Shown here: positions 1 through 64,000 of the stretch, one piece after another | Layout of the letters: each line of letters begins with the position of its first letter | Position numbering within the stretch: the first letter of the stretch is position 1 | Source of the DNA: Candidatus Rifleibacterium amylolyticum | GTDB lineage: Bacteria; Muiribacteriota; Ozemobacteria; Ozemobacterales; Ozemobacteraceae | Direction: 5' to 3' | Assembly: GCA_009917695.1 (NCBI GenBank) | Contig: JAACJG010000007.1 | Coordinates: forward strand, 1 to 64,000 | DNA: 64,000 nt | The notes under the pieces: generated by a model | The model's input: the letters and a program-made list of their open reading frames with translations, nothing else | Told to the model about the DNA's origin: nothing | Databases searched by the model: none | Translations under genes and position numbers: made by a program

Positions 1-69
1 CCCTCCAGGTACAACCAGCATCCTTGTATTTTTTTACCTGTTGATACATAATTAGTTTAATCATTTGTG

Positions 70-118
70 TTTCCTTTAAGGGCGGCGCCTATGCCGACAC
101 CTTAAAGGAAATTTTTTT
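70..118 (+). terminator. Rho-independent terminator of a gene left of the window
   Basis: A perfect 12-bp stem (70-81 with 100-111, TTTCCTTTAAGG/CCTTAAAGGAAA) encloses an 18-nt loop that can itself form a short CGGC/GCCG hairpin. Seven T residues follow on the plus strand, so it most likely ends a plus-strand transcript that begins before the window. No coding sequence belonging to that transcript is visible. Confidence 0.75.
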
Positions 119-134
119 CTCTGTCAGTAAATGG

Positions 135-209
135 TTCCGCCACAACAGGGAAAACCAACTTCCGACTTCACAGGGAATTTACCCTTCCGCGATCGCAGGG
201 AATTTACAT
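135..209. repeat. Three tandem 25-bp repeat units
   Basis: Three adjacent 25-bp units (135-159, 160-184, 185-209) share the pattern TTCCG, six variable bases, CAGGGAA, then an AT-rich tail. Units 2 and 3 both carry CAGGGAATTTAC. The array lies between the terminator at 70-118 and the end of the GIY-YIG gene. No gene is seen in it and its role is unknown. Confidence 0.7.
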
Positions 210-215
210 TACCAT

Positions 216-449
216 TTACAGTTTGGCAAAAGCGTGCCCGGAACCATGTTTGAGATACTCCTCAAAGGCTTCGGCTTTGCAATCATCGGAAAAGGTTATT
301 GAGACAGCACAGTTCCATGGCCTGAATCTTGAAGTATGCGGTGATTTGCCGGCATTGTGCTCTACAAGTCGTTGCTCAAGATTTGTGGTTATGCCAACGT
401 ATCTCTTGCCTGGATGAGAAACAGATTCCAATAAATAAACCGTCTTCAT
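216..449 (-). CDS. Small GIY-YIG domain protein (YhbQ/UPF0213-like)
   Basis: This 77-residue protein carries the split motif of the GIY-YIG nuclease fold: YLLES near the N-terminus, then RYVGIT, with an Arg in the following helix (LEQRLVEHN) and a late Glu (EAFEEYLK). Stand-alone single-domain members of this size (YhbQ, UvrC N-domain-like) are common in bacteria, and their substrates are mostly unknown. The ATG at 449 is chosen because AGAGGA lies just upstream on the minus strand. A longer reading from 548 would run into a palindromic repeat and add a tail unlike the family. It stands alone, with a tandem repeat downstream and a REP-like palindrome upstream. Confidence 0.75.
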   Translation of the reverse strand: MKTVYLLESVSHPGKRYVGITTNLEQRLVEHNAGKSPHTSRFRPWNCAVSITFSDDCKAEAFEEYLKHGSGHAFAKL

Positions 450-487
450 GCTCTGATCCTCTTTAGATGTGTTTCTAAAATGAGAAA

Positions 488-588
488 GCCCTGCTTCGTT
501 CTTCTCAGCCCTTACGGGCTTCGAGTAACTTCGCAGGGCATTCTGCATAGCTCACCTGGCCTTCGGCCAGGATGAGCGACGCAGAATG
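488..588. repeat. REP-like composite palindrome
   Basis: Two neighbouring inverted-repeat structures are seen. The first has outer arms GCCCTGC/GCAGGGC (488-494, 533-539) and an inner AGCCC/GGGCT hairpin. The second has arms CATTCTGC/GCAGAATG (539-546, 581-588) around a perfect CCTGGCC-TTC-GGCCAGG hairpin (555-571). The CATTCTGC...GCAGAAT core recurs near 7843-7865, which indicates a dispersed repeat family. It directly abuts the 3' end of the tmRNA-like fragment. Confidence 0.6.
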
Positions 589-660
589 GAGGCGGCGGGA
601 ATCGAACCCGCGCCCGAAAAGGCTCACAGACACCGTCTACCATTATATCCTGCGTTTGTT
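587..660 (-). ncRNA. tmRNA-like 3' end fragment (ssrA remnant or att duplicate)
   Basis: Read on the minus strand, this segment ends with a T-arm (stem GCGGG/CCCGC, loop TTCGATT) followed by acceptor strand CGCCTCC and A. It is preceded by TTTTCGGGC, the layout typical of the tmRNA 3' end. A full tmRNA would need about 350 nt, a 5' GGAGGCG-type strand and the TTCGAC signature. Neither is found upstream, where the deaminase gene ends at 771. No permuted 5' half is seen downstream either. It is therefore read as a partial copy, such as the 3' end of ssrA duplicated by a mobile element. No integrase is visible in the window. CCA is not encoded. How far the fragment extends upstream of the T-arm is uncertain. 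Confidence 0.5.
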
Positions 661-770
661 TGTTTATAACTTTCGTAACCCACAGGCGGTTCTCTACTCA
701 TCCGAACCGTCTGGAAATTCGCGCAAAGCAAGAAATAACGCTGACGCCACTCGAATGACAACAACCGGAA

Positions 771-1559
771 TCAGCTCCTACCACTTTTCCAGTCGTGCGG
801 AAGAAGTTCGCCAAGAGAGACAGTGCAGCCCTCGGCAACCAGCACTTCGGCACCAGAGTTGGCAGAATGCAGCTGGCTGATGAATTCACGGCAGCGGCCG
901 CAGGGCGGCATTACCTTGCCATCCCAGTTGACGGCAACCAATCTGACAACCTGGCTCTCGCCTGCTGTTATCATGGCAGCAGCGGCGGCATGCTCGGCAC
1001 AGAAACCCATCGAGGAAGCAGTGTCGATACATACGCCGGTATAGATATTGCCATCGGCAGTCAATAGTGCAGCACCAACACCACCTGCTTCGGCAAATTC
1101 ACTCAGTTTACGAGGATTAAGAACTGCACGAGCACGCGTGCAAAGCTCCGAAAAATCAGCAAACCGCACAACTTTTTCCACGTCAGAAAGAAGTTTCACC
1201 CACTGCCGACGCCAGGCGGGCGCAGCAAAATCGTCGGGCCAGAACTCAACCTGCTTTTTGATCAGGCCATCGGCAACAGTATGAAAAGTAATCGCCCGCG
1301 CCTTAACATCACCGTCTGTTACCAGAACATCGGTGACGACAGCATCACCTTCACATACCATACTTACCAGCTCGAAACGCCACAAACCCTTCGCCGGGTA
1401 ATGACTGTTGAGCTCGGCAAAGTTGTCGCGACCACAGATCACTTCGCCAGACTGCGGCCAGTGACAGACAAAATCATCAGCCAGCCAGCGGCCGGCTGCA
1501 TAAAAATCGTTTGTCCGCATGCTTTCCCAGAATGATTCAACTACCTGTCGTGGCGTCAT
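771..1559 (-). CDS. NTF2/SnoaL-like domain fused to cytidine deaminase
   Basis: The 262-residue protein has two parts. Residues 1 to about 115 look like an NTF2/SnoaL-like cone fold (helix with VVESFWESMRTND, then W/F-rich strands). Residues from about 130 form a cytidine deaminase of tetrameric type, with the zinc and catalytic motif CAEHAA and the second zinc motif PPCGRCRE. All three Cys ligands and the catalytic Glu are present. The deaminase would convert cytidine or deoxycytidine to the uridine form for pyrimidine salvage. The role of the N-terminal domain is unknown; it may bind a small ligand or mediate dimerization. The usual bacterial CDA is about 130 residues, so the fusion doubles the length. 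The gene stands alone, with the H1-like gene upstream. Confidence 0.85.
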   Translation of the reverse strand: MTPRQVVESFWESMRTNDFYAAGRWLADDFVCHWPQSGEVICGRDNFAELNSHYPAKGLWRFELVSMVCEGDAVVTDVLVTDGDVKARAITFHTVADGLIKKQVEFWPDDFAAPAWRRQWVKLLSDVEKVVRFADFSELCTRARAVLNPRKLSEFAEAGGVGAALLTADGNIYTGVCIDTASSMGFCAEHAAAAAMITAGESQVVRLVAVNWDGKVMPPCGRCREFISQLHSANSGAEVLVAEGCTVSLGELLPHDWKSGRS

Positions 1560-1679
1560 GCTATGACCTCCCGTTTCAATCCTGGCAATATTTTACACCA
1601 ACACCTGCTGAAAAGCACATCGCCCCGCCGGCAGATGCCCGGCAGGGCGATGCAGCGAGAGTATCGCTACTTTGTGTTA

Positions 1680-2231
1680 CTACTTGATGCCAATCTTGAT
1701 GATCTTTTTGGCAGGAGCTGATGCAGCTTTTTTGGCCGGAGCAGCTTTCTTGACAGCAGCCTTTTTAACGGCGGGTTTGGCAGCAGCTTTTTTTACGGGC
1801 GCTTTCTTTACCGCAGCTTTTTTGGCGGGAGCGGCTTTCTTGGCCGGAGCTTTTTTAACAGCAGCCTTTTTTACCGGAGCCTTTTTGACCGCAGCTTTTT
1901 TGGCAGGTGCTTTCTTTACGGCAGCTTTCTTGGCCGGAGCAGCTTTTTTAACAGCAGCCTTTTTTACCGGAGCCTTCTTGACTGCAGCTTTTTTTACTGG
2001 AGCTTTTTTTGCCGGAGCAGCTTTCTTGACGACCTTGGCGGCAGCAGCTTTTTTGACGGGAGCCTTTTTTACTGCAGCTTTCTTGGCCGGAGCAGCCTTT
2101 TTAACCGCCGGTTTGGCAGCAACTTTTTTGGCCGGAGCCTTTTTTACCGCGGCCTTCTTAGCCGGAGCAGCCTTAGCAGCAGTCTTTTTCTTGGTTTCAT
2201 CAGCCTTGGACTTGGACTTGGAAATCGCCAT
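1680..2231 (-). CDS. Histone H1-like Lys/Ala/Pro-rich DNA-binding protein
   Basis: After a short N-terminus (MAISKSKSKADETKKK) the 183-residue protein is almost entirely Ala, Lys, Val and Pro in AAVKKAPVKKAA-type repeats, ending IIKIGIK. This matches the disordered C-terminal tails of eukaryotic H1 and the bacterial H1-like proteins (for example AlgP/Hc-type), which bind DNA through charge and may compact the nucleoid. The ATG at 2231 is preceded by AGGAGG, so it is preferred over an upstream in-frame ATG at 2249. The nucleotide repeat is imperfect and could expand or contract. No folded domain can be seen. Confidence 0.8.
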   Translation of the reverse strand: MAISKSKSKADETKKKTAAKAAPAKKAAVKKAPAKKVAAKPAVKKAAPAKKAAVKKAPVKKAAAAKVVKKAAPAKKAPVKKAAVKKAPVKKAAVKKAAPAKKAAVKKAPAKKAAVKKAPVKKAAVKKAPAKKAAPAKKAAVKKAPVKKAAAKPAVKKAAVKKAAPAKKAASAPAKKIIKIGIK

Positions 2232-2724
2232 AATTCCTCCTGGAATCAAAAAATAATTGGTTTGAAAACCTTATTAACATTTCAGAGCATCAATGCTGTG
2301 TAGTGGAATGATATCGCGTCAGGACTTCAGCATTGCAAAAGTATAATGAAAAGCTGCCGGTTACACAACCCTGAGCTGATCAGAAAACTTCTTGAACTAT
2401 TATCGGCTACCCGCATCGCCGGCGTAATAGGTAAAATAAAATATTTTTCAAAGCACGAAAATATTTTAGTTCAACCAGCTGATAATCACTGTCTGCGGCA
2501 ACCGCGAAACGGGCTGGCGAAACGCAGATACCTCCGGCGACAAGCATAAACCCAATCACTTCAAACCAGTTTACAGCTTAGCTGATTTGTCAGCGCTGGT
2601 TTTGATTTTTCTGACATGTGCGGTAAAATGCTGATCGCTACTTAATCTAATCGCACTTATTGAAATCGGTATTATTTTATGATACAAAATTCGTAGTCTT
2701 ACACAGTGAGGGTTTAAACAAGAT
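2232..2724. other. Intergenic region without a supported gene
   Basis: This stretch of nearly 500 bases separates the divergent H1-like and RND genes. A 67-codon plus-strand reading (2346-2549) has no ribosome binding site or recognisable sequence and is not called. An AT-rich stretch around 2430-2470 contains AAAATATTTT-type palindromes. A possible promoter for the RND operon lies at 2602-2629. Nothing else was recognised. Confidence 0.5.
2602..2629 (+). promoter_or_regulatory. Possible promoter of the RND operon
   Basis: TTGATT (2602-2607), a 16-base spacer ending GCGG, and TAAAAT (2624-2629) resemble a sigma-70 promoter. The same layout, including GCGGTAAAAT, occurs before the ATP-grasp gene at 55994-56021. 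The leader would be about 90 nt. A weaker alternative (TTGAAA at 2660, TACAAA at 2683) exists. Confidence 0.35.
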
Positions 2725-5700
2725 ATGAGCAATGATACAGCCAACGAACCCCAGGGCTTTATCGCCGGCACCGTCAGAGCATTTCTGACCGGGCCGCTGT
2801 CGATTCTGCTGATAGTGTTCGCCGTTATCGCCGGAAGCATGGCGATTTTCATGACTCCACGCGAAGAAGAGCCACAGATCGTCGTGCCGATGGTCGATAT
2901 CTATGTCGTTTTTCCTGGCCATTCGCCGCGGGAAGTAGAAGAACTGGTCACGCGACCACTCGAAAAACTGATGTGGCAGATCGATGGCGTCGAGCACGTT
3001 TACTCGATGAGCCGACGCGACCAGTCGATGGTCACAGTTCGCTTTTATGTCGGGCAGGATCGCGACCGCGCCATGGTCAAGATCCGCGACAAAATCGACG
3101 GCAACAGGGACATAGTGCCACCGGGCGTGCAGAACTGGATAGTCAAACCAGTTGAAATAGATGACGTGCCGATCGTAACCCTCACCCTGACATCGCCGGA
3201 AACCAGCCCGTCAGAACTGCGCCGCATCGCGGAAGAAGCCGAAGCCCGCCTCGCCGGAGTGCGCAATGTATTCAGATCAGAAATTCATGGCGGCTATCGG
3301 CGCGAGTTCAGAATCGAAGCCGACCAGACCCGTATGCAGGCTCTCGGCATCTGTTTCACCGATATATTCATGGCAATTGCCGGCAACAACTATACTGCCG
3401 ACAGCGGACGCATTATCGAAGGCGACAACAGCATGCGCATTCTCGCCGGCAACTCGATCAAATCAGCGTCTGAGATCGCGAGAATTCCGATCAGATCGAA
3501 CGAAGGACGCGCTGTCTACATCGAAGACGTAGCCCAGGTTCTCGATACGGTTAACGAACCCGACTGGTATCACCACTCGACCTGGGGCGATGCGGCAAAC
3601 CGCGATAATTCAGGCGAACGTCACCCGGCCGTCACTCTTTCCTTCAGCAAGAAAAAAGGAACGAACGCCGTCGATGTCGCCCGCGAAATCATCGCCGAAG
3701 CCGAAAAGCTCAAGGGCAAAGTAATTCCACCCGAAGTCGACATGATCGTCAGCCGCAATTACGGCGAAACCGCCAACGAAAAAGTCAACGAACTGCTGTC
3801 GAGCATGCTGTTCGCCATTCTGACCGTTGTCGGCCTGATGGCCTTCACCATGGGATGGCGCGCCGCCGTGGTCGTCGGCCTGTCGGTGCCGGTCAGCTTC
3901 GCACTGGCCCTGTTCATCAATCTCATCGCCGGTTACACCATCAATCGCGTCACGCTGTTCGCGCTGATTCTCAGCCTCGGCCTCGTCGTCGATGACCCGA
4001 TCACCAACGTCGACAACATTCAGCGCCACCTGCAGATGGGCAAGGAACCGCCCGAAAAAGCCACAGTCACCGCAGTCATGGAAGTCATCATACCGGTCAT
4101 CATGTCGACACTCGCCATCATCGTGTCGTTTACGCCGATGTTCTTCATCACCGGCATGATGGGCCCCTACATGGGCCCGATGGCGATCAACGTGCCGCTG
4201 ACCGTAACCTTCTCAACCGTCTGCGCACTGACCTTCGTGCCCTGGGTTGGCTACAAACTTCTGCAGGGGGTAAAAAGCGATGAAACCACCAGCGATGACG
4301 GCGTGCCGCCCTGGATCAGACGTTTCTACCGCTGGTTGATTTCGCCTTTTCTCAAGAAGCGCAACGCTATTCTGCTGCTGATCGCTATTTTCGTCATGCT
4401 CGGCGCTTCCGGACTGCTGATGCTGTTTCGGAAAGTGCCGCTCAAGATGCTGCCTTTCGACAATAAAGACGAGCTGCAGCTGATCGTCGATATGCCGGAA
4501 GGCTCCTCGTTAGAGCTCACCGACCGGGCCGTGCGCGAATTCGAAAAGTATCTCGCGCGGGTCAACGAAGTAAAAAGCGTGCAGTCTTATGTCGGCATAC
4601 CGGCGCCGATCGACTTCAACGGTCTGGTGCGCCACTACAATCTCAGACGAAACCACAACAATGCAGATATCCGCATCAATCTCGCCGGCAAACACAAACG
4701 CAAGCAGCAGAGTCATGCCATCGCCCTGCGCCTGCGTAACGACCTGACTGCCATCGCCGAAAAATACAATGCCGTGGTCAGTATAGTCGAACTGCCGCCG
4801 GGCCCGCCGGTTTTCTCGACGCTCACCGTCGAAGTCTACGGTGACGAAGACCGCAGCTACGACGAAATTATCGCCGGCGCCGAATTCCTGCAGAAGCAGC
4901 TCAAAGAAGAAGACAGCGTGCATATCGCGCAGATCGACAACATGAACGAAAGCGAGCACGATCGCATCGTCTTTACTCCCGACGTGCAAAAAATCGCCAT
5001 GCACGGCCTCTCGGCCATGTCGCTGCAGCAGGCGCTGACACAGGCGCTCAGAGGCAATGTCGCCGGGGTCGCTCACGTCGCCAACGAACGCGAGCCGGTG
5101 CTGATCAGAATAAGACTGCCGCTGGCCGAACGCAACAATCTCAACCGCCTCAGCGAAATAACTCTGCGCGACCGCTCGGGCAAACTCGTAGCACTCGGCG
5201 AACTCGGCGAATTCAAAATCGAAAAAGAAGAGCAGGTCATTCAGCACAAGAACCTGCGGCCGGTAGTATTCGTCACCGCCGAATGCGTCGGCCGACCGCC
5301 GGCCGAGATCATTTTCGACATGCACCAGCGCCTGCGCGAAAACCCGCTGCCAGCCGGAATCACAGCAGAATGGGCCGGCGAAGGCGAATGGGAAATAACC
5401 GTGCGCGTCTTCCGCGACCTCGGCATCGCCTTCGGTATCGCGCTGATCGGCATTTACCTGCTGCTGGCGGTACAGATGAACAACTTCATCATGCCGTTGC
5501 TGGTAATGTCGGCGATTCCACTCACCATCATCGGCATCGCACCAGGCTTCTACCTGCTCAATCTGCTGGCGGCCGACGTTGTCGGCGGCTACCCTGACCC
5601 GATATTCTTCACTGCTACTGGTATGATCGGCATGATCGCGCTCGGCGGCATCGTCATCAGAAACAGTGTCGTTCTCATCGAATTCATTCAGGAAGCGGTA

Positions 5701-5964
5701 AAGCAGGGCATGACTCTTAAAGACGCCATACTCGAAAGCGGGGCGGTGCGCTTCCGGCCGATCATGCTGACTGCGGCAACCACTCTGCTGGGCGCCTGGC
5801 CGATCACTCTCGACCCGATCTTTTCGGGGCTGGCCTGGGCATTGATCTTTGGCCTGCTCGCCAGCACCGCGTTCACCATGCTTGTTGTTCCGACCATTTA
5901 CTATTTCAGCCAGACTGGCAACGAGTCTGTTGCTGCGAATAACGACCAGGAGAAAAAATCATGA
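2725..5964 (+). CDS. RND-family efflux transporter, inner-membrane pump
   Basis: The 1079-residue length and duplicated 1+5 TM plus large periplasmic loop layout are those of AcrB/CusA-type RND pumps. TM1 is near residues 22-43 and is followed by the conserved MTPREEEPQI stretch. The TM4 proton-relay pair is visible as GLVVDD (D423, D424). The second half has TM7 near residue 545 and a C-terminal TM bundle with GMIALGGIVIRNSVV. It would export substrates across the envelope by proton antiport. Drug-type and metal-type pumps cannot be told apart here, and no typical CusA metal Met triad was identified. It is translationally coupled to the adaptor gene by an ATGA overlap. No outer-membrane TolC-type gene is present. 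Confidence 0.95.
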   Translation: MSNDTANEPQGFIAGTVRAFLTGPLSILLIVFAVIAGSMAIFMTPREEEPQIVVPMVDIYVVFPGHSPREVEELVTRPLEKLMWQIDGVEHVYSMSRRDQSMVTVRFYVGQDRDRAMVKIRDKIDGNRDIVPPGVQNWIVKPVEIDDVPIVTLTLTSPETSPSELRRIAEEAEARLAGVRNVFRSEIHGGYRREFRIEADQTRMQALGICFTDIFMAIAGNNYTADSGRIIEGDNSMRILAGNSIKSASEIARIPIRSNEGRAVYIEDVAQVLDTVNEPDWYHHSTWGDAANRDNSGERHPAVTLSFSKKKGTNAVDVAREIIAEAEKLKGKVIPPEVDMIVSRNYGETANEKVNELLSSMLFAILTVVGLMAFTMGWRAAVVVGLSVPVSFALALFINLIAGYTINRVTLFALILSLGLVVDDPITNVDNIQRHLQMGKEPPEKATVTAVMEVIIPVIMSTLAIIVSFTPMFFITGMMGPYMGPMAINVPLTVTFSTVCALTFVPWVGYKLLQGVKSDETTSDDGVPPWIRRFYRWLISPFLKKRNAILLLIAIFVMLGASGLLMLFRKVPLKMLPFDNKDELQLIVDMPEGSSLELTDRAVREFEKYLARVNEVKSVQSYVGIPAPIDFNGLVRHYNLRRNHNNADIRINLAGKHKRKQQSHAIALRLRNDLTAIAEKYNAVVSIVELPPGPPVFSTLTVEVYGDEDRSYDEIIAGAEFLQKQLKEEDSVHIAQIDNMNESEHDRIVFTPDVQKIAMHGLSAMSLQQALTQALRGNVAGVAHVANEREPVLIRIRLPLAERNNLNRLSEITLRDRSGKLVALGELGEFKIEKEEQVIQHKNLRPVVFVTAECVGRPPAEIIFDMHQRLRENPLPAGITAEWAGEGEWEITVRVFRDLGIAFGIALIGIYLLLAVQMNNFIMPLLVMSAIPLTIIGIAPGFYLLNLLAADVVGGYPDPIFFTATGMIGMIALGGIVIRNSVVLIEFIQEAVKQGMTLKDAILESGAVRFRPIMLTAATTLLGAWPITLDPIFSGLAWALIFGLLASTAFTMLVVPTIYYFSQTGNESVAANNDQEKKS

Positions 5965-7136
5965 GCGAAACTCAGACCAAACCTGCTTCTAACGCCAGAT
6001 TCGGCAAATTTATCGGGCCAGTCGCCGGAGTCGGAGCCCTGCTGTTTTTGATGCTTTTTCAGGGTGGCTTCTTTGCCACCGGCCAGATTCTGCCCGGCAT
6101 CAATCTGGAAAAGCCGCAGAACATCGGCGAAACACTCAATATCGCCGAAACCAGTCGACCCGATTATTACCGGGCAATCGGCACGGTTCGAAGCCGTAAC
6201 GAAATCGACATCATGCCGCGCATCGTCGCACGCATAACTGAAATCAAAGTGCGCAGCGGCGACCGGGTTAAAGCCGGCGACGTGCTGGCGGTTCTCGACG
6301 CCCAGGATCTCAGCGCCGGCGTCGCGGCGAGCCAGGATCAGCTGCGAGCTGCCAATGCCGCTGTGGCCGCCGCCGACGAGCAGGTCAAAGCTGCCCGTGC
6401 CGTGCTCGATCTGGCCGCCAAAGACCTCGAACGAAACAAGTCACTGTTCGAAAAAAATGCAATCTCGCGCCGCGATTACGACCAGGCAATAACCGCCCAC
6501 AAACAGGCCGAAGCCGGCCTGCAGCAGGCTAACCAGCAGCGCTCAGGAGCTGCCGCCAATGCTGCCGCAATGTCACAGGGCATCAGGCAGGCACAGGCCG
6601 GGCTCGGCTATGCCACCCTCAACAGCCCGATCGATGCAGTTGTCGGCGAAAGACTGGCTGATCCGGGCGATCTCGGCAATCCGGCCACGGTTATGCTCAG
6701 ACTCTTCGACCCGACAACCCTGCTGCTCGAAGTTCCGGTGCGCGAATCACTGGTAAAAGAAGTTGCCATAGACTCGCAGGTAGAATACGAAGTGCCTGCT
6801 CTCGGCAGCAGTTACAAAGGTACGGTCAGAGAGATAGTTCCCTCGGTCGATCCACACAGCCGCACCTTTCTCGTCAAAGTCTGCATCGAGAATTCAGGCG
6901 GCCTGATTCCGGGAATGTTCGGTACAATCCAGATTCCGCTGAAGTCTGAGAAAAAGGTCATAATTATTCCGGAATCTGCTATAATCAGAACCGGTCAGCT
7001 CGAATCGGTAGTCGAGGTTATCAACGGCAGACTGCTGCGAAGACAGATCAGAAGCATAGATGCCGGCAACGGCATGCGCGAAGTGGTTTCCGGCCTCAAA
7101 GCCGGCCAGATCATTCAGGGAAGTCCCAGAAGCTGA
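5961..7136 (+). CDS. RND periplasmic adaptor (membrane fusion protein)
   Basis: The protein has 391 residues. An N-terminal membrane segment (about 18-37) is followed by a biotinyl-lipoyl half ([20 protein letters not shown]), an Ala/Gln-rich coiled-coil hairpin (about 115-205), the second lipoyl half ([14 protein letters not shown]) and a beta-barrel with a membrane-proximal region. This is the order of HlyD/AcrA-type adaptors that bridge the RND pump to an outer-membrane channel. The start overlaps the pump stop by 4 bases (ATGA). Pump-before-adaptor is the less common order. The anchor looks like an uncleaved TM helix, since no lipobox Cys is seen. Confidence 0.92.
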
Positions 7137-7182
7137 ACAGGCTTCTGTCTATAACAACACTAAATCTCCAGGAGGAAACGTA

Positions 7183-7776
7183 ATGAGCAAACAGTTAAAA
7201 GGCACAAAGACCGCCGAAAATCTGATGAAGGCTTTTGCCGGTGAATGCCAGGCCCGCACCCGCTACACCTATTACGCATCGGTAGCCAAAAAAGAAGGTT
7301 TTCTGCAGATCGCTGACATCTTTATCGAAACTGCCGAGAACGAAAAGGAACATGCCAAGGTGTTCATGAAGCAGCTGCTCAAGTATGGCATGGACGGCGA
7401 AGTTGTCGTCATCAACAACGCCGGTTATCCGGTAGCCTATGCCGACACCCTCAAGAACCTGCAGTATGCCGCTGACGGCGAAAAAGAAGAGTGGTCAGAC
7501 CTTTACCAGGGCTTTGCCAAAACTGCTGAAGAAGAAGGTTTTGCTGATATCGCCGCCGTCTTCAAAAATGTCGCCAAGGTCGAAGAAAAGCACGAAGCCC
7601 GCTATCGCAAGCTGCACAAGAACGTTCAGGAACACACTGTTTTCAAGAAAAACGGCAAGGTTTACTGGAAGTGCAACAACTGCGGACACGTTCTCGAAAG
7701 CCTCGAAGCTCCGCCGAAATGCCCGGTCTGCGATCATGGCCGCGAACATTTCGAAGTATGGGTTGAAAATTACTGA
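7183..7776 (+). CDS. Rubrerythrin
   Basis: The 197-residue protein has the classic two-domain layout. A four-helix ferritin-like di-iron domain contains [13 protein letters not shown] and an EHAK-type ExxH helix, with a second ExxH near [13 protein letters not shown]-terminal rubredoxin-like domain has two CxxC knuckles (CNNCGH and CPVCDH). Rubrerythrins reduce hydrogen peroxide in the cytoplasm of anaerobes and microaerophiles. The ATG at 7183 follows a strong GGAGGAAACGTA site; readings starting earlier overlap the adaptor gene. It lies 46 bases after the adaptor stop and may share its transcript. A strong terminator follows. Confidence 0.95.
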
Positions 7777-7800
7777 TCTCTGCAGATGAAGTTTTAAAAA

Positions 7801-7828
7801 GACCGCCGGTCACCCGGCGGTCTTTTTT
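7801..7828 (+). terminator. Rho-independent terminator after rubrerythrin
   Basis: Stem GACCGCCGG/CCGGCGGTC (7801-7809, 7814-7822) has a 4-base loop and is followed by six T residues. It closes the RND-adaptor-rubrerythrin unit. Confidence 0.9.
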
Positions 7829-7840
7829 GCTGAATGCAAT

Positions 7841-8118
7841 GTCATTCTGCGCGGAGCCGCAGAATCCATGTCTTTATTGCGAATCTGCGATAACGATAAG
7901 GGCAAACGCCTACTTTTCCATGATCCGATGCTGCTAACAGCGTGAATGTTGTCATTGCGAGGAGCGTAAGCGACGAAGCAATCTCACTGTTTTAAACAGG
8001 CTGTTGCCATGAACAATGAGATTGCTTCGTCGTTCTGCTGAGCAGAACTCCTCGCAATGACGGGTTTAAAACAGGCGTCAATTCTACGACAAGTTTACGT
8101 TTGCCCTGCGATAACGAT
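7841..8118. repeat. Cluster of palindromic dispersed repeats
   Basis: A small hairpin ATTCTGCG/CGCAGAAT (7844-7851, 7858-7865) is followed by a 111-bp imperfect palindrome. Its arms are GTCATTGCGAGGAG (7951-7964) and CTCCTCGCAATGAC (8048-8061), with inner arms CGACGAAGCAATCTCA (7971-7986) and its complement (8017-8032). The flanks carry CTGCGATAACGAT twice, and GGGCAAACG with its inverted copy. Repeats of the GTCATTGCGAGGAG type are scattered in many bacterial genomes. The structure fits a non-coding REP/MITE-like element. It fills the gap before the first phosphatase gene. Confidence 0.7.
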
Positions 8119-8160
8119 TACGATTACGAAGAGAGAAGAAGGATATGATAAAATAGACAA

Positions 8161-11115
8161 ATGGGCGAGAGGCAGGAAAGAAATATTTTCAGCAGGTACC
8201 GGGCACTTACCTGGATCGGCGGGTTGGTCTGTTTCGTGCTGGTACCATTGTTTCTGCTCGATCTGCTGGTCGATAACATGCTGCGTCTGCGCAGCGAAAA
8301 AGAGCAGCAGCAGATATTCGCCGAGATGGACAGCCGGCTCGATTTTCTCAGCCAGAATGTCGATATTTCTTACTTTCTGCACAAGCTTCTGAAAAAGCAT
8401 GTCGAACGGGCGGCCGGTCATGAACAGCCATTACACAGCCTCGAGCTCAGCATCAAAGAGCTGAAATCTCGATATCCAGGTCTTTTCAAGTTCATCGTCT
8501 GGGATAACAACGGCAAGACTGTCGATGCCCTGACCGACGAAAAAAGCTACCGCTATATCGTCAGCAATCTCTACAGCTTTTTCGGTGAAATTGCCGAACA
8601 TTGCCGCAGCGAGTATCCGGGTTTTCCTGAGCTTCTGCCAGTTGTCGAAAAGCGTATAAACATGTTCAGAGCCTATCTCGGACGCTTTCTCGTGCCATCG
8701 CATCTGCGTTACCCCTTTCAAATGGGCGCGCACGGGCGCATGATTCTCTCTGATGCTCCGCAGCGGTTTCCTCTGTTCTGGTTCGATGCGCGTTCCGATT
8801 TCACTGTCTTCTGCGCGGCCAATCCGCTTGAGCAGCACCGCCACATTGGCGTACAGAACGCCATCGATCAGTTGAACCAGGGCAACGACAATATCATTAC
8901 CGCCTTCATCGACCTGCGCAACCTGCCAGAACCATCATCCGACAACAATTTTGCCAATGAGCTGCTGCTCGAACTCGGCAAGTTTGAAAACGCATCGCTC
9001 CCGCATCGCCAGCTCAAGGATCATCTGATCGCCTTCAAACTCCTCGACCCATATCTGCGCGGCTACTGCCAGATAGATCGAAGCCGGCTGCAACACGGTT
9101 ATCCCGATCGGATCAAAGCAAAGCTTTTCGCCAGACTGGCCGTGGCAGCGGTGGTGATCCTGTTTGTATTCTACTGCTACAGCCTGCGCCTGAAGAGGCT
9201 GACCTTTTCAATCAGAACGCGCATCGCGTTGCTTTTTCTTTATGCCAATGGTCTGCCACTGCTGATTCTTGGCACCATCGGGCATGAATATCTTCAGCAA
9301 CTTGAGGGGTCGCTGCTGCACTCAGCACATCGCGACCACGAGCGCCTGCTCGAAGAAGTAGACGCCGGCTATCGCAGATTTCAGAATGTTCTGACCGAAC
9401 GCACCCGCACGCTGATGGCTTCTTATTCGGCTGAGGTAACCAACCGGTTGCCTGACAGCAATGATATTCCCTATTTCAAATCAATAATTGAACAGCTGAG
9501 TGCAGAAGAAGCCTACGTCTACGGCAGCGATGGCGAAGTGCTGCTTGCCTTTCGCAGAGCTCGAAAAGCTCAGTCGCAGAGCATGATGAAGATTTTCTCG
9601 GCTTACGCACTTCAGTATATGAATCGCAAACCTGAGATAGACAACAAACCAGCCCGGGGCGTGGGCGCGGCCAAATACCTCGAGTTGTCGACTGAGTCTC
9701 TCTCGCGCGATGGCATGACCCTCTTCCGATCGATGATGCATGTAGCAGACCGCCTCGAAAAACTGTCATTCGGAACTGAAAACAGAATGTGCTTTTTCAG
9801 ATTTTTCGGTGATAAAAGCAAGGGGTCATTTCATTCGATGCTGATGCTGTCATGGCTGCACAACCGAGTACAGGAAGCCTATGCCCGACATCTGGCCGAA
9901 GAAATGACGAGCGCTGATCGAAAAAAGATTCAGCTCGTCTGCATGTCGCAACACAGCGGCAATCTGGTGGGAAATCATCAGATTGCAGATACCAGCCTCA
10001 GGCCGGTTTTGCAGAAAGGCTTCAACCTGCAGTCTGCCCGCGAAAATGCTTTATATTACAAGGGAAAACGCTATATAGTTACTGCTCTGGCCGGCCGCCA
10101 GCTCGACAACATGTCTCTGGGCATCGTCATCGAGGCCGATGAAATAGAACGGGCTGTCAGAAAAGCTCAGATACAGCTGTTGTGGTTCGGCCTGATCAGT
10201 CTTGCAATCGTGTCTGGAGTTGCCCTGGCATTGAGCCGGCAGTTTATCAGACCGGTCAGACAGCTGGCTGAAGCGGTAAAGCAGATCGGAGCACGCAATT
10301 TCGGATTTCGCAACAAGATTGAAAGTGCTGATGAATTCGGCGATCTCGGCAGAGTTTTCAATTCAACCATGGCCGGCATGCACGAACTTGAAATCGGCAA
10401 GATCGTTCAGGCAACTCTGCTGCCGGAGGCTTATTATAAAAGCGACCGCATCGAAGTTTTTGCCCGCAGTGTTTCGATGACCAAAATGGGAGGCGATTAC
10501 TTTGATTACTGCCGGCCAGCAGCCGGACTTACCGGCGTTTTCATGGGCGATGTCGCCGGACACGGCATTCCGGCAGCGCTTATCATGGCAATGGCCAAGG
10601 CAATAGTGACGATAGACAGAGAAAGCCTCAGCGATCCTTCGCGCCTGCTGACTTCGCTGCATGATGTATTGTTCAAGCTCAAGAGCGACAACTTCAAGCG
10701 CATGATGACCTGTCAATATCTGGTGATCGACGATCACACCGGAGCATGCCGCTTTGCCAACGCCGGACATTGTTACCCGATAATTGTCTCTGAATCAGGC
10801 CGAACCTCGACTTTTGCCGAAATAGTGGGCTCGCCGGTCGGCATCTCGCGACGGGCCCGCTACAGCAACAGCGACCTTGCCATCGAACCCGGCGACTCAC
10901 TGATTCTCTACAGCGACGGCATGCTGGAAGCGAGAAATGCTCAAGGGAATGAATATGGTCCCGAACGTCTGCTCGAACTGGCTCGCCAGGCCTGGCACGC
11001 CGACATTCAGCAGTATTATCAAAACCTGTATCAGGCTAACCTGGCCTGGTCTGACAAGATCGAAGACGATATAACCATTGTCCTGATAAGGTTTTCTGCG
11101 GAGGCAACAGATTAA
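8161..11115 (+). CDS. Receptor phosphatase A1: membrane sensor with HAMP and SpoIIE/PP2C domain
   Basis: First gene of pair 1, 984 residues. TM1 is near 16-36 and is followed by a first extracytoplasmic region of about 280 residues. TM2 (321-341) and TM3 (about 355-373) come next, then a second extracytoplasmic region of about 300 residues, TM4 (672-693), HAMP (about 694-750) and a C-terminal PP2C phosphatase. Metal-site acidic residues are present: GGDYFD (D779), GDVAGHG (D797), SDG (D919) and EDD (D969, D970). SpoIIE/RsbU phosphatases dephosphorylate STAS anti-anti-sigma proteins; the true target here is unknown. Type A marks are NAGHC (H870) and LGRFLVP in the first sensor region. Its stop is separated by one base from the GTG of the partner. 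Confidence 0.9.
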   Translation: MGERQERNIFSRYRALTWIGGLVCFVLVPLFLLDLLVDNMLRLRSEKEQQQIFAEMDSRLDFLSQNVDISYFLHKLLKKHVERAAGHEQPLHSLELSIKELKSRYPGLFKFIVWDNNGKTVDALTDEKSYRYIVSNLYSFFGEIAEHCRSEYPGFPELLPVVEKRINMFRAYLGRFLVPSHLRYPFQMGAHGRMILSDAPQRFPLFWFDARSDFTVFCAANPLEQHRHIGVQNAIDQLNQGNDNIITAFIDLRNLPEPSSDNNFANELLLELGKFENASLPHRQLKDHLIAFKLLDPYLRGYCQIDRSRLQHGYPDRIKAKLFARLAVAAVVILFVFYCYSLRLKRLTFSIRTRIALLFLYANGLPLLILGTIGHEYLQQLEGSLLHSAHRDHERLLEEVDAGYRRFQNVLTERTRTLMASYSAEVTNRLPDSNDIPYFKSIIEQLSAEEAYVYGSDGEVLLAFRRARKAQSQSMMKIFSAYALQYMNRKPEIDNKPARGVGAAKYLELSTESLSRDGMTLFRSMMHVADRLEKLSFGTENRMCFFRFFGDKSKGSFHSMLMLSWLHNRVQEAYARHLAEEMTSADRKKIQLVCMSQHSGNLVGNHQIADTSLRPVLQKGFNLQSARENALYYKGKRYIVTALAGRQLDNMSLGIVIEADEIERAVRKAQIQLLWFGLISLAIVSGVALALSRQFIRPVRQLAEAVKQIGARNFGFRNKIESADEFGDLGRVFNSTMAGMHELEIGKIVQATLLPEAYYKSDRIEVFARSVSMTKMGGDYFDYCRPAAGLTGVFMGDVAGHGIPAALIMAMAKAIVTIDRESLSDPSRLLTSLHDVLFKLKSDNFKRMMTCQYLVIDDHTGACRFANAGHCYPIIVSESGRTSTFAEIVGSPVGISRRARYSNSDLAIEPGDSLILYSDGMLEARNAQGNEYGPERLLELARQAWHADIQQYYQNLYQANLAWSDKIEDDITIVLIRFSAEATD

Positions 11116-11116
11116 A

Positions 11117-14035
11117 GTGAACGCTAATCTTAAAAACCTCGCAGTCTGGATGGTGCAGACCTTTGTATTTATACTGATTCCAGTGTTGGTATTTTATGCC
11201 GGAATGAGTCACATCGACCAGCTCAGATATGAAGACAGCCTGCTTTCGGTTGAACAGAAGGTCGAAGAAACCCTGGCCAGCTTTGCCACCCACTCCAACA
11301 GCGAGGAGTTCATGGCGCGAACCTTTCGCCGCGCATTTATCGAGATGCTCGCCGCCAATCCGGCAGAAGTGATCAAAGACTACCATCAGCGACTTGCCGG
11401 AAACTTTGATTATCTGCTGTGGGATGCCTCAAACCATCTGCTTGCCGGCTCAATCGACCCGAAGAGCATCGAGGGAGACTGGCGAACAGCCATTCAGACA
11501 ATAAGCGCTGTATTTGCGCCAAGAGGCAAGCATTACGAACCCTCTGACTACGAAGTGATCAATCTCAGAAAAATTTTTGGCCCGCAGCTGGTAATCGAAG
11601 ATCTCAGCGAAAACATCTCTGAAAGCAACAACCTGCTGATGGCGACTGACAGTTCGGGCAAAAAACCGCGCTGCTGGATCGCAAGCTTCAGAGGCATCAC
11701 ACTGGTCATTCTGGTCGAACAGGCGGCTATAAGCACTTCTGACAACGGTCTGCGCTATTACATGCAGCATCTGCATCAGACCGAGGCGCCATTCATTCTG
11801 GGATTTGCCCGAAAAGACCAGATCACGAGCACTGACTCAATACCGGACCGCGAAACGGCCAGCGCGGTTTTGCGTCAGCACAGCCTCAAAAACGGATTAA
11901 AACTTGTCACGCCGCAGGCGCACTATTTCATGCGAATTATCGACGATGACCTGACGCTTTTTGCAGCCGTCAGAAAAGACTCGCTGGCGGCCGGCAGCAA
12001 TAACATTCCGTTCACAATCATGCTTATTCTGCTGCTCGCACCCTACCTCTGGATAGGCTGGAAAAATGCCGGCAATGGCATGCGCTTCTCGATATCACGC
12101 AAGCTGTTGCTGCTGTTTGCTTATTCGAGCGGCCTGCCACTTTCCATGCTGTTTTTTGTCGGTTACGATTATCTTGCGCAAAAACAGTATGCGATGTTCG
12201 ACGAAATACATGCGCAGGGCACAAAATTTCTCAAAAACTTTGACGAACGCTTCAAATCAGAAGAAGCCCGTCAGATCTTTCAGATAAGCCACGCCCTGGA
12301 GGAGTTGAAAGAGGCCTGCCGAAACCAGCCGATTGCGGTTGAGCCCTATAAAATCTTCGCCGACAAAGCAACCGCTGATCTTGCAGATCGCCACGACCTG
12401 CGCATGTTCATGGTGGCCAGTGAAACCAGGTTTACCGGCACGATAACCGCTGCCTACATCAATAACAAACGCATCGAAATCACCAGCGAGCGAATCAGCG
12501 AACGTACCAGAAAAAAGAAAGACGAAGAAGCCGAGGCCTTTACCGCGCTGTTGCGCTTCATTCTTTCGACCCTCAATGGCGACACGATAGATGCGCGAAC
12601 AGCGACCGAAATCGAAATGATCGCCGAATCGATAATGCAGAAATCGCTGCTCGAAGTGCAGAATGAGTTTCTTCAGGCAAACGGCCAGATCACCATGATG
12701 GGGCTTGGCACCAGCCGCAGCCGCGCGCTGGTCGAACTGATTTCGCTGCATACCGGCAAAAAGTATGACTTTCTGCTGATGGCAACCTGGAACGCCGAAG
12801 TTCTCGAGCACACTTATGCCCGACGGCAGTTTCTCAATGCCAGTCGTAATATAGATCATCTGCAACTGGGTATGATCAACGAAGATTCTTCACTCTCTTT
12901 TCCGGCAGACTTCGCCGGAAATATAGCTTTGCGCGAATATGCCAGAAAATTTACGCACAGACCGGTGCCACCACGCCAGTTCATAACCATCAACCACCAG
13001 GACTACCTGATCATGGGCTTTCGCGGCAAATATATGAGTTATTTCAATCTTTTCGGCCTCTACCCGGCTCAGCTGATCAAAGACAAGATCTACCACGAAA
13101 AGAAGCGACTGATCAGCTTCGGGTTCATGTCACTGCTGCTCGCTATGCTTCTCGGGCAGCTGCTGTCTTACAGTTTTCTCTATCCGCTCAAGATTCTGGC
13201 GGAAGGGGCCGAAGCTATTCAGCTGCGCAATTTCGACAAGCGTCTGCCCGAGCTTGGCCGCGATGAGTTTGGCGAAATGGCGAGGGTTTTTAACACAACC
13301 ATGGTTGATTTTGAAGAACTTAAGGTTGCCGGAGCGGTGCAGGAACACCTGTTGCCGGGCAAACTTCCTGAACCCGAAGGCTGCCGCATTTACGCCCGCA
13401 GTTTTTCGCGCGGCGATCTTGGCGGCGACTACTACGACTGTTTTATCAGCGCTGATGACCACCTCTGCCTGCTCACCGGCGACGTCAGCGGCCATGGTGC
13501 CGGGGCAGCTCTGATAATGGCGATGGCCAAGGCCGCAATAATGAAGCTCGAAAATCTGCACAATGCCCCGGCCGAACTGCTGATGCGCATGCACCAGCTG
13601 ATAGCCGCTACCGGACAGCATCAGCTCAAAACCATGTCATTCCAGTTCTTCAATATCGATGTCAACTCGTGCCAGGCTGTTTACAGCAATGCCGGCAGCT
13701 GGCCACCTCTGTTGATCAGCCATGATCAAAAGACAATCAGCGAGATATCACTGCCCGGGCCGCGACTTGGAGCATTAAAAAAACCGCAATTCACCAGTCG
13801 AAAGCTCACCTTCGGCAACGGTGAAACTTTGCTGCTTTATACCGACGGCCTGATTAAAGCTCTTGATATTCGCAGTCAGATGATCGGCCTCGAAAATTTC
13901 AAAATAATGGCTGTAGAAAACTTTCACCCCGATCCGCAGACATTTTTTGACCGGCTTATGGCGGCTCACCGCATGCGAACAGGCAATCGTGAGCTTCAGG
14001 ATGACACCACTCTCATCATCGTCGTTTTCAATTAA
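11117..14035 (+). CDS. Receptor phosphatase B1, partner of A1
   Basis: The protein has 972 residues and starts at a GTG one base after the A1 stop, which points to translational coupling. TMs lie near 7-29, 297-315, 330-352 and 665-686, followed by HAMP and PP2C. Core acidic residues are kept (GGDYYD, GDVSGHG, YTDG, QDD). Type B marks are FGPQL in the first sensor region and NAGSW in place of NAGHC (S861). After YTDG it reads LIKALD where its paralogues have an acidic (I/L)xE, so B1 is the most divergent B member at this site. No type IV or secretion genes are nearby; the only neighbours are further paralogues. Confidence 0.9.
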   Translation: MNANLKNLAVWMVQTFVFILIPVLVFYAGMSHIDQLRYEDSLLSVEQKVEETLASFATHSNSEEFMARTFRRAFIEMLAANPAEVIKDYHQRLAGNFDYLLWDASNHLLAGSIDPKSIEGDWRTAIQTISAVFAPRGKHYEPSDYEVINLRKIFGPQLVIEDLSENISESNNLLMATDSSGKKPRCWIASFRGITLVILVEQAAISTSDNGLRYYMQHLHQTEAPFILGFARKDQITSTDSIPDRETASAVLRQHSLKNGLKLVTPQAHYFMRIIDDDLTLFAAVRKDSLAAGSNNIPFTIMLILLLAPYLWIGWKNAGNGMRFSISRKLLLLFAYSSGLPLSMLFFVGYDYLAQKQYAMFDEIHAQGTKFLKNFDERFKSEEARQIFQISHALEELKEACRNQPIAVEPYKIFADKATADLADRHDLRMFMVASETRFTGTITAAYINNKRIEITSERISERTRKKKDEEAEAFTALLRFILSTLNGDTIDARTATEIEMIAESIMQKSLLEVQNEFLQANGQITMMGLGTSRSRALVELISLHTGKKYDFLLMATWNAEVLEHTYARRQFLNASRNIDHLQLGMINEDSSLSFPADFAGNIALREYARKFTHRPVPPRQFITINHQDYLIMGFRGKYMSYFNLFGLYPAQLIKDKIYHEKKRLISFGFMSLLLAMLLGQLLSYSFLYPLKILAEGAEAIQLRNFDKRLPELGRDEFGEMARVFNTTMVDFEELKVAGAVQEHLLPGKLPEPEGCRIYARSFSRGDLGGDYYDCFISADDHLCLLTGDVSGHGAGAALIMAMAKAAIMKLENLHNAPAELLMRMHQLIAATGQHQLKTMSFQFFNIDVNSCQAVYSNAGSWPPLLISHDQKTISEISLPGPRLGALKKPQFTSRKLTFGNGETLLLYTDGLIKALDIRSQMIGLENFKIMAVENFHPDPQTFFDRLMAAHRMRTGNRELQDDTTLIIVVFN

Positions 14036-14043
14036 CACTGTTT

Positions 14044-14072
14044 TTGCCAAAAGCAGCGCTTTGCGGTATCCT
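14044..14072 (+). promoter_or_regulatory. Possible internal promoter before pair 2
   Basis: TTGCCA (14044-14049), a 17-base spacer ending GCGG, and TATCCT (14067-14072) sit in the 93-base gap between B1 and A2, the only sizeable gap inside the six-gene run. It could give pairs 2 and 3 their own transcript. The -10 match is moderate. Confidence 0.35.
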
Positions 14073-14128
14073 TAGGCAGATTTAATTCTTGCGACAGGAA
14101 ACCGGCTTGCAATGACCGGCATCGATAG

Positions 14129-17077
14129 ATGAGCTCAGACACACAACTGCCGCTTCAGCACAGATGGCCAATCGCCTTCTGGAGTGGAGTTGTTCTGTTT
14201 TTCGTATTTTTCCCGCTGTTTCTGCTCGACGTCGGCCTCGAAAGCCTGCTGGAAACCCGGCAGAATCTTCAAAAACAGGAGCTTTATCGAGCTCTCGAAC
14301 AGAATCTCGAAAAGCTTCTGCAATACCGCAACAGCCGCCACTATTACCATGCTCTGCTGAAGAGGGTTTTTGAACTGGCAGAATTACAACCGCAGCCGGC
14401 GGCCTATTTGAAAAATGCACTTAATCAGCTGAAACAGCGTAATCCCGGCACTTTCAGATTCATTGTCTGGAACGACAGGGGAGAAATCATCGATGAACTG
14501 ACCGATGAAAAGGGCTACCGCTATATCGTCAGGTCTCTCTACGAAGCTTTTAAAGAAATTACCATCGACAGCACAGAAAATTACCCGGGCAAACCAGAAC
14601 TCCTGCCAATCATTGAGAATCGTGGCAAGATGAACATATTGCGCAGTTACCTTGGCGCTTTTCTGGTTCCTGAATACATGAATCTGCCGATGTTGCGGGC
14701 CAGTCTGGGCGAATGCATCATAGCTTCGTCGGATCAGGATCGGGCGAACTTCTGGTTTCAGATTGGCAAAAAAGTCGGAATGTTTGCACAGATAAGCCGG
14801 CAGGCAGTGGGATCGGCCGATTATCTGGAAAAACTGGTAACCGGCATAAACAAGGCTTCAGACCCCAGCTTCAAAATTGGAATCATCGAATTGACCAGCG
14901 CCAATGTCATGTTTACCGGCAGCGAACTGAGTCATTCTGAAGAGGTTCTCATCGAGCTCAAAAAGTTTCAACACTTTGCCGAACCCAGACTCGAAACCGA
15001 AAATTACCTGATTCTGGCACGAATGGTATCGCAATCGATCATGGGTTTCAGCCTGGTCGAGAAAGAAGGCCGGGTTATCGTCCCCCGCCTGGCCCGCGGC
15101 CAGATAATGACGGGTGCGGTCTTACTGATTCTGCTCATTGCCGCCGGGCTTTATTCGTTTTTCAAGATTTCCGGCCTGATTTCAATCAGATACAAACTGG
15201 CAATACTTTTTATATACGCCAACGGGCTGCCCCTGATTATTCTAGGGTTTCTCGGTTATGAGTATCTGCAGCAGACCAGACGCCTTCTCATCGACCAGGC
15301 ACACGAAAAAACCGCAGCGCTGCTCAGAGATTTCGATTCCCGCTACGAACTGATCAAAGCCGAATATGCAGAGCATATCAATGCCTTCGTAGATGAAATC
15401 AACCGACAGAGCACAGGGCAGTCAATAAAACTTGACGAACACGAAAAACTTGTAGACTGGATAAATGCTACCAGACCTTATGATTTTGTTTTAATCAATG
15501 AATCCGGCAGATTCCAGTCAGGCTATCCCGGTGCCAACCGCTCCGGCAATTTTTTCGCCAACATGGGCCGAAACCTGCTCGAATACATAAATATTGCCTC
15601 ATATTCAGATCCCTCGATATTCAAAGATGTACAATTGAGCCGGCGCGATTCGGCCGCAGACTTTCTCGGCACCAAAAAAGTTGTGTTCCACCAGTTTTTG
15701 CGCCGCATCCGCAAAATCAACCCTGAACAGATGGGCGCTGAAGGTCGGCAATACTACTGGAATATTTTCGGCAATTCCGAACAGAGAAAGTTTACCAATA
15801 TTCTTGTGGTCTCCTGGCTACACTCTGTTTTACAGGAATCTTACGTTAAAAAGACGATAGAGGATCTCAACAACAATGCCGGCAACATCAAGTGCTTTGC
15901 GATTGTCGATAACAACGGAGTGACTTATCCTGAAGACAAACAGCCTGACCGCGAGATATTCAACCTTTTCAGGCAGGCATTCGGCCTTCAGATGATAAGA
16001 AGCGATAAGATACAGATGGCCGGCATAGAATACGCCGCTTTTGCCACAATAGGAAGACAGCTCAACCATATTGCCATCGTCGGGTTATATCCGCTCGCTA
16101 CCATCAATCAGCAGATCGATACCCTGCGCATGCGACTTATCGTGTTTGCACTGCTCAGCCTCGCTCTTACCATTGGCATCGGAAAGCTTCTATCTGCCCA
16201 GTTTATGCAACCGGTTAAGCAGCTGGAAGAAGGTGTTCAGGCTATCGGACGACAGGACTTCAGATATCGCCTGCAGATCGCCTCGCAAGACGAGTTCGGA
16301 CACCTCGGCTCCGTTTTCAACAACGCCATCGAGAGCCTTGAAGACCTTGAAGTCGCCAAAGTTGTTCAGGAAAACCTGTTTCCGCTCGAAAACCTTGTAC
16401 AGAACAATATAGAAGTATATGGCCGCAGCGTTACCATGAGCCGACTGGGCGGCGATTATTATGACTTTTTCACGGTCAATCAGCAGCATGTCGGCATTTT
16501 GATGGGAGATGTCGCCGGGCATGGCGTTCCTGCCGCGCTGCTGATGGCAATGGCCAAGGCTTCAGTTCTTATCGCCGGCGACAAGACATCGTTACCCTCG
16601 CAGCTGCTGACATCTCTGCACAAGGTCATCTTTCGCATAAAAAGCAGCAAAATCAGGCGCATGATGACCTGCCAGTATTTCTGCATCGATTCGCTGACAG
16701 GCGAATACCTCTTTTCCAACGCCGGTCACTGTTTTCCGGCAATTATCGGCAAGGAAGGGCAGGAAGTCAGCCTGCTTCAAGCCATTGGCTCGCCGCTGGG
16801 CGTGTCGAGAAGAGCAAAGTATGAAGACCTCGCGAATCAACTCAACGACGGTGATATAGTGCTTCTTTATACTGACGGCATAATCGAAGCACAGAACAAT
16901 GAAGGCAAAGAAATGGGTTTTGACAGGTTTACCGCTATCTTGAAAAACGAATACAGCAGTGACCTTGAAACCTATTATAACCGTATCTTTGCTGCTTATC
17001 TGAAATGGTCAACCAAGGCCGACGATGACATCACCCTGGTACTGATAAGATTTGCCGGGAAAGAGGCAAAAGCATGA
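14129..17077 (+). CDS. Receptor phosphatase A2
   Basis: Type A member of 982 residues, opening pair 2. TM1 (17-35) reads FFPLFLLDV; TM2 and TM3 lie near 325-346 and 355-378, and TM4 near 671-690. The first sensor region holds FRFIVWNDRG and LTDEKGYRYIV, a signature shared by A1, A5 and, loosely, the other A members. LGAFLVPEYMNLP follows. The phosphatase keeps GGDYYDFF, GDVAGHGVPAAL, TDGIIEAQN and DDDIT, and NAGHC (H867) is intact, so it is expected to be active. The upstream ribosome binding site is weak. The stop overlaps the ATG of B2 by four bases (ATGA). Confidence 0.9.
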   Translation: MSSDTQLPLQHRWPIAFWSGVVLFFVFFPLFLLDVGLESLLETRQNLQKQELYRALEQNLEKLLQYRNSRHYYHALLKRVFELAELQPQPAAYLKNALNQLKQRNPGTFRFIVWNDRGEIIDELTDEKGYRYIVRSLYEAFKEITIDSTENYPGKPELLPIIENRGKMNILRSYLGAFLVPEYMNLPMLRASLGECIIASSDQDRANFWFQIGKKVGMFAQISRQAVGSADYLEKLVTGINKASDPSFKIGIIELTSANVMFTGSELSHSEEVLIELKKFQHFAEPRLETENYLILARMVSQSIMGFSLVEKEGRVIVPRLARGQIMTGAVLLILLIAAGLYSFFKISGLISIRYKLAILFIYANGLPLIILGFLGYEYLQQTRRLLIDQAHEKTAALLRDFDSRYELIKAEYAEHINAFVDEINRQSTGQSIKLDEHEKLVDWINATRPYDFVLINESGRFQSGYPGANRSGNFFANMGRNLLEYINIASYSDPSIFKDVQLSRRDSAADFLGTKKVVFHQFLRRIRKINPEQMGAEGRQYYWNIFGNSEQRKFTNILVVSWLHSVLQESYVKKTIEDLNNNAGNIKCFAIVDNNGVTYPEDKQPDREIFNLFRQAFGLQMIRSDKIQMAGIEYAAFATIGRQLNHIAIVGLYPLATINQQIDTLRMRLIVFALLSLALTIGIGKLLSAQFMQPVKQLEEGVQAIGRQDFRYRLQIASQDEFGHLGSVFNNAIESLEDLEVAKVVQENLFPLENLVQNNIEVYGRSVTMSRLGGDYYDFFTVNQQHVGILMGDVAGHGVPAALLMAMAKASVLIAGDKTSLPSQLLTSLHKVIFRIKSSKIRRMMTCQYFCIDSLTGEYLFSNAGHCFPAIIGKEGQEVSLLQAIGSPLGVSRRAKYEDLANQLNDGDIVLLYTDGIIEAQNNEGKEMGFDRFTAILKNEYSSDLETYYNRIFAAYLKWSTKADDDITLVLIRFAGKEAKA

Positions 17078-20064
17078 GCCGTCAGTCATGGTTCAATAAA
17101 TTTTTCTACTGGTCACTGCTCATGCTTTGCTTCGTAGCACTGCCAGGATTTCTCGTTGCTCTGGGTTTCTTTTATACAGCCTCACAGAATCGCCAGAACG
17201 AGCTGCAACAGCACAGCGAAAAGATCAGAGGCTTCTACCAGAATCTTCAGCAGTTCGCCAACAACGAGGCCTTTTTCTGCAATTACCTCAATCTGACATT
17301 CACAGCCGGCATGTTCAAAAATAATGCTGAAAAAAAGCTGACCAAGAGCGAAATACAGAAAGAACTGGAACAAAAACTCGTGCAGACAAAACAGAAGTTT
17401 GGATTCGAATATGTATTGTATGAGCTCGACAAAGGAATCGCCAGTTGCTCTTTTGTCATGGAAAACAAGCATGACTGGCTGCTGACAATGGATCTGATCA
17501 GCAAGTTTTACATCAGCAACAACGCCAGAGTGAGCGAAGAGGCGTTTCTGGCCAGTGGAAGAATACTGGGGCCACAGTTGAACCTGCTGCATCTCGAAAA
17601 AAGCCGCGACCCGGAAGAGCCGCACCTGGTTTATCCCGACAGCTGTTTTAAAAAACCGATGCTCTGGACAGGAGTCATATCAGGCTTTCAGATTCTGTTT
17701 CTGATCAAACCTGAAAGTCTTGATTCAAGCGATGGTCTGTGGAACCAGGCCGAAGAATTCAGCCACAGTTCACAAGCGCTTTACCGATTTTCCATAGCCG
17801 AAAAGAACAGTTTTCGCCACGCGAAAGTCAGCGAAGATCTTCGCAGTCAGCTCGAAATCGCCTATAAACAACATGAAACCGGAAAGATGTCGCAGATCGA
17901 AACCGAAGACCTGATAGTATTTCCAAAATTCATCAACCACCGCACCACCCTGATCGGCTACCTTGAAAAAAGTCATCTTGGCGGCGGCAACCTGACTCTG
18001 CCGGCAACGCTTGCGACTCTGGCTTTTATTATATTTGCACTTGCCTTTGGCAGATATTCACATGGTCTTATTGTCGGCGACAGACCCGACAATCTTTCTC
18101 TGCGCTGGAAACTGCGTTTTCTGTTTTTCTTCGCCAACGGTCTGCCTTTGATCGTCCTGTTTTTCATCGGTAATGACTACCTCGATCAGAAACGTGACAA
18201 CCTGCTGCGCGAAATGCATGGCAAGGGCATACAGTTCGTGCAGGACTTCGACGAAAAAATCGAAATTGAATACGCCAAAGCTCTGGCATCCAAAAAGACC
18301 GCGACAGATGGACTGCTCGACGAACTTGCCACCCAACCGCTGAACAACGAGTTAATCAAGGATTTTGCCGGAAAACTTTCTAAAAATGCTGACTGGAAAG
18401 TTGTGTTGATCGCCAGCCGCAGCAACGTGATCGGGACAGAAGACGGCATAATTGATGACAAACGAGGGATATATCCACCCGGCTACGACCGGAAAAATGA
18501 TCAGGGCCTTAAACAAAGGGAATACACCAGCAAGGTAGGACAATTCTTTCTCGACAAGATAAATGGCTCGAAAATTTCTGACAAGACTGCTACAGAAATC
18601 GAAATGCTCCTCGAATCAGTAACTCAGAAGCCTATGGTGAATTTCATTTTTGATATGCTGCGAAATCGTGGCAACTTTATCGACTGGGGCTTCGGCCGCA
18701 ATATACATCCATCTATTCTTGACACCTTCAGCCTCAAGAATTCAGGCACAGCTGACTACTTCTTTATCGCAACAATTCGTCGACTGACTTTTCAATTCGA
18801 TTTTCTCAAAAATTATATTCCTCAGGCGAATCGCAACAAGCTTGGCCTGCGCATAATCGCCGTGCACAGCAACCGCTTTTCGGTTCCAAACGAAGCTTAC
18901 CAGGACCATAACATCAGACAGTTCGCCGGCACTCTCACCACCTATCCAGGCGACGAAATCAAGTTTCTGACCTTTGACGGCGTTGAATATCTGGCCATGG
19001 GGTTTGAAGGCAAATTCATCAAAGAATACAAGCTGATCGGCCTGTATCCGCTTGAAAACATCGACAAAGTCATCGGCCATCAGAAAACGCAGCTGATAAC
19101 ATTCGCTCTGCTCAGCCTGCTGATGACTCTGGTTCTTTCGCAGGTTCTCAGCCAGAGTTTTCTGGTGCCGTTGCAGCTCTTGACAACCGGCGCCAAAGCT
19201 ATTGAAAGCAAGAATTTCAAACATCGTCTGCCCGACCTTGGCCGTGACGAATTCGGTTCGATGGGCGGCATATTCAACCATGTCATGATCGACCTCGAAG
19301 AGCTCTCGGTTGCCGGCGCCATTCAGGAACAGCTCCTGCCACAGCAGCAGATCGAAACCGGCTGTTTCAGTCTTTATGGCCGCAGCATTGCGATGGGCGA
19401 ACTTGGCGGCGATTATTTTGACCACATACAGGTAGCCGATGACCGGTTCAGCGTTCTGCTTGGCGATGTTGCCGGACACGGCGTCGGTGCAGCTCTGATC
19501 ATGGCCATGGCCAAAGCCGGGATCATTCAGTCTGACGAACTGCTCGATAAGCCTCTGGCTCTGATAGAACGTCTGCACAGCCTTATCTATGCGTCCAAGA
19601 CCAAAAAGCAGAAGAAAGTCATGACCTTTCAGTATCTTTGCGTCAACTCGCAGACAGGCTGTGGCATATATGCAAACGCCGGCGCCTGCTCACCGATGAT
19701 AATTCGCCGAGAACGCAATGAAGTCGAAGAACTTACCCTGGCCGGAGCCGCGCTTGGAGCGTTTAAGAAGGCTAATTATTCTGAAATCGAAATTGTGTTC
19801 GAGCCCGGAGATGCAATTGTGTTTTATACCGACGGTATCGTTGAAGCTCGCAACAGCAGCGGCGAAGAAATGGGCTACGACAATCTGAAAAAGCTTCTTG
19901 CCGCCAGCTGGAACGAAGACGCTGAAATTTTCTACAACAACATTTATCAGGGCTATATGGATCACCTCAAAGGCGAAGGGGCACAAGACGACCTCACCAT
20001 GGTCATACTGGTCTTTACCGGAAAGCAACAGCAAAAGCCAGAGTCTGAGCATGAAACAGCTTGA
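17074..20064 (+). CDS. Receptor phosphatase B2, partner of A2
   Basis: Type B member of 996 residues, starting at the ATGA overlap with A2. TMs lie near 9-32, 308-328, 348-368 and 674-693. The first sensor region includes the LGPQLNLLHL signature. The second has WGFGRN, a motif shared in variant form by all B members and absent from A members. The PP2C domain has GGDYFDH, GDVAGHGVGAAL, TDGIVEARN and AQDDLT; the NAGH His is Ala (A871). Its last 14 bases overlap the start of A3, so pairs 2 and 3 are also physically linked. Confidence 0.9.
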   Translation: MSRQSWFNKFFYWSLLMLCFVALPGFLVALGFFYTASQNRQNELQQHSEKIRGFYQNLQQFANNEAFFCNYLNLTFTAGMFKNNAEKKLTKSEIQKELEQKLVQTKQKFGFEYVLYELDKGIASCSFVMENKHDWLLTMDLISKFYISNNARVSEEAFLASGRILGPQLNLLHLEKSRDPEEPHLVYPDSCFKKPMLWTGVISGFQILFLIKPESLDSSDGLWNQAEEFSHSSQALYRFSIAEKNSFRHAKVSEDLRSQLEIAYKQHETGKMSQIETEDLIVFPKFINHRTTLIGYLEKSHLGGGNLTLPATLATLAFIIFALAFGRYSHGLIVGDRPDNLSLRWKLRFLFFFANGLPLIVLFFIGNDYLDQKRDNLLREMHGKGIQFVQDFDEKIEIEYAKALASKKTATDGLLDELATQPLNNELIKDFAGKLSKNADWKVVLIASRSNVIGTEDGIIDDKRGIYPPGYDRKNDQGLKQREYTSKVGQFFLDKINGSKISDKTATEIEMLLESVTQKPMVNFIFDMLRNRGNFIDWGFGRNIHPSILDTFSLKNSGTADYFFIATIRRLTFQFDFLKNYIPQANRNKLGLRIIAVHSNRFSVPNEAYQDHNIRQFAGTLTTYPGDEIKFLTFDGVEYLAMGFEGKFIKEYKLIGLYPLENIDKVIGHQKTQLITFALLSLLMTLVLSQVLSQSFLVPLQLLTTGAKAIESKNFKHRLPDLGRDEFGSMGGIFNHVMIDLEELSVAGAIQEQLLPQQQIETGCFSLYGRSIAMGELGGDYFDHIQVADDRFSVLLGDVAGHGVGAALIMAMAKAGIIQSDELLDKPLALIERLHSLIYASKTKKQKKVMTFQYLCVNSQTGCGIYANAGACSPMIIRRERNEVEELTLAGAALGAFKKANYSEIEIVFEPGDAIVFYTDGIVEARNSSGEEMGYDNLKKLLAASWNEDAEIFYNNIYQGYMDHLKGEGAQDDLTMVILVFTGKQQQKPESEHETA

Positions 20065-22975
20065 TCATAGTGGCGGAGTCAGCAAAATTCCGACCCGGCT
20101 GATTTATATTTTCTGCTTTCTGATCTTTCCGTTATACATAATTTATTCGGGACTCGATCACCTGCATCTGGTTAAAACCGGTGTTATCAGACAAAACAGT
20201 CTCAACACCATGCGCAGAAACCTTGAACAGATCGAACAATACAGCAGTCGTTCGCAGTATCTCCATCTGCTCCTCAAAAAGATTTTTGACGACACCCAGG
20301 CAGCGGCAAATCCTCAAGAACATCTGCGCCATAATATCGAGAATCTCAAACAACGCTATCCCGGAGATTTTGAATTCATTGTCTGGAATGCCGACGGCCA
20401 GGTTATTCAGGCGCTGACCGACCGCAAAGGGTTCAACTACATACTGACCAGGCTTTATGCAGTGCTGGCAGAAGTGGCTGTCAGCATGACCAACGACCGA
20501 CAGACCAATATCAAAGAACTGTCTTTGGTACAGGATAATCTGGCACTTATCAGAAGGTATCTGGGCAAAATTTTTCTGCCCGAACATCTCAACCTACCTT
20601 ATCTTGCCGGAAAAAAGGCCGGGCCAGTGTTGACCGACTTCGGCAGCAGCTTCAATTCTGTCTGGTATCAGATCGGCGAAAAAATCAGTTTTTTATGCTT
20701 TATCAGCGACAGAATGCTGAAACAACATAACGGACTGATGCGCATAATCGAAGTCTTGAACCGACAGAATCCTGATTTTATCAATGGCTACACACTGAGT
20801 CCAGATATTGCCAGTCCGGTTACGCCACTGCCAAACCAGTATCTGCCAGACCTGTCGCGCGCTCTGGCCGAGTTCGAGAATCTTTCTGACCAGGTTTTCG
20901 AAAACGACCGCCTGCTGATCGTAATCGATGTAGCCCAACCCGGAGTCAGAAGTTTTTCGATGGTCGAAAAAAAGCCATCGGTCTGGTCACGGCAAATTCT
21001 TGTAGAGCAGCGTTTTACGGTGATTGCCACATTGCTGGTTATCTTTCATATTCTTCTCTATTTCCATCTCACTTATCGCGTTTCTTTCATTTCGATCAGA
21101 TGGAAACTCACCGGATTATTCATACTGGCCAACCTGGCGCCACTATCGATACTGGCATTCATCGCGCAGGATTATCTCAGCAACATGAGGGTCTCGCTGC
21201 GCAATGAGCTTCAGGCCGATCTCCTGAGACAGATACGCGGTTTTGACATGCGCTATTCTCAGATAAAAACTGATATTGCCGGCAAACTCAATGATTATTT
21301 CGCAAAAATAAATCAACTGCCGGAATCAGAAAAATTCTCAGCCAGTAAAATCGAAGAAATCAAAGATTTTATCAGGCCATTCAAGGCAGTCGAAGCCTAT
21401 CTCATCGACACCCGTGGCGATCTGACTTTCAAGGAACACAGAGTAACGAAAGACGGCAGAAAGAGTGCGAGTTTTATCGCGCAACTGGGCGAAGCGATTC
21501 TAAAATTCAACAATGGCATACTGATCAGCCGCAGCAAATCCGATATTTTCAGCGCGTTGCTTTCGCCTGACAACGCCGAATTCATCAGAGATTCATATCG
21601 CCTCGCCGGTCGCATCACCACGGTAAATCTTGGTAATCTCAGTAAAATCAGTTACTGGTACATTTTTGGCGACCGCAGAAACTACCGTAACACGCACATT
21701 CTCATGATCATCTGGGACAACGACCGTTTTCAGGAGCACTATATCGAACAGTATTTTGCCAGTGCCCAAAAGAACCCGCTAAATGCTCAGTTTATCGCAC
21801 AAAGAACCGATGCTGGAAGAAGCTGGCCAGAGAGGAACACCATTCCACCGGCAATCAATAAAGAATTCGTCAGAGCTTCAGGCTTTCGCGACAGTCATTC
21901 GGGAAGTTTCAACCATGCAGGAGAGACAAAAATTTTTGCATGCGCCCGTGGCCGCAATCTTGACCACATGATGCTGGCTTTTGTCTGCCCACAAGCCACG
22001 ATCGAAAAACGTGTCGATCGAATACGCCTCGGAATGGTGGCAGGAGCCCTGGTCAGTCTGCTTCTGACAATTGTTATCGGGCAGGCTCTGTCTACGCAGT
22101 TTCTTAAACCAATACATCTGCTGGGTGAAGGAACCATGGCTATCGGAGCCCGCCGCTTCAGCCATCGTATTCCGGCTGGCGACGAAGACGAATTCGGGCA
22201 CCTCGGCAGTGTTTTTAACCGGGTTATCGAAGGCCTCGGCGAGCTGGAAGTAGCGCGTATCGTTCAGGAAAATCTCCTGCCCGGCAATCATTTTAAAGCC
22301 GGGCCATTCACACTCTACGGAAAAAGTGTAGTCATGACGACTCTCGGAGGCGACTACTATGACTGCTTCGCAATCGATGCCGAGAACTGGGGCGTGGTCA
22401 TTGGTGACGTTGCCGGTCATGGCGTATCAGCCGGGCTGATGATGGCCATGGCCAAGGCCGGAGTTCTTATGGCTTCTGATGAAGAAAAGAGAGACCCGGC
22501 GGCCATGGTAAAGCGCCTGCATCAGATCTTTTTTGCTATCAAGAACGAAAAACTCAAGCGAATGATGACCCTGCAATATTTTGTCTTCAATCTGAATACT
22601 GGTGTTTTCAGATTTGCCAATGCCGGGCACTGTTTTCCGGTGGTTGTCAAGCCGAAGACAGCTACAGCTGAATACATAGAGCACGTTGCCACCCCTCTGG
22701 GAATCGGAAGAAAGCCCAAGCATCTCAACTACGAATTTGTCATCGACAAAGGCGAATCACTGGTGCTTTATACCGACGGCATCGCCGAAGCCAGCAATGC
22801 CGAAGGCGAGGGCTTTGGCTACGAAAGATTGCGGGATCTTCTCGTTACCGCATACGACGCTGATCCAGAAGTTTACTACCGTCATATCTATGAAGCCTAC
22901 ACTCAGTGGATAGTTTCAGCTGACGATGACCTGACACTGATAGTGATCAACCGACAACATGAACATGAAACCTGA
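20051..22975 (+). CDS. Receptor phosphatase A3
   Basis: Type A member of 974 residues. The ATG at 20051 is chosen because it gives the same N-terminal layout as its paralogues (short tail, then TM1 near 18-36). A longer in-frame reading from 19898 lies inside B2 and lacks any family similarity. TM2, TM3 and TM4 lie near 322-340, 352-372 and 661-680. LGKIFLPEHLNLP marks the first sensor region. The phosphatase has GGDYYDCF, GDVAGHGVSAGL, TDGIAEASN, DDDLT and NAGHC (H860). A ribosome binding site is not obvious inside the B2 end, which suggests reinitiation. Confidence 0.88.
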   Translation: MKQLDHSGGVSKIPTRLIYIFCFLIFPLYIIYSGLDHLHLVKTGVIRQNSLNTMRRNLEQIEQYSSRSQYLHLLLKKIFDDTQAAANPQEHLRHNIENLKQRYPGDFEFIVWNADGQVIQALTDRKGFNYILTRLYAVLAEVAVSMTNDRQTNIKELSLVQDNLALIRRYLGKIFLPEHLNLPYLAGKKAGPVLTDFGSSFNSVWYQIGEKISFLCFISDRMLKQHNGLMRIIEVLNRQNPDFINGYTLSPDIASPVTPLPNQYLPDLSRALAEFENLSDQVFENDRLLIVIDVAQPGVRSFSMVEKKPSVWSRQILVEQRFTVIATLLVIFHILLYFHLTYRVSFISIRWKLTGLFILANLAPLSILAFIAQDYLSNMRVSLRNELQADLLRQIRGFDMRYSQIKTDIAGKLNDYFAKINQLPESEKFSASKIEEIKDFIRPFKAVEAYLIDTRGDLTFKEHRVTKDGRKSASFIAQLGEAILKFNNGILISRSKSDIFSALLSPDNAEFIRDSYRLAGRITTVNLGNLSKISYWYIFGDRRNYRNTHILMIIWDNDRFQEHYIEQYFASAQKNPLNAQFIAQRTDAGRSWPERNTIPPAINKEFVRASGFRDSHSGSFNHAGETKIFACARGRNLDHMMLAFVCPQATIEKRVDRIRLGMVAGALVSLLLTIVIGQALSTQFLKPIHLLGEGTMAIGARRFSHRIPAGDEDEFGHLGSVFNRVIEGLGELEVARIVQENLLPGNHFKAGPFTLYGKSVVMTTLGGDYYDCFAIDAENWGVVIGDVAGHGVSAGLMMAMAKAGVLMASDEEKRDPAAMVKRLHQIFFAIKNEKLKRMMTLQYFVFNLNTGVFRFANAGHCFPVVVKPKTATAEYIEHVATPLGIGRKPKHLNYEFVIDKGESLVLYTDGIAEASNAEGEGFGYERLRDLLVTAYDADPEVYYRHIYEAYTQWIVSADDDLTLIVINRQHEHET

Positions 22976-25964
22976 AAACAACAGCCTGACTTCGCGCACC
23001 GGCCGGCTTCTGCGCTGGCTGCTGGCCGCTCTTTGTCTGACCGGTGTCCCGGCGGCACTGGTATTTTTTGCGGTTCACCGCTTTTACACGGTCAGTGAAG
23101 ATGAATTGAAACTTGCCGTTAAAGCACAATTGCAACGCGCCGCCAACGAAGCCGCCGAAACCGTGGATCAGGAAGTTTTCTGGAGTCGCCTTTTTTTCGA
23201 ACAATTCAGCACTTTTGAACGCGAAAAGACTCAGGCAGACAGCATACTGGCATGGCTGAAAAGCGTTCAGAGTCAGTTTCCCGGCTCATTTGAATTCATC
23301 GCCTGGTCGCGCGACGGCAGGGAACTGGCTAAAACTTTCACCGACCGCTACAGCACAGATGACTGGCGGCACGTCTTCTGGTATTTCAGCGCTCTGCCAG
23401 GCTTTCAGGTTGGCTACGAACGACACGAACACGATGTTGCCAGGGTGCGCGACATTCTCGGGCCACAGCTGATTCATGCGATGATGGCCGGTCAGAATGA
23501 CCCAGAGCGCTATTCACTGGCCTGGCTCGACAGCTCTTTCGAACGGCCGCCGATAACCAGGTATTTCATTTCGACAATAGCTGTAGTCATACGCTACGAC
23601 CTTGAAAAGCTCAGGCAGATGACAGGCCTGACACATACTCTACAGAAATTTGCTGACAGCAGCCGGTTGCATCTGGGAATTGTCAGTGTCGAACAGCAAC
23701 GACCGCAAATTCTCTGGAAAAGCGGCGAGATCAAAGGAGAGCTGCTGGATTTCCAGACTTTTGCGAAATGCGAGAACGAATCGCGCAACTTTCTCGAACT
23801 GCCACAGCATTACCTCGGCTATATCTTTCTCGCCCCCGGCAAACGAATTTTTGCGCTGGCGGCAAAGAAATACGACAGCCCGGCTATTTTCTGGCGCTCA
23901 CTGCTGGCGGCAGCATGCTATCTGACATTGATGCTGCCGTTTCTGGTCTACACCTGGAACACCATGGTTGCCGGGCGGCCGGGCCGGGCCAGAATAAAAA
24001 CCAGGCTTGCTTTTCTGTTTTTCTTCGCCTGCGGCATTCCGCTGCTGGCAATGATCGTGGTCTCGCACGAACACAACCTGCAGATGCGTCGCACCATGAT
24101 TGCCGAAGCCCATCAGAGCGCAACCGACATGATCCTCAGCTTCGACCGGCGTTTTCTCTCATTTCTTGACAACGATGCAGTATCGCTCGACCGCCTGCTC
24201 GACCAATGGGCCGACGGAATCAAGAAAAGCGGCGGGGTTAATGATAAAATCGCAATACAGATAAATCAGTTGCTCGCATCCTTTACTGTCAGCAATTACT
24301 ATGTTGTCGCCAGCGACAGCAAACAGGTGATCGACCGGGGCGAGGTTTTCGTGCTCAAGGGCAACCTCGATTCAGCCAGCATCGATCGCGAAAAAAGCAA
24401 GATAAAACGTGAAATCACTACAGTTGTCGAGAGCGACATCATAACCGCCAATCTGGTTGGCAAAAAGGTCATGAGCGATCTGAACCGCGTCGAAATCTCA
24501 GGCCCGATCCTCAGTAAACTAGAAATCATCGCCGAATCACTGCTGCAGCAGACCATGCTGGAAATGACCAACACCGTCATCGGCAACCTTGGCTCGATCA
24601 ACCACTGGGGCTTTGGCCGCCTCAACGATCTGTCGCTGATGAAACTGCTCTCGGTCAATAGACCGGGCATCGTCGATTACGCTGTAATGATATTCTGGCG
24701 CCCGATATTCTCACAAACGCGATTTATCAACAAGGCAGTCCCTCTTGTCAACCGCAACCCACATGGCTACAGGCTGATTGTTCGCAACCGCTTCAGCGAC
24801 TCTTATCTGCCGGAAATTGACAATCAGGCTGCAGATCTGCGCAAGTTCGCCAGCCGTCTCGGTGCCCGCCCGACAGAAGAAATCGAACAGATCAGCTTCG
24901 CCGGAGAAGATTATATTGCAGTGGGCTTCAATGGCAGTAATGTCAGACTCTTTCAGGTTATGGCGCTCTACCCGCTGCGTAATATTGACCGGGTCATCGA
25001 CCAGCAGCAGACCCAGCTGCTTCTCTTTGTTCTGTTCTGTATCATTCTGGCGGCAAGTCTCGCGCAGATCCTCGCCAAAAGTTTCATTGAGCCTCTGCAC
25101 GCATTACGCAGCGGCGCACTCGCCATCGAAAACCGCGAATTCAGCCATCGTATTCGCGGCGTCGGCAAAGACGAATTTGGCGAAATCGCCGGTATATTCA
25201 ATGAAATAATGGTCGGCTTCAGCGAACTCGAAGTTGCCAGAATCGTTCAGGACAGCCTTTTTCCGCCACCAGGCTTTGCGCACGGCAATTTTGTCACCTT
25301 TGGAAAAAGCATCAGCATGAGCGAGCTGGGTGGCGATTACTTCGACTTTTTTGCCATCGATGAGCAAAATTTTGCCGTTCTGGCCGGCGACGTAGCCGGA
25401 CACGGAGTTGGAGCGGCTCTGATCATGGCCATGGCCAAAGCCGGAATTCTCAGTTCGACACACCTGCTGGACAGACCGGCAGAACTGATGATGGCGCTGC
25501 ATCGCATGATTATGGCCTCAAAGGGCAGCAACCAGAAAAGAATCATGACTTTCCAGTATCTCTATCTCGACTCACAAAGCGGTCGCGGCCTGTATTCAAA
25601 TGCCGGCGGCTGCTCACCGGTCATGATCAGAGCCACAGACAGATCAGTCAACGAAGTTACCCTGACCGGGCCGGCACTAGGAGCTTTTACCCGGGCAAAA
25701 TACAATGAGTGCCCTGTTGAATTCGGCGACGGCGATGCAATCGTCTTTTACACCGACGGCATCATCGAAGCACGTTCTCCCGCCGGCGGCGAAATCGGTT
25801 ACGATGGCTTCAAAAAAATACTTCAGGCCAGCTACGACACAGACCCGCAGATTTTCTATCAGAACATTTACAGCGCCTATATCAGCCACATCGGCGGCAC
25901 CGATGCCCAGGACGATCTGACCCTCATCGTCACCATCCGCCATTCCGCCGAGAGCCCGGTATAA
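22959..25964 (+). CDS. Receptor phosphatase B3, partner of A3
   Basis: Type B member of 1001 residues, closing the six-gene run. The ATG at 22959 overlaps A3 by 17 bases; a second in-frame ATG at 22965 is equally possible. TMs lie near 17-39, 311-332, 350-370 and 686-706. LGPQLIHAM marks the first sensor region and WGFGRL the second. The phosphatase carries GGDYFDFF, GDVAGHGVGAAL, TDGIIEARS and AQDDLT, with Gly at the NAGH His position (G884). No clear terminator follows. A 24-base copy of the gene's 3' end recurs at 26109-26132. Confidence 0.9.
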   Translation: MNMKPENNSLTSRTGRLLRWLLAALCLTGVPAALVFFAVHRFYTVSEDELKLAVKAQLQRAANEAAETVDQEVFWSRLFFEQFSTFEREKTQADSILAWLKSVQSQFPGSFEFIAWSRDGRELAKTFTDRYSTDDWRHVFWYFSALPGFQVGYERHEHDVARVRDILGPQLIHAMMAGQNDPERYSLAWLDSSFERPPITRYFISTIAVVIRYDLEKLRQMTGLTHTLQKFADSSRLHLGIVSVEQQRPQILWKSGEIKGELLDFQTFAKCENESRNFLELPQHYLGYIFLAPGKRIFALAAKKYDSPAIFWRSLLAAACYLTLMLPFLVYTWNTMVAGRPGRARIKTRLAFLFFFACGIPLLAMIVVSHEHNLQMRRTMIAEAHQSATDMILSFDRRFLSFLDNDAVSLDRLLDQWADGIKKSGGVNDKIAIQINQLLASFTVSNYYVVASDSKQVIDRGEVFVLKGNLDSASIDREKSKIKREITTVVESDIITANLVGKKVMSDLNRVEISGPILSKLEIIAESLLQQTMLEMTNTVIGNLGSINHWGFGRLNDLSLMKLLSVNRPGIVDYAVMIFWRPIFSQTRFINKAVPLVNRNPHGYRLIVRNRFSDSYLPEIDNQAADLRKFASRLGARPTEEIEQISFAGEDYIAVGFNGSNVRLFQVMALYPLRNIDRVIDQQQTQLLLFVLFCIILAASLAQILAKSFIEPLHALRSGALAIENREFSHRIRGVGKDEFGEIAGIFNEIMVGFSELEVARIVQDSLFPPPGFAHGNFVTFGKSISMSELGGDYFDFFAIDEQNFAVLAGDVAGHGVGAALIMAMAKAGILSSTHLLDRPAELMMALHRMIMASKGSNQKRIMTFQYLYLDSQSGRGLYSNAGGCSPVMIRATDRSVNEVTLTGPALGAFTRAKYNECPVEFGDGDAIVFYTDGIIEARSPAGGEIGYDGFKKILQASYDTDPQIFYQNIYSAYISHIGGTDAQDDLTLIVTIRHSAESPV

Positions 25965-26132
25965 GTGCATTCTCAGCTTGCTTGTTAAAAAAGCTGACAA
26001 GGGCGCAGGCGGGTTTCTCAGGCGCGGAAACTTCGAACCAGGCACTTTTGACGCAGAGCCATAGCTATTCAACAAAACTCTCGGCTGGTGAGAGTTGTAG
26101 CGAATGAGATTCCGCCGAGAGCCCGGCATAAG
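25942..26132. repeat. Duplicated 24-base 3' end of B3 and nearby inverted repeat
   Basis: The last coding bases and stop of B3 (25942-25965) recur with one mismatch at 26109-26132. Inverted octamers CTCTCGGC/GCCGAGAG (26078-26085, 26114-26121) overlap the second copy and could form a hairpin. No gene lies in the region between B3 and lexA. Confidence 0.6.
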
Positions 26133-26168
26133 CAAAATAATCAGCCACGCTTCTTGAGTCTTTCGTTG

Positions 26169-26213
26169 TTCGCATTTTTTTCGCTTGACATTCGCCTTTT
26201 ATTCGCCTATGAT
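26169..26213 (+). promoter_or_regulatory. lexA promoter with four TTCGC repeats at 11-bp spacing (candidate SOS operator)
   Basis: A near-consensus sigma-70 promoter is present: TTGACA (26185-26190), 17-base spacer, TATGAT (26208-26213). TTCGC occurs at 26169, 26180, 26191 and 26202, exactly 11 bp apart, covering the region upstream of -35 through the spacer. Written as tetramers this is GTTC-N7-TTTC-N7-ATTC-N7-ATTC, reminiscent of the GTTC-N7-GTTC LexA box of Alphaproteobacteria. LexA autoregulation through this array is inferred. Confidence 0.7.
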
Positions 26214-26246
26214 TAAGTTAACAGGAAATCCGAATGGAGGCCGATT

Positions 26247-26870
26247 ATGACACCAGATCCACTAACGCCAAAACAGCGCAGCGTTCTTGATTTTGTTCGC
26301 CGTTTTTTTGCCGAATGGGGTTACGCCCCCACTATCGCTGAGATCTGCGACGGCCTCGGTCTGGCATCAACCGCCACTGTCCACAAACATCTCAAGATTC
26401 TCGTCGACAAGGGACACATCGACACCCTGCCGCGGCGGTCACGTGGCCTGTCGGTAAAACCACAAACGGTGAGTGTCAGCAGCAGTGTCGAAGTGCCGAT
26501 GCTCGGCCGGGTTACCGCCGGGCAGCCGATTCAGATCAACGAGATTCCCGAAACTGTCAATCTGCCCGAATCGATGATTGGCAAAGGCGAAACCTTCGTT
26601 CTCGAGGTACGCGGCGAATCGATGATCGATGAGGCAATCAAGGACGGTGATCTGGTTATAGTCGAGAAGCGCAATACTGCCAACAACGGCGACATGGTCA
26701 TCGCCTGCATCGAAAACGAAGAAGTGACTCTCAAACGCATTTATCGTGAGGGCAACCGGGTTCGCCTGCAACCTTCCAACCCGGCCATGCCACCGATAAT
26801 CATCGAAAACCGCGACGTAACCATCAAGGGCATAGTAATTGGAGTACTGCGCAAATATCGCCGTCACTGA
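26247..26870 (+). CDS. lexA: LexA repressor
   Basis: The 207-residue protein has an N-terminal winged helix-turn-helix (PTIAEICDGLGLASTATVHKHL) and a C-terminal S24 peptidase domain. The Ala-Gly self-cleavage site (A91-G92), catalytic Ser (GESM, S125) and Lys (LKRIY, K163) are all visible. LexA represses SOS genes and is inactivated by RecA-stimulated autocleavage. It is the first gene of an operon with dinB. The promoter and candidate operator just upstream support autoregulation. Length and motifs are standard. Confidence 0.97.
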   Translation: MTPDPLTPKQRSVLDFVRRFFAEWGYAPTIAEICDGLGLASTATVHKHLKILVDKGHIDTLPRRSRGLSVKPQTVSVSSSVEVPMLGRVTAGQPIQINEIPETVNLPESMIGKGETFVLEVRGESMIDEAIKDGDLVIVEKRNTANNGDMVIACIENEEVTLKRIYREGNRVRLQPSNPAMPPIIIENRDVTIKGIVIGVLRKYRRH

Positions 26871-26880
26871 GGTTAAAGCC

Positions 26881-28056
26881 ATGCGTAGGCGCATCGCCTG
26901 TATAGATCTCGATGCTTTTTTCGTCGAAGCCGCTCTCAAGGTACACCCCGAGTTTCGCGGCAAACCGGTTGCGGTTGGCAGCACCGGCAGTTTTGCCATA
27001 GTCTGCTCGGCTTCATACGAAGCCCGCAAGTTCGGCATTAAAGCGGGCACTCCTCTCTGGATAGCCCGCCAGAAATGCCCCGACCTCGTCTGGCTGCCGA
27101 CCCCCGGCAACATCATTGAACTTTCGAACGCCGTGCACGAGCGTCTGCGCGAATTCTGCCCGCTGGTCGAACCTGCTTCGATCGATGAATTCTATCTTGA
27201 TTTCACCGGTTGCGACCGCATTTATCCAACCAATCTGGCGATTGCCGAGCGTATCGTCAAAGAAATCGCCCGCGACCCCGGCCTGCCAACCACCATTGGT
27301 TTCGGCACCAACAAACTCATGAGCAAAATCGCTTCGAGCCTGGGCAAACCCACCGGGATTCTCGAAATACTGCCAGGCGAAGAAAAGGCATTCGTATCGC
27401 ATCTGCCGCTCGACGAAATTCCCGGTATCGGCAAACGCACCGTACCGGTGCTCAATTCAATGGGTGTCTACGAAGTTACCGATATTCTTCGCATTCCGCT
27501 GACCGCATGGCAGGCGGCCATGGGCAAAGTTGGCGAATATATCTTCAACTGCGCTCAAGGCTTAGGCGAAACCTGCGTGATTTCTGCTGAAAACAAGCCT
27601 GTCCGCAAAAGCATATCACACAGTGTCACTCTGCCGGAAAATACCGGTTCGCGCTCTTTGCTGCTGAACTACCTGTCGCACCTGGTCGAAAAGACCGTGT
27701 ATCGTTTGCGCAGCGAGCAGTTAACCTGCGGTTGTGTCAGTGTCAGACTGCGCTTTGCCAATTTTTCCAGCGATGGGCATTCGGTCAAAATCAACCGCAC
27801 CAATGATGACCGCGATATTTTTCAGGCGGCAGTCGCTCTTTTTAACCGCACCATCAAACCAGGTATCAAGGTCAGACTCGTCGGCGTGCATCTCAGCTCA
27901 CTGCAACCAGGCGCTTTTACGCCCGATCTTTTTGACTCGCTGCTGCCGGAATACCGACGCGGACTCAACGATGTTCTCCAGATCATCCGGGCAAAATACG
28001 GCTTCAGCTCGATTTTGCGCTCACGCTCGGCACTAAGGATAAGCAGATATGACTGA
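26881..28056 (+). CDS. dinB: DNA polymerase IV (Y-family translesion polymerase)
   Basis: The 391-residue protein contains the Y-family palm motifs IDLDAFF (D9, D11) and SIDEFYLD (D102, E103), the YEAR motif of the fingers, and a helix-hairpin-helix stretch (LPLDEIPGIGKRT). The little-finger domain follows. It extends primers across damaged bases at the cost of accuracy. The ATG at 26881 follows TGAGGT and lies 10 bases after the lexA stop, so both genes should be induced together; an earlier in-frame start would overlap lexA and add a foreign tail. Confidence 0.95.
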   Translation: MRRRIACIDLDAFFVEAALKVHPEFRGKPVAVGSTGSFAIVCSASYEARKFGIKAGTPLWIARQKCPDLVWLPTPGNIIELSNAVHERLREFCPLVEPASIDEFYLDFTGCDRIYPTNLAIAERIVKEIARDPGLPTTIGFGTNKLMSKIASSLGKPTGILEILPGEEKAFVSHLPLDEIPGIGKRTVPVLNSMGVYEVTDILRIPLTAWQAAMGKVGEYIFNCAQGLGETCVISAENKPVRKSISHSVTLPENTGSRSLLLNYLSHLVEKTVYRLRSEQLTCGCVSVRLRFANFSSDGHSVKINRTNDDRDIFQAAVALFNRTIKPGIKVRLVGVHLSSLQPGAFTPDLFDSLLPEYRRGLNDVLQIIRAKYGFSSILRSRSALRISRYD

Positions 28057-28312
28057 AAAGCAACTCACCTTAACCGGTCTTATCGCCGAAACCGCCAGCC
28101 TCAATTACCAACTGTTGCAGCTGCAGATCGACCAGCTCGAAAACGAGCTGATAGTCTGCATCGACCCGCTCAAAGCCATGCTCGAAACCGCAGAAAACCG
28201 TGCCGGATCGACACAGTTGAACCTGCATTCGATTAAACACAAGCTGACACGCCTGCAGCTTCTCAGATTTGAACTGAACCAGGCCAATCAGCTCTGTCAA
28301 ATTGCCGCCTGA
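28049..28312 (+). CDS. Small coiled-coil protein, third gene of the lexA-dinB operon
   Basis: An 87-residue protein with no domain I recognise. It is Leu- and Gln-rich (LNYQLLQLQIDQLENELIV) with heptad-like spacing, ending in a second helix (HKLTRLQLLRFELNQANQL). A two-helix coiled coil is likely. Its ATG overlaps the dinB stop by 8 bases, so it should be co-expressed in the SOS response. It could be a polymerase accessory factor or a regulator; this is inferred only from position. Confidence 0.65.
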   Translation: MTEKQLTLTGLIAETASLNYQLLQLQIDQLENELIVCIDPLKAMLETAENRAGSTQLNLHSIKHKLTRLQLLRFELNQANQLCQIAA

Positions 28313-28329
28313 ATAAATTCAATCAGTAC

Positions 28330-28359
28330 TTGCTGTTTATGCGGTAATGCAATTATCAT
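28330..28359 (+). promoter_or_regulatory. Possible promoter of pair 4
   Basis: TTGCTG (28330-28335), an 18-base spacer containing GCGGTAATG, and TATCAT (28354-28359) precede A4. Transcription would begin near 28366, after the in-frame GTG at 28364, which supports use of the TTG at 28391 as the start. Confidence 0.4.
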
Positions 28360-28390
28360 ATCTGTGAGGCCGGGTCTCCCGGGAGGGCTC

Positions 28391-31306
28391 TTGCGCACAC
28401 AGAAAAACAGCCGCATCGGCATGTTTCTGCAATACACCGGGCTGGTGTTTTGCTTTTTTGTCTTCCCCTTTTTTGTATTCAATGCCAGTCTCGGCAGTCT
28501 GCTCGCACTAAGACTCGAAAATCACCGGCATGAGGTCTTTCAGCAACTGTCTGACCGTCTGAAACTGCTGATGCCTTACAAAGACGAACGGCTATATTAC
28601 CACCTGATGCTGCAAAGGCTGTTCGATATTGCCAGGCAGCAGCCAGATCCGGTCACTTACCTGGAAAAAGCCATAGCCCGGCTCAAACAGAGACATCCAC
28701 AGCGTTTTGAATTCATCGTCTGGAACAACGCCGGAAAAGTTGTCGAAAAACTTACCGACGAAAAACGCTTTCGTTTTGTTATCAACAGGCTTTACCACGT
28801 CCTCAGAGAAGTCACCGCTCACATCGCTTCTGGCGACTCGGAAGAAATCAAAAAGCTCGCCGTCATAAAAGACAACATCAATCTGATAAAACACTTCCTC
28901 GGGCGAATATTTATCCCCGAAACTCTTTCACAACCGTACCTCGCCGACGACCAGTCTTCGCTGATCCTTTCTGACTACGGAAAATCACGTCCATACTTCT
29001 GGTATCATACCGATGATAAAATCAGTATGCTATGTTTCATCGCATGGGATGCCATAAATGACAACCGCGGGATAACCAGTCTTGTCAGGGCGGCAAACCA
29101 GAATGACGAAGACATCTGTATCGGATTTGCTTCTTTACACGATCTTGCCAATCCTTATCTGATCAAAAACTTCCATATCACCAACGAAGTGGTTCTGGCT
29201 CTTGCCAAATACGAAAACTCATCAGAACCGACAATCGAAACTGCCAACGCACAAATAGTAGTGCAGATGCTGAACCCGAACACACGCATATTTGCGCTGA
29301 AACTAAAAAATCACGAAATATATTCCCCCGAAACAATTCGCCTCAGAATTACTATCCAGGCGATTGTTTTGTATCTGCTGACCGGCCTGCTGCTTTACTT
29401 CAATTTCAAAGTGCGGCAGGCGTTTTTCTCGATCAGATGGAAGCTTCTGCTGCTTTTTGTATATGCCAACATTGCTCCACTGACCGTTCTTGGCGCCATA
29501 TCCTATGATTATCTGCAAAATCGCAAAGTTGCGCTGCGCAATGAATTTCAGCTCGAATCTGCGCGCCTGCTGCGCGAACTCGACAGCAGATTCGTAGTTC
29601 AAAGAGAAAACTATGCGCGCCAGTTGAATGCAATAATTGCGCGCAGCAATGCCGAATCCGGCAGCAATATGCTCACCCCCAGCCAGATAAAGCAAATCAA
29701 AAGCGCAGTCATCGACTACAAGCCTTCCGAGGCATTTCTGGTAGATCGCAATGGCGTCCTGCACTTTGCCATCAGTACAGATGGCAAAAACGTCAGTCAT
29801 TCGACGTCTTACGTAAAAAGACTGGCAGATGCAATTCTCAAGTTTCATAACAGAATTATCGTCACTGCTGACAAATCTGATGTTCTGACGAAAATCGCCG
29901 ACCCCGAGCACACGGATTTTGTGCGCAACTCTATTCGAGACAGTAACAAGATCTGGCCAATGAGCATAGGCGACAGCACGAAAATCAGCTACTGGAGTAT
30001 TCTTGGCAATCAAAGTGAATACGTCAGCAATTACTTTTTACTCTTATTGTGGGATGAAGAAGAGTTTCAGAAAATCTTCCTCGACCAGTATTTTTGCCGA
30101 TTACCGCGCAGAAATCTTATGGCCGGCGCCTATGCCAGAACTGACGACAGCCGACAGATTTTTCCAGACGCCAGCGAAACCGGCAGTGAACTTGCCAGCT
30201 TTCTTCGCGATGCTGCACATACCAGCGGCAATACCTACAGCAGCCTTCAATTTGCCGGAAAGGCCCATCTGGTAACGGGATGGCGCGGAAAAAACATGAA
30301 TAAAACATGTTTTGCCATCGTCTATCCGACCAGCGAAATCGATGCAGAGATCGCCGAAATTACCGGACACATGCTCGCCGGCGCGACGTTGAGTATAATT
30401 CTGACCATCATCATTGCACTGGCGGTAGCTCGTCAGTTCCTCGAACCAATAAGGTCATTAAGCACCGCAGCAACAGCGATAAGCGTTCATGATTATCGAT
30501 ACCGCATAGAGATTGCCGACAAAGATGAATTCGGCCATCTTGGGCAGGTCATGAACCGCATGATCGAAGGACTTGGCGAACTTGAAATTGCCAAAGTCGT
30601 TCAAGAGAGCCTTTTTCCGGAAAAACAGCCAGCTTTCATGCCTTTTGATATTTTCGGCAGAAGCGTGGCGTCAACAACTCTGGCCGGCGACTATTATGAC
30701 TTTATCGAAATCGACGACAACCGCATAAGTATAATGATTGGCGATGTGGCCGGGCAGGGAATTGCAGCAGCCCTGATCATGGCGATGGCCAAGGCCGGCG
30801 TTAAAATGGCGAGCAACGACGAGATGCTAGACGGCGCAAAATTTGTCGAAGAACTGCATAAAATACTTTACAGCTTTAAAGACGGTCAGCGCAGACGCAT
30901 GATGACATTTCAATATCTGCTGCTCGACAAAACGACTGCCAGTGTTGACATTTACAATGCCGGACATTGTTTCCCACTGCTTATCGACAGTAAAAGCAGC
31001 CAGTTCAGATATCTGGAAACAGCCAGCAAACCACTGGGAGTTGATGAATCACCAGATTACAGCAAACATTCAGTCTCGTTGCAGCCAGGCCAGGCGCTGA
31101 TTTTGTACACTGACGGAATCAGTGAAAGGCAGAATGAAGCTGGCGAAACTTTTGGTCATGATCGACTGGCACAGGCTGCCCTGCAGAACTACCAGAACAA
31201 TTCGGAAAGATATTATCATGCGCTTTATCAGGAATATCTTGACTGGTCCGGCAAAAACGGCGGCGACGACTGCACGATGATTGTAGTCGTTTACCCAGAA
31301 AGTTAG
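28391..31306 (+). CDS. Receptor phosphatase A4
   Basis: Type A member of 971 residues. A TTG start is proposed because GGGAGG lies five bases before it and it gives the family N-terminus; a GTG at 28364 is in frame but lacks such a site. TMs lie near 10-33, 317-335, 345-367 and 661-682. LGRIFIPE and FEFIVWNNAG mark the first sensor region. The catalytic core shows two departures: AGDYYD instead of GGDYYD, and GDVAGQG instead of GDVAGHG. The metal-binding Asp residues, TDG and GDD remain, and NAGHC (H859) is kept. Activity may be altered. It is separated from pair 3 by the lexA operon. Confidence 0.88.
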   Translation: MRTQKNSRIGMFLQYTGLVFCFFVFPFFVFNASLGSLLALRLENHRHEVFQQLSDRLKLLMPYKDERLYYHLMLQRLFDIARQQPDPVTYLEKAIARLKQRHPQRFEFIVWNNAGKVVEKLTDEKRFRFVINRLYHVLREVTAHIASGDSEEIKKLAVIKDNINLIKHFLGRIFIPETLSQPYLADDQSSLILSDYGKSRPYFWYHTDDKISMLCFIAWDAINDNRGITSLVRAANQNDEDICIGFASLHDLANPYLIKNFHITNEVVLALAKYENSSEPTIETANAQIVVQMLNPNTRIFALKLKNHEIYSPETIRLRITIQAIVLYLLTGLLLYFNFKVRQAFFSIRWKLLLLFVYANIAPLTVLGAISYDYLQNRKVALRNEFQLESARLLRELDSRFVVQRENYARQLNAIIARSNAESGSNMLTPSQIKQIKSAVIDYKPSEAFLVDRNGVLHFAISTDGKNVSHSTSYVKRLADAILKFHNRIIVTADKSDVLTKIADPEHTDFVRNSIRDSNKIWPMSIGDSTKISYWSILGNQSEYVSNYFLLLLWDEEEFQKIFLDQYFCRLPRRNLMAGAYARTDDSRQIFPDASETGSELASFLRDAAHTSGNTYSSLQFAGKAHLVTGWRGKNMNKTCFAIVYPTSEIDAEIAEITGHMLAGATLSIILTIIIALAVARQFLEPIRSLSTAATAISVHDYRYRIEIADKDEFGHLGQVMNRMIEGLGELEIAKVVQESLFPEKQPAFMPFDIFGRSVASTTLAGDYYDFIEIDDNRISIMIGDVAGQGIAAALIMAMAKAGVKMASNDEMLDGAKFVEELHKILYSFKDGQRRRMMTFQYLLLDKTTASVDIYNAGHCFPLLIDSKSSQFRYLETASKPLGVDESPDYSKHSVSLQPGQALILYTDGISERQNEAGETFGHDRLAQAALQNYQNNSERYYHALYQEYLDWSGKNGGDDCTMIVVVYPES

Positions 31307-31319
31307 AAGAGAGGCAGCG

Positions 31320-34298
31320 ATGAAGCAACAAAGCAGAATGGGCACCGGCCGAAAATTTCTAGCCTGGCTGCTGATGGCCATCTGTTTCGTCGGAATTCCG
31401 GCGATGCTTATTTTTACCGCTGTTGATCGTTATTGCCAGTTAGTCGAACAGGAACTCATAAACGAGCTCAAAATCAAGCTGCAGCAGGCTCTTAAAGAAA
31501 CCAGCCGCGGCGTCAATATCGGAAGTTACCTTGCAAAAAATCTCGACGAGCAGTTGCGTGACTTTTCGAGCAATCAGGCAACCGACAGCATTGTCATCGA
31601 CTGGCTTAACAGCGAGAAAAAGTATTTTGACAACTGTATTTCATACATGATCTGGGACTCAACCGGCAAAAGCATTGCACACGACATATCGGCCGAGCCG
31701 CAAAGCCCTGACTGGCAGGAAGTCTTTACCGAAATTTCGCAGTCCTGTTATGCTGGCGAAAACAATCTGCGTAATAAGACAAAGAAAATAACAGACCTCG
31801 CTCTGGTTCGCAGAGTTCTCGGCCCACAATATGTCAGAAACATGCTCGGCGACTGCGCAAACCCGAAAAACTATGCCCTCTGCGTCATTGACAGTGCTCT
31901 GCGAAGGCCGCTTATCTGGGCTAATTCTTACGAGAACCGTGTCTATCTGATTTTCTTCGATCCGGCAATACTCAAATCAGACAAGGCAATCAAAAGGCTC
32001 CTTGCAGACTTCTCCAGCAAACGCCCACAGCTGTTCGGACTGTTCAAACCCGACGCCGACGTTACCGGTTTCTGGTCAACACAGCCGGTCGCCAGCCCGG
32101 AAAACCTTCTGACAAAGCTGAAACAGCTTGAACATGGAGCAGACAGCGTGCTCGAATCAGAAAATATGCTGCTGTCATCTGCCTTTCTAAACACGGATTT
32201 ACGTGTCTTTTCCAGCATGGCAAAAAAATACAGCAGGCAGGAGCGAGTTATTTATCCTCTCTCGGCTGCCAGCCTTTTTGCTTTATTCATGCTACCCTTC
32301 CTGATCTATTCCTGGCGCATTACCATAGCCGAAAAACCGGGATCACTTTCGATAAGACCGCGCATAGCCTTCATTTTCTTTTTTGCCTGTGCGATACCCT
32401 TCATGGCACTGTCGATCTTTGCCCGTGAACACTACGCCCAGAAATACAATGCCAGTCTCAAGGAAACCCACCGGCGTGCGCTGGTGCTGCTGCAAAATTA
32501 TGATGAGCGCATACAATCGCTGTGGAGCAAACTGGAGTATGGCACCAAAAAGTATCTTGATGAATGGATAAAAGCCATGCATGGCCGTGAGCTCGATGCA
32601 GAAAGCAATCATAAGGTAGCCATGGTTTGTCGCGAACTGCTTGCCGAAAACTTCTACATAATTGCCAGCGCCTCGACAAAGGCAGGCTCCTATAATGGCA
32701 TCGAACATCTCAGCGAAACCCTTGAACAGCAGGAACACAGCAGCAAAGAAACAGTATCACACAAAGAAAAAAAGAGGCGCAGTGAAACACAAAACGCCCA
32801 GATCGCCAACATTATTGGCAAACGAATAATGGGCGAACTCAATGGCACGCCACGCAGCACTAAGGAATCTGAACGCCTCGAACTGCTTTTTGAGTCGGTA
32901 ATGCAAAAATCATTTGACGAACTTACTCATTCATTCATCAAGGCAATGGGAGGCTTGAGTCCATGGGGATTCGGTGCAACCCTTAACCTGTCGCTGTTAA
33001 ATTTTCTATCGGCGAGTGTCGACGAAAAGATAGATTTCATGGCTCTGATGATCTGGAGCGGTCCAAACATTCAACGTGAGTATTTACGAAAAACCATCAA
33101 TGAAGTCAACCGTAACCCTCTTGGTCTCAAGATCATAGTAAGTTATCAGCTCGGTAACCAATTTTATCCAGAAAAGTCTCAGGTTCCAATTGAACTCCAG
33201 AACTATTTCAAGCGGCTGAGTGACCAGCCAAACGAAGAAATCGAGACCCTTGAGCTCGATGGCCAGGAATACATGGTTCTCGGCTTCAACGGCAAACATC
33301 TGTCGCGTTACAAAATTCTCGGACTCTACCCGCTCGATCGACTCGACCGCATGATCGCCGGACAAAGAACCGATCTGGTTCTGTTATCTGTGTTCTGCAT
33401 CATTCTGGCCGCCTGGCTCGTTCAGATTCTTTCGCGCAGTTTCCTGAATCCGCTCAACAGCTTGCAGGAAGCGGCTCTGGCCATAGAAAAACGTGAATTC
33501 AGCCATCGAGTAGGCGATCTGGGCAAAGATGAATTCGGCGAAACTGCGGTGATTTTTGACAACGTCATGGCAGGACTCGAAGAGCTCGCTGTTGCCAGAA
33601 TCGTTCAGGAAAGCCTGTTTCCGGCTGGCGCTCTGCGGCACGGCTGCTTTCATATTTACGGCAAAAGCCTTGCCATGGCTGAACTTGGCGGTGATTACTT
33701 CGACTATTTCGTTGTCGATGAAAATCATGCGGCGGCGCTTCTTGGCGATGTCGCCGGCCACGGAGTTGGCGCCGCCCTGATCATGGCCATGGCAAAAGCC
33801 GGCATAGTTAAATGTCGAGATCAGCTTAAATCGCCAGTAAAGCTGCTTGAACGCCTGCACGACCTCATTTACAGTTCTAAAACCCGCAAGCAGAAAAAAA
33901 TCATGACTTTTCAATACCTGACGGCTGACTGTACAACCGGCAAGGTTACTTATTCGAATGCCGGGGGCTGTTCACCGATATTCTGCCAGCAGGGAAAAGC
34001 CAGAGAGATTACACTTGCAGGCGCCGCCCTCGGTTCTTTCAAAAAGTCAAAACTGCAACAACTCGAGATTGAATTCAATTCTGGCGACATGATGGTGTTT
34101 TACACCGACGGCATCATCGAGGCCAGAAACCGCGAGGGCGTAGAATTCGGCTATCAGAACTTCGCCAGTCTGGTCGAAAAGAGTGCAGACCACGACCCGG
34201 AAACGGTTTACAATAAAATCTGCGAGGGCTACCAGCAACACATAGCCGGTATGGAAGCGCAGGACGACCTGACTCTGGTCGTTATCTGCTATAACTGA
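31320..34298 (+). CDS. Receptor phosphatase B4, partner of A4
   Basis: Type B member of 992 residues, 13 bases after A4, with an AGAGAGG ribosome binding site. TMs lie near 11-32, 310-330, 345-365 and 685-705. LGPQYVRNML and WGFGAT are the B signatures. The second sensor region contains a Lys/Glu-rich insert near residues 465-500 that the other B members lack or have shorter. The PP2C core is complete (GGDYFDYF, GDVAGHGVGAAL, TDGIIEARN, AQDDLT), with Gly at the NAGH position (G883). It is very similar to B3 in TM4 and HAMP, which suggests recent duplication. Confidence 0.9.
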   Translation: MKQQSRMGTGRKFLAWLLMAICFVGIPAMLIFTAVDRYCQLVEQELINELKIKLQQALKETSRGVNIGSYLAKNLDEQLRDFSSNQATDSIVIDWLNSEKKYFDNCISYMIWDSTGKSIAHDISAEPQSPDWQEVFTEISQSCYAGENNLRNKTKKITDLALVRRVLGPQYVRNMLGDCANPKNYALCVIDSALRRPLIWANSYENRVYLIFFDPAILKSDKAIKRLLADFSSKRPQLFGLFKPDADVTGFWSTQPVASPENLLTKLKQLEHGADSVLESENMLLSSAFLNTDLRVFSSMAKKYSRQERVIYPLSAASLFALFMLPFLIYSWRITIAEKPGSLSIRPRIAFIFFFACAIPFMALSIFAREHYAQKYNASLKETHRRALVLLQNYDERIQSLWSKLEYGTKKYLDEWIKAMHGRELDAESNHKVAMVCRELLAENFYIIASASTKAGSYNGIEHLSETLEQQEHSSKETVSHKEKKRRSETQNAQIANIIGKRIMGELNGTPRSTKESERLELLFESVMQKSFDELTHSFIKAMGGLSPWGFGATLNLSLLNFLSASVDEKIDFMALMIWSGPNIQREYLRKTINEVNRNPLGLKIIVSYQLGNQFYPEKSQVPIELQNYFKRLSDQPNEEIETLELDGQEYMVLGFNGKHLSRYKILGLYPLDRLDRMIAGQRTDLVLLSVFCIILAAWLVQILSRSFLNPLNSLQEAALAIEKREFSHRVGDLGKDEFGETAVIFDNVMAGLEELAVARIVQESLFPAGALRHGCFHIYGKSLAMAELGGDYFDYFVVDENHAAALLGDVAGHGVGAALIMAMAKAGIVKCRDQLKSPVKLLERLHDLIYSSKTRKQKKIMTFQYLTADCTTGKVTYSNAGGCSPIFCQQGKAREITLAGAALGSFKKSKLQQLEIEFNSGDMMVFYTDGIIEARNREGVEFGYQNFASLVEKSADHDPETVYNKICEGYQQHIAGMEAQDDLTLVVICYN

Positions 34299-34321
34299 CT
34301 CATCAATTTTACAGCAGCGGG

Positions 34322-34350
34322 CTGCAAAATCTTGTGATTTAAAGTATACT
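34322..34350 (+). promoter_or_regulatory. Possible promoter of the FHA-GAF-GGDEF gene
   Basis: TATACT (34345-34350) is a good -10 match. The -35 candidate 17 bases upstream (CTGCAA, 34322-34327) is poor. The gap between B4 and the next gene is 90 bases. Confidence 0.3.
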
Positions 34351-34388
34351 GATGCCCTGGAACCGAATCACCATATCAGGACCCGGAA

Positions 34389-35831
34389 ATGAAAATCGTA
34401 ATAACCGACAAGAGCGGCAAGATACTCTATGAAGGCAGCCCGAGCCTGCATGGCAATGGCATCAAAATCGGCACCGGCAACGACTGCGATATTCAGCTCA
34501 ACAAGATGGGAATCGCACGTAATCACCTTCAGCTGCGCTATAACAGTGACGGTCATCTGACCCTGCAGGATCTACAGAGCCCATTTGGCATTCTGGTCAA
34601 TCAGACCCGGCTGCAGCCTGGTTTTATAACCACAATCAAACCAGGTGCTTTTCTCGAACTGACCGACGACGTTTTCATTCATCTGCAGATAGAGGCCGGT
34701 GAAGCAATTCAGCCGGTGAGTGGCGAAAGAATTTTCCCGTTTTTCCTCAACAGCAACGAAAACTTCGTCAGACAATGTTTCAACCAGATGCGCAGCAAGA
34801 TTCCGCGCCAGCATTATGCGGCATTGAGCTCTGCCGAAGGCGAACTTGTCAGTCGCATAAAAGAGCTTTCAGCCGTGCTCGAAGTAACTTATGCGCTCAA
34901 TTCGATCAGCAGTTTTCCGCGTCTGCTCGATTTTACCCTCGAAATGGCACTGGCGGTAACCGGTGGTGAACGCGCGATGATCATGCTGTTCAACGAAGAG
35001 CTGAGTCGCCTCGAAACCGTAGCCATGCATAACTTTTCTCAGGCAGAAATAACCAGTGACATGCAGGCCACCGCCGGTCTGGTCAGCCGTTGTTTCGAGA
35101 ACGGCGAATCATTGATCGGCCCTTCAGTAAAATTCAAGCAGCCTGGAAGACGCGGCAAAAGCCCTGAAGATGCCGGCATTGTCTCGGTTGCCGTAGTTCC
35201 ACTCAAAGAGGGAGCGACCAATACCGGCGTGCTTTATATCGATACCAAGCACACCGGCAACATATTGACCGCGCGCACCGACCAGCTGCTCAAGGTTTTT
35301 GCCGCCCAGGCCGGCGTAGCAATCAGCCGCACCCGCATGTTCCATCATGCCACCAGCGACCCGATCACCGGCATCGCCAATCAAAATCTCTTTTTGAAAC
35401 GGCTGGCCGAAGAATTCTGTCGGGCTCAACGACATCAGAAAGATATTTCGCTGATACTGATGGATATCGACCATTTTTCAGCTCTGAACGAAACGCATGG
35501 CGCCAACAATGGCGACCGCATACTCAAGGAAGTCGGCCGCATTTTTAAAAATGCCATGCGTATAAACGATCTGGTTGCGCGCACTGGCCCGGATTCTTTT
35601 GCCATGCTGCTGCCAGAGACTCCCTTTGCCGGCGCCCAGATAGTAGCCAACAAATTGCGCAGCACTTTGAGTTCGACCAGAATCAGAGCAGGCAGTCGCA
35701 GTATACAGGTCAGTGGCAGCTTTGGCATCGCCAGCAGTTCTAAGAACACCGGCAAGCCAGGCGATCTGCTGAAAGTGGCAGAGAAAGCGCTTAAACAGGC
35801 ACAGAAACGTGGCGGCAACCAGGTCGCCTGA
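34389..35831 (+). CDS. FHA-GAF protein with degenerate GGDEF domain
   Basis: The protein has 480 residues. An N-terminal FHA domain (about 20-85, GNDCDIQLNKMGIARNHLQL) would bind phosphothreonine peptides. A GAF domain (about 155-315) would sense a small ligand. A GGDEF-type domain (about 320-475) starts with DPITGIANQ and contains MDIDHFSALN. The signature GGDEF motif reads GPDSF, so the second Gly and the Glu are missing and diguanylate cyclase activity is unlikely; a scaffold or receptor role is more likely. No TM segment is seen, so it acts in the cytoplasm. The next gene follows after 35 bases and they may form an operon. Confidence 0.88.
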   Translation: MKIVITDKSGKILYEGSPSLHGNGIKIGTGNDCDIQLNKMGIARNHLQLRYNSDGHLTLQDLQSPFGILVNQTRLQPGFITTIKPGAFLELTDDVFIHLQIEAGEAIQPVSGERIFPFFLNSNENFVRQCFNQMRSKIPRQHYAALSSAEGELVSRIKELSAVLEVTYALNSISSFPRLLDFTLEMALAVTGGERAMIMLFNEELSRLETVAMHNFSQAEITSDMQATAGLVSRCFENGESLIGPSVKFKQPGRRGKSPEDAGIVSVAVVPLKEGATNTGVLYIDTKHTGNILTARTDQLLKVFAAQAGVAISRTRMFHHATSDPITGIANQNLFLKRLAEEFCRAQRHQKDISLILMDIDHFSALNETHGANNGDRILKEVGRIFKNAMRINDLVARTGPDSFAMLLPETPFAGAQIVANKLRSTLSSTRIRAGSRSIQVSGSFGIASSSKNTGKPGDLLKVAEKALKQAQKRGGNQVA

Positions 35832-35866
35832 TGTTATTTTCAGAATAAAAACGCAGGAAAGAACTT

Positions 35867-37501
35867 ATGATTAATCCGCTCGATGATCTTATCATGTCAC
35901 GCAATCAGAAAGGCCTCGACGAACTCGAAAAACTGGCCGGATTTTCCCCGGGCAAAGGCGGCAAGGACAAGTTCAGCGAAGTAGCCGGCAAGGTTGGCAA
36001 AAAAGCCGAAACCACCCCAGAAGCCGGGAAAGAGAGCGGTGATGACCGGCATTGGAATATTCATAAGGAATTCGCCCGCATTTATGACAAATCGGGGCGT
36101 TCGTTTGCTCTTTTTGTTGGCGACCTGCTCGACATAATGCTCAGCGGCCCGGTTCAGACACGTCTGGTCAATGAAATGATCGAAGACAAGATCAATCGCA
36201 TGCGCAAGGCCAGAGAAGCCGCAGCTGAGCCATCGACCCAGAAGGTAAAGGTTCAGGCCAAACGCAACTCAAAATACGAAGTCAATATCGGCGGCGAAAA
36301 GCGTGTTTTCTCGCGCCACTTTTTAAAGCGCAAAAGCTTTCTGGCAGCGCTTTTCCTTGACAGCGAAGAATACCAGTCCTACAAAAAGCTGATTAAACAG
36401 CTTGAAGTTGTCTGCCGCGAAAGCATCGAAGAGGATTTGCCCGGCAGCGAAAGCGAGCGCCGGGAGGCACTAGACAAGATTGTTGGCGAACTGCGCTATG
36501 AAATACATCAGCACGATGTGGTCAAAGCCTGGGCGCTGCTCGAAGCCGATACTTTCAAACATCTTGAGTGGTTCTTCAGTCAGACCAAAGATCTGCACCT
36601 GGTTCGGCCCGATTTCTACGATGATCTCGACAAGGCCTACCGCGATGCCAAGAAGCTGCTCAAGCTGATGATTCAGGATATCCAGGAAGAGTTTCCGCCG
36701 GAAGTTGAAAAGCAGGATGCCTACGAAGACTACCTCAAAGACATTCTCGAAGTGTACACACATCATCATTTTGTATTGAAACGCTATCATCAGACCCGCC
36801 CGGCGATTTCACTCAAGGACTTCGAACTGACCAAAGAAGAAATGCAGGAGAAGATCGAAGAGCTGCGCGATGAAAGCGATGAACTGCGCCGGCGCATCAA
36901 CAGCCTGAACGTCGAAAAAGACCAGGCACTGGGCGAGGCGCGCGCACTCAAAAACAGCAACGACGAACTGAAACAGAAACTCGACCGGCTTGACCCGGCT
37001 GAGGTTCAAAAGCAGATCAGAGCCGCTGAGGCGAAGGTCAATGCTGCCGAAAAAGAGCTGCAGGAAACTCTCGAAGAAGAAGCCGAACTGCGCAGCGACA
37101 TGCGCAAACTCGACGAAGAAAACCAGGAGCTGACGCGCAAGCTCCAGCAGTTGCACGCTATTCCAGACGAAAGCGCCTACTCGGTAGAGAACCTCATGGT
37201 CGGCAAGCGTGTCGCGATTTTCGGCGGCGTCGGGCGCGACCATTACTGGCCTATTCTTAAAGAAGCCGGTGTCGATAACGAAGACTACGAATGGTATGAA
37301 GGCTATCACACCATCAGTCAGGCCCGTACCGCTGAAATAGTCGGGCGCTGCGACCTGGTGGTAGTGGTCACTGCCTATGCCGGCCATCTGCTGCTTTACC
37401 AGGTACGCCCGTGCATACAACCGCACCAGCATTTCTTCAAGATTCACAAGAGCGGGGCAGGTTCGTTGCGCAAAGAAATTATCAAAACTTTCAAAAAATA
37501 A
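35867..37501 (+). CDS. Coiled-coil protein with C-terminal DUF2325-like domain
   Basis: The protein has 544 residues. The N-terminal 300 are charged, helical and not recognised. A long coiled coil follows (about 315-440, with REL/EEL heptads). The last 95 residues resemble DUF2325 (KRVAIFGGVGRDHYW, then CDLVVVVTAYAGH and a Lys-rich end), a small Rossmann-like domain of unknown function. It is soluble, with no signal peptide. The position directly after the FHA-GAF protein suggests a shared pathway, possibly as a phosphorylated ligand of the FHA domain, but this is a guess. Confidence 0.7.
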   Translation: MINPLDDLIMSRNQKGLDELEKLAGFSPGKGGKDKFSEVAGKVGKKAETTPEAGKESGDDRHWNIHKEFARIYDKSGRSFALFVGDLLDIMLSGPVQTRLVNEMIEDKINRMRKAREAAAEPSTQKVKVQAKRNSKYEVNIGGEKRVFSRHFLKRKSFLAALFLDSEEYQSYKKLIKQLEVVCRESIEEDLPGSESERREALDKIVGELRYEIHQHDVVKAWALLEADTFKHLEWFFSQTKDLHLVRPDFYDDLDKAYRDAKKLLKLMIQDIQEEFPPEVEKQDAYEDYLKDILEVYTHHHFVLKRYHQTRPAISLKDFELTKEEMQEKIEELRDESDELRRRINSLNVEKDQALGEARALKNSNDELKQKLDRLDPAEVQKQIRAAEAKVNAAEKELQETLEEEAELRSDMRKLDEENQELTRKLQQLHAIPDESAYSVENLMVGKRVAIFGGVGRDHYWPILKEAGVDNEDYEWYEGYHTISQARTAEIVGRCDLVVVVTAYAGHLLLYQVRPCIQPHQHFFKIHKSGAGSLRKEIIKTFKK

Positions 37502-37535
37502 CTAAATCCTCGACCTGAGCGACCCGTTTCTAATT

Positions 37536-38111
37536 ATGACGATAACACCTGAAGAACTCTGGAAAGATGCCCGGCGCGGCGACCAGTCGGCGTGGCAGCA
37601 GCTTTACGGATTGTTCGGCGGGCCGGTTTATCAGTTCTTTCTCAGAAATACCAGAAACGTCGAAATGGCAGCTGACAAAACTCAGGAAGTCTTTCTGCGG
37701 ATCTTCAAAAGCCGCGAAGCATTCAGCGGTGGGTCGTTGAAAAGCTGGATATTCAGAATCGCCCGCAACCTGCTTATCGACGAGTGGCGAAAGTCAGGGC
37801 ACCGCGAAGTCCTGTCAGAAAATCTGCCTGAAGTAGCTGACCAGTCGATGCCGGTCGAAGAAGAAGTCATCAACGCGATCGAACATGCGCAGATGAAAGC
37901 CATGATCGATGAGTGTCTCGAACTTCTCGACGAAGACAGCCGTATGACTGTATGTCTGGTATATCTGGCCGGGCTGAGCATTCCAGAACTGGCCGAAGTG
38001 ATGGAAATGCCGCTGGGCACAGCTAAAACGCGGGTGCGACAGGCTCGCCTCAAACTCGACGCCATGCTCTGCGAGAAAATGCAGATAAAAAGGGTTGAAC
38101 AAGGCCTATGA
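37536..38111 (+). CDS. ECF-type RNA polymerase sigma factor
   Basis: A 191-residue sigma-70 family protein of ECF size. Region 2 is visible as DKTQEVFLRIFKSRE followed by LKSWIFRIARNLLIDEWRK, and region 4 as LAGLSIPELAEVMEMPLGTAKTRVRQAR, a helix-turn-helix that reads the -35 element. There is no region 1 or 3. It overlaps the next gene by four bases, and that gene encodes a matching membrane anti-sigma factor, so activity is probably controlled by release. No strong ribosome binding site is seen before the ATG. Confidence 0.93.
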   Translation: MTITPEELWKDARRGDQSAWQQLYGLFGGPVYQFFLRNTRNVEMAADKTQEVFLRIFKSREAFSGGSLKSWIFRIARNLLIDEWRKSGHREVLSENLPEVADQSMPVEEEVINAIEHAQMKAMIDECLELLDEDSRMTVCLVYLAGLSIPELAEVMEMPLGTAKTRVRQARLKLDAMLCEKMQIKRVEQGL

Positions 38112-39196
38112 ACTGCAATGAATTTAAAAACCTGATTGGAGAAGCCGAAAATCTGGCTGTATTCAGCCAGACACCTGAGGCTGCCGCGCATCTTAAAAGC
38201 TGCTCTGACTGCCGGGCAAAACTGGCATTCGAAGAGAAACTTCGCCAGGGCTTTGCCGGTATTGCCAGCGAAGCTGCGCCGCCCGATCTTGCAGCAAAAA
38301 TCATGGCAATTCAGGCAGAACAGATGTCCCGGACCAATATGCATAACGAGCCTTCGCAAGCCGATGGCTGGTTTGACCGCCTGCTCCTTTCACTTCAGGG
38401 CTTCCCCTTTAAAGTGGCTTTTGCAGCAGGCTTTACCGGGTTTCTGGCAGCAGTACTGATTCTGCGCCAGCCACAGACAGCGCCGGTAAGTCAGCCGGCT
38501 ACTATCGCTTCCGGTCAGCGTCAGGAAGTTCCGGCACCGGCCAGCGATGAAAAACTGCTGCTGGCAAAATCAGAAAACAAGAGTTTACAGACTCTCGAAG
38601 AAGAATCTACGGAGCCGGCCACCATGCAGATGGCAATGGCACCGAAAGAAAGACGGCAGGTTCTGCCCGATGGCTTGAAGAAAAGTGCGCCGGTTCTTGA
38701 GCAGATCGACACAAGAGCTGAAAGGGCTGATAATGAAGAACGCATACCCGGCGCTATCACCTTCACTCTCGACAGCAGCGACGATGCTTTCATGGCTGAC
38801 AAAGATGCCGGCGCGGCGACTCTTGCCGACCAGCCCGCCGCCTCAGAAGCTGATATGCAGCTGGCGCTGGCGCCGGAGAGGGAACGCGCCGCCGTTAAGG
38901 CAGTCAGCCCGGCAGCAACATCGAGATTTGCACCACCGCCTGCTGCCACGCCGCCACGCCTTGCCGCATCTAAAAAAGCCGAGTCGGCAGCTGCTGACCC
39001 GGCAGGAGAAGAGCTGCGCGAGCTGCTCGAAAGCAGCGGCTTAGAACTGGCTGAAGGCTTTATCGATATCGACGATCTGGCAATGCGCGGCTACCTGCCC
39101 TCAGCCAAACTCCGCAGGCTGCGACCGCCTTCTGGCAGCGGCTGGTATCTACAGAAAACCGGCGACAGACTCCGAGTTTTCCTGAAAAAACGCTGA
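38108..39196 (+). CDS. Membrane anti-sigma factor with N-terminal zinc finger
   Basis: The protein has 362 residues. The first 35 include MNCNEF and HLKSCSDC, the Cys/His pattern of the anti-sigma zinc finger (ZAS) that holds ECF sigma factors. A single TM helix lies near 98-117 (VAFAAGFTGFLAAVLIL). The remaining 240 residues are extracytoplasmic, rich in Ala, Pro and Glu, and probably disordered until a short ordered end. It would keep the upstream sigma factor at the membrane until an envelope signal arrives. The ATGA overlap ensures matched expression. Confidence 0.85.
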   Translation: MNCNEFKNLIGEAENLAVFSQTPEAAAHLKSCSDCRAKLAFEEKLRQGFAGIASEAAPPDLAAKIMAIQAEQMSRTNMHNEPSQADGWFDRLLLSLQGFPFKVAFAAGFTGFLAAVLILRQPQTAPVSQPATIASGQRQEVPAPASDEKLLLAKSENKSLQTLEEESTEPATMQMAMAPKERRQVLPDGLKKSAPVLEQIDTRAERADNEERIPGAITFTLDSSDDAFMADKDAGAATLADQPAASEADMQLALAPERERAAVKAVSPAATSRFAPPPAATPPRLAASKKAESAAADPAGEELRELLESSGLELAEGFIDIDDLAMRGYLPSAKLRRLRPPSGSGWYLQKTGDRLRVFLKKR

Positions 39197-39281
39197 CCGA
39201 AGTATTGTAAAAAAATAATTTCCCCAAATGGTTTTTCGGCTGATCTAACTGGTGAAACAAAATCAGAACCAGGAGGTCAGC

Positions 39282-39761
39282 ATGAAAAGTTATATGGGGT
39301 TTCTTCTTTTAGCAGGTTTTATGGTGACTGCATCGGCGTGGCAGCATCTCGAAAACAATTGTAATCAAAGCGTCAGGATCTTCAGAACCAGACAGATGCT
39401 TATCGAAAGTTTTGCACAGCTCGATCTGCAAAAAATTCTTGCACAGAGCACCGAATATCTTGAAGAGCTCGACGCAGGCTATGACAATGACAATAAAAGA
39501 TTTTTCATCGAACAGCCGGCACCGGGCAGCATGTATGATGATGCCGGGATACTGCTGCTGATAAGTTATCCACGCCCGGATGAAGCAGAGATATGTATCT
39601 ACGCCCCTGAACACCTTTCCTGGCAATGGTTGCGCAGCCGGGTCAGACGAAGCGGTTCGTGCATAAACGCGCCGATGCTGTTCGAACCCATGCTGCAGCC
39701 TGAAGACCTGCAACCTTACAGCCTGCCAGATCAGTTCCGCCCGTACACTAAGAAGTTGTAA
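39282..39761 (+). CDS. Small secreted protein of unknown function
   Basis: A 159-residue protein with a clear signal peptide (LLLAGFMVTASAWQ, cleavage likely after ASA). The mature part shows no domain I recognise; it has two Cys residues (NNCNQ and GSCIN) that could form a disulfide. The ATG at 39282 is chosen for its AGGAGG site. It lies between the anti-sigma gene and thioredoxin, and could be a target of the ECF sigma factor, but no promoter motif proves this. Confidence 0.65.
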   Translation: MKSYMGFLLLAGFMVTASAWQHLENNCNQSVRIFRTRQMLIESFAQLDLQKILAQSTEYLEELDAGYDNDNKRFFIEQPAPGSMYDDAGILLLISYPRPDEAEICIYAPEHLSWQWLRSRVRRSGSCINAPMLFEPMLQPEDLQPYSLPDQFRPYTKKL

Positions 39762-39820
39762 TATCGGTTTAAAGAGTGTATTCTTTTCTGGTTATTACAC
39801 CTTAACAGGAGGCTATTATT

Positions 39821-40141
39821 ATGGCGATGGAACTTAACAGCAGCAGCTTTCAAACCGAGATCGCTGATTATAAAGGCGGGGCCGTGGTAGATTTCTGGGC
39901 ACCCTGGTGTGGGCCATGCCGCATGATGACGCCGATTATCGACAGTCTTTCTGCCAAACTGGCCGGCAAAGTCAAGATTGCCAAGGTCAATGTCGATGAC
40001 AGCCCTGATATCGCAGCCAAATTCAATGTTTCGACAATACCGACAATCATCTTTTTCAAAGACGGTAAAGCGGTACATACCACGATTGGCGTCGTTCCCG
40101 AAGCCGAACTGGAGAACCAGATCAAGGCCAACCTGCTCTGA
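39821..40141 (+). CDS. trxA: Thioredoxin
   Basis: A 106-residue protein with the active site WCGPC (C30, C33), the preceding VDFWAPW strand and the cis-Pro motif (VSTIPTI). It is cytoplasmic since no signal peptide is present. It reduces protein disulfides, with electrons from thioredoxin reductase (not in the window). A strong AGGAGG site precedes the ATG. The glgB start follows after about 30 bases, so they may be co-transcribed, although no functional link is obvious. Confidence 0.95.
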   Translation: MAMELNSSSFQTEIADYKGGAVVDFWAPWCGPCRMMTPIIDSLSAKLAGKVKIAKVNVDDSPDIAAKFNVSTIPTIIFFKDGKAVHTTIGVVPEAELENQIKANLL

Positions 40142-40173
40142 TCTTCAGAGCCTAAACTAATCAGGAGCAGCGC

Positions 40174-42393
40174 ATGAACCAGATCATCAACAAAGACGCC
40201 ATCGAGTCTATTATCAGAACAGATCATCACGATCCCTTTCAGATTCTTGGCGCTCATCTCGCCGACTTGAAGGGTAAAAAGTGTGTTACCGTCAGAGCTT
40301 TTCTGCCAGATGCAGAGAAGGTAGAAATCATCGACATCAGCAATGGTCAGGCGTTTACCGCAAACAAGCTGCATGACGCCGGTTTTTTCGAGGCCGTAAT
40401 TGCTGAACGCGACAAAGTCTTTGCTTATCGTATCAAAAGTCATTATCAGAATGGCGCCAGCGCTGAATTCTATGATTCATACGCTTTTACGCCCAGCATC
40501 GGCGAAACCGACCAGTATCTGTTCAACGAAGGCAACCATCACGAACTCTACGAAAAAATGGGTGCACACATCAGATACATGGATTATTTCGAAGACAAGC
40601 TCGGCGGCATCTCCTTCTGCGTCTGGGCGCCAAACGCCCGCCGCGTCAGTGTCATCGGCGACTTCAACTGCTGGGATGGCCGACGTCATGTCATGCGCTC
40701 GCTCGGCAATTCCGGCGTCTGGGAAATTTTCGTGCCCGGTCTCAGTGTTGGTCAGAACTATAAGTTCGAAGTAAAGACTACAGCAGGCCATCTGCTCGAA
40801 AAAATCGACCCATTCGCATTTTACGCCGAAGTGCGCCCGAAAACCGCCAGCAAAATCTACGACCTGGAAGGCTATGACTGGACCGATAAAGACTGGATGC
40901 AGCATCGCCCGCACCGCGACTGGAAACGTGAGCCGGTCTCAATATACGAATGCCATCTGGGCTCGTTCATGCGCAATCCCCAAGAGGGAAACCGCTTCAT
41001 GACCTATCGTGAACTCGCACCGATCATTGCCGACTACGTCAAAAAAGTCGGCTACACCCATATTGAACTGATGCCAATTACCGAACATCCTCTCGACATG
41101 TCGTGGGGTTATCAGGTAACCGGCTATTTTGCTCCGACCAGCCGTTTTGGCAGCCCGAAAGATTTCATGTATTTCGTCGATTACATGCATCAGCAGGGAA
41201 TCGGCGTGCTGCTCGACTGGGTACCGGCGCATTTTCCCAAAGACGCGCATGGTCTGGCACAGTTCGACGGCACCGCGCTTTACGAACATGCTGACCCGCG
41301 TCAGGGCGAACACAAAGACTGGTCGACGCTGATCTTCAACTTCGGCCGTAACGAAGTCAAAAACTTTCTGATCAGCAGCGCCCTGTTCTGGATGGAAAAG
41401 TATCACATCGATGGCCTGCGCGTTGACGCTGTCGCCTCGATGCTCTATCTCGACTACTCACGCAAAGACGGTGAATGGATTCCCAACCGCTATGGCGGCC
41501 GCGAAAACATCGAAGCTATCGAATTTCTCAAGTATCTCAACAGCATCTGTCAGATCAAACACCCTGGCGTCATGAACGTCGCCGAAGAATCGACAGCCTG
41601 GCCGGGAGTTTCCAAGCCCTGCAGCGAAGACGGTCTCGGCTTCACCTTCAAGTGGAACATGGGCTGGATGAACGACACATTGGCATACTTCCAGAAAGAC
41701 CCGATTTACCGCAAGTTCCATCACAACAACCTGACTTTCCCGCTGATTTACGCCTTCCACGAAAATTTCATCTACGTGCTGTCACATGATGAAGTAGTGC
41801 ATGGAAAGGGCAACCTGATCAACAAGATGCCCGGCGATTTCTGGCAGAAATTCGCCAATATGCGCCTGCTCTTCTGCATGATGTGGGCGATGCCGGGCAA
41901 AAAGCTGCTGTTTCAGGGCAGCGATTTCGGGCAGTGGAACGAATGGAACAGCAATCAGAGCGTAGACTGGCACCTGCTCGAGTATGATTCACACATGGGC
42001 CTGCAAAGACTGCTCGCGCATCTCAATCATCTTTACCGCAATGAACCCTGTCTGCACCAGAAAGACTGCGATTACACCGGCTTTGAATGGATCAATTTCG
42101 ACGACAGCGCAAGCAGCATGATCAGCTGGGTTCGCAAAGGCGACAACCCTGACGATCTGATGGTCTTCGTTGCCAACTTTACACCGGTACCGCGCACGGA
42201 TTACCGTCTGGGCGTGCCGCGCGAAGGCTATTACAAAGAAATTCTCAACTCCGACTCCGAAATGTATTTTGGCTCGAACATCGGCAACTACGGCGGCCGC
42301 TGGACAGAAAAACACGGCTGGCACTACCGTGACCAGTCGATTCTGATCGACATTCCGCCGCTGGCGATGGTTGGCTTCAAACTCTCGGTATAA
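40174..42393 (+). CDS. glgB: 1,4-alpha-glucan branching enzyme
   Basis: The 739-residue protein has an N-terminal carbohydrate-binding region, a CBM48 domain ([18 protein letters not shown], about 147-230) and a GH13 barrel. The catalytic nucleophile is in GLRVDAV (D418), the acid/base in VAEEST (E471), and the transition-state Asp in [11 protein letters not shown]. It introduces alpha-1,6 branches into glycogen. Length agrees with the standard enzyme. No other glycogen gene is nearby. A terminator follows. Confidence 0.97.
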
Positions 42394-42410
42394 AGTCTTG
42401 ATATCTGCAT

Positions 42411-42455
42411 CTGGCTGTTTCGTAAGTTGCTGAAACTCACGAAACAGCCAGTTTC
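42411..42455 (+). terminator. Rho-independent terminator after glgB
   Basis: A 13-bp stem (42411-42423 with 42439-42451) and 15-base loop are followed by a short T-rich tail. It separates glgB from pair 5. Confidence 0.7.
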
Positions 42456-42499
42456 ATTATAAGCGAGACTGCCGGAACACTATTCAGGAGCGCAGATAG

Positions 42500-45388
42500 A
42501 TGATAGCGCAAAAACAGACGTTACAGAAGCGCTTTCCGGTATTTACCGGCCTTGCGCTGTTCATCTGTTTTGCTCTTTTTCCGCTGTTTCTCATCGACGC
42601 TGCGCTGAGTCGGGTGTTGCAGATTCAATATGAGAAAAATCTCGATCGGGCTGGAAAACAGCTCGACAGCGCTCTGAATACTCTTGAAAAATACAGCAGC
42701 GACAGTCATTTTGCTCACCTGCTTCTTAAAGATACTTTTCAGAAAGCTTTAAACAGCGACACCCCAAAGGCGGAACTGCATAACCAGCTACAGCAGCTGA
42801 AGCAGCAGCATCCCGGCATGTTCTTTTTCATAGTCTGGGATGAAAGCGGCAGCATAATCAGAGAAGCTACCGACGAAACCGCCTTCGCCTATATTCTTCG
42901 CGAAGTCTATAAACTGCTGCACGATCTCGCCGAAAACTGCCGCCGCTATTATCCCGGCGCACCCGAAAAGATCGCCGGCATCGATCGTCGCCTCAAACTG
43001 GTGCGCCATTATATCGGCAGAATTGTCTCCCAAAATTGGCTGCAACGCCCGTTACAATCAGAACGCAAGGCCAGCACCATAATTGCAGAGGCTTCTGGTA
43101 AAAAAAACCAGTTCTGGTATGCTGTCGACCAACGCATAACCATGCTGGCCTTCATTCACAGCGACTTTTTTGTCGGCAACCCAGGACTGAAATATGCAAT
43201 TAAAAGACTGCAAGCCGATAATCCTGCATTGCAGGCAGGATTCACCAGATATCCGATCGATCCTGAAACCATTTTTCTGCCTGATAAAGAAGCTGAACCG
43301 GCTGATATTGCGATTGCCGTCAGCCGCTTCGAGAATCTCTATCCCGGCAATCTGCTTCGTCACAAAGGCAAGCTGCTATCATACCGTTATATAAACCCCG
43401 ATATCAGAGCGTTCTGCTACCTGCCCGAACAGATGCTGCCCGATGTGGCGCAGCGTAAGATGGAACTGGCTATCCAGCTTCTGTTATTGCTCGGGATTCT
43501 CATCTTTCTCGCATGGCTGGCGTCAAAAAAACACCAGATCACCCATGTTCCCGCACAGATCAAGCTTTCTGCGCTCTTTCTCTATGCCGGCGGCATACCA
43601 CTTCTTATCATTTTTATCATTGGCGCGGATTATCTACAGCAGAAACGCCATGAACTCATCTATGCCGGGCAGTCGCACGGACTAGAGCAACTGCGCCAGA
43701 TCGACGATGGTTTTGTCGATTATCTCGCCAGCAGCGCCGAAAAAATCAGAAAGCTCCTGCAAAACCATATAGACAAAGACCTGCCCCTGGAGCAGCAGAA
43801 AAACAGTATTGCTCAACTGCGAGCAAAGCTCGGCCGAGAGTTTGAACCGGGCAGCATGATGCTTTTTGACACAAACGGCCGCAACCACATCGGCACCGAA
43901 GATAACATGCCATTTCCCGACCCGGCTGCGATCAGTCAGGTCAGTAAGGATACTCTCGAATTTCTCAATAAATCCAATACCTTTAACTTCTCTCTGTCTA
44001 AAATTTCACGGCCGGTTGCCATCGACTTTGGCTACCGCTCGCAATTCATCTCAAACTTCTCTGTCGGCTCACATGAAACATACGCCTTTTTTGGCAGCAC
44101 CGGCCGCCCCGAGCAATACAGGCTCTCAGGCATGTTTTTTCTGTTCTGGCGAACAGAAGACCTGCAAAGAAAATACCTCGAACTGACAATGCATGCAAAA
44201 CCTTTAATGACCGCGCATTTTCCCGAAAGCGATCTTTTTCTCAAAACTAAAACAAGACCGGGCCGGCAATTCGGCGACCTGTTGCATAAAGCATCTTCGC
44301 TCCTGATAGTCAGAAGCAGTGAAGTTTCTGATTTAGAAAGTAACTACACAGCTGCGGCAATGCGCGGCAATCATCTGAACAAGTCCTGCCTTGGCATTCG
44401 AATTCCGCTTCAACAGATAGACAAAGAAATGCAGCAGCATTATCAAAGGTTTGCCGTTCTGGCAATGCTTTTTCTATTCTTCTGCGGCGGCGGCATAATC
44501 ATGATGCGACAACGCCTGCTCGAACCTCTTAAACAGTTCAAAGAGGCGATCGAAGCGATCGGGCAGCGTAACTTCAGATACCGCCTCCAGCACACCGGGA
44601 ACAACGAGTTTGGCCAGCTCAGCCGGGCTCTTGATCATACCCTTGAGAACCTCAGCGAACTGGAAGTTGCGCGTATTGTTCAGGAAAATATTCTACCCGG
44701 CCGCGAATACCGCCAAAACCAGCTGGAACTGCTGGCAACGCTGATCCAGATGTCACATATCGGCGGCGATTATTACGACTATTTTGCCGTAAACCCTGAG
44801 ATAAGCGGAGTGTTTATCGGCGATGTTTCAGGACACGGTATTTCATCTGCGCTCGTCATGGCAATGGCGCGCTCAGCAATGATTTTCGAGAACCTTACCG
44901 AGCCCGATCAGACACATCTGATGCATACTATGAACGATGTAATTTATCAGATGCGAAAATCCGGTTCCAAAGATTACATGTCGGGACTGTCTTTTTTCAT
45001 TAATAGCAGAACCGGTGAATACAGCCTTGTCAACGCCGGTCACTGCCCGCCGATACTTATCAGAAAGGCGGCAGAAAAGGCAGAACTGCAGAAATGCAGC
45101 GGCCTCTACTTCGGCTTCAGAGAAGAGTTCGAGGCCCAACCTTTGCATGGCAAAATGGAACCCGGCGACTTTATGGTTCTCTATACCGACAGCTGGGTCG
45201 AAAGCACGGCAAAGGGTGGCATTCCTTTTGGCTTTGCGCGGTTTGAGCAGGCCTTGCTGAACTGTTGCAACAACGACCTTGCAATCTTCTCCAGGCAAAT
45301 GTATGCAACCATCGAAAATTGGGAAGAGGAGCGCGCCGACGACATGACGCTGCTCCTGATAAAATTTGGAGAAAATAATGGCTGCTGA
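42500..45388 (+). CDS. Receptor phosphatase A5, with altered catalytic motif
   Basis: Type A member of 962 residues, with a CAGGAG ribosome binding site. TMs lie near 13-32, 320-342, 352-375 and 650-672. It is the most divergent A member. The first sensor region has YIGRIVSQNW in place of YLGRFxxPE, and the HAMP-PP2C linker reads VQENILP. GGDYYDYF, GDVSGHGISSAL and ADDMT are intact and NAGHC (H848) is kept. The TDG motif reads TDSW (D897, S898) and the following EAxN reads EST. The metal Asp survives but local geometry may change. The stop lies 11 bases inside the B5 reading frame. Confidence 0.87.
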   Translation: MIAQKQTLQKRFPVFTGLALFICFALFPLFLIDAALSRVLQIQYEKNLDRAGKQLDSALNTLEKYSSDSHFAHLLLKDTFQKALNSDTPKAELHNQLQQLKQQHPGMFFFIVWDESGSIIREATDETAFAYILREVYKLLHDLAENCRRYYPGAPEKIAGIDRRLKLVRHYIGRIVSQNWLQRPLQSERKASTIIAEASGKKNQFWYAVDQRITMLAFIHSDFFVGNPGLKYAIKRLQADNPALQAGFTRYPIDPETIFLPDKEAEPADIAIAVSRFENLYPGNLLRHKGKLLSYRYINPDIRAFCYLPEQMLPDVAQRKMELAIQLLLLLGILIFLAWLASKKHQITHVPAQIKLSALFLYAGGIPLLIIFIIGADYLQQKRHELIYAGQSHGLEQLRQIDDGFVDYLASSAEKIRKLLQNHIDKDLPLEQQKNSIAQLRAKLGREFEPGSMMLFDTNGRNHIGTEDNMPFPDPAAISQVSKDTLEFLNKSNTFNFSLSKISRPVAIDFGYRSQFISNFSVGSHETYAFFGSTGRPEQYRLSGMFFLFWRTEDLQRKYLELTMHAKPLMTAHFPESDLFLKTKTRPGRQFGDLLHKASSLLIVRSSEVSDLESNYTAAAMRGNHLNKSCLGIRIPLQQIDKEMQQHYQRFAVLAMLFLFFCGGGIIMMRQRLLEPLKQFKEAIEAIGQRNFRYRLQHTGNNEFGQLSRALDHTLENLSELEVARIVQENILPGREYRQNQLELLATLIQMSHIGGDYYDYFAVNPEISGVFIGDVSGHGISSALVMAMARSAMIFENLTEPDQTHLMHTMNDVIYQMRKSGSKDYMSGLSFFINSRTGEYSLVNAGHCPPILIRKAAEKAELQKCSGLYFGFREEFEAQPLHGKMEPGDFMVLYTDSWVESTAKGGIPFGFARFEQALLNCCNNDLAIFSRQMYATIENWEEERADDMTLLLIKFGENNGC

Positions 45389-48281
45389 AACCGTTCGAAC
45401 GAAAGGCAGAGAACTGCTGTTTCTGATCGTCAGCCTTTTTCTGGCGCCGATGATACTGCTCTATTTCGCGATGAATTATTTCGAGCAGCAGAACAATTCG
45501 CTCCTGCTCGAAACTGCCAGAGCAAAATTGATGGCTCCGTTCAACCAGCTGAGGTATTACCGCAAAATCGAGACGTTCTGGTGCGCGACTCTTAACGAAG
45601 AATTAAAGCAAAGCCTGGATCAGCAGGACATGGCCGGGCGCATCGAAAAGCTCGCCAGAAGCACTGGAGAAGAGCTCAATTACATCATCTGGAAAAATAA
45701 AAAACAGATCATGCTGTCAAACTTTCTCAAGCCTGACCAGTTCAAAGACTGGGAGAACCTTCTCGATGACGCAAAAAAAGCACAAGGAATGTCACCCTCG
45801 CAGGAAAGGCTGTTTCTCGAAAGCCGTGTCAGAAAACTGCTGGGACCACACTACCTGGCAGAGCATTTCAACCGCGCCAGAAGTGCGAACGATCCTCACC
45901 TGATCCGTCCTGACGCAAGCCGGCGATTTCCGCTGGTCTGGCTCAATGATGGCGGATTCTACTCGAAATTCGGCGCTATTGTATTGTTCAAGCCTGAAAC
46001 AATCACCAGAGACCACCGCCTTAAACTTCTGGCAAACAACTCGCAGCATGCCAGAACCGACCTTTATCACATAAATGTTACACAACCTGGCACACTGCCC
46101 CAAAAACACGCCACTGTTATCAAAGCCGCCTGTCATGATTTCATCAGAACTGGCCGTGAAGTTTTACAGTATGGAAAAACAGTCGTTGCAGTAGCCCGTA
46201 TTGGCCCGAACGACTATGTCGCCAACATGCTCGAGCTATCGGGTTACAGCAGCAACAGTGGCAGAAATACTCTGCTGATCGCACTGTTTACCCTGTTCAC
46301 TCTGATTATCACACTCAGGTCAAAACCCGGAATTCTCGATCCCGGCAATATCTCGATCAGACTGCAACTGCTGGTTCTACTGTTTATCTGTTCAGGAATT
46401 CCACTGCTTGTTCTTGCTCTCGGCGCCCTCGAACATCTTGAACAACAACGCGAACATCTCATCAGATCAGCCTATCAATCATGCATAGAATTTATACAGG
46501 CTATCGACCTGCGTAGTTCGGGAGAGCTTTCGCATATTAAACGCATGTCGGAGAACGCGGTCAAAACATTCAAAGAGCTCTACAAAAAAGGAGCACCAGA
46601 AAGCGATATACTGACAAAGACTTTTCAACAGCTGCACAGAAGCAGAAGTGAGTTTCGTGCAGCCGCCAGTTCCTCGCACTACCTGATTGCTCACACAGGA
46701 GTCTACCGCGACGGCTCATTCTACAATTATGAAAATCTTGAGTTCCACCGCAGACAGTTGCCGATAGAACTCAAACTGGTCAACGACATCGGATCTTACT
46801 ATCTGAATTTCGTCAACGACATTCAGGTTAATCCCGAGCGTTATGCTGAGATAGAACTGCTTACCGAGATGTTCTACCAGAAAAATCTGACAGAAATAGT
46901 GCATGAACTCATAATGCTGACCGGCAATGTTGAGCCGATGGGCTGGGGCTCATCGAATTTTCCGGTGTTTATCGACCTGATATCGATACAGGACTCTAAA
47001 ACTGCCGACTTCTTCTTCACCGCTGGCTTCAATCCCGATGAAATCAGCCGCAATTTTGCAATTCGGCAAACCGATAATTTGCGTCGCAACGAAGCCGGTC
47101 TCAGCGTTTTTCTATACGACCGATACAATATCTTCCCACTCGACTTTGATAACAGACATTACCCCGAACTGCGCACCATATTCAATCGCGTCAGCACTCA
47201 CCCTTCGCCCGAACCACAACGCTGTAGTTATGCCGGCGAAGAGTGGGTATTTTCAGGCTATCAGGGGAACCTGCTCAACAATTTCAGCCTTCTGGCAATG
47301 TACCCAGTTTCAGCGATCGAAAAAGCTATCGAAAAAGAACGCCAGTTCATTGTCTACTCTGCATTGGCGGCTCTAGTCATTCTTATCAGCCTCACTCTGT
47401 TGTTTGCCCACAGTTTTACCGTGCCGGTGGCGCATCTGCAGACGGCCGCCGAAGCTGTCGAAAAGCGCGATTTCGCGTTCAAGCTGCCTGACCTTGGCCA
47501 CGACGAATTCGGCGAAATGGGCCGCATTTTCAATCGCAGTATCGCCGAACTCGAAGAGCTTTCGCTCGCCAGCATAGTGCAAAGTCGCCTGATGCCGGCT
47601 CACACCATCGATTCCGGTCGTTTCGATGTCTTTGGCCGCAGCATACCAATGGCCGATCTTGGCGGCGATTACTACGATTATTTCAGTATCGACGACAACC
47701 GCTTCGCCGTTCTGCTCGGCGATGTCGCCGGGCATGGCGTCGGCGCCTCGCTGATCATGGCCATGGCTAAAGCTGCTGTCGTTTGCTGCAAAGACTTTCA
47801 TGATCAGCCGCTGCAGATAATCAACAATCTGCACCGCCTGATCTCAACCACCAGAAGCAGAAAACAGCGCAAGGTCATGACATTTCAGTATCTCTGCTTC
47901 GATAAAGAGAGTGGCGCCGGGAAATATTCCAACGCCGGCGGCTGCTCGCCCATGCTTGTCAGCTCTGATGCCGCTGTGGTCACTGAAATCACGCTTTCCG
48001 GCCCGGTTCTCGGTGGCCTGAAAAACCCCAGGTTTTCTGAGGCCGAACTGCAGATGCAACCAGGGCAGGCGCTGGTGCTCTACACCGACGGTATCATCGA
48101 AAGCAAAAACCCCAACGGCGACGAAATCGGCTTCGATCGCTTCAAACAATGGCTGCTCGACCATTACCACGCCGATGCCGCGGCCTACTACCACGCCGTA
48201 TACGAAGAATACCTGCGCTGGCTCGCCGGCGGCGAAGCCCAGGATGACCTCACTCTTATCATTCTTGTATACCAGGCTTAA
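45378..48281 (+). CDS. Receptor phosphatase B5, partner of A5
   Basis: Type B member of 967 residues. The ATG at 45378 is preferred because GGAGA lies at the right distance; an in-frame TTG at 45366 would place the binding site inside the gene. TMs lie near 10-30, 297-313, 328-350 and 658-680. LGPHYLAEHF (His for the usual Gln) and WGSSNF mark the sensor regions. The phosphatase has GGDYYDYF, GDVAGHGVGASL, TDGIIESKN and AQDDLT, with Gly at the NAGH position (G855). A bidirectional terminator follows, closing the last phosphatase pair. Confidence 0.9.
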   Translation: MAAETVRTKGRELLFLIVSLFLAPMILLYFAMNYFEQQNNSLLLETARAKLMAPFNQLRYYRKIETFWCATLNEELKQSLDQQDMAGRIEKLARSTGEELNYIIWKNKKQIMLSNFLKPDQFKDWENLLDDAKKAQGMSPSQERLFLESRVRKLLGPHYLAEHFNRARSANDPHLIRPDASRRFPLVWLNDGGFYSKFGAIVLFKPETITRDHRLKLLANNSQHARTDLYHINVTQPGTLPQKHATVIKAACHDFIRTGREVLQYGKTVVAVARIGPNDYVANMLELSGYSSNSGRNTLLIALFTLFTLIITLRSKPGILDPGNISIRLQLLVLLFICSGIPLLVLALGALEHLEQQREHLIRSAYQSCIEFIQAIDLRSSGELSHIKRMSENAVKTFKELYKKGAPESDILTKTFQQLHRSRSEFRAAASSSHYLIAHTGVYRDGSFYNYENLEFHRRQLPIELKLVNDIGSYYLNFVNDIQVNPERYAEIELLTEMFYQKNLTEIVHELIMLTGNVEPMGWGSSNFPVFIDLISIQDSKTADFFFTAGFNPDEISRNFAIRQTDNLRRNEAGLSVFLYDRYNIFPLDFDNRHYPELRTIFNRVSTHPSPEPQRCSYAGEEWVFSGYQGNLLNNFSLLAMYPVSAIEKAIEKERQFIVYSALAALVILISLTLLFAHSFTVPVAHLQTAAEAVEKRDFAFKLPDLGHDEFGEMGRIFNRSIAELEELSLASIVQSRLMPAHTIDSGRFDVFGRSIPMADLGGDYYDYFSIDDNRFAVLLGDVAGHGVGASLIMAMAKAAVVCCKDFHDQPLQIINNLHRLISTTRSRKQRKVMTFQYLCFDKESGAGKYSNAGGCSPMLVSSDAAVVTEITLSGPVLGGLKNPRFSEAELQMQPGQALVLYTDGIIESKNPNGDEIGFDRFKQWLLDHYHADAAAYYHAVYEEYLRWLAGGEAQDDLTLIILVYQA

Positions 48282-48286
48282 AAACA

Positions 48287-48319
48287 GCAGGGGCTCAGCC
48301 CGCTGAGCCCCTGCGATTT
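48287..48319. terminator. Bidirectional terminator between B5 and the C25 protease gene
   Basis: A perfect 12-bp stem (GCAGGGGCTCAG/CTGAGCCCCTGC, 48287-48298 and 48303-48314) with a 4-base loop has ATTTTT on the plus side and an A-run on the other side. The two genes converge, so it can serve both. Confidence 0.85.
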
Positions 48320-48348
48320 TTACAAAACCAGACAAAAAGCCCGGTTAA

Positions 48349-50475
48349 TCAGAATCTGATCTTCTGATCGACGATCGGTAACAGATCGGCACCGACCACA
48401 GACAGATAAGCTTCTGCACCTTTTTTTACGCCAATGTTTACACGGGCAACGCCCTCTGCGTTCGATCTGACCGAAGACATCTGAGTGAGATTCCTGGTGT
48501 AACAGGTCACTCTGGCATCTTTGACCGGGCTGCCCTTGCTGTCGAGAACCTTGACGATAGCCTGACTCTCGCCGGGAATCGACTCGCTTCTCACTTCGAT
48601 GCTGATCTTTTCGGGTTTGCGGGTTCTGATCATCGTGGTGCCATCACCAAAAATGTGCCACTGCTCCATCATCTTGACGCCCTCGCCTTTTGGCTCGACG
48701 CCGTAGATCTCGAGGCCCTTGATAATACCGTTGGTCATCAGACCGCCAACGGTTTTATAAGTGTCATTGATGATGAAATCGCTGACGATAGCGGCCTGGA
48801 CCTTTATCGGCGGCACCCACGACTGATTGGTGGTCGAACCAAAAATCGCCACAGCACCGCGTGGATTCTCGATCGTGCCGGCATTCATCCAGGCTTCACA
48901 GAAGCTGTCTTTACCGACAAAGTTGCCATTTACGCAGGCAACACTGATGATGACCGGCAGCTTCAGGCTGTTCTCGAGTTTTTCGCAATCAGCGCAATTG
49001 AAATCTGTGGTTGACCAGGCAGTGGTAGAACCATGCCCCATATAGTTGATCAGCGACACTCCGCGATTAACTGAGGTAAAAACCTTGTCTTTGAGCGACG
49101 AACGACTGCCTGAATCACGGTCGGCGGCAACTGAAAACGGCATCGGCTGCATCGGAAAATGCGGATGTCCGCCGGGCATGCCCGGGAAAGAACCGGGGTA
49201 GCCACCACCCGGATATGGGTAACCGTCGTAACCGCCGCCACCCGAAGAAGCCTTCGGATCATAAGCTGAATCGACTTCACTGAAGCGCGAAGCCAGCAGA
49301 GCCTGGCGCAGTTCTTCTACCCGTTCAAAATCAGGCGGATTGCCTTCACTGCTGGCGATTCCAAGCGCACGGCCATACCAGTCGGCTTCTGCATCCTGAC
49401 TCGGATACTGTTCGTAATTTATTATTTTGGCGATCTGATAAGAAACCTTTTCGGGAGTTGCTGCCGAAATGCGGCTGATAATCGCATCGGGCACATGATC
49501 GTCACCGGCCAGCTTAACATAAACCGGATCAGAATCAGCTTTTTCGTTTTCGCCCTTATTGGTCGGAATCTGCTCGGCATCACCGACAAGAATTACATTG
49601 GTAAAACCGGCTTCGTCAAATTGCTCCTGCAGGAAAGCCTTGATACTTTCTGCGTTGGCACCACCGATCTCACTGGCGCTGACCAGAAGGGTTCTGATTC
49701 CACACTTCTGCTTCCATTCTGCCAGCGCTTTGGCAGCAGCTTTGAGTGGATCGGCAGCGATAATGATCAGACGCCCATTTTCGTCTACCGAAGAGAGTCG
49801 ATGCGGTATCGATGCATAGTTGAGAAAAGCTTTCTGATATATTGGCACAAAGGCCCGCGAAAATTCAGAACGACCGCGGTTCACGTTGGCGCCACCAGTC
49901 CCTTCGTATCTGACTTTGGCGTGAATGGCGCTATATACGCGAAGTTTGTTGGTTACCGGGTTATACTGCACCGGAGTAACATTAACTCTTACACCGCGCG
50001 CTTCTCTGAAAATGAAGGGCTGCGAGATGCTTACGATATCTTTGTCTGCCGGGAACCAGGCATTCTTATTATAAATGGCGCCTTTTTCAAAAGGCACAGT
50101 CGCCGGGTCAACATTGCGCAGAATAGCACCACGCGATGGCACAACCGGCTGCTTGAGAGTAATCTCGGTGTATTTGCTGTTGATGATTTCAAGAAGCGGC
50201 TTCTGATCGCGCGCGATCATCACCATACCGGTCAACATCGGCAATGCCGGCTTGCCGCGTTCGAGCATGAGATCAGCGTTTTCCATATACAGACCGGTAA
50301 AATCCTGGTCTGAGGCGCTGAATTCAACCTGATTGAGTTTGGGCGGGCGCACGTGAATGTCGGCCTGCATGCTGCGGTCGGTATCGACCCTGATCTGAGC
50401 ATCGGCAGCGGGAATGGCTGCCAGCATCAACACACAGATGGTTAACAGCAAAATACGATGCAAAAACTTTGTCAT
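48349..50475 (-). CDS. Secreted C25 family (gingipain-like) cysteine peptidase
   Basis: The 708-residue precursor has a signal peptide (ILLLTICVLMLAAIPAADA) and an N-terminal propeptide-like region (about 30-235). The C25 caspase-like domain starts near residue 245 (LIIIAADPLK). Catalytic His is in YMGHGSTT (H481) and Cys in SVACVNGNF (C514), the arrangement of gingipains. A Gly/Pro-rich insert lies between about 405 and 440. The C-terminus (from about 620) looks like an Ig-like domain. No Por-secretion C-terminal signal of the Bacteroidetes type is evident. The ATG at 50475 is preferred over one 18 bases upstream, since GGTAGAGAG precedes it. It probably degrades proteins outside the cell. 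Confidence 0.9.
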   Translation of the reverse strand: MTKFLHRILLLTICVLMLAAIPAADAQIRVDTDRSMQADIHVRPPKLNQVEFSASDQDFTGLYMENADLMLERGKPALPMLTGMVMIARDQKPLLEIINSKYTEITLKQPVVPSRGAILRNVDPATVPFEKGAIYNKNAWFPADKDIVSISQPFIFREARGVRVNVTPVQYNPVTNKLRVYSAIHAKVRYEGTGGANVNRGRSEFSRAFVPIYQKAFLNYASIPHRLSSVDENGRLIIIAADPLKAAAKALAEWKQKCGIRTLLVSASEIGGANAESIKAFLQEQFDEAGFTNVILVGDAEQIPTNKGENEKADSDPVYVKLAGDDHVPDAIISRISAATPEKVSYQIAKIINYEQYPSQDAEADWYGRALGIASSEGNPPDFERVEELRQALLASRFSEVDSAYDPKASSGGGGYDGYPYPGGGYPGSFPGMPGGHPHFPMQPMPFSVAADRDSGSRSSLKDKVFTSVNRGVSLINYMGHGSTTAWSTTDFNCADCEKLENSLKLPVIISVACVNGNFVGKDSFCEAWMNAGTIENPRGAVAIFGSTTNQSWVPPIKVQAAIVSDFIINDTYKTVGGLMTNGIIKGLEIYGVEPKGEGVKMMEQWHIFGDGTTMIRTRKPEKISIEVRSESIPGESQAIVKVLDSKGSPVKDARVTCYTRNLTQMSSVRSNAEGVARVNIGVKKGAEAYLSVVGADLLPIVDQKIRF

Positions 50476-50567
50476 GAACTCTCTACCTTTCATAAACCGG
50501 GAATCGGGAGCAAAGCTCGCTCAACCTCATTCAGTATATCATTAATCACCACAGATCGGCACCATAG

Positions 50568-50604
50568 AAAAACCCGGTTGCACCGAGCGAATCGGGCAAC
50601 CGGG
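50568..50604 (-). terminator. Terminator after the beta-propeller gene
   Basis: Stem CCCGGTTGC/GCAACCGGG (50573-50581, 50596-50604) with an inner loop is followed on the minus strand by five T residues. It ends the lipoprotein and propeller transcript before the C25 gene. Confidence 0.75.
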
Positions 50605-50622
50605 CCAGGTTTCGTCAAATCG

Positions 50623-51540
50623 TCAGAGTTGCTTGAATTTTATTGGCAAACCGGGGGCTTTCATGTAATCAGCATCGACCAGCCAGGCTGCTTCGTTTCC
50701 GGCGAACAGATAGCGCTTGATGTAATAAGGACTGTTAAAATTCGCACGCTTGAGAATCTCACCAGTAGAGCTGTAGGTGTAAAGTACCTGGCTGTTGGTC
50801 TCGCCTGAGGGCGGAATGTACGAAACCAGATACTCGCCTTTAGCGTTTACATGCCAGATCCGCGGATTCTGCATTTCAAGCAGACCAAGTTCGCTGCGCG
50901 ATACTTCAGTAGTGCCGCCATTGCTCAGCTTTACGTGAAAATGGCCTACTTTATCTTCAAAGTGAATGATGTGCAGGTTGTTTTCGCGATCGACCGCAAA
51001 ACCTGAGCACTGCCAGCTTACCTGATGCAGCTGTCTGCCATCAGCAGCAAACACGCCTATTATCGAATTGGCATAGTCGCCCACATAAAACTGTCCGTTG
51101 CTGTCGATTTCGATTTCATCGAGCTGAATGAGATTGTCAGGCTTGATCTTGAGAATTTCCTTACCATCCATGCCAAATTTGATGACAAGTCGCTCCATGA
51201 GATCGACAACTATGATTGCCGTCGGCTCGGTTGCATCTGAATCAGAAAACTGCAGCGCAAAGTCATCGAGAACCCATTCTTTGGGCAGTGATGGAATAGC
51301 AACTTCTTTTACCAGCTTGCTCGAAGAATCAAAACAGAGAACTTTTCCATTGGCCGAATCGAGAACCCACAGATTATCGCCAACTACACGATAAGAAGCC
51401 GGGCCGACCGGAAAGTCTTCAGCGCTGACCGGAGCCTTGATGCCGACCTTGCCGGCCTCTGTTCCAAAAGAAAGCTCCCAGCTGAAAGCTGGGGCCAGAA
51501 TCATCATCATTGCTGCAACTGCCACAATTACTCTGCTCAT
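50623..51540 (-). CDS. Secreted NHL-like beta-propeller protein
   Basis: The 305-residue protein has a signal peptide (VIVAVAAMMMILAPAFS) and repeated blade-like units such as NLWVLDSANGKVLCFD, QFYVGDYANSIIGVFAADG and NLHIIHFED. These resemble NHL/SMP-30-type repeats that form a scaffold for binding. No catalytic residues can be assigned. The ATG at 51540 is chosen because GAGGAG precedes it. It follows the lipoprotein gene after 14 bases, so they are probably one operon and may work together in the envelope. Confidence 0.75.
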   Translation of the reverse strand: MSRVIVAVAAMMMILAPAFSWELSFGTEAGKVGIKAPVSAEDFPVGPASYRVVGDNLWVLDSANGKVLCFDSSSKLVKEVAIPSLPKEWVLDDFALQFSDSDATEPTAIIVVDLMERLVIKFGMDGKEILKIKPDNLIQLDEIEIDSNGQFYVGDYANSIIGVFAADGRQLHQVSWQCSGFAVDRENNLHIIHFEDKVGHFHVKLSNGGTTEVSRSELGLLEMQNPRIWHVNAKGEYLVSYIPPSGETNSQVLYTYSSTGEILKRANFNSPYYIKRYLFAGNEAAWLVDADYMKAPGLPIKFKQL

Positions 51541-51554
51541 AGAAACTCCTCTTG

Positions 51555-52280
51555 TCATACTTTTCTGAGTACCTGGGTTATCGGCATATAGTTGATTTCA
51601 TGTACACGCGGGGTGCGCTGAGAAGAGCTGTTCGAAATCGCCTTGAAGCTGCTGCCCTGCTTAACGATGATACCAATGTGCCGGCCGGGACCACGACTGG
51701 TAGTCCAGGTCACAACGTCGCCTTCCTGATAGGGAGGAACACTCACACGCTGCCAGCCAACTGCGCGCAGATCAGAAACAACCTGGTCACAGTTGAGGCT
51801 TACCCGGCTGAGAACGCCGGCATCTCTGAGGGCTGTCGATACAACCTGAGCACAGGCAAGATTGCCACCATCAACTTCGGCGCCTCTGAATCTCGTGCTG
51901 CCGACAAGAGCCTTGATACTGCTGGCAACGCGGGAACCCATGGCAGTGCCACCGGCGGCGGCCTGGGTTGCTGCGGCAGCTGTGTTCTGGGCGCCGGCTA
52001 TATTTTCAGCATTGGGGTTGGTAGTAAAAATATTGGCGAGGTTACCAATGGTATTTTCTATGTTCGCAGTCCCGGTCGCGTTGTTATTTGCACCTGCCTG
52101 ATCGGTGTTATTAACGACTCCGTTAAAGGTGTTGACAACATCTCTTATCGCTGGCATTGCCTGCTGAACACCAGTAGCGACCTTCTGAATGACATCGAGA
52201 ATCTGCTGGGCATCGCAACCGGTCATGAAAAACGAGGCAACCAGAAGCATCAGCACGGATAACTTTCTAAGCTGTTTCAT
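51555..52280 (-). CDS. Lipoprotein with NlpC/P60-CHAP-like amidase domain
   Basis: The 241-residue protein begins with a lipoprotein signal (LVASFFMTGC, lipidated Cys). A long Ala/Asn-rich spacer follows, then a C-terminal domain from about 130. This domain has a Cys-led helix (LACAQVVSTALRDAG), a GDVVTW strand and GRHIGIIV, matching the Cys and His order of NlpC/P60 or CHAP peptidases that cut cell-wall peptides. The ATG at 52280 has an AGGAGG site. Identity of the catalytic Cys (CAQ) is inferred. It lies between the STAS and propeller genes. Confidence 0.75.
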   Translation of the reverse strand: MKQLRKLSVLMLLVASFFMTGCDAQQILDVIQKVATGVQQAMPAIRDVVNTFNGVVNNTDQAGANNNATGTANIENTIGNLANIFTTNPNAENIAGAQNTAAAATQAAAGGTAMGSRVASSIKALVGSTRFRGAEVDGGNLACAQVVSTALRDAGVLSRVSLNCDQVVSDLRAVGWQRVSVPPYQEGDVVTWTTSRGPGRHIGIIVKQGSSFKAISNSSSQRTPRVHEINYMPITQVLRKV

Positions 52281-52361
52281 AATTTCCTCCTCAGATAATG
52301 ACGAATAAAACTCTTTCATACAGCATTACGTGGCCGGCTGAAAAAAAGTAACAAAAATAAA

Positions 52362-52721
52362 TTAATCCTGAAGATTCATCAGCAGGCTGGCGGCAGAATC
52401 GATGTCCCTGGCTTCCTGGGCGATTGGAATGATGCCGGAAATGGTAAAAAGAGTTTCTTTGAGCGAATCGAGTCCGCAGACGACCACGTGGCCTTCAAAA
52501 TCGCGGTCAACCAGCAGGATCGCATCGAGCAGTTCGCCCATGGCCGGGCTGTTGATCAGCTTGCACGAAGAAAAGTCAAAGATATACTTTTTCTTACCGG
52601 TTTCTGACATCTGCCTCAGCTGTTCAGAGAGACTTTCAATACCCTCTGCTTTGCAATGCCCAACAAAGCTGAATACCGGCAGACCATTTCTATCACTTAT
52701 TACGAGTTGTTGATTATCCAA
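52362..52721 (-). CDS. STAS-domain anti-sigma factor antagonist
   Basis: The 119-residue protein is a single STAS domain. The FDFSSCKLINSPAMGELL region contains the loop where SpoIIAA/RsbV proteins are phosphorylated; Ser58 (INSPAMG) is the likely site. In partner switching, a kinase phosphorylates this Ser and a SpoIIE/RsbU phosphatase removes the phosphate. It is therefore the best visible candidate substrate for the ten receptor phosphatases. No RsbW-like kinase gene is in the window. It starts at a TTG preceded by GGAGG. Confidence 0.88.
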   Translation of the reverse strand: MDNQQLVISDRNGLPVFSFVGHCKAEGIESLSEQLRQMSETGKKKYIFDFSSCKLINSPAMGELLDAILLVDRDFEGHVVVCGLDSLKETLFTISGIIPIAQEARDIDSAASLLMNLQD

Positions 52722-52809
52722 TACTTTCCTCCACCTGTTCAGCAGTACATTTATAGCATAGTCTCATATAGAATTACCAGTTTTCACAATCATTGACATT
52801 ACAGCCCGT

Positions 52810-52840
52810 GAAAAAGCCGGTTCCTGAGACAGGAACCGGC
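52810..52840 (-). terminator. Terminator after the C11 protease gene
   Basis: Stem GCCGGTTCCT/AGGAACCGGC (52816-52825, 52831-52840) with a 5-base loop is followed on the minus strand by TTTTT. It separates the protease from the STAS gene. Confidence 0.85.
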
Positions 52841-52869
52841 CGGAGCGAGCGATTAAGAATGCGCCTGGA

Positions 52870-55800
52870 TTAGAACAGGCTGAGCTGATGCCTTTGCGGA
52901 AGCAGGCGATCGAGAATTTCGCCCATCAATTGATTGCGTGCTGCTGTATCGCCCACTGCCTCATATCTGAAGCCGAGGTAGATACCCGCGTAATTTTTGC
53001 CATTCGCTGCAGAATCAGAGATGTAAATGGCGGCGCCACGACCGTCTGGCATGGTAACGAACAGTTTGCCGCTGCCGCCAACCTTCATGATCGTTACATC
53101 TTCAGCTGTCTTAGCAGATTCACTGCCATTGAGCTCGAATTTGAATTCATTTTTGCCTTTGCAGATCATTTCGTCAAAGTCTTTTTCTTCAGCTACGAAA
53201 GTAAACTTGAAATAATCTTTGAGCAGGCTGCGATGCAGGTTAGACTTGCCAAACGACTGCGCTGCAATCATCAGGCGACCGCCATGGTTCAGATAATCTT
53301 TGAGGTCGTCTGAACTCGGCGCCAGCTGGCCCATGCTGCTGGCGCTGACGCTGTCGGTAATGACCATGCCCTTGTCGGCAAACTGCTGCAGAATCGACTT
53401 GAATTCAAAGCCGAAAACCGAAGGATCCCAGAGGATCTGGAACTTCACATCGTTAGCTTTCAGAGCCTGGGCGATCAGCGGCAGAGTCATCATATCTTCG
53501 ACCATCTGGCCGCACAACAGAACATCAGCATTACGCTTGAAAACCGGTGTCTTTTCGAGAAATTCGTCCCAGCTTGTGTCTTTGGCGAATTTGAGAGCCT
53601 TGTAAGTATTCCGGAAGTTGTGTGCCTGCGGGAAATACAGGCTCAGTCCGTGGCTGTCACCCATTCCCTGAGTGTGACCTTCGATAACCATCGGCGAGCT
53701 CTCAGGAAATTTCGATACGATGAGGTATTCCTTACCCTGTTTGATGCGTCGTTTATCAAGAGAAGTGCCGTCTTTGAGAACAACCTGATAGTTGATTTCG
53801 TCTACAAAAACGACCTTTTCGAGCGCTTCGTCTTCTACTGGCTGGAAGGGGCCTATTTTTACGTAATAACCGCCGCCTTCAAGTTCACGCATCGGCGTCA
53901 TGGCCAGACGTGAATTGAAAACGCGGGTACCTGACGGCCAGAGTGACTTCGGCGGCATGCGCCAGTTGTTGTAACCCCAGACCACGACGCCGGGCTGTTC
54001 ACTGGTAATGATCACCGGCTGTGCCAGCTTGCTGTTTTCTACCGGGTAGCCGACTGTCTTGATGATATCTATACAGATTTCGCGAACATTTGAGGGGATC
54101 TCAGGAACCTGAGCGAGCTTGTGAGCGAAGTCCACCAGATCGACCAGAGAATCGTCAGAATAGCGCTTGATCGAAGCGAACTTGCCACTGTCACTGACCA
54201 GCAGATCAGCATAAAGCTCGTGATTGGCAAGCAGAGCCTTGCCAAGTGCATCGAATTTTTTAACAAGAGCTGGCAGTTTGCCAAGGTCAGTCGCTGATTT
54301 GGTAACCGGCGAGCCCATAACGAACTGGTTGGTGGCAGAGCCGCCCTTGGCATAAGAATAAACATAGGTGCCAACCATGCGCTTGGTAAATTCACGTGCA
54401 CTCAGAGCCGGATTCTTGATCAGGGGAGCAAGATAATCCGCATAGGGCATGCCGCGGCCGGGCTCATTTTCTTCAGATGCAACGAGAAAATCGGCACAGT
54501 CAGACAGTTCGTAAGCCACTTCGATGGTTCCCATCAGACAGGCATCAAAATCGACAATGGCAAACTTAGAAGCCTTGCCGTTAACTTTTGAAAGTTCTTT
54601 CTGGCCTTCGCGCAGAGCCCATGAAACGTCGGTCATGCTCAGCATTCTGTCTGAAGACTGGTCGTGTGCCACGCCAAGCCAGCCGGCGCCATGATTCCAG
54701 ACAACTACCAGAACGTTGTCAGCCGGATAGGTCTTTACACCCCATTTAAGAAATTCAGCCAGGGTTCTTTTGTCACCCATATCCTGTTCGCCGAGATTGC
54801 CGACCATCTGACTGCCGATTTTGTTCATGTCAGCATCTTTGGTCACATAATAGCGACGAGTGCCGGTCCAGTTGCCATCAGAAATTGTCGCGCCCTGGTT
54901 GCCCTCTTTCATGCGGTCGATCTGAGCGACGATATTGACCTTGTCGCTGCTGCCGACCTGTTCCATTTCGTTTACATCCTGCAGGCCGAAACGTTCGAGA
55001 TCGTTGTCAGAGCAGATATAAGCGAGAATAGTCCAGGGCTTGCGACCCTGCGGGCCTACTGCAGCCGGCTGACCGCCCTCGGTCTCGAAAGCTACTGCAT
55101 ACTGAGCATCGTCATACCATGAAATTGGAAATTCGCTGACGGCAACATCTTTATAAATAGCTGCAACAGCCTCATAGCGCGATTTCCTGGCGTTAGCCTT
55201 CATGGTGGTGTATACAGACTGCCAGTATTCTGCCAGCTTGTCAGCTCCGGCCTCTTTATTATTAGCCTGAAACTTGCGGCGTTCTACCAGTTTCTTGACC
55301 AGATCCATGTAGGCCAGATCGAGCGGGAATCCAGATTCCTTGATGACCTTGCCAAGCAGACCGTCGAGCGCGGGCTTGTCGCCCATCATCGTCAGAGCCT
55401 TGTCAGACACGTCTTCGGCTTTGGCCGCGTAGTTGGCCATAAATTCGGCCTTGTAGTCACCGGTGATGTTCTCGATAAAATTGCGCTGCAGGCGCTTGGG
55501 GAAATCTGCGATCAGGCTGGCAAAGAAAGCTTCGGAGCGCTTGTCACCAAGATACTCGAGGGTGATCTTGCGCAGCCAGACTTCGCGCAGCATGGCTATT
55601 TCGCCGATCAAAGCCTTCTGCGATGCTGCATCGACCTTTGTACTCGCAGCAGCAGTCGTGCGAGTTGCCGATTTCTTTTTGGCCGCAGGCTTCTTTTTAG
55701 TCGCCGGCTTAGTGGCCGCAGTCGCTGGCTTCTTTTTTGGCGCCGGTTTGGTTGTAGTGGTTGTCGGTTTCTTCTTCTTGGTTGTTGTAGCTGTGCTGGT

Positions 55801-55875
55801 GGTTGCACTCCAAAGCGGCATAAGTGTCGCAATGTAGAACATCACCATCAATATAGCCAGTAAGCGCTTTCTCAT
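52870..55875 (-). CDS. Secreted C11 family (clostripain-like) cysteine peptidase
   Basis: The 1001-residue protein has a signal peptide (LLAILMVMFYIATLMPLWS) and a Thr/Lys/Pro/Ala-rich low-complexity stretch (25-80). A helical region follows (about 85-270). The clostripain domain starts with KPWTILAYICSDNDLE near residue 283. Catalytic His is in VWNHGAGW (H395) and Cys in DFDACLMG (C446). The C-terminal 300 residues include a possible Ig-like and a flavodoxin- or GATase-like fold (MVEDMMTLPLIAQALKANDV). Clostripains cleave after Arg or Lys. The low-complexity stretch resembles the H1-like protein at 1680 in composition only. Confidence 0.9.
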   Translation of the reverse strand: MRKRLLAILMVMFYIATLMPLWSATTSTATTTKKKKPTTTTTKPAPKKKPATAATKPATKKKPAAKKKSATRTTAAASTKVDAASQKALIGEIAMLREVWLRKITLEYLGDKRSEAFFASLIADFPKRLQRNFIENITGDYKAEFMANYAAKAEDVSDKALTMMGDKPALDGLLGKVIKESGFPLDLAYMDLVKKLVERRKFQANNKEAGADKLAEYWQSVYTTMKANARKSRYEAVAAIYKDVAVSEFPISWYDDAQYAVAFETEGGQPAAVGPQGRKPWTILAYICSDNDLERFGLQDVNEMEQVGSSDKVNIVAQIDRMKEGNQGATISDGNWTGTRRYYVTKDADMNKIGSQMVGNLGEQDMGDKRTLAEFLKWGVKTYPADNVLVVVWNHGAGWLGVAHDQSSDRMLSMTDVSWALREGQKELSKVNGKASKFAIVDFDACLMGTIEVAYELSDCADFLVASEENEPGRGMPYADYLAPLIKNPALSAREFTKRMVGTYVYSYAKGGSATNQFVMGSPVTKSATDLGKLPALVKKFDALGKALLANHELYADLLVSDSGKFASIKRYSDDSLVDLVDFAHKLAQVPEIPSNVREICIDIIKTVGYPVENSKLAQPVIITSEQPGVVVWGYNNWRMPPKSLWPSGTRVFNSRLAMTPMRELEGGGYYVKIGPFQPVEDEALEKVVFVDEINYQVVLKDGTSLDKRRIKQGKEYLIVSKFPESSPMVIEGHTQGMGDSHGLSLYFPQAHNFRNTYKALKFAKDTSWDEFLEKTPVFKRNADVLLCGQMVEDMMTLPLIAQALKANDVKFQILWDPSVFGFEFKSILQQFADKGMVITDSVSASSMGQLAPSSDDLKDYLNHGGRLMIAAQSFGKSNLHRSLLKDYFKFTFVAEEKDFDEMICKGKNEFKFELNGSESAKTAEDVTIMKVGGSGKLFVTMPDGRGAAIYISDSAANGKNYAGIYLGFRYEAVGDTAARNQLMGEILDRLLPQRHQLSLF

Positions 55876-55993
55876 ATTCCATTCTCCTTACCAGGTGCTG
55901 ACAGGGCGTACATAATAATGAATTATAACCTATTTTTTCCGCATAACGTAACCCTTTCGCATGAAAAAACAAAATAAACCCTGAAATTCTGAG

Positions 55994-56021
55994 TTAATTT
56001 CTTCACAGTTAGCGGTAAAAT
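55994..56021 (+). promoter_or_regulatory. Possible promoter of the ATP-grasp/esterase operon
   Basis: TTAATT (55994-55999), a 16-base spacer ending GCGG, and TAAAAT (56016-56021) have the same spacing and GCGGTAAAAT core as the candidate before the RND gene. An alternative is TTCACA (56002) with TATAAA (56026). Confidence 0.35.
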
Positions 56022-56064
56022 CGTGTATAAATATTCAATTAACTGACAAGTCGGAGAATTACTG

Positions 56065-57222
56065 ATGAATCTGCTATATCTTTCGCCCCATTATCCCGCA
56101 CATTATTCACAGTTCGTTGAATCTCTCGCCAGACACGGAGTTAAGGTGTTCGGTATCTCTGATGTCCCTGACGAAGCGCTCGACCCCAGGTTGCGCAACG
56201 CCATGAGCGGCCATTACAAGGTTGACAGACTCGAAAATTACGATCAGGTCAAGCAAGGTTGCGGTTTTTTCAACGACCATATCGGCCGGGTCGATCGTGT
56301 CGAATCACACCTCGAACCCTGGATCGAACTCGAAGCTGTACTGCGTGAAGAATTCGACATTACCGGCCCCAAACCGGCAGAACTGCAGTTCATCAAGCGC
56401 AAATCGAAAATGAAAGACCTTTTTACCCGAGCTCAGGTACCCTGCGCCAGGGGTGAAGTAGTGAAGAGCATCGAACAGTGCCGCAAATTCATCAACGGCA
56501 AATTCCCTGCCTTCATCAAACCGGACATCGGAGTTGGCGCTGCCGATACCTATACCATCAGAAGCGATGACGACCTGCAAAAGTTTTTCAATATCAAACA
56601 GGGCTACGACTACTTTATTGAAGATTTCGTCGAAGGCGAACTCATTTCATTCGACGGCCTTACAGATCAGAAGGGCAACATAGTCTTTTATACCTCTCAT
56701 AAATTCAGCAACGACATCCACAAGGTCGTCGTGCAGGATGAAAATGTCTGGTATTACAACTATCGCGAAATAGCACCCGACCTCGAAAAATACGGCCGCC
56801 AGATCGTTAAAACCGCTGGCGTCAGAGAAAAATTCTTTCATATCGAGTTCTTCAGAAAACCCGACAAGTCTTTGATGGCACTTGAAATCAACATGCGACC
56901 GCCGGGCGGACTGACCACCCACATGTTCAATTTTTCGAGCGACATCGATGTGTATGACTGGTGGGCAGCAATCATGGCCGGCAAAGAATCAAAACGCGAT
57001 TACACACGCCGCTATCACTGCGCCTTCGTCGGCCGCAAGCATAACCGCGCCTATCGCTACTCACACGATCAGCTCTACATCAAATGGAACCACAAAATCG
57101 CACATAGCCAGCCAATGAACCCGATTGAGTACACGGTCATGGGCCACTGGGGCTATCTTGCACGATCAGCTGATCTCAACGAACTCATGGAAATTATCAA
57201 AGACATCACCTGGGAGGCCTGA
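56065..57222 (+). CDS. ATP-grasp family ligase
   Basis: The 385-residue protein has a pre-ATP-grasp Rossmann-like start (LLYLSPHYPAHYSQFVESL) and a central ATP-grasp fold. KFPAFIKPDIGVGAADTY and YFIEDFVEGELISFDG bind nucleotide, and FFHIEFF with LEINMRPPGG supplies the metal-binding Glu and Asn. Such enzymes join a carboxylate to an amine or thiol through an acyl-phosphate; the substrate cannot be named. It is cytoplasmic. The esterase-like gene begins immediately after its stop, so the two probably act on the same compound. It is distinct from glutathionylspermidine synthase. Confidence 0.88.
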   Translation: MNLLYLSPHYPAHYSQFVESLARHGVKVFGISDVPDEALDPRLRNAMSGHYKVDRLENYDQVKQGCGFFNDHIGRVDRVESHLEPWIELEAVLREEFDITGPKPAELQFIKRKSKMKDLFTRAQVPCARGEVVKSIEQCRKFINGKFPAFIKPDIGVGAADTYTIRSDDDLQKFFNIKQGYDYFIEDFVEGELISFDGLTDQKGNIVFYTSHKFSNDIHKVVVQDENVWYYNYREIAPDLEKYGRQIVKTAGVREKFFHIEFFRKPDKSLMALEINMRPPGGLTTHMFNFSSDIDVYDWWAAIMAGKESKRDYTRRYHCAFVGRKHNRAYRYSHDQLYIKWNHKIAHSQPMNPIEYTVMGHWGYLARSADLNELMEIIKDITWEA

Positions 57223-58026
57223 ATGAATCGCGAATATCGGCAGATTCCGAGCAAAGCCCTCGGACAACCCATGGAAATGCTCGTATACGGAACCTCCGGC
57301 AAGCCGGTAATGGTCTTTCCCTCTCAGGAGGGTCGCTTCTTTGACTACGAAAATTTCGGTATGATCGATACTATCGCGCCATTCATTCTCGATGGCAAAA
57401 TCCATGTCTACTGCGTTGACAGCATGGACCACCAGAGCTGGTTCTCAAATCAGCCACCGGCCGACCGCGCCAGACGTGCAAACGACTACGACTGGGCCAT
57501 CAGAAATGAGATAGTTCCGCACATTATCGAAGATGGCCACGCCGGCGCCAGTATTCTCACGCATGGTTGCAGTTTTGGCGCCTATCATGCCGCCAACTTC
57601 GCGCTGCGCCATCCTGATGTATTTGATTCCGGCATTGCCCTGAGCGGATGCTATAACATAGATTTCGCAGTCGGCGGCCACAAAAGCGACGACATTTATG
57701 CGCACAACCCCATGTATTACAGTTCTGCCATGAGCGACAAAGCAAAAAAACAGCTGCTGCAGAACCTGCTGATCGTCTGCAGCGGCCAGGGCGCCTGGGA
57801 AGAATGGAACGGCGAAGCCATAACCATGTGCAACAACCTTCGCAACGCCGGAGTTCCAGTCATGCTTGACCTCTGGGGCTATGATGTCAACCACGACTGG
57901 CCCTGGTGGAAAAAAATGATCGTCTATTTTCTCGGCAAATTCGAACGGGCTGGCTTTTTGACCAGCAATCACCGCATGAATGCGGAGCAAAGCAAAGATT
58001 TCCTGCTGAATTTCCACTCGTTCTGA
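57223..58026 (+). CDS. Esterase-like alpha/beta hydrolase
   Basis: The 267-residue protein matches the putative esterase group with a nucleophile elbow HGCSFGAYHA (Ser in GxSxG), and a late Asp/His region (LWGYDVNHDWPWW). No signal peptide is seen. The ATG lies directly after the ligase stop. It may hydrolyse an ester or amide made or used by the ATP-grasp enzyme. The pairing is more informative than the fold: substrate specificity cannot be read from the sequence. A strong terminator follows. Confidence 0.8.
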   Translation: MNREYRQIPSKALGQPMEMLVYGTSGKPVMVFPSQEGRFFDYENFGMIDTIAPFILDGKIHVYCVDSMDHQSWFSNQPPADRARRANDYDWAIRNEIVPHIIEDGHAGASILTHGCSFGAYHAANFALRHPDVFDSGIALSGCYNIDFAVGGHKSDDIYAHNPMYYSSAMSDKAKKQLLQNLLIVCSGQGAWEEWNGEAITMCNNLRNAGVPVMLDLWGYDVNHDWPWWKKMIVYFLGKFERAGFLTSNHRMNAEQSKDFLLNFHSF

Positions 58027-58031
58027 CTTAA

Positions 58032-58070
58032 TTCAGGCGGTGTTCGTTTACTGGACACCGCCTGAATTTT
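58032..58070 (+). terminator. Terminator after the esterase-like gene
   Basis: A perfect 12-bp stem TTCAGGCGGTGT/ACACCGCCTGAA (58032-58043, 58055-58066) is followed by TTTT. It separates this unit from the polyamine-related cluster. Confidence 0.85.
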
Positions 58071-58111
58071 AGTTATACAATGAATACAAAATTGACGAGG
58101 GGAGCCAGATA

Positions 58112-58720
58112 ATGCCGGTCAGTCTTACCTGCCCTTCCTGCGGCAACGTTATCAATCAGATGACGCGATCGCCACAGATGCTAGTCTGTCCCGCCTGTAA
58201 CTCAACCCACCTGCTCAATTCCGGCCGGCTCGAAGACGTTGGCAAATCAGCTATACTTACCGATTTTCCCAGCATTTTTGAGCTGCACCACACCTTTCGT
58301 CACAAAGACTGGAAGTTCACTCCGGTCGGGCGGGTTCGTTACGATTACGGTGATGGCTGGTGGGACGAATGGTTTGTCAGAAGTGACAATGGCAAAGAAA
58401 GCTGGGTCTCAGTTGACGAAGGCGAAATCGCCATTGAAGCGCTGGTGCAAAAGGGCGTCAAGGTTCCATCGTTTGACGAACTCAAGGTCGGCGGCAGTCT
58501 AATTATAAACCGGATCAAAATGAAGGTTATTGAAAAGAACAGCTGCACTATGGTTGGCGCCGAAGGCGAACTGCCGTTCAAAATTGCCCCGAACGAGACC
58601 TACAATTATGTCGATCTGCTCGGGCCCAAACGCCTGTCATTCACCATCGAATATCAGAATGACGCAATCGACTGCTACAAGGGAGTCTGGATCGACCCCT
58701 TCGACATAACCAGGGCATGA
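58112..58720 (+). CDS. Zinc-ribbon DUF4178 protein
   Basis: The 202-residue protein has an N-terminal zinc ribbon with two CxxC pairs (CPSCGN and CPACNS). A DUF4178 domain follows, with the typical WTPVGRVRYDYG-type strand, WWDEWFV and WVSVDEGE. The domain function is unknown. The gene starts the cluster, overlaps the next DUF4178 gene by four bases (ATGA) and so is translated with it. No TM segment is seen. In other bacteria DUF4178 proteins are often near DUF350 and polyamine enzymes, as here. Confidence 0.85.
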   Translation: MPVSLTCPSCGNVINQMTRSPQMLVCPACNSTHLLNSGRLEDVGKSAILTDFPSIFELHHTFRHKDWKFTPVGRVRYDYGDGWWDEWFVRSDNGKESWVSVDEGEIAIEALVQKGVKVPSFDELKVGGSLIINRIKMKVIEKNSCTMVGAEGELPFKIAPNETYNYVDLLGPKRLSFTIEYQNDAIDCYKGVWIDPFDITRA

Positions 58721-60024
58721 ACCGGATGAAGCCTTCGAACTCAACACCAGCCCGGCTGAAAAGCCTTAAATGCACACAATGCGGCGGAGCCATATCTATC
58801 CGCGGTGGTCATAATGTCAGAACTATCGTCTGTCAGTATTGCGGAGCCTGTCTTGACAGCAAAAATGAGTTTGCGGTACTGCACCGTTTTATCAATCAGA
58901 AGCGCCCGTTTATGCCGCTTGCGATCGGCGCCCGCGGCAAACTCAAGAATGTCGAATTTACCGTCATCGGCGTGTTGCAGTATGAGCAGCGTGAAGATGG
59001 CGAAGTTTACCGCTGGCTCGAATATCTTATGTTTTCGTACACGCATGGCTACGTTTATCTATGCTATGAAGACGGGCACTGGGTTTTGATGCACGAGGTC
59101 AAAGACCTGCCTGAAACCGATGTCGAAATCGTCATGCCGCTTAAATCAAAATTCGAAGTGCGCGGTCACAGCTTCAAGGTCTTCGAATGTGCTGCGGCAA
59201 AGCTGACCTATGTCGAGGGCGAATTGACCTGGCAGGCAAAACAGAATGAAACGATCAGATATCTTGACGCCATCTGCCCGCCCTGCCTCTATTCGATCGA
59301 ATCGCGAGCTTCTGAAATTGAGTATTTCTGGGGTGAATACATCAGCCACAAAGAAATCAGTGAAGCCTTCAAAATCGAGTGCATCAGCCCATCTACGGTT
59401 TTTGCCTGTCAGCCTTTCAACTGCTCGCCGCTTTATAAATCAATGGCGCACGGCTCTCTGATTGCTTCTTTTCTCGCTCTGCTGATGTATTTTATGGTGA
59501 CTTCGAGCGGCGCCTACGTTGCCAGCGACAATCTCGGCGACGAGGTCTTCAAAGACAGTGGCACTACCAGCGAATTCGTTATAGATTCACCCGGAGCCCT
59601 TTACAGCGCTACGATTCGTGCCAACCATCTCGACAATGCCTGGGCTTTCTTCGATCTCAGGGTTCTAAATGCAGCCGAAACAGAAGAATTCTGCGCAATG
59701 CCGGCCGAAGTATCTTATTATCACGGGGTTGAAGGCGGCGAAAGCTGGTCTGAGGGTTCCCGAGAAGAAACTGTTTATTTCAGAGTACCCGAGGCTGGAA
59801 ATTACAAAATTGATATCGAAGGCGAAGGTAACCGCGGCGAGACCAACAATCCCGATCCCAACTTCTCGTTGAGAAGTGTCAGTATAGAAATTCGCAAAGG
59901 TGTGCGCCTCGGGCATCACACCCTTGCCTGGTTTTTTATTTCACTGCTCCTGGCAGCTCCTTATTTCGTGCGCGTCTATCGCTTCGAAAAAAAGCGCTGG
60001 GGAGAAGATGAGGATGACGACTGA
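58717..60024 (+). CDS. Membrane-anchored zinc-ribbon DUF4178 protein
   Basis: The 435-residue protein repeats the zinc ribbon (CTQCGG and CQYCGA) and DUF4178 region (VEFTVIGVLQYEQ, then YRWLEYLMFS) of its neighbour. It then adds a TM helix near 247-267, an extracytoplasmic beta-rich region, and a second TM near 397-415 before a charged tail (WGEDEDDD). It may place the complex at the inner membrane. The stop codon shares one base with the next start. Confidence 0.82.
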   Translation: MNRMKPSNSTPARLKSLKCTQCGGAISIRGGHNVRTIVCQYCGACLDSKNEFAVLHRFINQKRPFMPLAIGARGKLKNVEFTVIGVLQYEQREDGEVYRWLEYLMFSYTHGYVYLCYEDGHWVLMHEVKDLPETDVEIVMPLKSKFEVRGHSFKVFECAAAKLTYVEGELTWQAKQNETIRYLDAICPPCLYSIESRASEIEYFWGEYISHKEISEAFKIECISPSTVFACQPFNCSPLYKSMAHGSLIASFLALLMYFMVTSSGAYVASDNLGDEVFKDSGTTSEFVIDSPGALYSATIRANHLDNAWAFFDLRVLNAAETEEFCAMPAEVSYYHGVEGGESWSEGSREETVYFRVPEAGNYKIDIEGEGNRGETNNPDPNFSLRSVSIEIRKGVRLGHHTLAWFFISLLLAAPYFVRVYRFEKKRWGEDEDDD

Positions 60025-60206
60025 TGAATAAACTTGCACTGCTCTTTGCGGCTGTTTTCAGTACTATTACGGTGCTGGCAATAGCCACCGATTTCATGCG
60101 TCCCGAGGGGTTCTACGAACCACCTCAGGTCAACGCCGACAAGAACCTGCGCGAACGCAGTGTCAGCATGCGCGGCACCCACCGCGGCTTCATGCATGGC
60201 AAATGA
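60024..60206 (+). CDS. Small signal-anchored protein
   Basis: A 60-residue protein with an N-terminal hydrophobic segment (LALLFAAVFSTITVLAIA) and a polar, Arg-rich tail. It starts on the last base of the preceding stop codon and lies inside a tight operon, which makes it likely to be real. It shows no known domain. It could be a small subunit of a membrane complex with the DUF4178 and DUF350 proteins. Confidence 0.65.
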   Translation: MNKLALLFAAVFSTITVLAIATDFMRPEGFYEPPQVNADKNLRERSVSMRGTHRGFMHGK

Positions 60207-60231
60207 ATCATAACAACTGGAGACAGAAATA

Positions 60232-60462
60232 ATGGATCCCAAATCAGCTTTAAGTGAACTCTCTACCGGACCGATACTTTCGACCATCGTTTATTCGATT
60301 ATTGGCCTTGTCATGTATCTGATCGCCTTCTGGATCATCTGCAAAGTATCGCCCTTTTCTGTGCGCAAAGAAATCGAAATAGACCAGAATACTTCTCTCG
60401 GCATCATAATTGGTGCGGTCATGCTTGGCCTTTCGATCATCATTGCTTCGGCCATGCACTGA
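60232..60462 (+). CDS. DUF350 membrane protein (YjfL-like)
   Basis: A 76-residue protein with two TM helices (about 15-38 and 54-74) and a charged loop (VRKEIEIDQN). This matches a single DUF350 unit; the usual two-repeat members are about twice as long. DUF350 proteins are of unknown function and often lie beside polyamine or glutathionylspermidine-type genes. The gene is 25 bases after the previous one and has a GGAGA site. Confidence 0.8.
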   Translation: MDPKSALSELSTGPILSTIVYSIIGLVMYLIAFWIICKVSPFSVRKEIEIDQNTSLGIIIGAVMLGLSIIIASAMH

Positions 60463-60498
60463 AAAAACCACACTTTCGAAATAGACTGGTAAGCAAAA

Positions 60499-62040
60499 TT
60501 GCAGGTATTTCTTTTATTCGCGGTATTTCTGATATCTGTCTGCGCGCTGGTTTACCAGCTGCTCGCCGGCACCATTTCAAGTTACCTCGTCGGCGACTCG
60601 GTTTACCAGTTTTCATTGGTAATCGGCATCTTCGTAAGCTCGATGGGGTTGGGCTCCTTCATTTCCCGCTTCATCAGCCGAAAACTGCATGACTGGTTCA
60701 TTCTCGTCGAGCTGCTAACGGGGGTTGTCGGCGGCATGAGCTCGATCATTCTGTTTTTCGCTTTCACCCACATCGAGAATTACACGCCGATTCTGATTCT
60801 GGTTTCAGTTGCCATCGGTACTCTCGTCGGCCTTGAGCTGCCGATAATCCTGCGTATCGTCAAAGAGCACAATACGCTTAAAATAGTATTGTCGAACGTG
60901 ATGACCGCAGACTATGCCGGGGCGCTGTTCGCTTCGCTTCTGTTTCCGATCGTGCTTGTGCCTCATCTTGGCTTGATTCGAACCAGCCTGGCTTTCGGCA
61001 CCATGAATGTTGCGGTAGCAAGCGCTGCCATATACGTATTCAGAGAACGCATCGTGGCCAGACAAGGGCTGATTGCACTGGCAGTTTCGAGCATGCTGTT
61101 GCTGGGCACCTGTTTTGCCTTTGCCGGGCGGATTTCAACCTATGCCGAAGATACTCTTTATCAGGACGAAATCATCTATACCGTTAACAGCCCGTATCAG
61201 AGGGTTGTCGTGACCAGAACCCGTAACGATATTCGCATGTTCATCAATGGCAGCATACAGTTCAGCAGTCAGGATGAATACCGTTACCACGAAGCCCTGG
61301 TGCTGCCGGCCATGGCTGCTGCCCATTCGCGCCGCAACATTCTGGTTATCGGCGGCGGTGATGGTCTGGCCGCCCGCGAAATTCTAAAATTCCCCGATGT
61401 CGAAAAACTCCTGATCGTCGACATCGACCCGGCAATTACCGGATTCGCCCGCAACAATCAACTGATGCGTAATCTCAACTGTGATTCGATGCGTAATCCA
61501 AAAACCAGAATAGTTAACGAAGACGCCTGGAAATATCTGGAAAAGCACAGCGAGCTTTACGATGTAATCATTATCGATCTGCCAGACCCCGATGATCTTA
61601 CCCTCAGCCGACTTTACTCACGCACATTCTACCGCCTGCTCGCGCATCAGCTGGCACATGGCGGCAAGATTGTCACTCAGGCCACTTCGCCCCTCTACTC
61701 GCATAAAGCCTTCTGGTGCATTCACAACACACTGGCAGCGGTCGAAAATCCTTTGCGCATAAGCGAATCAGCATCCGACACCGCGGTTCTCGACACCGAA
61801 GCATACGGCTGCTACATACCATCGTTTGGCAGCTGGGGCTTTGTCATGGCCTCGAACACTCCAATAGACTGGCACTCCATCAGTATCAACGTGCCTTCGC
61901 GCTTTGTAAGCAGTGAATTTGTAAAAACCATGAACGTCTTTCCGCCTGATATTGACCATGTCGATACCGAGATCAATACTATCGATACGCATGTGGTAAA
62001 ATCATATTACGAAGAAGGCTGGGATAAATGGGCACTGTGA
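60499..62040 (+). CDS. Membrane-integrated spermidine synthase-like aminopropyltransferase
   Basis: The 513-residue protein has about seven N-terminal TM helices (1 to about 215, beginning FLLFAVFLISVCALVYQ) and a C-terminal spermidine synthase-like domain. The nucleotide-binding motif VIGGGDGLAARE, the acidic LLIVDIDP strand, and the LPDPDD motif near residue 360 match aminopropyltransferases that use decarboxylated AdoMet. It starts at TTG with no strong upstream site. It overlaps the AdoMet decarboxylase by 13 bases, which would supply that co-substrate. The amine acceptor may be a polyamine or another compound. Confidence 0.88.
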   Translation: MQVFLLFAVFLISVCALVYQLLAGTISSYLVGDSVYQFSLVIGIFVSSMGLGSFISRFISRKLHDWFILVELLTGVVGGMSSIILFFAFTHIENYTPILILVSVAIGTLVGLELPIILRIVKEHNTLKIVLSNVMTADYAGALFASLLFPIVLVPHLGLIRTSLAFGTMNVAVASAAIYVFRERIVARQGLIALAVSSMLLLGTCFAFAGRISTYAEDTLYQDEIIYTVNSPYQRVVVTRTRNDIRMFINGSIQFSSQDEYRYHEALVLPAMAAAHSRRNILVIGGGDGLAAREILKFPDVEKLLIVDIDPAITGFARNNQLMRNLNCDSMRNPKTRIVNEDAWKYLEKHSELYDVIIIDLPDPDDLTLSRLYSRTFYRLLAHQLAHGGKIVTQATSPLYSHKAFWCIHNTLAAVENPLRISESASDTAVLDTEAYGCYIPSFGSWGFVMASNTPIDWHSISINVPSRFVSSEFVKTMNVFPPDIDHVDTEINTIDTHVVKSYYEEGWDKWAL

Positions 62041-62417
62041 GTCAACTGAATGCGAATATGCCTGAGGCGATACATATCATTGCCGACTTCGCCGGCTGCC
62101 CTTCTGAACTGCTTGAAAGCAGCGTAAAAGGCGAAGAAGTGCTCACCAGAACCGTAAAAGAGTCAGAACTCAGCTGCATTCTTATCAGGTCACACCAGTT
62201 TTCTCCAAGTGGCTATACAGCAGCAGCGCTACTGGAAGAATCGCATATAACCCTGCACACATGGCCCGAGCACCGGTCTGTGCAGATCGACATCTTCACC
62301 TGCGGCAGCCATGAACGGGCCCGCAAAGCCTATTCAACCCTGAAAGCTCTCTTCCGGCCACAAAATATTGCCGAGCGCATACTGCATCGCAGCCTGAACC
62401 AGATCAGCCTCGAATAA
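62028..62417 (+). CDS. speH: S-adenosylmethionine decarboxylase proenzyme
   Basis: A 129-residue proenzyme of the short bacterial class. The self-cleavage site ES (E71-S72) in EESHITLHTWPE would yield the pyruvoyl group, and the catalytic Cys lies in FTCG (C92). It makes decarboxylated AdoMet, the aminopropyl donor. The ATG lies inside the end of the aminopropyltransferase gene, so the two are made together. Symbol speH (also called speD) follows common use. Confidence 0.93.
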   Translation: MGTVSQLNANMPEAIHIIADFAGCPSELLESSVKGEEVLTRTVKESELSCILIRSHQFSPSGYTAAALLEESHITLHTWPEHRSVQIDIFTCGSHERARKAYSTLKALFRPQNIAERILHRSLNQISLE

Positions 62418-62454
62418 AAAACGCCCCGTTACCAGATAAAACGGTAACGGGGCG
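62416..62454 (-). terminator. Terminator after hflC
   Basis: Stem CGCCCCGTTACC/GGTAACGGGGCG (62422-62433, 62443-62454) with a T-run on the minus strand. It ends hflC; the plus side has no T-run, so a terminator for the converging decarboxylase gene is weaker. Confidence 0.8.
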
Positions 62455-62469
62455 CTGATTGCTATTTGA

Positions 62470-63396
62470 TCATGGTTGGCTGAACTGTGAATTTTTCAGA
62501 TACTTGAACAGTTCAGATTCTGTCGAAAGCAGGATTTTGCTGTTGTTTCCAATCGACTTTTCCAATGTTTCAAGACTACGGCAAAAGGCGTAGAATTCAG
62601 GATCGCGACTGTAGGCGGCCGCATAAATCTGAGCCGCTTCGGCATCAGCCTTGCCCTTGATCTCCAGCGATGTTTTGAAAGCCTCAGAATTGATGCGCTT
62701 TAGCTCTTTTTCCTTCTCGCCGAGAATTTCGGCCTTGTTGCCTTCACCCTCTGAACGGTATTCGGCCGCCACTTTGTTGCGTTCAGAGTTCATGCGCTCA
62801 TAAACCTTTTCGAGAACTGAATCTATGTAATTGAGGCGCTTGATCTGCACATCGATCAATTCGATACCATACTCAGGCGTGCTGGCACGCGCCTTCTGCA
62901 GAATGTCGTCGAGAATCTGTTCACGGGTGCGCCGGTTGGTCGGGTCGAGAACTTCTTCAGCACTGCCATCTGAAGGTGCAACATAAGTTGGCCCGCGCAC
63001 AAGATCGACAAGATAGTTACCCGAGACAGCATCACGGATCACCGAATCGATTATGTCGTCGAGACGGCTCTGAGCGCCTCTGATCGTAGCAACCGTACGA
63101 AAAAACACCAGCGGATCGACAATGCGCCAGCGGGCGGTGGCATCGACCCAGATGAACTTCTTTTCGCGCGTGGTAATCTGATTGGGGTCACCATCCCATT
63201 TGAGAATACGCTTTTCGAAGCGATAAACATCTTCGATCAGCGGAATTTTGAAATTCAGACCGGCGTAACGAACATCACCGACCGGCTTGCCAAACCTGGT
63301 AACAATCGCCTGTTCGCCTTCATGTATGACGAACACGCTGCCGGCAAACCCTGCTATAATCAACAAAAGTATAACTGCTGCAATAATCTTTTTCAT
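62470..63396 (-). CDS. hflC: HflC, membrane protease regulator subunit
   Basis: The 308-residue protein has an N-terminal TM helix (IIAAVILLLIIAGFAGSVFVI) and an SPFH/band 7 domain with EQAIVTRFGKPVG and YGIELIDVQIKRLNY. A coiled-coil end follows with EAAQIYAAAYSRDPEF, typical of HflC. HflK and HflC form a cage around FtsH and restrain its proteolysis. The ATG overlaps the hflK stop by four bases. Confidence 0.95.
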   Translation of the reverse strand: MKKIIAAVILLLIIAGFAGSVFVIHEGEQAIVTRFGKPVGDVRYAGLNFKIPLIEDVYRFEKRILKWDGDPNQITTREKKFIWVDATARWRIVDPLVFFRTVATIRGAQSRLDDIIDSVIRDAVSGNYLVDLVRGPTYVAPSDGSAEEVLDPTNRRTREQILDDILQKARASTPEYGIELIDVQIKRLNYIDSVLEKVYERMNSERNKVAAEYRSEGEGNKAEILGEKEKELKRINSEAFKTSLEIKGKADAEAAQIYAAAYSRDPEFYAFCRSLETLEKSIGNNSKILLSTESELFKYLKNSQFSQP

Positions 63397-64000
63397 CTGG
63401 CCACCCCCTCGATAGACTGCAATGGTAGAATTGGCAAAACCGGATTTTTGCCATCCTGACCATCGAGTACAATCGCATCTTTTATGCGTGGCATGATTTT
63501 TTCGAGAGTCTCAAGATAAAGTCTCTTGCGGGTTACTTCAGGGAACTTTTTATACTCATCGAGCAGAGCCAGAAAGCGGGCAACCTCACCCTGAGCACGA
63601 TTTACCCGTTCGAGCGCATAACCTTCAGCTTCCTGAATCATCTGTTTGGCCTGACCACGGGCACGTGGCACCTCTTTGTTGTATTCTTCACGGGCCTGCT
63701 GAATCAGACTTTCTTTCTGCTGCTCAGCCTCGTTGACGCCATTAAAAGCGGCTTTAACCTTTTCCGGCGGATTAACATCCTGAAACTTGCAGGTGATGAT
63801 GCGCACTCCCATTTCGTAACTGTTGAGAACCTTCTGGAGTTCATCCTGTATCTTCTGAGCAAGCACGGCGCGCTCGGTGGTCAGAACATCTGAAACATTG
63901 GCATCGCCAACGATCTTGCGGGTCACTGCTTCAGAAATATCTCTGATCGTATTAACCGGGTCACTGATGTTGAAGAGAAATTTGAAAGGGTCCTCGATCT
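63393..64000 (-). CDS. hflK: HflK (partial; 5' end beyond the window)
   Basis: The readable part (about 202 codons) contains the SPFH domain end: DPVNTIRDISEAV, GVRIITCKFQDVNPPEKVKAAF, the long coiled coil, and LYLETLEKIMP. These are typical of HflK. The reading frame stays open to the window edge, so the N-terminus with its TM helix lies outside. A GTG at 63926 is internal, since conserved HflK sequence continues upstream of it. Confidence 0.93.
   Translation of the reverse strand, partial: IEDPFKFLFNISDPVNTIRDISEAVTRKIVGDANVSDVLTTERAVLAQKIQDELQKVLNSYEMGVRIITCKFQDVNPPEKVKAAFNGVNEAEQQKESLIQQAREEYNKEVPRARGQAKQMIQEAEGYALERVNRAQGEVARFLALLDEYKKFPEVTRKRLYLETLEKIMPRIKDAIVLDGQDGKNPVLPILPLQSIEGVAR

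Follow-up and report, generated by a model that had tools for sequence, protein, structure and literature searches.

Ten Receptor Phosphatases in Five Ordered Gene Pairs

When two similar receptor phosphatase genes stand side by side, do they encode two receptors or the two halves of one? This question is raised by the first 64,000 nucleotides of contig JAACJG010000007.1 of Candidatus Rifleibacterium amylolyticum (the window), in which an earlier note had described ten paralogues with four transmembrane (TM) segments, two extracytoplasmic regions (ECD1 and ECD2), HAMP and SpoIIE/PP2C. The open reading frames, Pfam searches and a hydropathy scan bore out this layout and its location, and the frame positions confirmed the arrangement in five adjacent pairs, A then B each time. 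The proteins are 962-1001 aa long and are organized as TM-ECD1-TM-TM-ECD2-TM-HAMP-PP2C; HAMP (PF00672) and SpoIIE/PP2C (PF07228) exceeded the Pfam cut-offs in all ten, the latter with 117-152 bits against a cut-off of 25, and the metal-binding Asp motifs GGD, GDVxGHG, TDG and DD, as assigned by motif, were present in every one. In the hydropathy scan, every protein showed the expected four TM segments; pair 4 deviated only by an extra stretch inside the PP2C domain of A and a split TM4 in B.

All ten genes lie on the forward strand, and the metal Asp residues of each are intact. The A gene of pair 1 (8161..11115, 984 aa) encodes TM segments at residues 19-37, 322-340, 355-373 and 673-691, HAMP at 691-737 and PP2C at 790-978; its B partner (11117..14035, 972 aa, GTG start) has TM segments at 8-26, 297-315, 330-348 and 665-683, HAMP at 683-727 and PP2C at 780-969, with the NAGH motif changed to NAGS. 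Pair 2 comprises A at 14129..17077 (982 aa; TM 15-33, 326-344, 357-375 and 670-688; HAMP 688-739; PP2C 785-975) and B at 17074..20064 (996 aa; TM 15-33, 307-325, 347-365 and 674-692; HAMP 692-739; PP2C 789-979; NAGH to NAGA), and the two frames share 4 bases. For pair 3, A was taken from the ATG at 20051 (20051..22975, 974 aa; HAMP 681-729; PP2C 777-968), the longest frame opening at TTG 19898, and B occupies 22959..25964 (1001 aa; HAMP 705-749; PP2C 802-991; NAGH to NAGG). Pair 4 A was taken from GTG 28364 (28364..31306, 980 aa; HAMP 688-737; PP2C 784-975), in frame with the start at 28391 given in the earlier note, and is followed by B at 31320..34298 (992 aa; HAMP 704-754; PP2C 801-990; NAGH to NAGG). 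Pair 5 consists of A at 42500..45388 (962 aa; TM 14-32, 323-341, 356-374 and 651-669; HAMP 669-719; PP2C 770-956) and B at 45366..48281 (971 aa from TTG 45366, with an ATG also at 45378; TM 17-35, 299-317, 335-353 and 661-679; HAMP 679-731; PP2C 776-967; NAGH to NAGG).

Fold and Motifs of the Sensor Modules

The sensor part of the ten proteins (about 670-700 residues) matched no Pfam family above cut-off, the Cache families included, and the A profile gave no sequence match to solved chains. AF2 models of the sensor and HAMP of pair 2 had a mean pLDDT of 81.7 (A) and 86.0 (B), and Foldseek matches to McpH, Tlp3, Mlp24 and PscC reached TM-scores to target of 0.32-0.48. When compared by VIA-align, ECD2 of B matched Tlp3 (Z 10.1-10.4, rmsd 6.3-6.9, 215-223 aligned) and TlpB (Z 10.2, rmsd 3.0, 144 aligned), ECD2 of A matched TlpB (Z 9.9, rmsd 3.3, 144 aligned), and ECD1 of A matched 4zr7 (Z 9.4, rmsd 2.6, 104 aligned). 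The extracytoplasmic modules are probably Cache/PAS-like. Profile comparison matched ECD1 to ECD2 within A (probability 74, E 3e-5) and gave no match within B, which at most hints that the sensor module was duplicated internally.

The sensor signatures that had been proposed for the two subunits held in part. The B motif LGPQ is exact in three of the five window B proteins, the other two reading FGPQ and LGPH; over 68 A-B pairs from 16 genomes, the exact form occurred in 15/68 B, and [LIF]GP[QH] in 50/68 B and 1/68 A. The A motif, as written LG..(L/I)P, was found in none of the five window A proteins, four of which carry LGxx[LFIV]xP; this form (I allowed for L) was present in 36/68 A and also in 8/68 B. 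Because of this partial and shared occurrence, neither motif is diagnostic of its group.

Pairing in the Genome and in the Family

PF07228 was matched 48 times in the genome, and 32 four-TM receptor phosphatases, ten of them in the window, are arranged head to tail in 15 pairs and tail to tail in one. Among PF07228 frames of at least 900 aa in the whole genome, 30/34 have a tandem neighbour on the same strand at a distance of 2.3-3.5 kb, and a further two lie tail to tail; when 37 genes were placed at random, such neighbours numbered 0.43 on average and 4 at most. Tandem pairing is therefore far from chance. The census of tandem and solitary genes covered frames of at least 900 aa, with flanks read at named loci only, so that a decayed partner scoring below the PF07228 threshold could sit beside a gene counted as solitary.

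The adjacent pair, for which a search of other genomes had been suggested, recurs as the 68 A-B pairs, always with A first. The stop and start codons of A and B overlap in 52 of these, and the spacing is at most 20 bp in 66. As a control, the distance from B to the next same-strand A was at most 20 bp in 13/30 cases, with others up to 5862 bp; this tight spacing between some neighbouring pairs speaks against a heteromer. With looser labels, one A-A neighbour appeared (G011 C131, which is pair L086 of the solitary group), together with one B-B neighbour (G027 C130) that proved to be two pieces of a single broken B.

The phylum is known chiefly from metagenomes. The A and B sensor profiles matched 24 of its 39 genomes, which among the matches listed are exactly the members of one family (Ca. 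Riflebacteria, probably Ozemobacteraceae). On contigs of sufficient length, the followed-up matches included no intact A or B standing alone. Eighteen more contigs had shown a match on its own: the partner, or one end of it, was located in nine (two being a broken pair), the contig ended first in seven, and broken unpaired remnants were present in two. Neither intermixed A and B members nor many solitary genes, which the earlier note had named as arguments against an obligate pair, were seen for the class of pairs found in the window (class I), the two unpaired mid-contig copies being these remnants. A scan outside the phylum, made with two short peptide patterns only, returned 23 loci, of which two were Spirochaete PP2C domains only and the others were labelled Riflebacteria, Ozemobacter or uncertain MAG.

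Two Clades with Mirrored Sensor Divergence

In the test suggested in the earlier note, A and B fell into two separate clades, of 12 rows each in the sensor tree (SH-aLRT 100 and 99) and with SH-aLRT 98 and 99 in a full-length tree from more genomes, in which one gene was entered twice (G024 C10 77/78 kb, two overlapping loci). The topologies matched as well: sensor distances among A and among B correlated over 58 pairs (Mantel r 0.96, p 0.0005), and the p value held with shuffling only within genomes. Within the genome of the window (10 pairs), r was 0.89 (p 0.0001) for the sensor and 0.015 (p 0.44) for PP2C; by region it was 0.61 in the N-terminal half, 0.83 in the ECD2 half, 0.39 in HAMP and linker and -0.13 in PP2C, with boundaries for one protein (w3_1st) off by its 51-residue N-terminal extension. 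Sensor r was likewise 0.97 in class II (6 pairs) and 0.91 in class III (9 pairs). Elsewhere the PP2C distances correlate as well (r 0.51 for all 58 pairs; 0.23, 0.48 and 0.82 in G024, G026 and G007; 0.79 and 0.73 in classes II and III); thus, sensor and output differ clearly in this respect in this one genome and in class I alone. Sensor identity to the pair-2 counterpart is 18-27% for A and 20-25% for B. It should be observed that mirrored trees also arise when two adjacent genes are duplicated together and co-inherited, even without contact between the products, which counts against a heteromer.

HAMP and linker were searched for a dense signature of an A/B interface, and none was found: over 57 pairs at a 70% threshold, the only fixed A/B difference was one column, P801G, at the start of switch helix 1, and none lay in HAMP or linker. 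Thus, there is no interface signature common to the A-B pairs.

The two clades, their matching trees and the recurrence of the pair together led us to infer that the earlier proposal of heteromeric sensors is well supported.

Other Pair Classes and Their Origins

The A/B scheme holds for class I; further pair classes exist, and in each the first genes and the second genes form groups particular to that class. Solitary four-TM proteins of the same architecture are present in other genera. One common division of all pairs into first and second genes was rejected, since setting the 37 first genes apart from the 37 second genes as one clade cost 349.5 log-likelihood units (p-AU 1.4e-55), an outcome that gene conversion between partners or swaps in gene order might also produce. 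The class groups were defined post hoc from the sensor tree, in which 21 of 87 rows were left ungrouped. Pairs that did not sort cleanly were L011, L135 and the tail-to-tail L018; L086 and L092 grouped among solitary proteins, and L014_2nd, placed among A on a long branch in a 32-row sensor tree, joined class III when more genomes were added.

By these trees, the pair classes are inherited separately, and the best reading is that obligately heteromeric receptor phosphatases arose more than once from single-gene receptors. We lean slightly towards a fuller series, in which single-gene receptors would have given rise to obligate two-subunit receptors with at least three independent origins (class I, class II and the side of classes III-VI), after which the pairs multiplied, their sensors co-diversified and a pseudophosphatase partner emerged recurrently; such pairs would be a main currency of envelope sensing in this family and the first heteromeric receptor Ser/Thr phosphatases known from bacteria.

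Loss of the PP2C Metal Site

Loss of metal-site Asp residues was mostly one-sided. Both partners are intact in 46 of the 68 A-B pairs, B alone is affected in 15 (one being a truncated frame, G023 C179, 808 aa), A alone in two and both in none, and five were not scored; that no class I pair has lost both sites carries no statistical weight by itself, about 0.5 being expected from the counts. When tandem pairs were pooled over the classes (37, of which eleven are shared with the 68), both sites are intact in 25, with loss in the first gene only in seven, in the second only in four (one a contig-edge gap) and in both in one, the class III pair L017, where metal residues are lost or changed in both partners. 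The site is intact in 13/13 solitary or convergent proteins. PF07228 scores below 100 bits, a cut-off picked after the scores were seen, were found in 12/68 tandem and 0/30 other long frames from three genomes (Fisher p 0.016); the PP2C domain of L123_2nd, split over two matches with its site intact, is not among the 12.

Two decayed partners keep sensor and HAMP while PP2C drifts: compared with their G024 orthologues, the decayed B proteins of L010a and L010b retain 68 and 68% identity in the sensor and 80 and 90% in HAMP and linker, with 52 and 59% in PP2C. PP2C minus sensor identity is thus -16 and -9, against -4 to +24 in the 16 subunits with an intact site for which a close orthologue exists (PP2C 61-82%).

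Output Partners and Known Systems

No STAS or HATPase_c_2 match lay within 15 kb of any of the 15 tandem pairs. No genomic link from the pairs to an output was thus seen, and the common partner-switching output proposed in the earlier note goes further than these data; where on the same contig, the nearest were 25 kb (STAS) and 15 kb (HATPase_c_2) away. Genome-wide, 15 STAS and 16 HATPase_c_2 matches were found. At C3:344 kb, an RsbW-like gene and a STAS gene overlap; thymidylate kinase, TPR and GGDEF genes lie next to them, and no sigma factor was found among the three neighbours scanned.

The nearest curated family is SiaA of the Pseudomonas aeruginosa SiaABCD system (NF038263, PDB 6k4e), the top match over the C-terminal PP2C in 6/6 proteins scanned of the ten. 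These scored 44-71 bits and did not reach the 700-bit cut-off, and the model has 658 positions, whereas the window proteins have 962-1001 aa and two TM-ECD-TM modules. According to the available text of PMC7647112, SiaA PP2C crystallized as a homodimer, and its target is SiaC, a protein similar to anti-sigma factor antagonists. SiaA has kinase and target in one system with it; here, in contrast, two receptor genes stand in tandem, away from STAS and HATPase_c_2 genes. RsbU, RsbP and SpoIIE share with the window proteins the PF07228 family, a helical segment before PP2C and, for the SpoIIE metal ligands D628, D746 and D795, motif counterparts assigned here; excerpts of PMC5468089 and PMC12143880 describe activation of the SpoIIE and RsbU PP2C by dimerisation across switch helices. 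In the portions of the literature available on them, these phosphatases are homodimers, and no natural paralogous receptor-phosphatase pair with one-sided metal-site loss is described.

Two membrane sensors working as a heteromer are familiar from kinases. Excerpts report that FasB-FasC, encoded in one operon, form a heterodimer with FasC as a proposed pseudokinase (PMC12675982, whose discussion cites GacS-RetS as heteromeric sensor kinases) and that HrrS-ChrS form heterodimers in two-hybrid tests (PMC9491836). Those are single histidine kinase systems, whereas here there are Ser/Thr phosphatases, 16 pairs in one genome and mirrored trees. Among the literature matches listed, as far as their available text goes, no paired or heteromeric receptor PP2C was found.

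One Receptor or Two

We consider it quite likely that each A-B pair encodes a single receptor built from two unlike subunits that are obligate partners, in the simplest case a heterodimer. Each subunit would contribute two sensor modules that may bind ligands, be anchored by four TM helices and end in an output of HAMP, helical linker and PP2C. Contact between the sensors and between the HAMP helices would bring two PP2C domains together across the switch helices, which would activate them in the way described for SpoIIE and RsbU. With the dimer interface supplied by the partner, one PP2C could do without its metal site and survive as a pseudophosphatase that senses and activates, and the active domain would most likely dephosphorylate stand-alone STAS proteins encoded elsewhere in the genome.

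That most pairs hold two intact phosphatases weighs against a heteromer, since two homodimers would explain it too. Such a reading, in which two separate homodimeric receptors share an operon, respond to related signals, act on the same or different targets and are paired for co-regulation without a complex, appears rather unlikely. It agrees with the existence of solitary four-TM relatives, with the correlated PP2C distances of partners in several genomes and classes and, in the available text on them, with the homodimeric PP2C domains of SiaA, RsbU and SpoIIE. However, it leaves unexplained why a dead member is retained with conserved sensor, HAMP and linker, why dead members are seen only in tandem pairs, and why sensors co-diverge pair by pair within one genome (r 0.9). 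The evolutionary evidence thus favours A-B receptors over homodimers.

The losses also bear on whether B might in all pairs be a dedicated regulatory subunit, a pseudophosphatase in the making, with A as the enzyme. Fifteen of the 17 scored class I decays are in B, and the NAGH His is missing in 63/72 B (three as gaps) and kept in 63/69 A; however, the metal Asp is kept in all ten window proteins, the first gene decays instead in class III (5/9 pairs) and class V (2/2), and the A decays occurred in G019 and G020, which make this division of labour very improbable. Scarcely credible at all is ordinary tandem duplication, by which the pairs would be neutral copies of recent origin within a large family of paralogues. 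The family is indeed expanded and pairs 1-3 stand in one row, but class I partners are not mutual closest relatives and the A and B clades each span several genera, so the class I trees contradict it; the low sensor identity within A and within B and the tight spacing kept in nearly all pairs also argue against recent copying.

If the A-B pairs are indeed heteromeric receptors, they would parallel, among phosphatases, the heteromeric sensor kinases of which FasB-FasC is an example. The related phosphatases SpoIIE, RsbU and SiaA are, in the available text, homodimers. The sixteen pairs in one genome would offer a replicated system for the transition from homodimer to heterodimer and for the origin of pseudoenzymes, with the solitary relatives as natural controls. 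Taken together, the results suggest that the phylum may lean heavily on paired phosphatases for sensing its surroundings.

Paired receptors in the window and its genome

Open reading frames and translations recovered all ten proteins of the earlier note at their positions, and a hydropathy scan found the shared four-TM layout (TM-ECD1-TM-TM-ECD2-TM-HAMP-PP2C, ECD being an extracytoplasmic region) in 10/10, with minor extras in pair 4. The HAMP and SpoIIE/PP2C profiles exceeded the cut-off in each of the ten, and the sensor part, preceding HAMP, matched zero Pfam families above cut-off. The proposed signatures were approximate: 'LGPQ' was present in 3/5 second-gene (B) proteins, but 'LG..(L/I)P' as written occurred in 0/5 first-gene (A) proteins. 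Looser forms fitted better, with [LIF]GP[QH] in 5/5 B and LGxx[LFIV]xP in 4/5 A of the window, and in 50/68 B and (I allowed for L) 36/68 A over all pairs. AlphaFold models of the pair-2 sensor plus HAMP (pLDDT 81.7 and 86.0) resembled ligand-binding domains of the Cache/PAS-like kind found in chemoreceptors and kinases; since the structural matches were moderate, the fold is likely Cache-like and possibly of the dCache type.

The genome containing the window (5.39 Mb, 35 contigs) holds 48 PF07228 matches, and 32 of the 35 large proteins examined have the four-TM layout, forming 15 head-to-tail pairs and one tail-to-tail pair; the other three (L019, L020, and L023) are solitary with another layout. 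Only 0.43 tandem neighbours are expected when 37 genes are placed at random. Long PF07228 frames lay in tandems in 30/34 cases in this genome, 28/42 in its relative G016 and 10/22 in G010; thus, tandem pairs are common in the added genomes too, but not universal. The tail-to-tail pair (L018, C8:334640-340400) overlaps by 26 bases, and both members are catalytically intact. On the same contig, a frame cut by the locus edge (L028, C8:315002-317578) scores 76 bits against the A profile of the four-TM sensor without a visible PP2C domain, and is perhaps a receptor with a different output or one whose output was lost.

Conservation of the adjacent pair in relatives

The A and B sensor profiles each matched 24 of 39 phylum genomes, exactly the 24 of the window's family, with no match in the remaining 15. 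Scoring of the loci read gave 68 A-B pairs (class I) from 16 genomes, A first throughout, as the earlier note had described for the window. Partners were closely spaced, with stop/start overlap in 52/68 and at most 20 bp in 66/68, whereas from B to the next A the distance was at most 20 bp in 13/30 and up to 5862 bp in the others; neighbouring pairs are therefore more loosely spaced than partners, although not always. Among 18 further contigs with an apparently unpaired match, the partner or its end was visible in nine (two as broken pairs), seven ended before the partner, and two held broken unpaired remnants; the matches listed included no intact A or B standing alone, several assemblies being fragmented. 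Broken class I genes or pairs, in several frames each, were observed at G006:C19 and C82, G018:C182, G023:C162, and G026:C116 (loci L063, L158, L159, L153, and L157), and reflect either real decay or assembly errors.

Mirrored evolution of A and B

In a full-length tree of 104 rows (one gene present twice), A and B formed separate clades (SH-aLRT 98 and 99), with a third group of solitary and other paired proteins. The A and B topologies corresponded, both containing the sub-branches (w3,w4), (L009,(L012,w5)), and (L015,(L010a,L010b)), where w denotes window pairs. A-sensor and B-sensor distances were correlated over 58 pairs (r 0.96; p 0.0005 with within-genome label shuffling). In the window's genome alone, r was 0.89 for sensors and 0.015 for PP2C; by region, the ECD2 half gave 0.83, the N-terminal half 0.61, HAMP plus linker 0.39, and PP2C -0.13, which agrees with pair-specific sensing and an exchangeable output. 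However, PP2C distances also correlated when all 58 pairs were taken together (0.51), within each of three other genomes (0.23, 0.48, and 0.82), and in classes II (0.79) and III (0.73), so that sensor and output contrast clearly only in the window's genome and in class I. Moreover, part of any mirroring comes from duplication of whole pairs, and co-inheritance by itself is no proof of A-B contact.

One-sided loss of the catalytic site

Metal aspartates, scored by motif, were intact in both partners of 46 of the 68 class I pairs; loss was confined to B in 15 pairs (one of these a truncated frame) and to A in 2, affected both partners in none, and 5 pairs were unscorable. When tandem pairs of every class were scored (37 in total, of which eleven also belong to the class I set), 25 had both partners intact, 7 showed first-only loss, 4 second-only loss (one, L092, being a contig edge), and 1 loss in both (L017). 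The site was intact in 11/11 solitary and 2/2 convergent proteins. Across three genomes, PF07228 scores fell below 100 bits, a cut-off picked after the scores were seen, in 12/68 tandem members versus 0/30 others (Fisher p 0.016). The two decayed B partners of the window's genome (L010a and L010b) retained 68 and 68% identity to their G024 orthologues in the sensor, 80 and 90% in HAMP plus linker, and 52 and 59% in PP2C, whereas 16 intact subunits with a close G024 orthologue kept 61-82% in PP2C; the two L015 subunits, which have no such orthologue, lay outside this comparison. PP2C minus sensor identity was -4 to +24 in the intact subunits and -16 and -9 in the decayed B. A subunit that keeps sensor and linker but loses catalysis can act only by way of a partner, and this retention is the strongest support for a putative heteromer.

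In SpoIIE, switch helices alpha1-alpha2 rotate on dimerisation, and the metal site is proposed to be completed in this way (PMC5468089); in RsbU, a crossing linker has this role, and HAMP-PPM dimers are predicted to look similar (PMC12143880). By this mechanism, a catalytically inactive partner could still switch on its mate. The NAGH histidine is present in 9/72 B versus 63/69 A, and the single A/B difference fixed at 70% (P801G, 57 pairs) directly follows the GDVxGHG motif. By our own assignment this would be the start of switch helix alpha1, making P801G an intriguing but unproven site of A/B asymmetry.

Classes of pair and their origin

With pairs from G010, G011, G016, and G017 added, an 87-row sensor tree gave five pair classes (I-V), each with first-gene and second-gene groups, although class III second genes fell in two pieces and class II second genes were weakly supported. 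Most solitary proteins branched away from these classes; pairs L086 and L092 were placed among the solitary proteins, and L011, L018, and L135 had no clear placement. Classes I and II each formed one clade containing both partners (support 95 and 98), and the first/second split therefore appears to have happened separately in each. With PP2C alone, the same ten groups required 10 changes, against a possible minimum of 9, several groups being weakly supported. A single split common to all pairs was rejected (p-AU 1.4e-55). The simplest reading is that pairing arose repeatedly from solitary receptors, with gene conversion within pairs as an alternative to such repeated origin.

Output and gene neighbourhood

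The window's genome contains 15 STAS and 16 HATPase_c_2 matches, and a single RsbW-like kinase gene adjoining a STAS gene. Neither domain was found within 15 kb of any of its 15 tandem pairs; by contrast, STAS matches occur at a distance of 0.3-2.6 kb from three other PP2C genes (L019, L022, and L023). A STAS output common to the pairs, acting in trans, is plausible.

An FHA-GAF-GGDEF gene (window 34389-35831, +) begins 90 bases past pair-4 B; after it come a gene weakly matching DUF2325 (35867-37501) and a sigma-70-family (ECF-like) gene (37536-38111), and this group may serve pair 4 as a local output. The FHA-GGDEF gene recurs in pair-4-type loci of several relatives, partly cut by locus ends. 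Pair 3 is separated from pair 4 by lexA and a gene for a Y-family polymerase (26247-28056); both genes accompany class I pairs in many relatives, including another genus (L091), so the locus may mark the founding site of the class. A gingipain-like C25 peptidase with propeptide (48349-50493, -) and a clostripain-family C11 peptidase (52870-55875, -) lie beside the receptor cluster, encoded on the opposite strand, and two neighbouring DUF4178 proteins (58112-60024, +) precede a spermidine-synthase-like gene at 60499.

Proposed heteromeric receptors

Taken together, the paired arrangement was confirmed and extended. The clades, the mirrored distances, and the one-sided decay support, by inference, the proposal that the receptors are heteromeric and co-evolve, although pair duplication could explain part of the mirroring; A-B contact, ligand binding, and the STAS substrate are putative. 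A membership test did not place the six window proteins scanned in SiaA proper, and the closest likeness in way of working is to heteromeric sensor kinases such as FasB-FasC (PMC12675982). The paired proteins are a variation on the known RsbU/SiaA-type receptor phosphatases and would work as heteromeric, co-evolving partners.

Follow-up and report, generated by a model that had tools for sequence, protein, structure and literature searches.

A four-copy TTCGC direct repeat over the lexA promoter of Candidatus Rifleibacterium amylolyticum as a very probable LexA operator, with counterparts in several phyla

The four TTCGC repeats over the lexA promoter of Candidatus Rifleibacterium amylolyticum are very likely an autoregulatory direct-repeat operator of LexA, to which LexA would bind and through which lexA would be induced in the SOS response. 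We draw this reading from sequence comparison, because the repeats are conserved in the family, recur in the promoter of a radical-SAM gene, have counterparts before lexA and some recA genes in other phyla, and covary in one base with the recognition helix of LexA. The earlier note on the window (the whole stretch of DNA that was analysed, 64,000 nucleotides long) had suggested an unusual multi-site LexA operator at this place, and the comparative evidence supports that suggestion well.

All four copies are exact, lie on the plus strand and follow one another with a period of exactly 11 bp (Table 1). They are separated in turn by ATTTTT, the TTGACA of the promoter and CTTTTA, with a single C between the last copy and TATGAT, so that the 17-bp promoter spacer is taken up by copies 3 and 4 and the other two copies precede the -35 element. 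The lexA ATG is found downstream of TATGAT, at 26247. Both the exact 11-bp spacing of the copies and the presence of a near-consensus promoter agree with the earlier note. When the four-copy pattern was searched with up to 3 mismatches, three overlapping matches were found at the array, versus 0.02 expected from dinucleotide shuffles of the window. Throughout the 5.39-Mb genome, at least three TTCGC copies at 11-bp spacing occur in this array only (2 overlapping matches; none in the reversed control), and a crude estimate that assumes independence gives 0.0002 quadruples per genome. Pairs of TTCGC are common (40 genome-wide, versus 16 for the reversed control) and nearly all fall inside ORFs, and pairs alone are therefore weak evidence.

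Table 1. Features of the lexA locus in the window and of the second operator-like site
Feature	Position	Strand	Basis and remarks
TTCGC copy 1 (GTTCGC)	26169..26173	+	sequence; least conserved copy, 65-94% per base (17 family loci)
TTCGC copy 2	26180..26184	+	sequence; abuts the -35 element on its upstream side; 71-100% per base (17 family loci)
-35 element TTGACA	26185..26190	+	sequence; register kept in the family
TTCGC copy 3	26191..26195	+	sequence; within the -35/-10 spacer; 94-100% per base (17 family loci)
TTCGC copy 4	26202..26206	+	within the -35/-10 spacer; core operator pair with copy 3; 94-100% per base
-10 element TATGAT	26208..26213	+	sequence; 17 bp past the -35 element; TATAAT/TATATT in the family
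lexA (LexA DNA-binding domain and S24 peptidase)	26247..26870	+	TIGR00498 215 bits, cut-off 111; PF01726, PF00717
Y-family DNA polymerase (IMS)	26881..28056	+	starts 11 bases past the lexA stop
TIGR03916 radical-SAM and TIGR03915 pair	L071 (G000:C3:213000-220000), 3447-5661		composite operator-like site

The LexA encoded in the window has the recognition helix STATVHKHL, which contains K47. It also has an Ala-Gly cleavage site (A91-G92) and a Ser/Lys dyad (S125 and K163), all invariant in 12 relatives; the counterparts in the LexA of E. coli are Ala84-Gly85, Ser119 and Lys156 (PMC3091678). The Y-family polymerase gene, which is found downstream of lexA in many relatives too, probably shares one operon with lexA and would be co-transcribed with it. 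By gene layout, the translesion polymerase expected of an SOS regulon thus stands behind the lexA promoter. The lexA operon is flanked by three paralogues of approximately 1,000 aa with HAMP and SpoIIE phosphatase domains (19898-22975, 22959-25964 and 28364-31306). The named relatives belong to Candidatus Riflebacteria/Ozemobacteraceae and are known from metagenome assemblies.

Within the family, TTCG-N7-TTCG was found before lexA in all 17 promoters. The only other strong spacing peak in these promoters is at 18 bp, where a third in-register copy would fall. When the family lexA loci were aligned on the promoter, a 29-bp core was approximately 90% identical and the flanks approximately 47%; conservation over the 17 loci is approximately 99% for copies 3 and 4, 92% for copy 2 and 76% for copy 1. 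We would like to note that no full-length LexA was found in three Riflebacteria listed as more than 90% complete (G004, G010 and G021), and the loss of lexA in some members of the group may be real. A promoter-like sequence, TTGTTATTCGCCTTTTGTTCGCCTATCTT, lies at a contig end of another genome without a detected lexA (L099; G005:C146:83-111, minus strand).

The genus has one other conserved promoter-embedded pair, upstream of a TIGR03916 radical-SAM gene that is followed by a TIGR03915 gene, both annotated as putative DNA repair. This site combines a direct pair in the same register as at the lexA promoter with a second, opposed pair over the gene start, and the composite is retained in G002, which is of a different genus. 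In the congener G021, for which no lexA match was found, the radical-SAM gene is present without the box, a single case from a fragmented assembly. Outside long ORFs of the window's genome, exact TTCGC-N6-TTCGC occurs in the lexA and radical-SAM promoters and at three unlikely places (L032, L062 and L065). The pair at L062, also seen in G019 (as L144), lies near the start of a carbamoyltransferase-like gene, where it sits at the ribosome-binding region, and was judged a chance or non-SOS occurrence. Other candidates were likewise set aside: a pair on C27 (TTCGCCTTTTATTCGC) that matches copies 3 and 4 exactly lies within a gene, and pattern matches in relatives (L106 and L114) are coding or repetitive.

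The earlier note had proposed looking for the repeat before other SOS genes. This is borne out by the putative radical-SAM repair operon but not by recA, which has no TTCGC pair upstream throughout the family. The regulon in the family is therefore either unusually small or includes a recA site of an undetected kind; a reduced Riflebacterial regulon of the translesion polymerase and the radical-SAM repair pair, without recA, is suggested. Elsewhere, three genomes with the label Deltaproteobacteria or Polyangiaceae have TTCG-N7-TTCG in the recA promoter, a link between the box and SOS that does not depend on lexA autoregulation.

In outgroups, 11 of the 39 lexA promoters contain TTCG-N7-TTCG, versus 0.09 expected (at most 2 in 500 base-composition shuffles), and in nearly all 11 the dyad lies directly after or overlapping a -35-like TTGAC. 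The classical GAAC-N4-GTTC was found in 13 of the 39. Other families of Riflebacteria are diverse in this respect, with TTCGG direct repeats in f4, a TTTGC/TTCGC variant in f7 and an inverted GAAC-N4-GTTC in f5. The lexA promoters of f8, also in Riflebacteria (L265 and L266), have an inverted repeat of another kind, based on TATCGAAA/TTTCGATA, and residue 47 of their LexA is Y. In Gemmatimonadota (L320-L349 and L445-L479), most direct-repeat lexA promoters with an E47 LexA have two TTCGG-N6-TTCGG pairs, usually approximately 24-27 bp apart, an arrangement that we describe as a double operator. Myxococcota (L350-L444) have two LexA types, of which the common one, with the helix STNGVNDHL, lacks the direct repeat and the other, of the VHKH form, has it.

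The LexA proteins that have the box share a recognition helix of the form [TS][VIM]H[KER]H. Across the pooled 230 LexA loci, TTCG-N7-TTCG was found in the protein's own promoter for 101 of the 112 with this helix, versus none of the 118 others; the remaining 11 of the helix class lack the exact dyad within 200 bp upstream, and two of these (G032 and G033) have the TTTGC/TTCGC variant. As the helix rule was derived from the first set of loci, it is fairly tested only by the second. The dyad count has its peak at a spacing of 7 bp, with further peaks at multiples of the 11-bp period.

The repeat unit common to the relatives is TTCG followed by a fifth base, and it is this base that tracks the protein. 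K47 of the window LexA aligns with Glu45 of E. coli LexA, a DNA-contacting residue (PMC3091678). Within 58 box-bearing LexAs, those with E47 go with TTCGG (G at base 5 in 105 of 106 half-site readings) and those with K47 go with TTCGC (90 C, 14 T, 2 A and no G), a half-site common to two overlapping pairs being counted twice. Residue 47 alone, among 207 positions of the window LexA, separates C from G at base 5 in these 58 proteins. A prediction of base 5, set down beforehand, held on unseen genomes when 130 further loci were fetched from Myxococcota and additional Gemmatimonadota to test it. The box was present in 26 of 26 E-type loci, with G at base 5 in all 104 readings, and in 16 of 19 K-type loci, with 22 C, 7 T, 3 A and 2 G in 34 half-site readings, and it was found in none of the 83 loci with any other helix type, STNGVNDHL included. 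When mapped on the best LexA tree, K/E and C/G switch together four times, and in only one case are the branches strongly supported, so that phylogenetic independence is limited and Fisher values calculated per locus overstate it.

The mechanism that we consider most likely is as follows. A LexA dimer would read two head-to-tail half-sites, NTTCGC-N5-NTTCGC, placed 11 bp or approximately one helical turn apart, a spacing at which both DNA-binding domains would sit on almost the same side of the double helix. As copies 3 and 4, the core pair, occupy the space between the -35 and -10 elements, bound LexA would block RNA polymerase. Copies 1 and 2 lengthen the array and probably admit a second dimer or alternative registers, which would strengthen or broaden occupancy and tighten repression. 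Upon DNA damage, RecA filaments would trigger self-cleavage of LexA at A91-G92, and the operon of lexA and the Y-family polymerase would be released.

It is possible, although we lean the other way, that only the core pair functions as the operator, with copies 1 and 2 left as relics or serving as weak accessory sites; this would be compatible with the repeats being a LexA operator. The fall in conservation from copies 3 and 4 to copy 1 fits such an arrangement, as does the fact that two relatives (L039 and L048) and most outgroups outside Riflebacteria keep little beyond the core pair. Nevertheless, copy 2 is in register in most family members and copy 1 across the genus, and both Gemmatimonadota and the repair operon retain a second pair, albeit in other layouts. 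We find it scarcely credible that no repressor is involved and that the repeats simply belong to a strong core promoter or arose by chance as a low-complexity array; the abundance of TTCGC pairs in the genome and the position of copies 3 and 4 in the promoter spacer could be read in that way, but the recA promoters of the family have no such repeats, and the dyad keeps to its preferred spacings and is maintained where the flanks diverge. It is also very unlikely that the repeats are bound by some regulator other than LexA, such as a dedicated activator or a second S24 repressor, through which lexA and the repair operon would be controlled. The genome does hold another S24-domain protein (G000:C4:207833-208216), and the case for LexA as the binding protein is built from sequence; however, base 5 and a DNA-contacting residue of LexA vary together, and helix type predicts the box across phyla, which argues against a separate regulator, as such a protein would not follow the recognition helix of LexA.

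A further question is whether the box is simply that of Alphaproteobacteria, GTTC-N7-GTTC, which is found over lexA and SOS promoters (PMC8565304, PMC3091678) and to which the earlier note had likened the repeats. The likeness is sound for the architecture, in that both are direct repeats over the lexA promoter with two half-sites 11 bp apart, and the half-sites overlap in TTC. It does not extend to the box itself. Only copy 1 here reads GTTC, GTTC-N7-GTTC occurs in 1 of the 17 family lexA promoters, and the half-site is NTTCGC, with the C at base 5 as part of it and matched to LexA residue 47. The box described here also differs in having up to four contiguous copies and in being found in different phyla. 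The recognition helix is STATVHKHL, in contrast to SKSGIHRLI in Sinorhizobium and Cereibacter (both with GAAC-repeat promoters), and the LexA tree places the two alphaproteobacterial LexAs apart from the direct-repeat LexAs, on a long branch. As the GTTC half-sites and the alphaproteobacterial helix are both absent, we do not assign the Riflebacteria box to the alphaproteobacterial one, and its origin from that box by descent or transfer is improbable.

We consider it probable that the LexA of the family belongs to a previously undescribed class, present in Riflebacteria, Gemmatimonadota, part of Myxococcota/'Deltaproteobacteria', Krumholzibacteriota and Sumerlaeota. Members of the class would recognise head-to-tail TTCG(C/G) half-sites, with K or E at residue 47 setting the last base as C or G, in tandem or opposed arrays of up to four half-sites. 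A literature search that covered few subscription papers retrieved no description of a TTCG(C/G) box for Riflebacteria or Gemmatimonadota, and a cross-phylum class of direct-repeat LexA is likely new. The site is readable from the protein, with helix type indicating the direct repeat and one residue indicating one base, and the specificity switch is thus testable by a single substitution. This would provide a usable model of the SOS operator for several phyla known mainly from metagenomes.

Among known systems, Balneolaeota offer another, independent direct-repeat LexA site outside Alphaproteobacteria, with the motif TTACACATATTTTWTACATA and a regulon that includes a radical-SAM protein and recA (PMC7739468). 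The TACA copies of that motif are also 11 bp apart, and a radical-SAM gene is common to both systems, but the half-sites are unrelated, and recA belongs to the Balneolaeota regulon whereas the Ozemobacteraceae family has no recA box. The LexA box of the Gram-positive type, CGAAC-N4-GTTCG (PMC3091678), shares the letters GTTCG with the half-site described here. It is, however, an inverted rather than a direct repeat, and residue 47 of the corresponding LexA is R, H or S in place of K or E; GAAC-N4-GTTC was found in Chloroflexi as well as in Riflebacteria family f5. Drastic change of the LexA site between bacterial groups, including switches between palindrome and direct repeat, has been recognised as an unsolved problem (PMC8565304, PMC7739468), and as direct- and inverted-repeat LexA sites both occur within Riflebacteria, the switch in layout can be studied inside one phylum.
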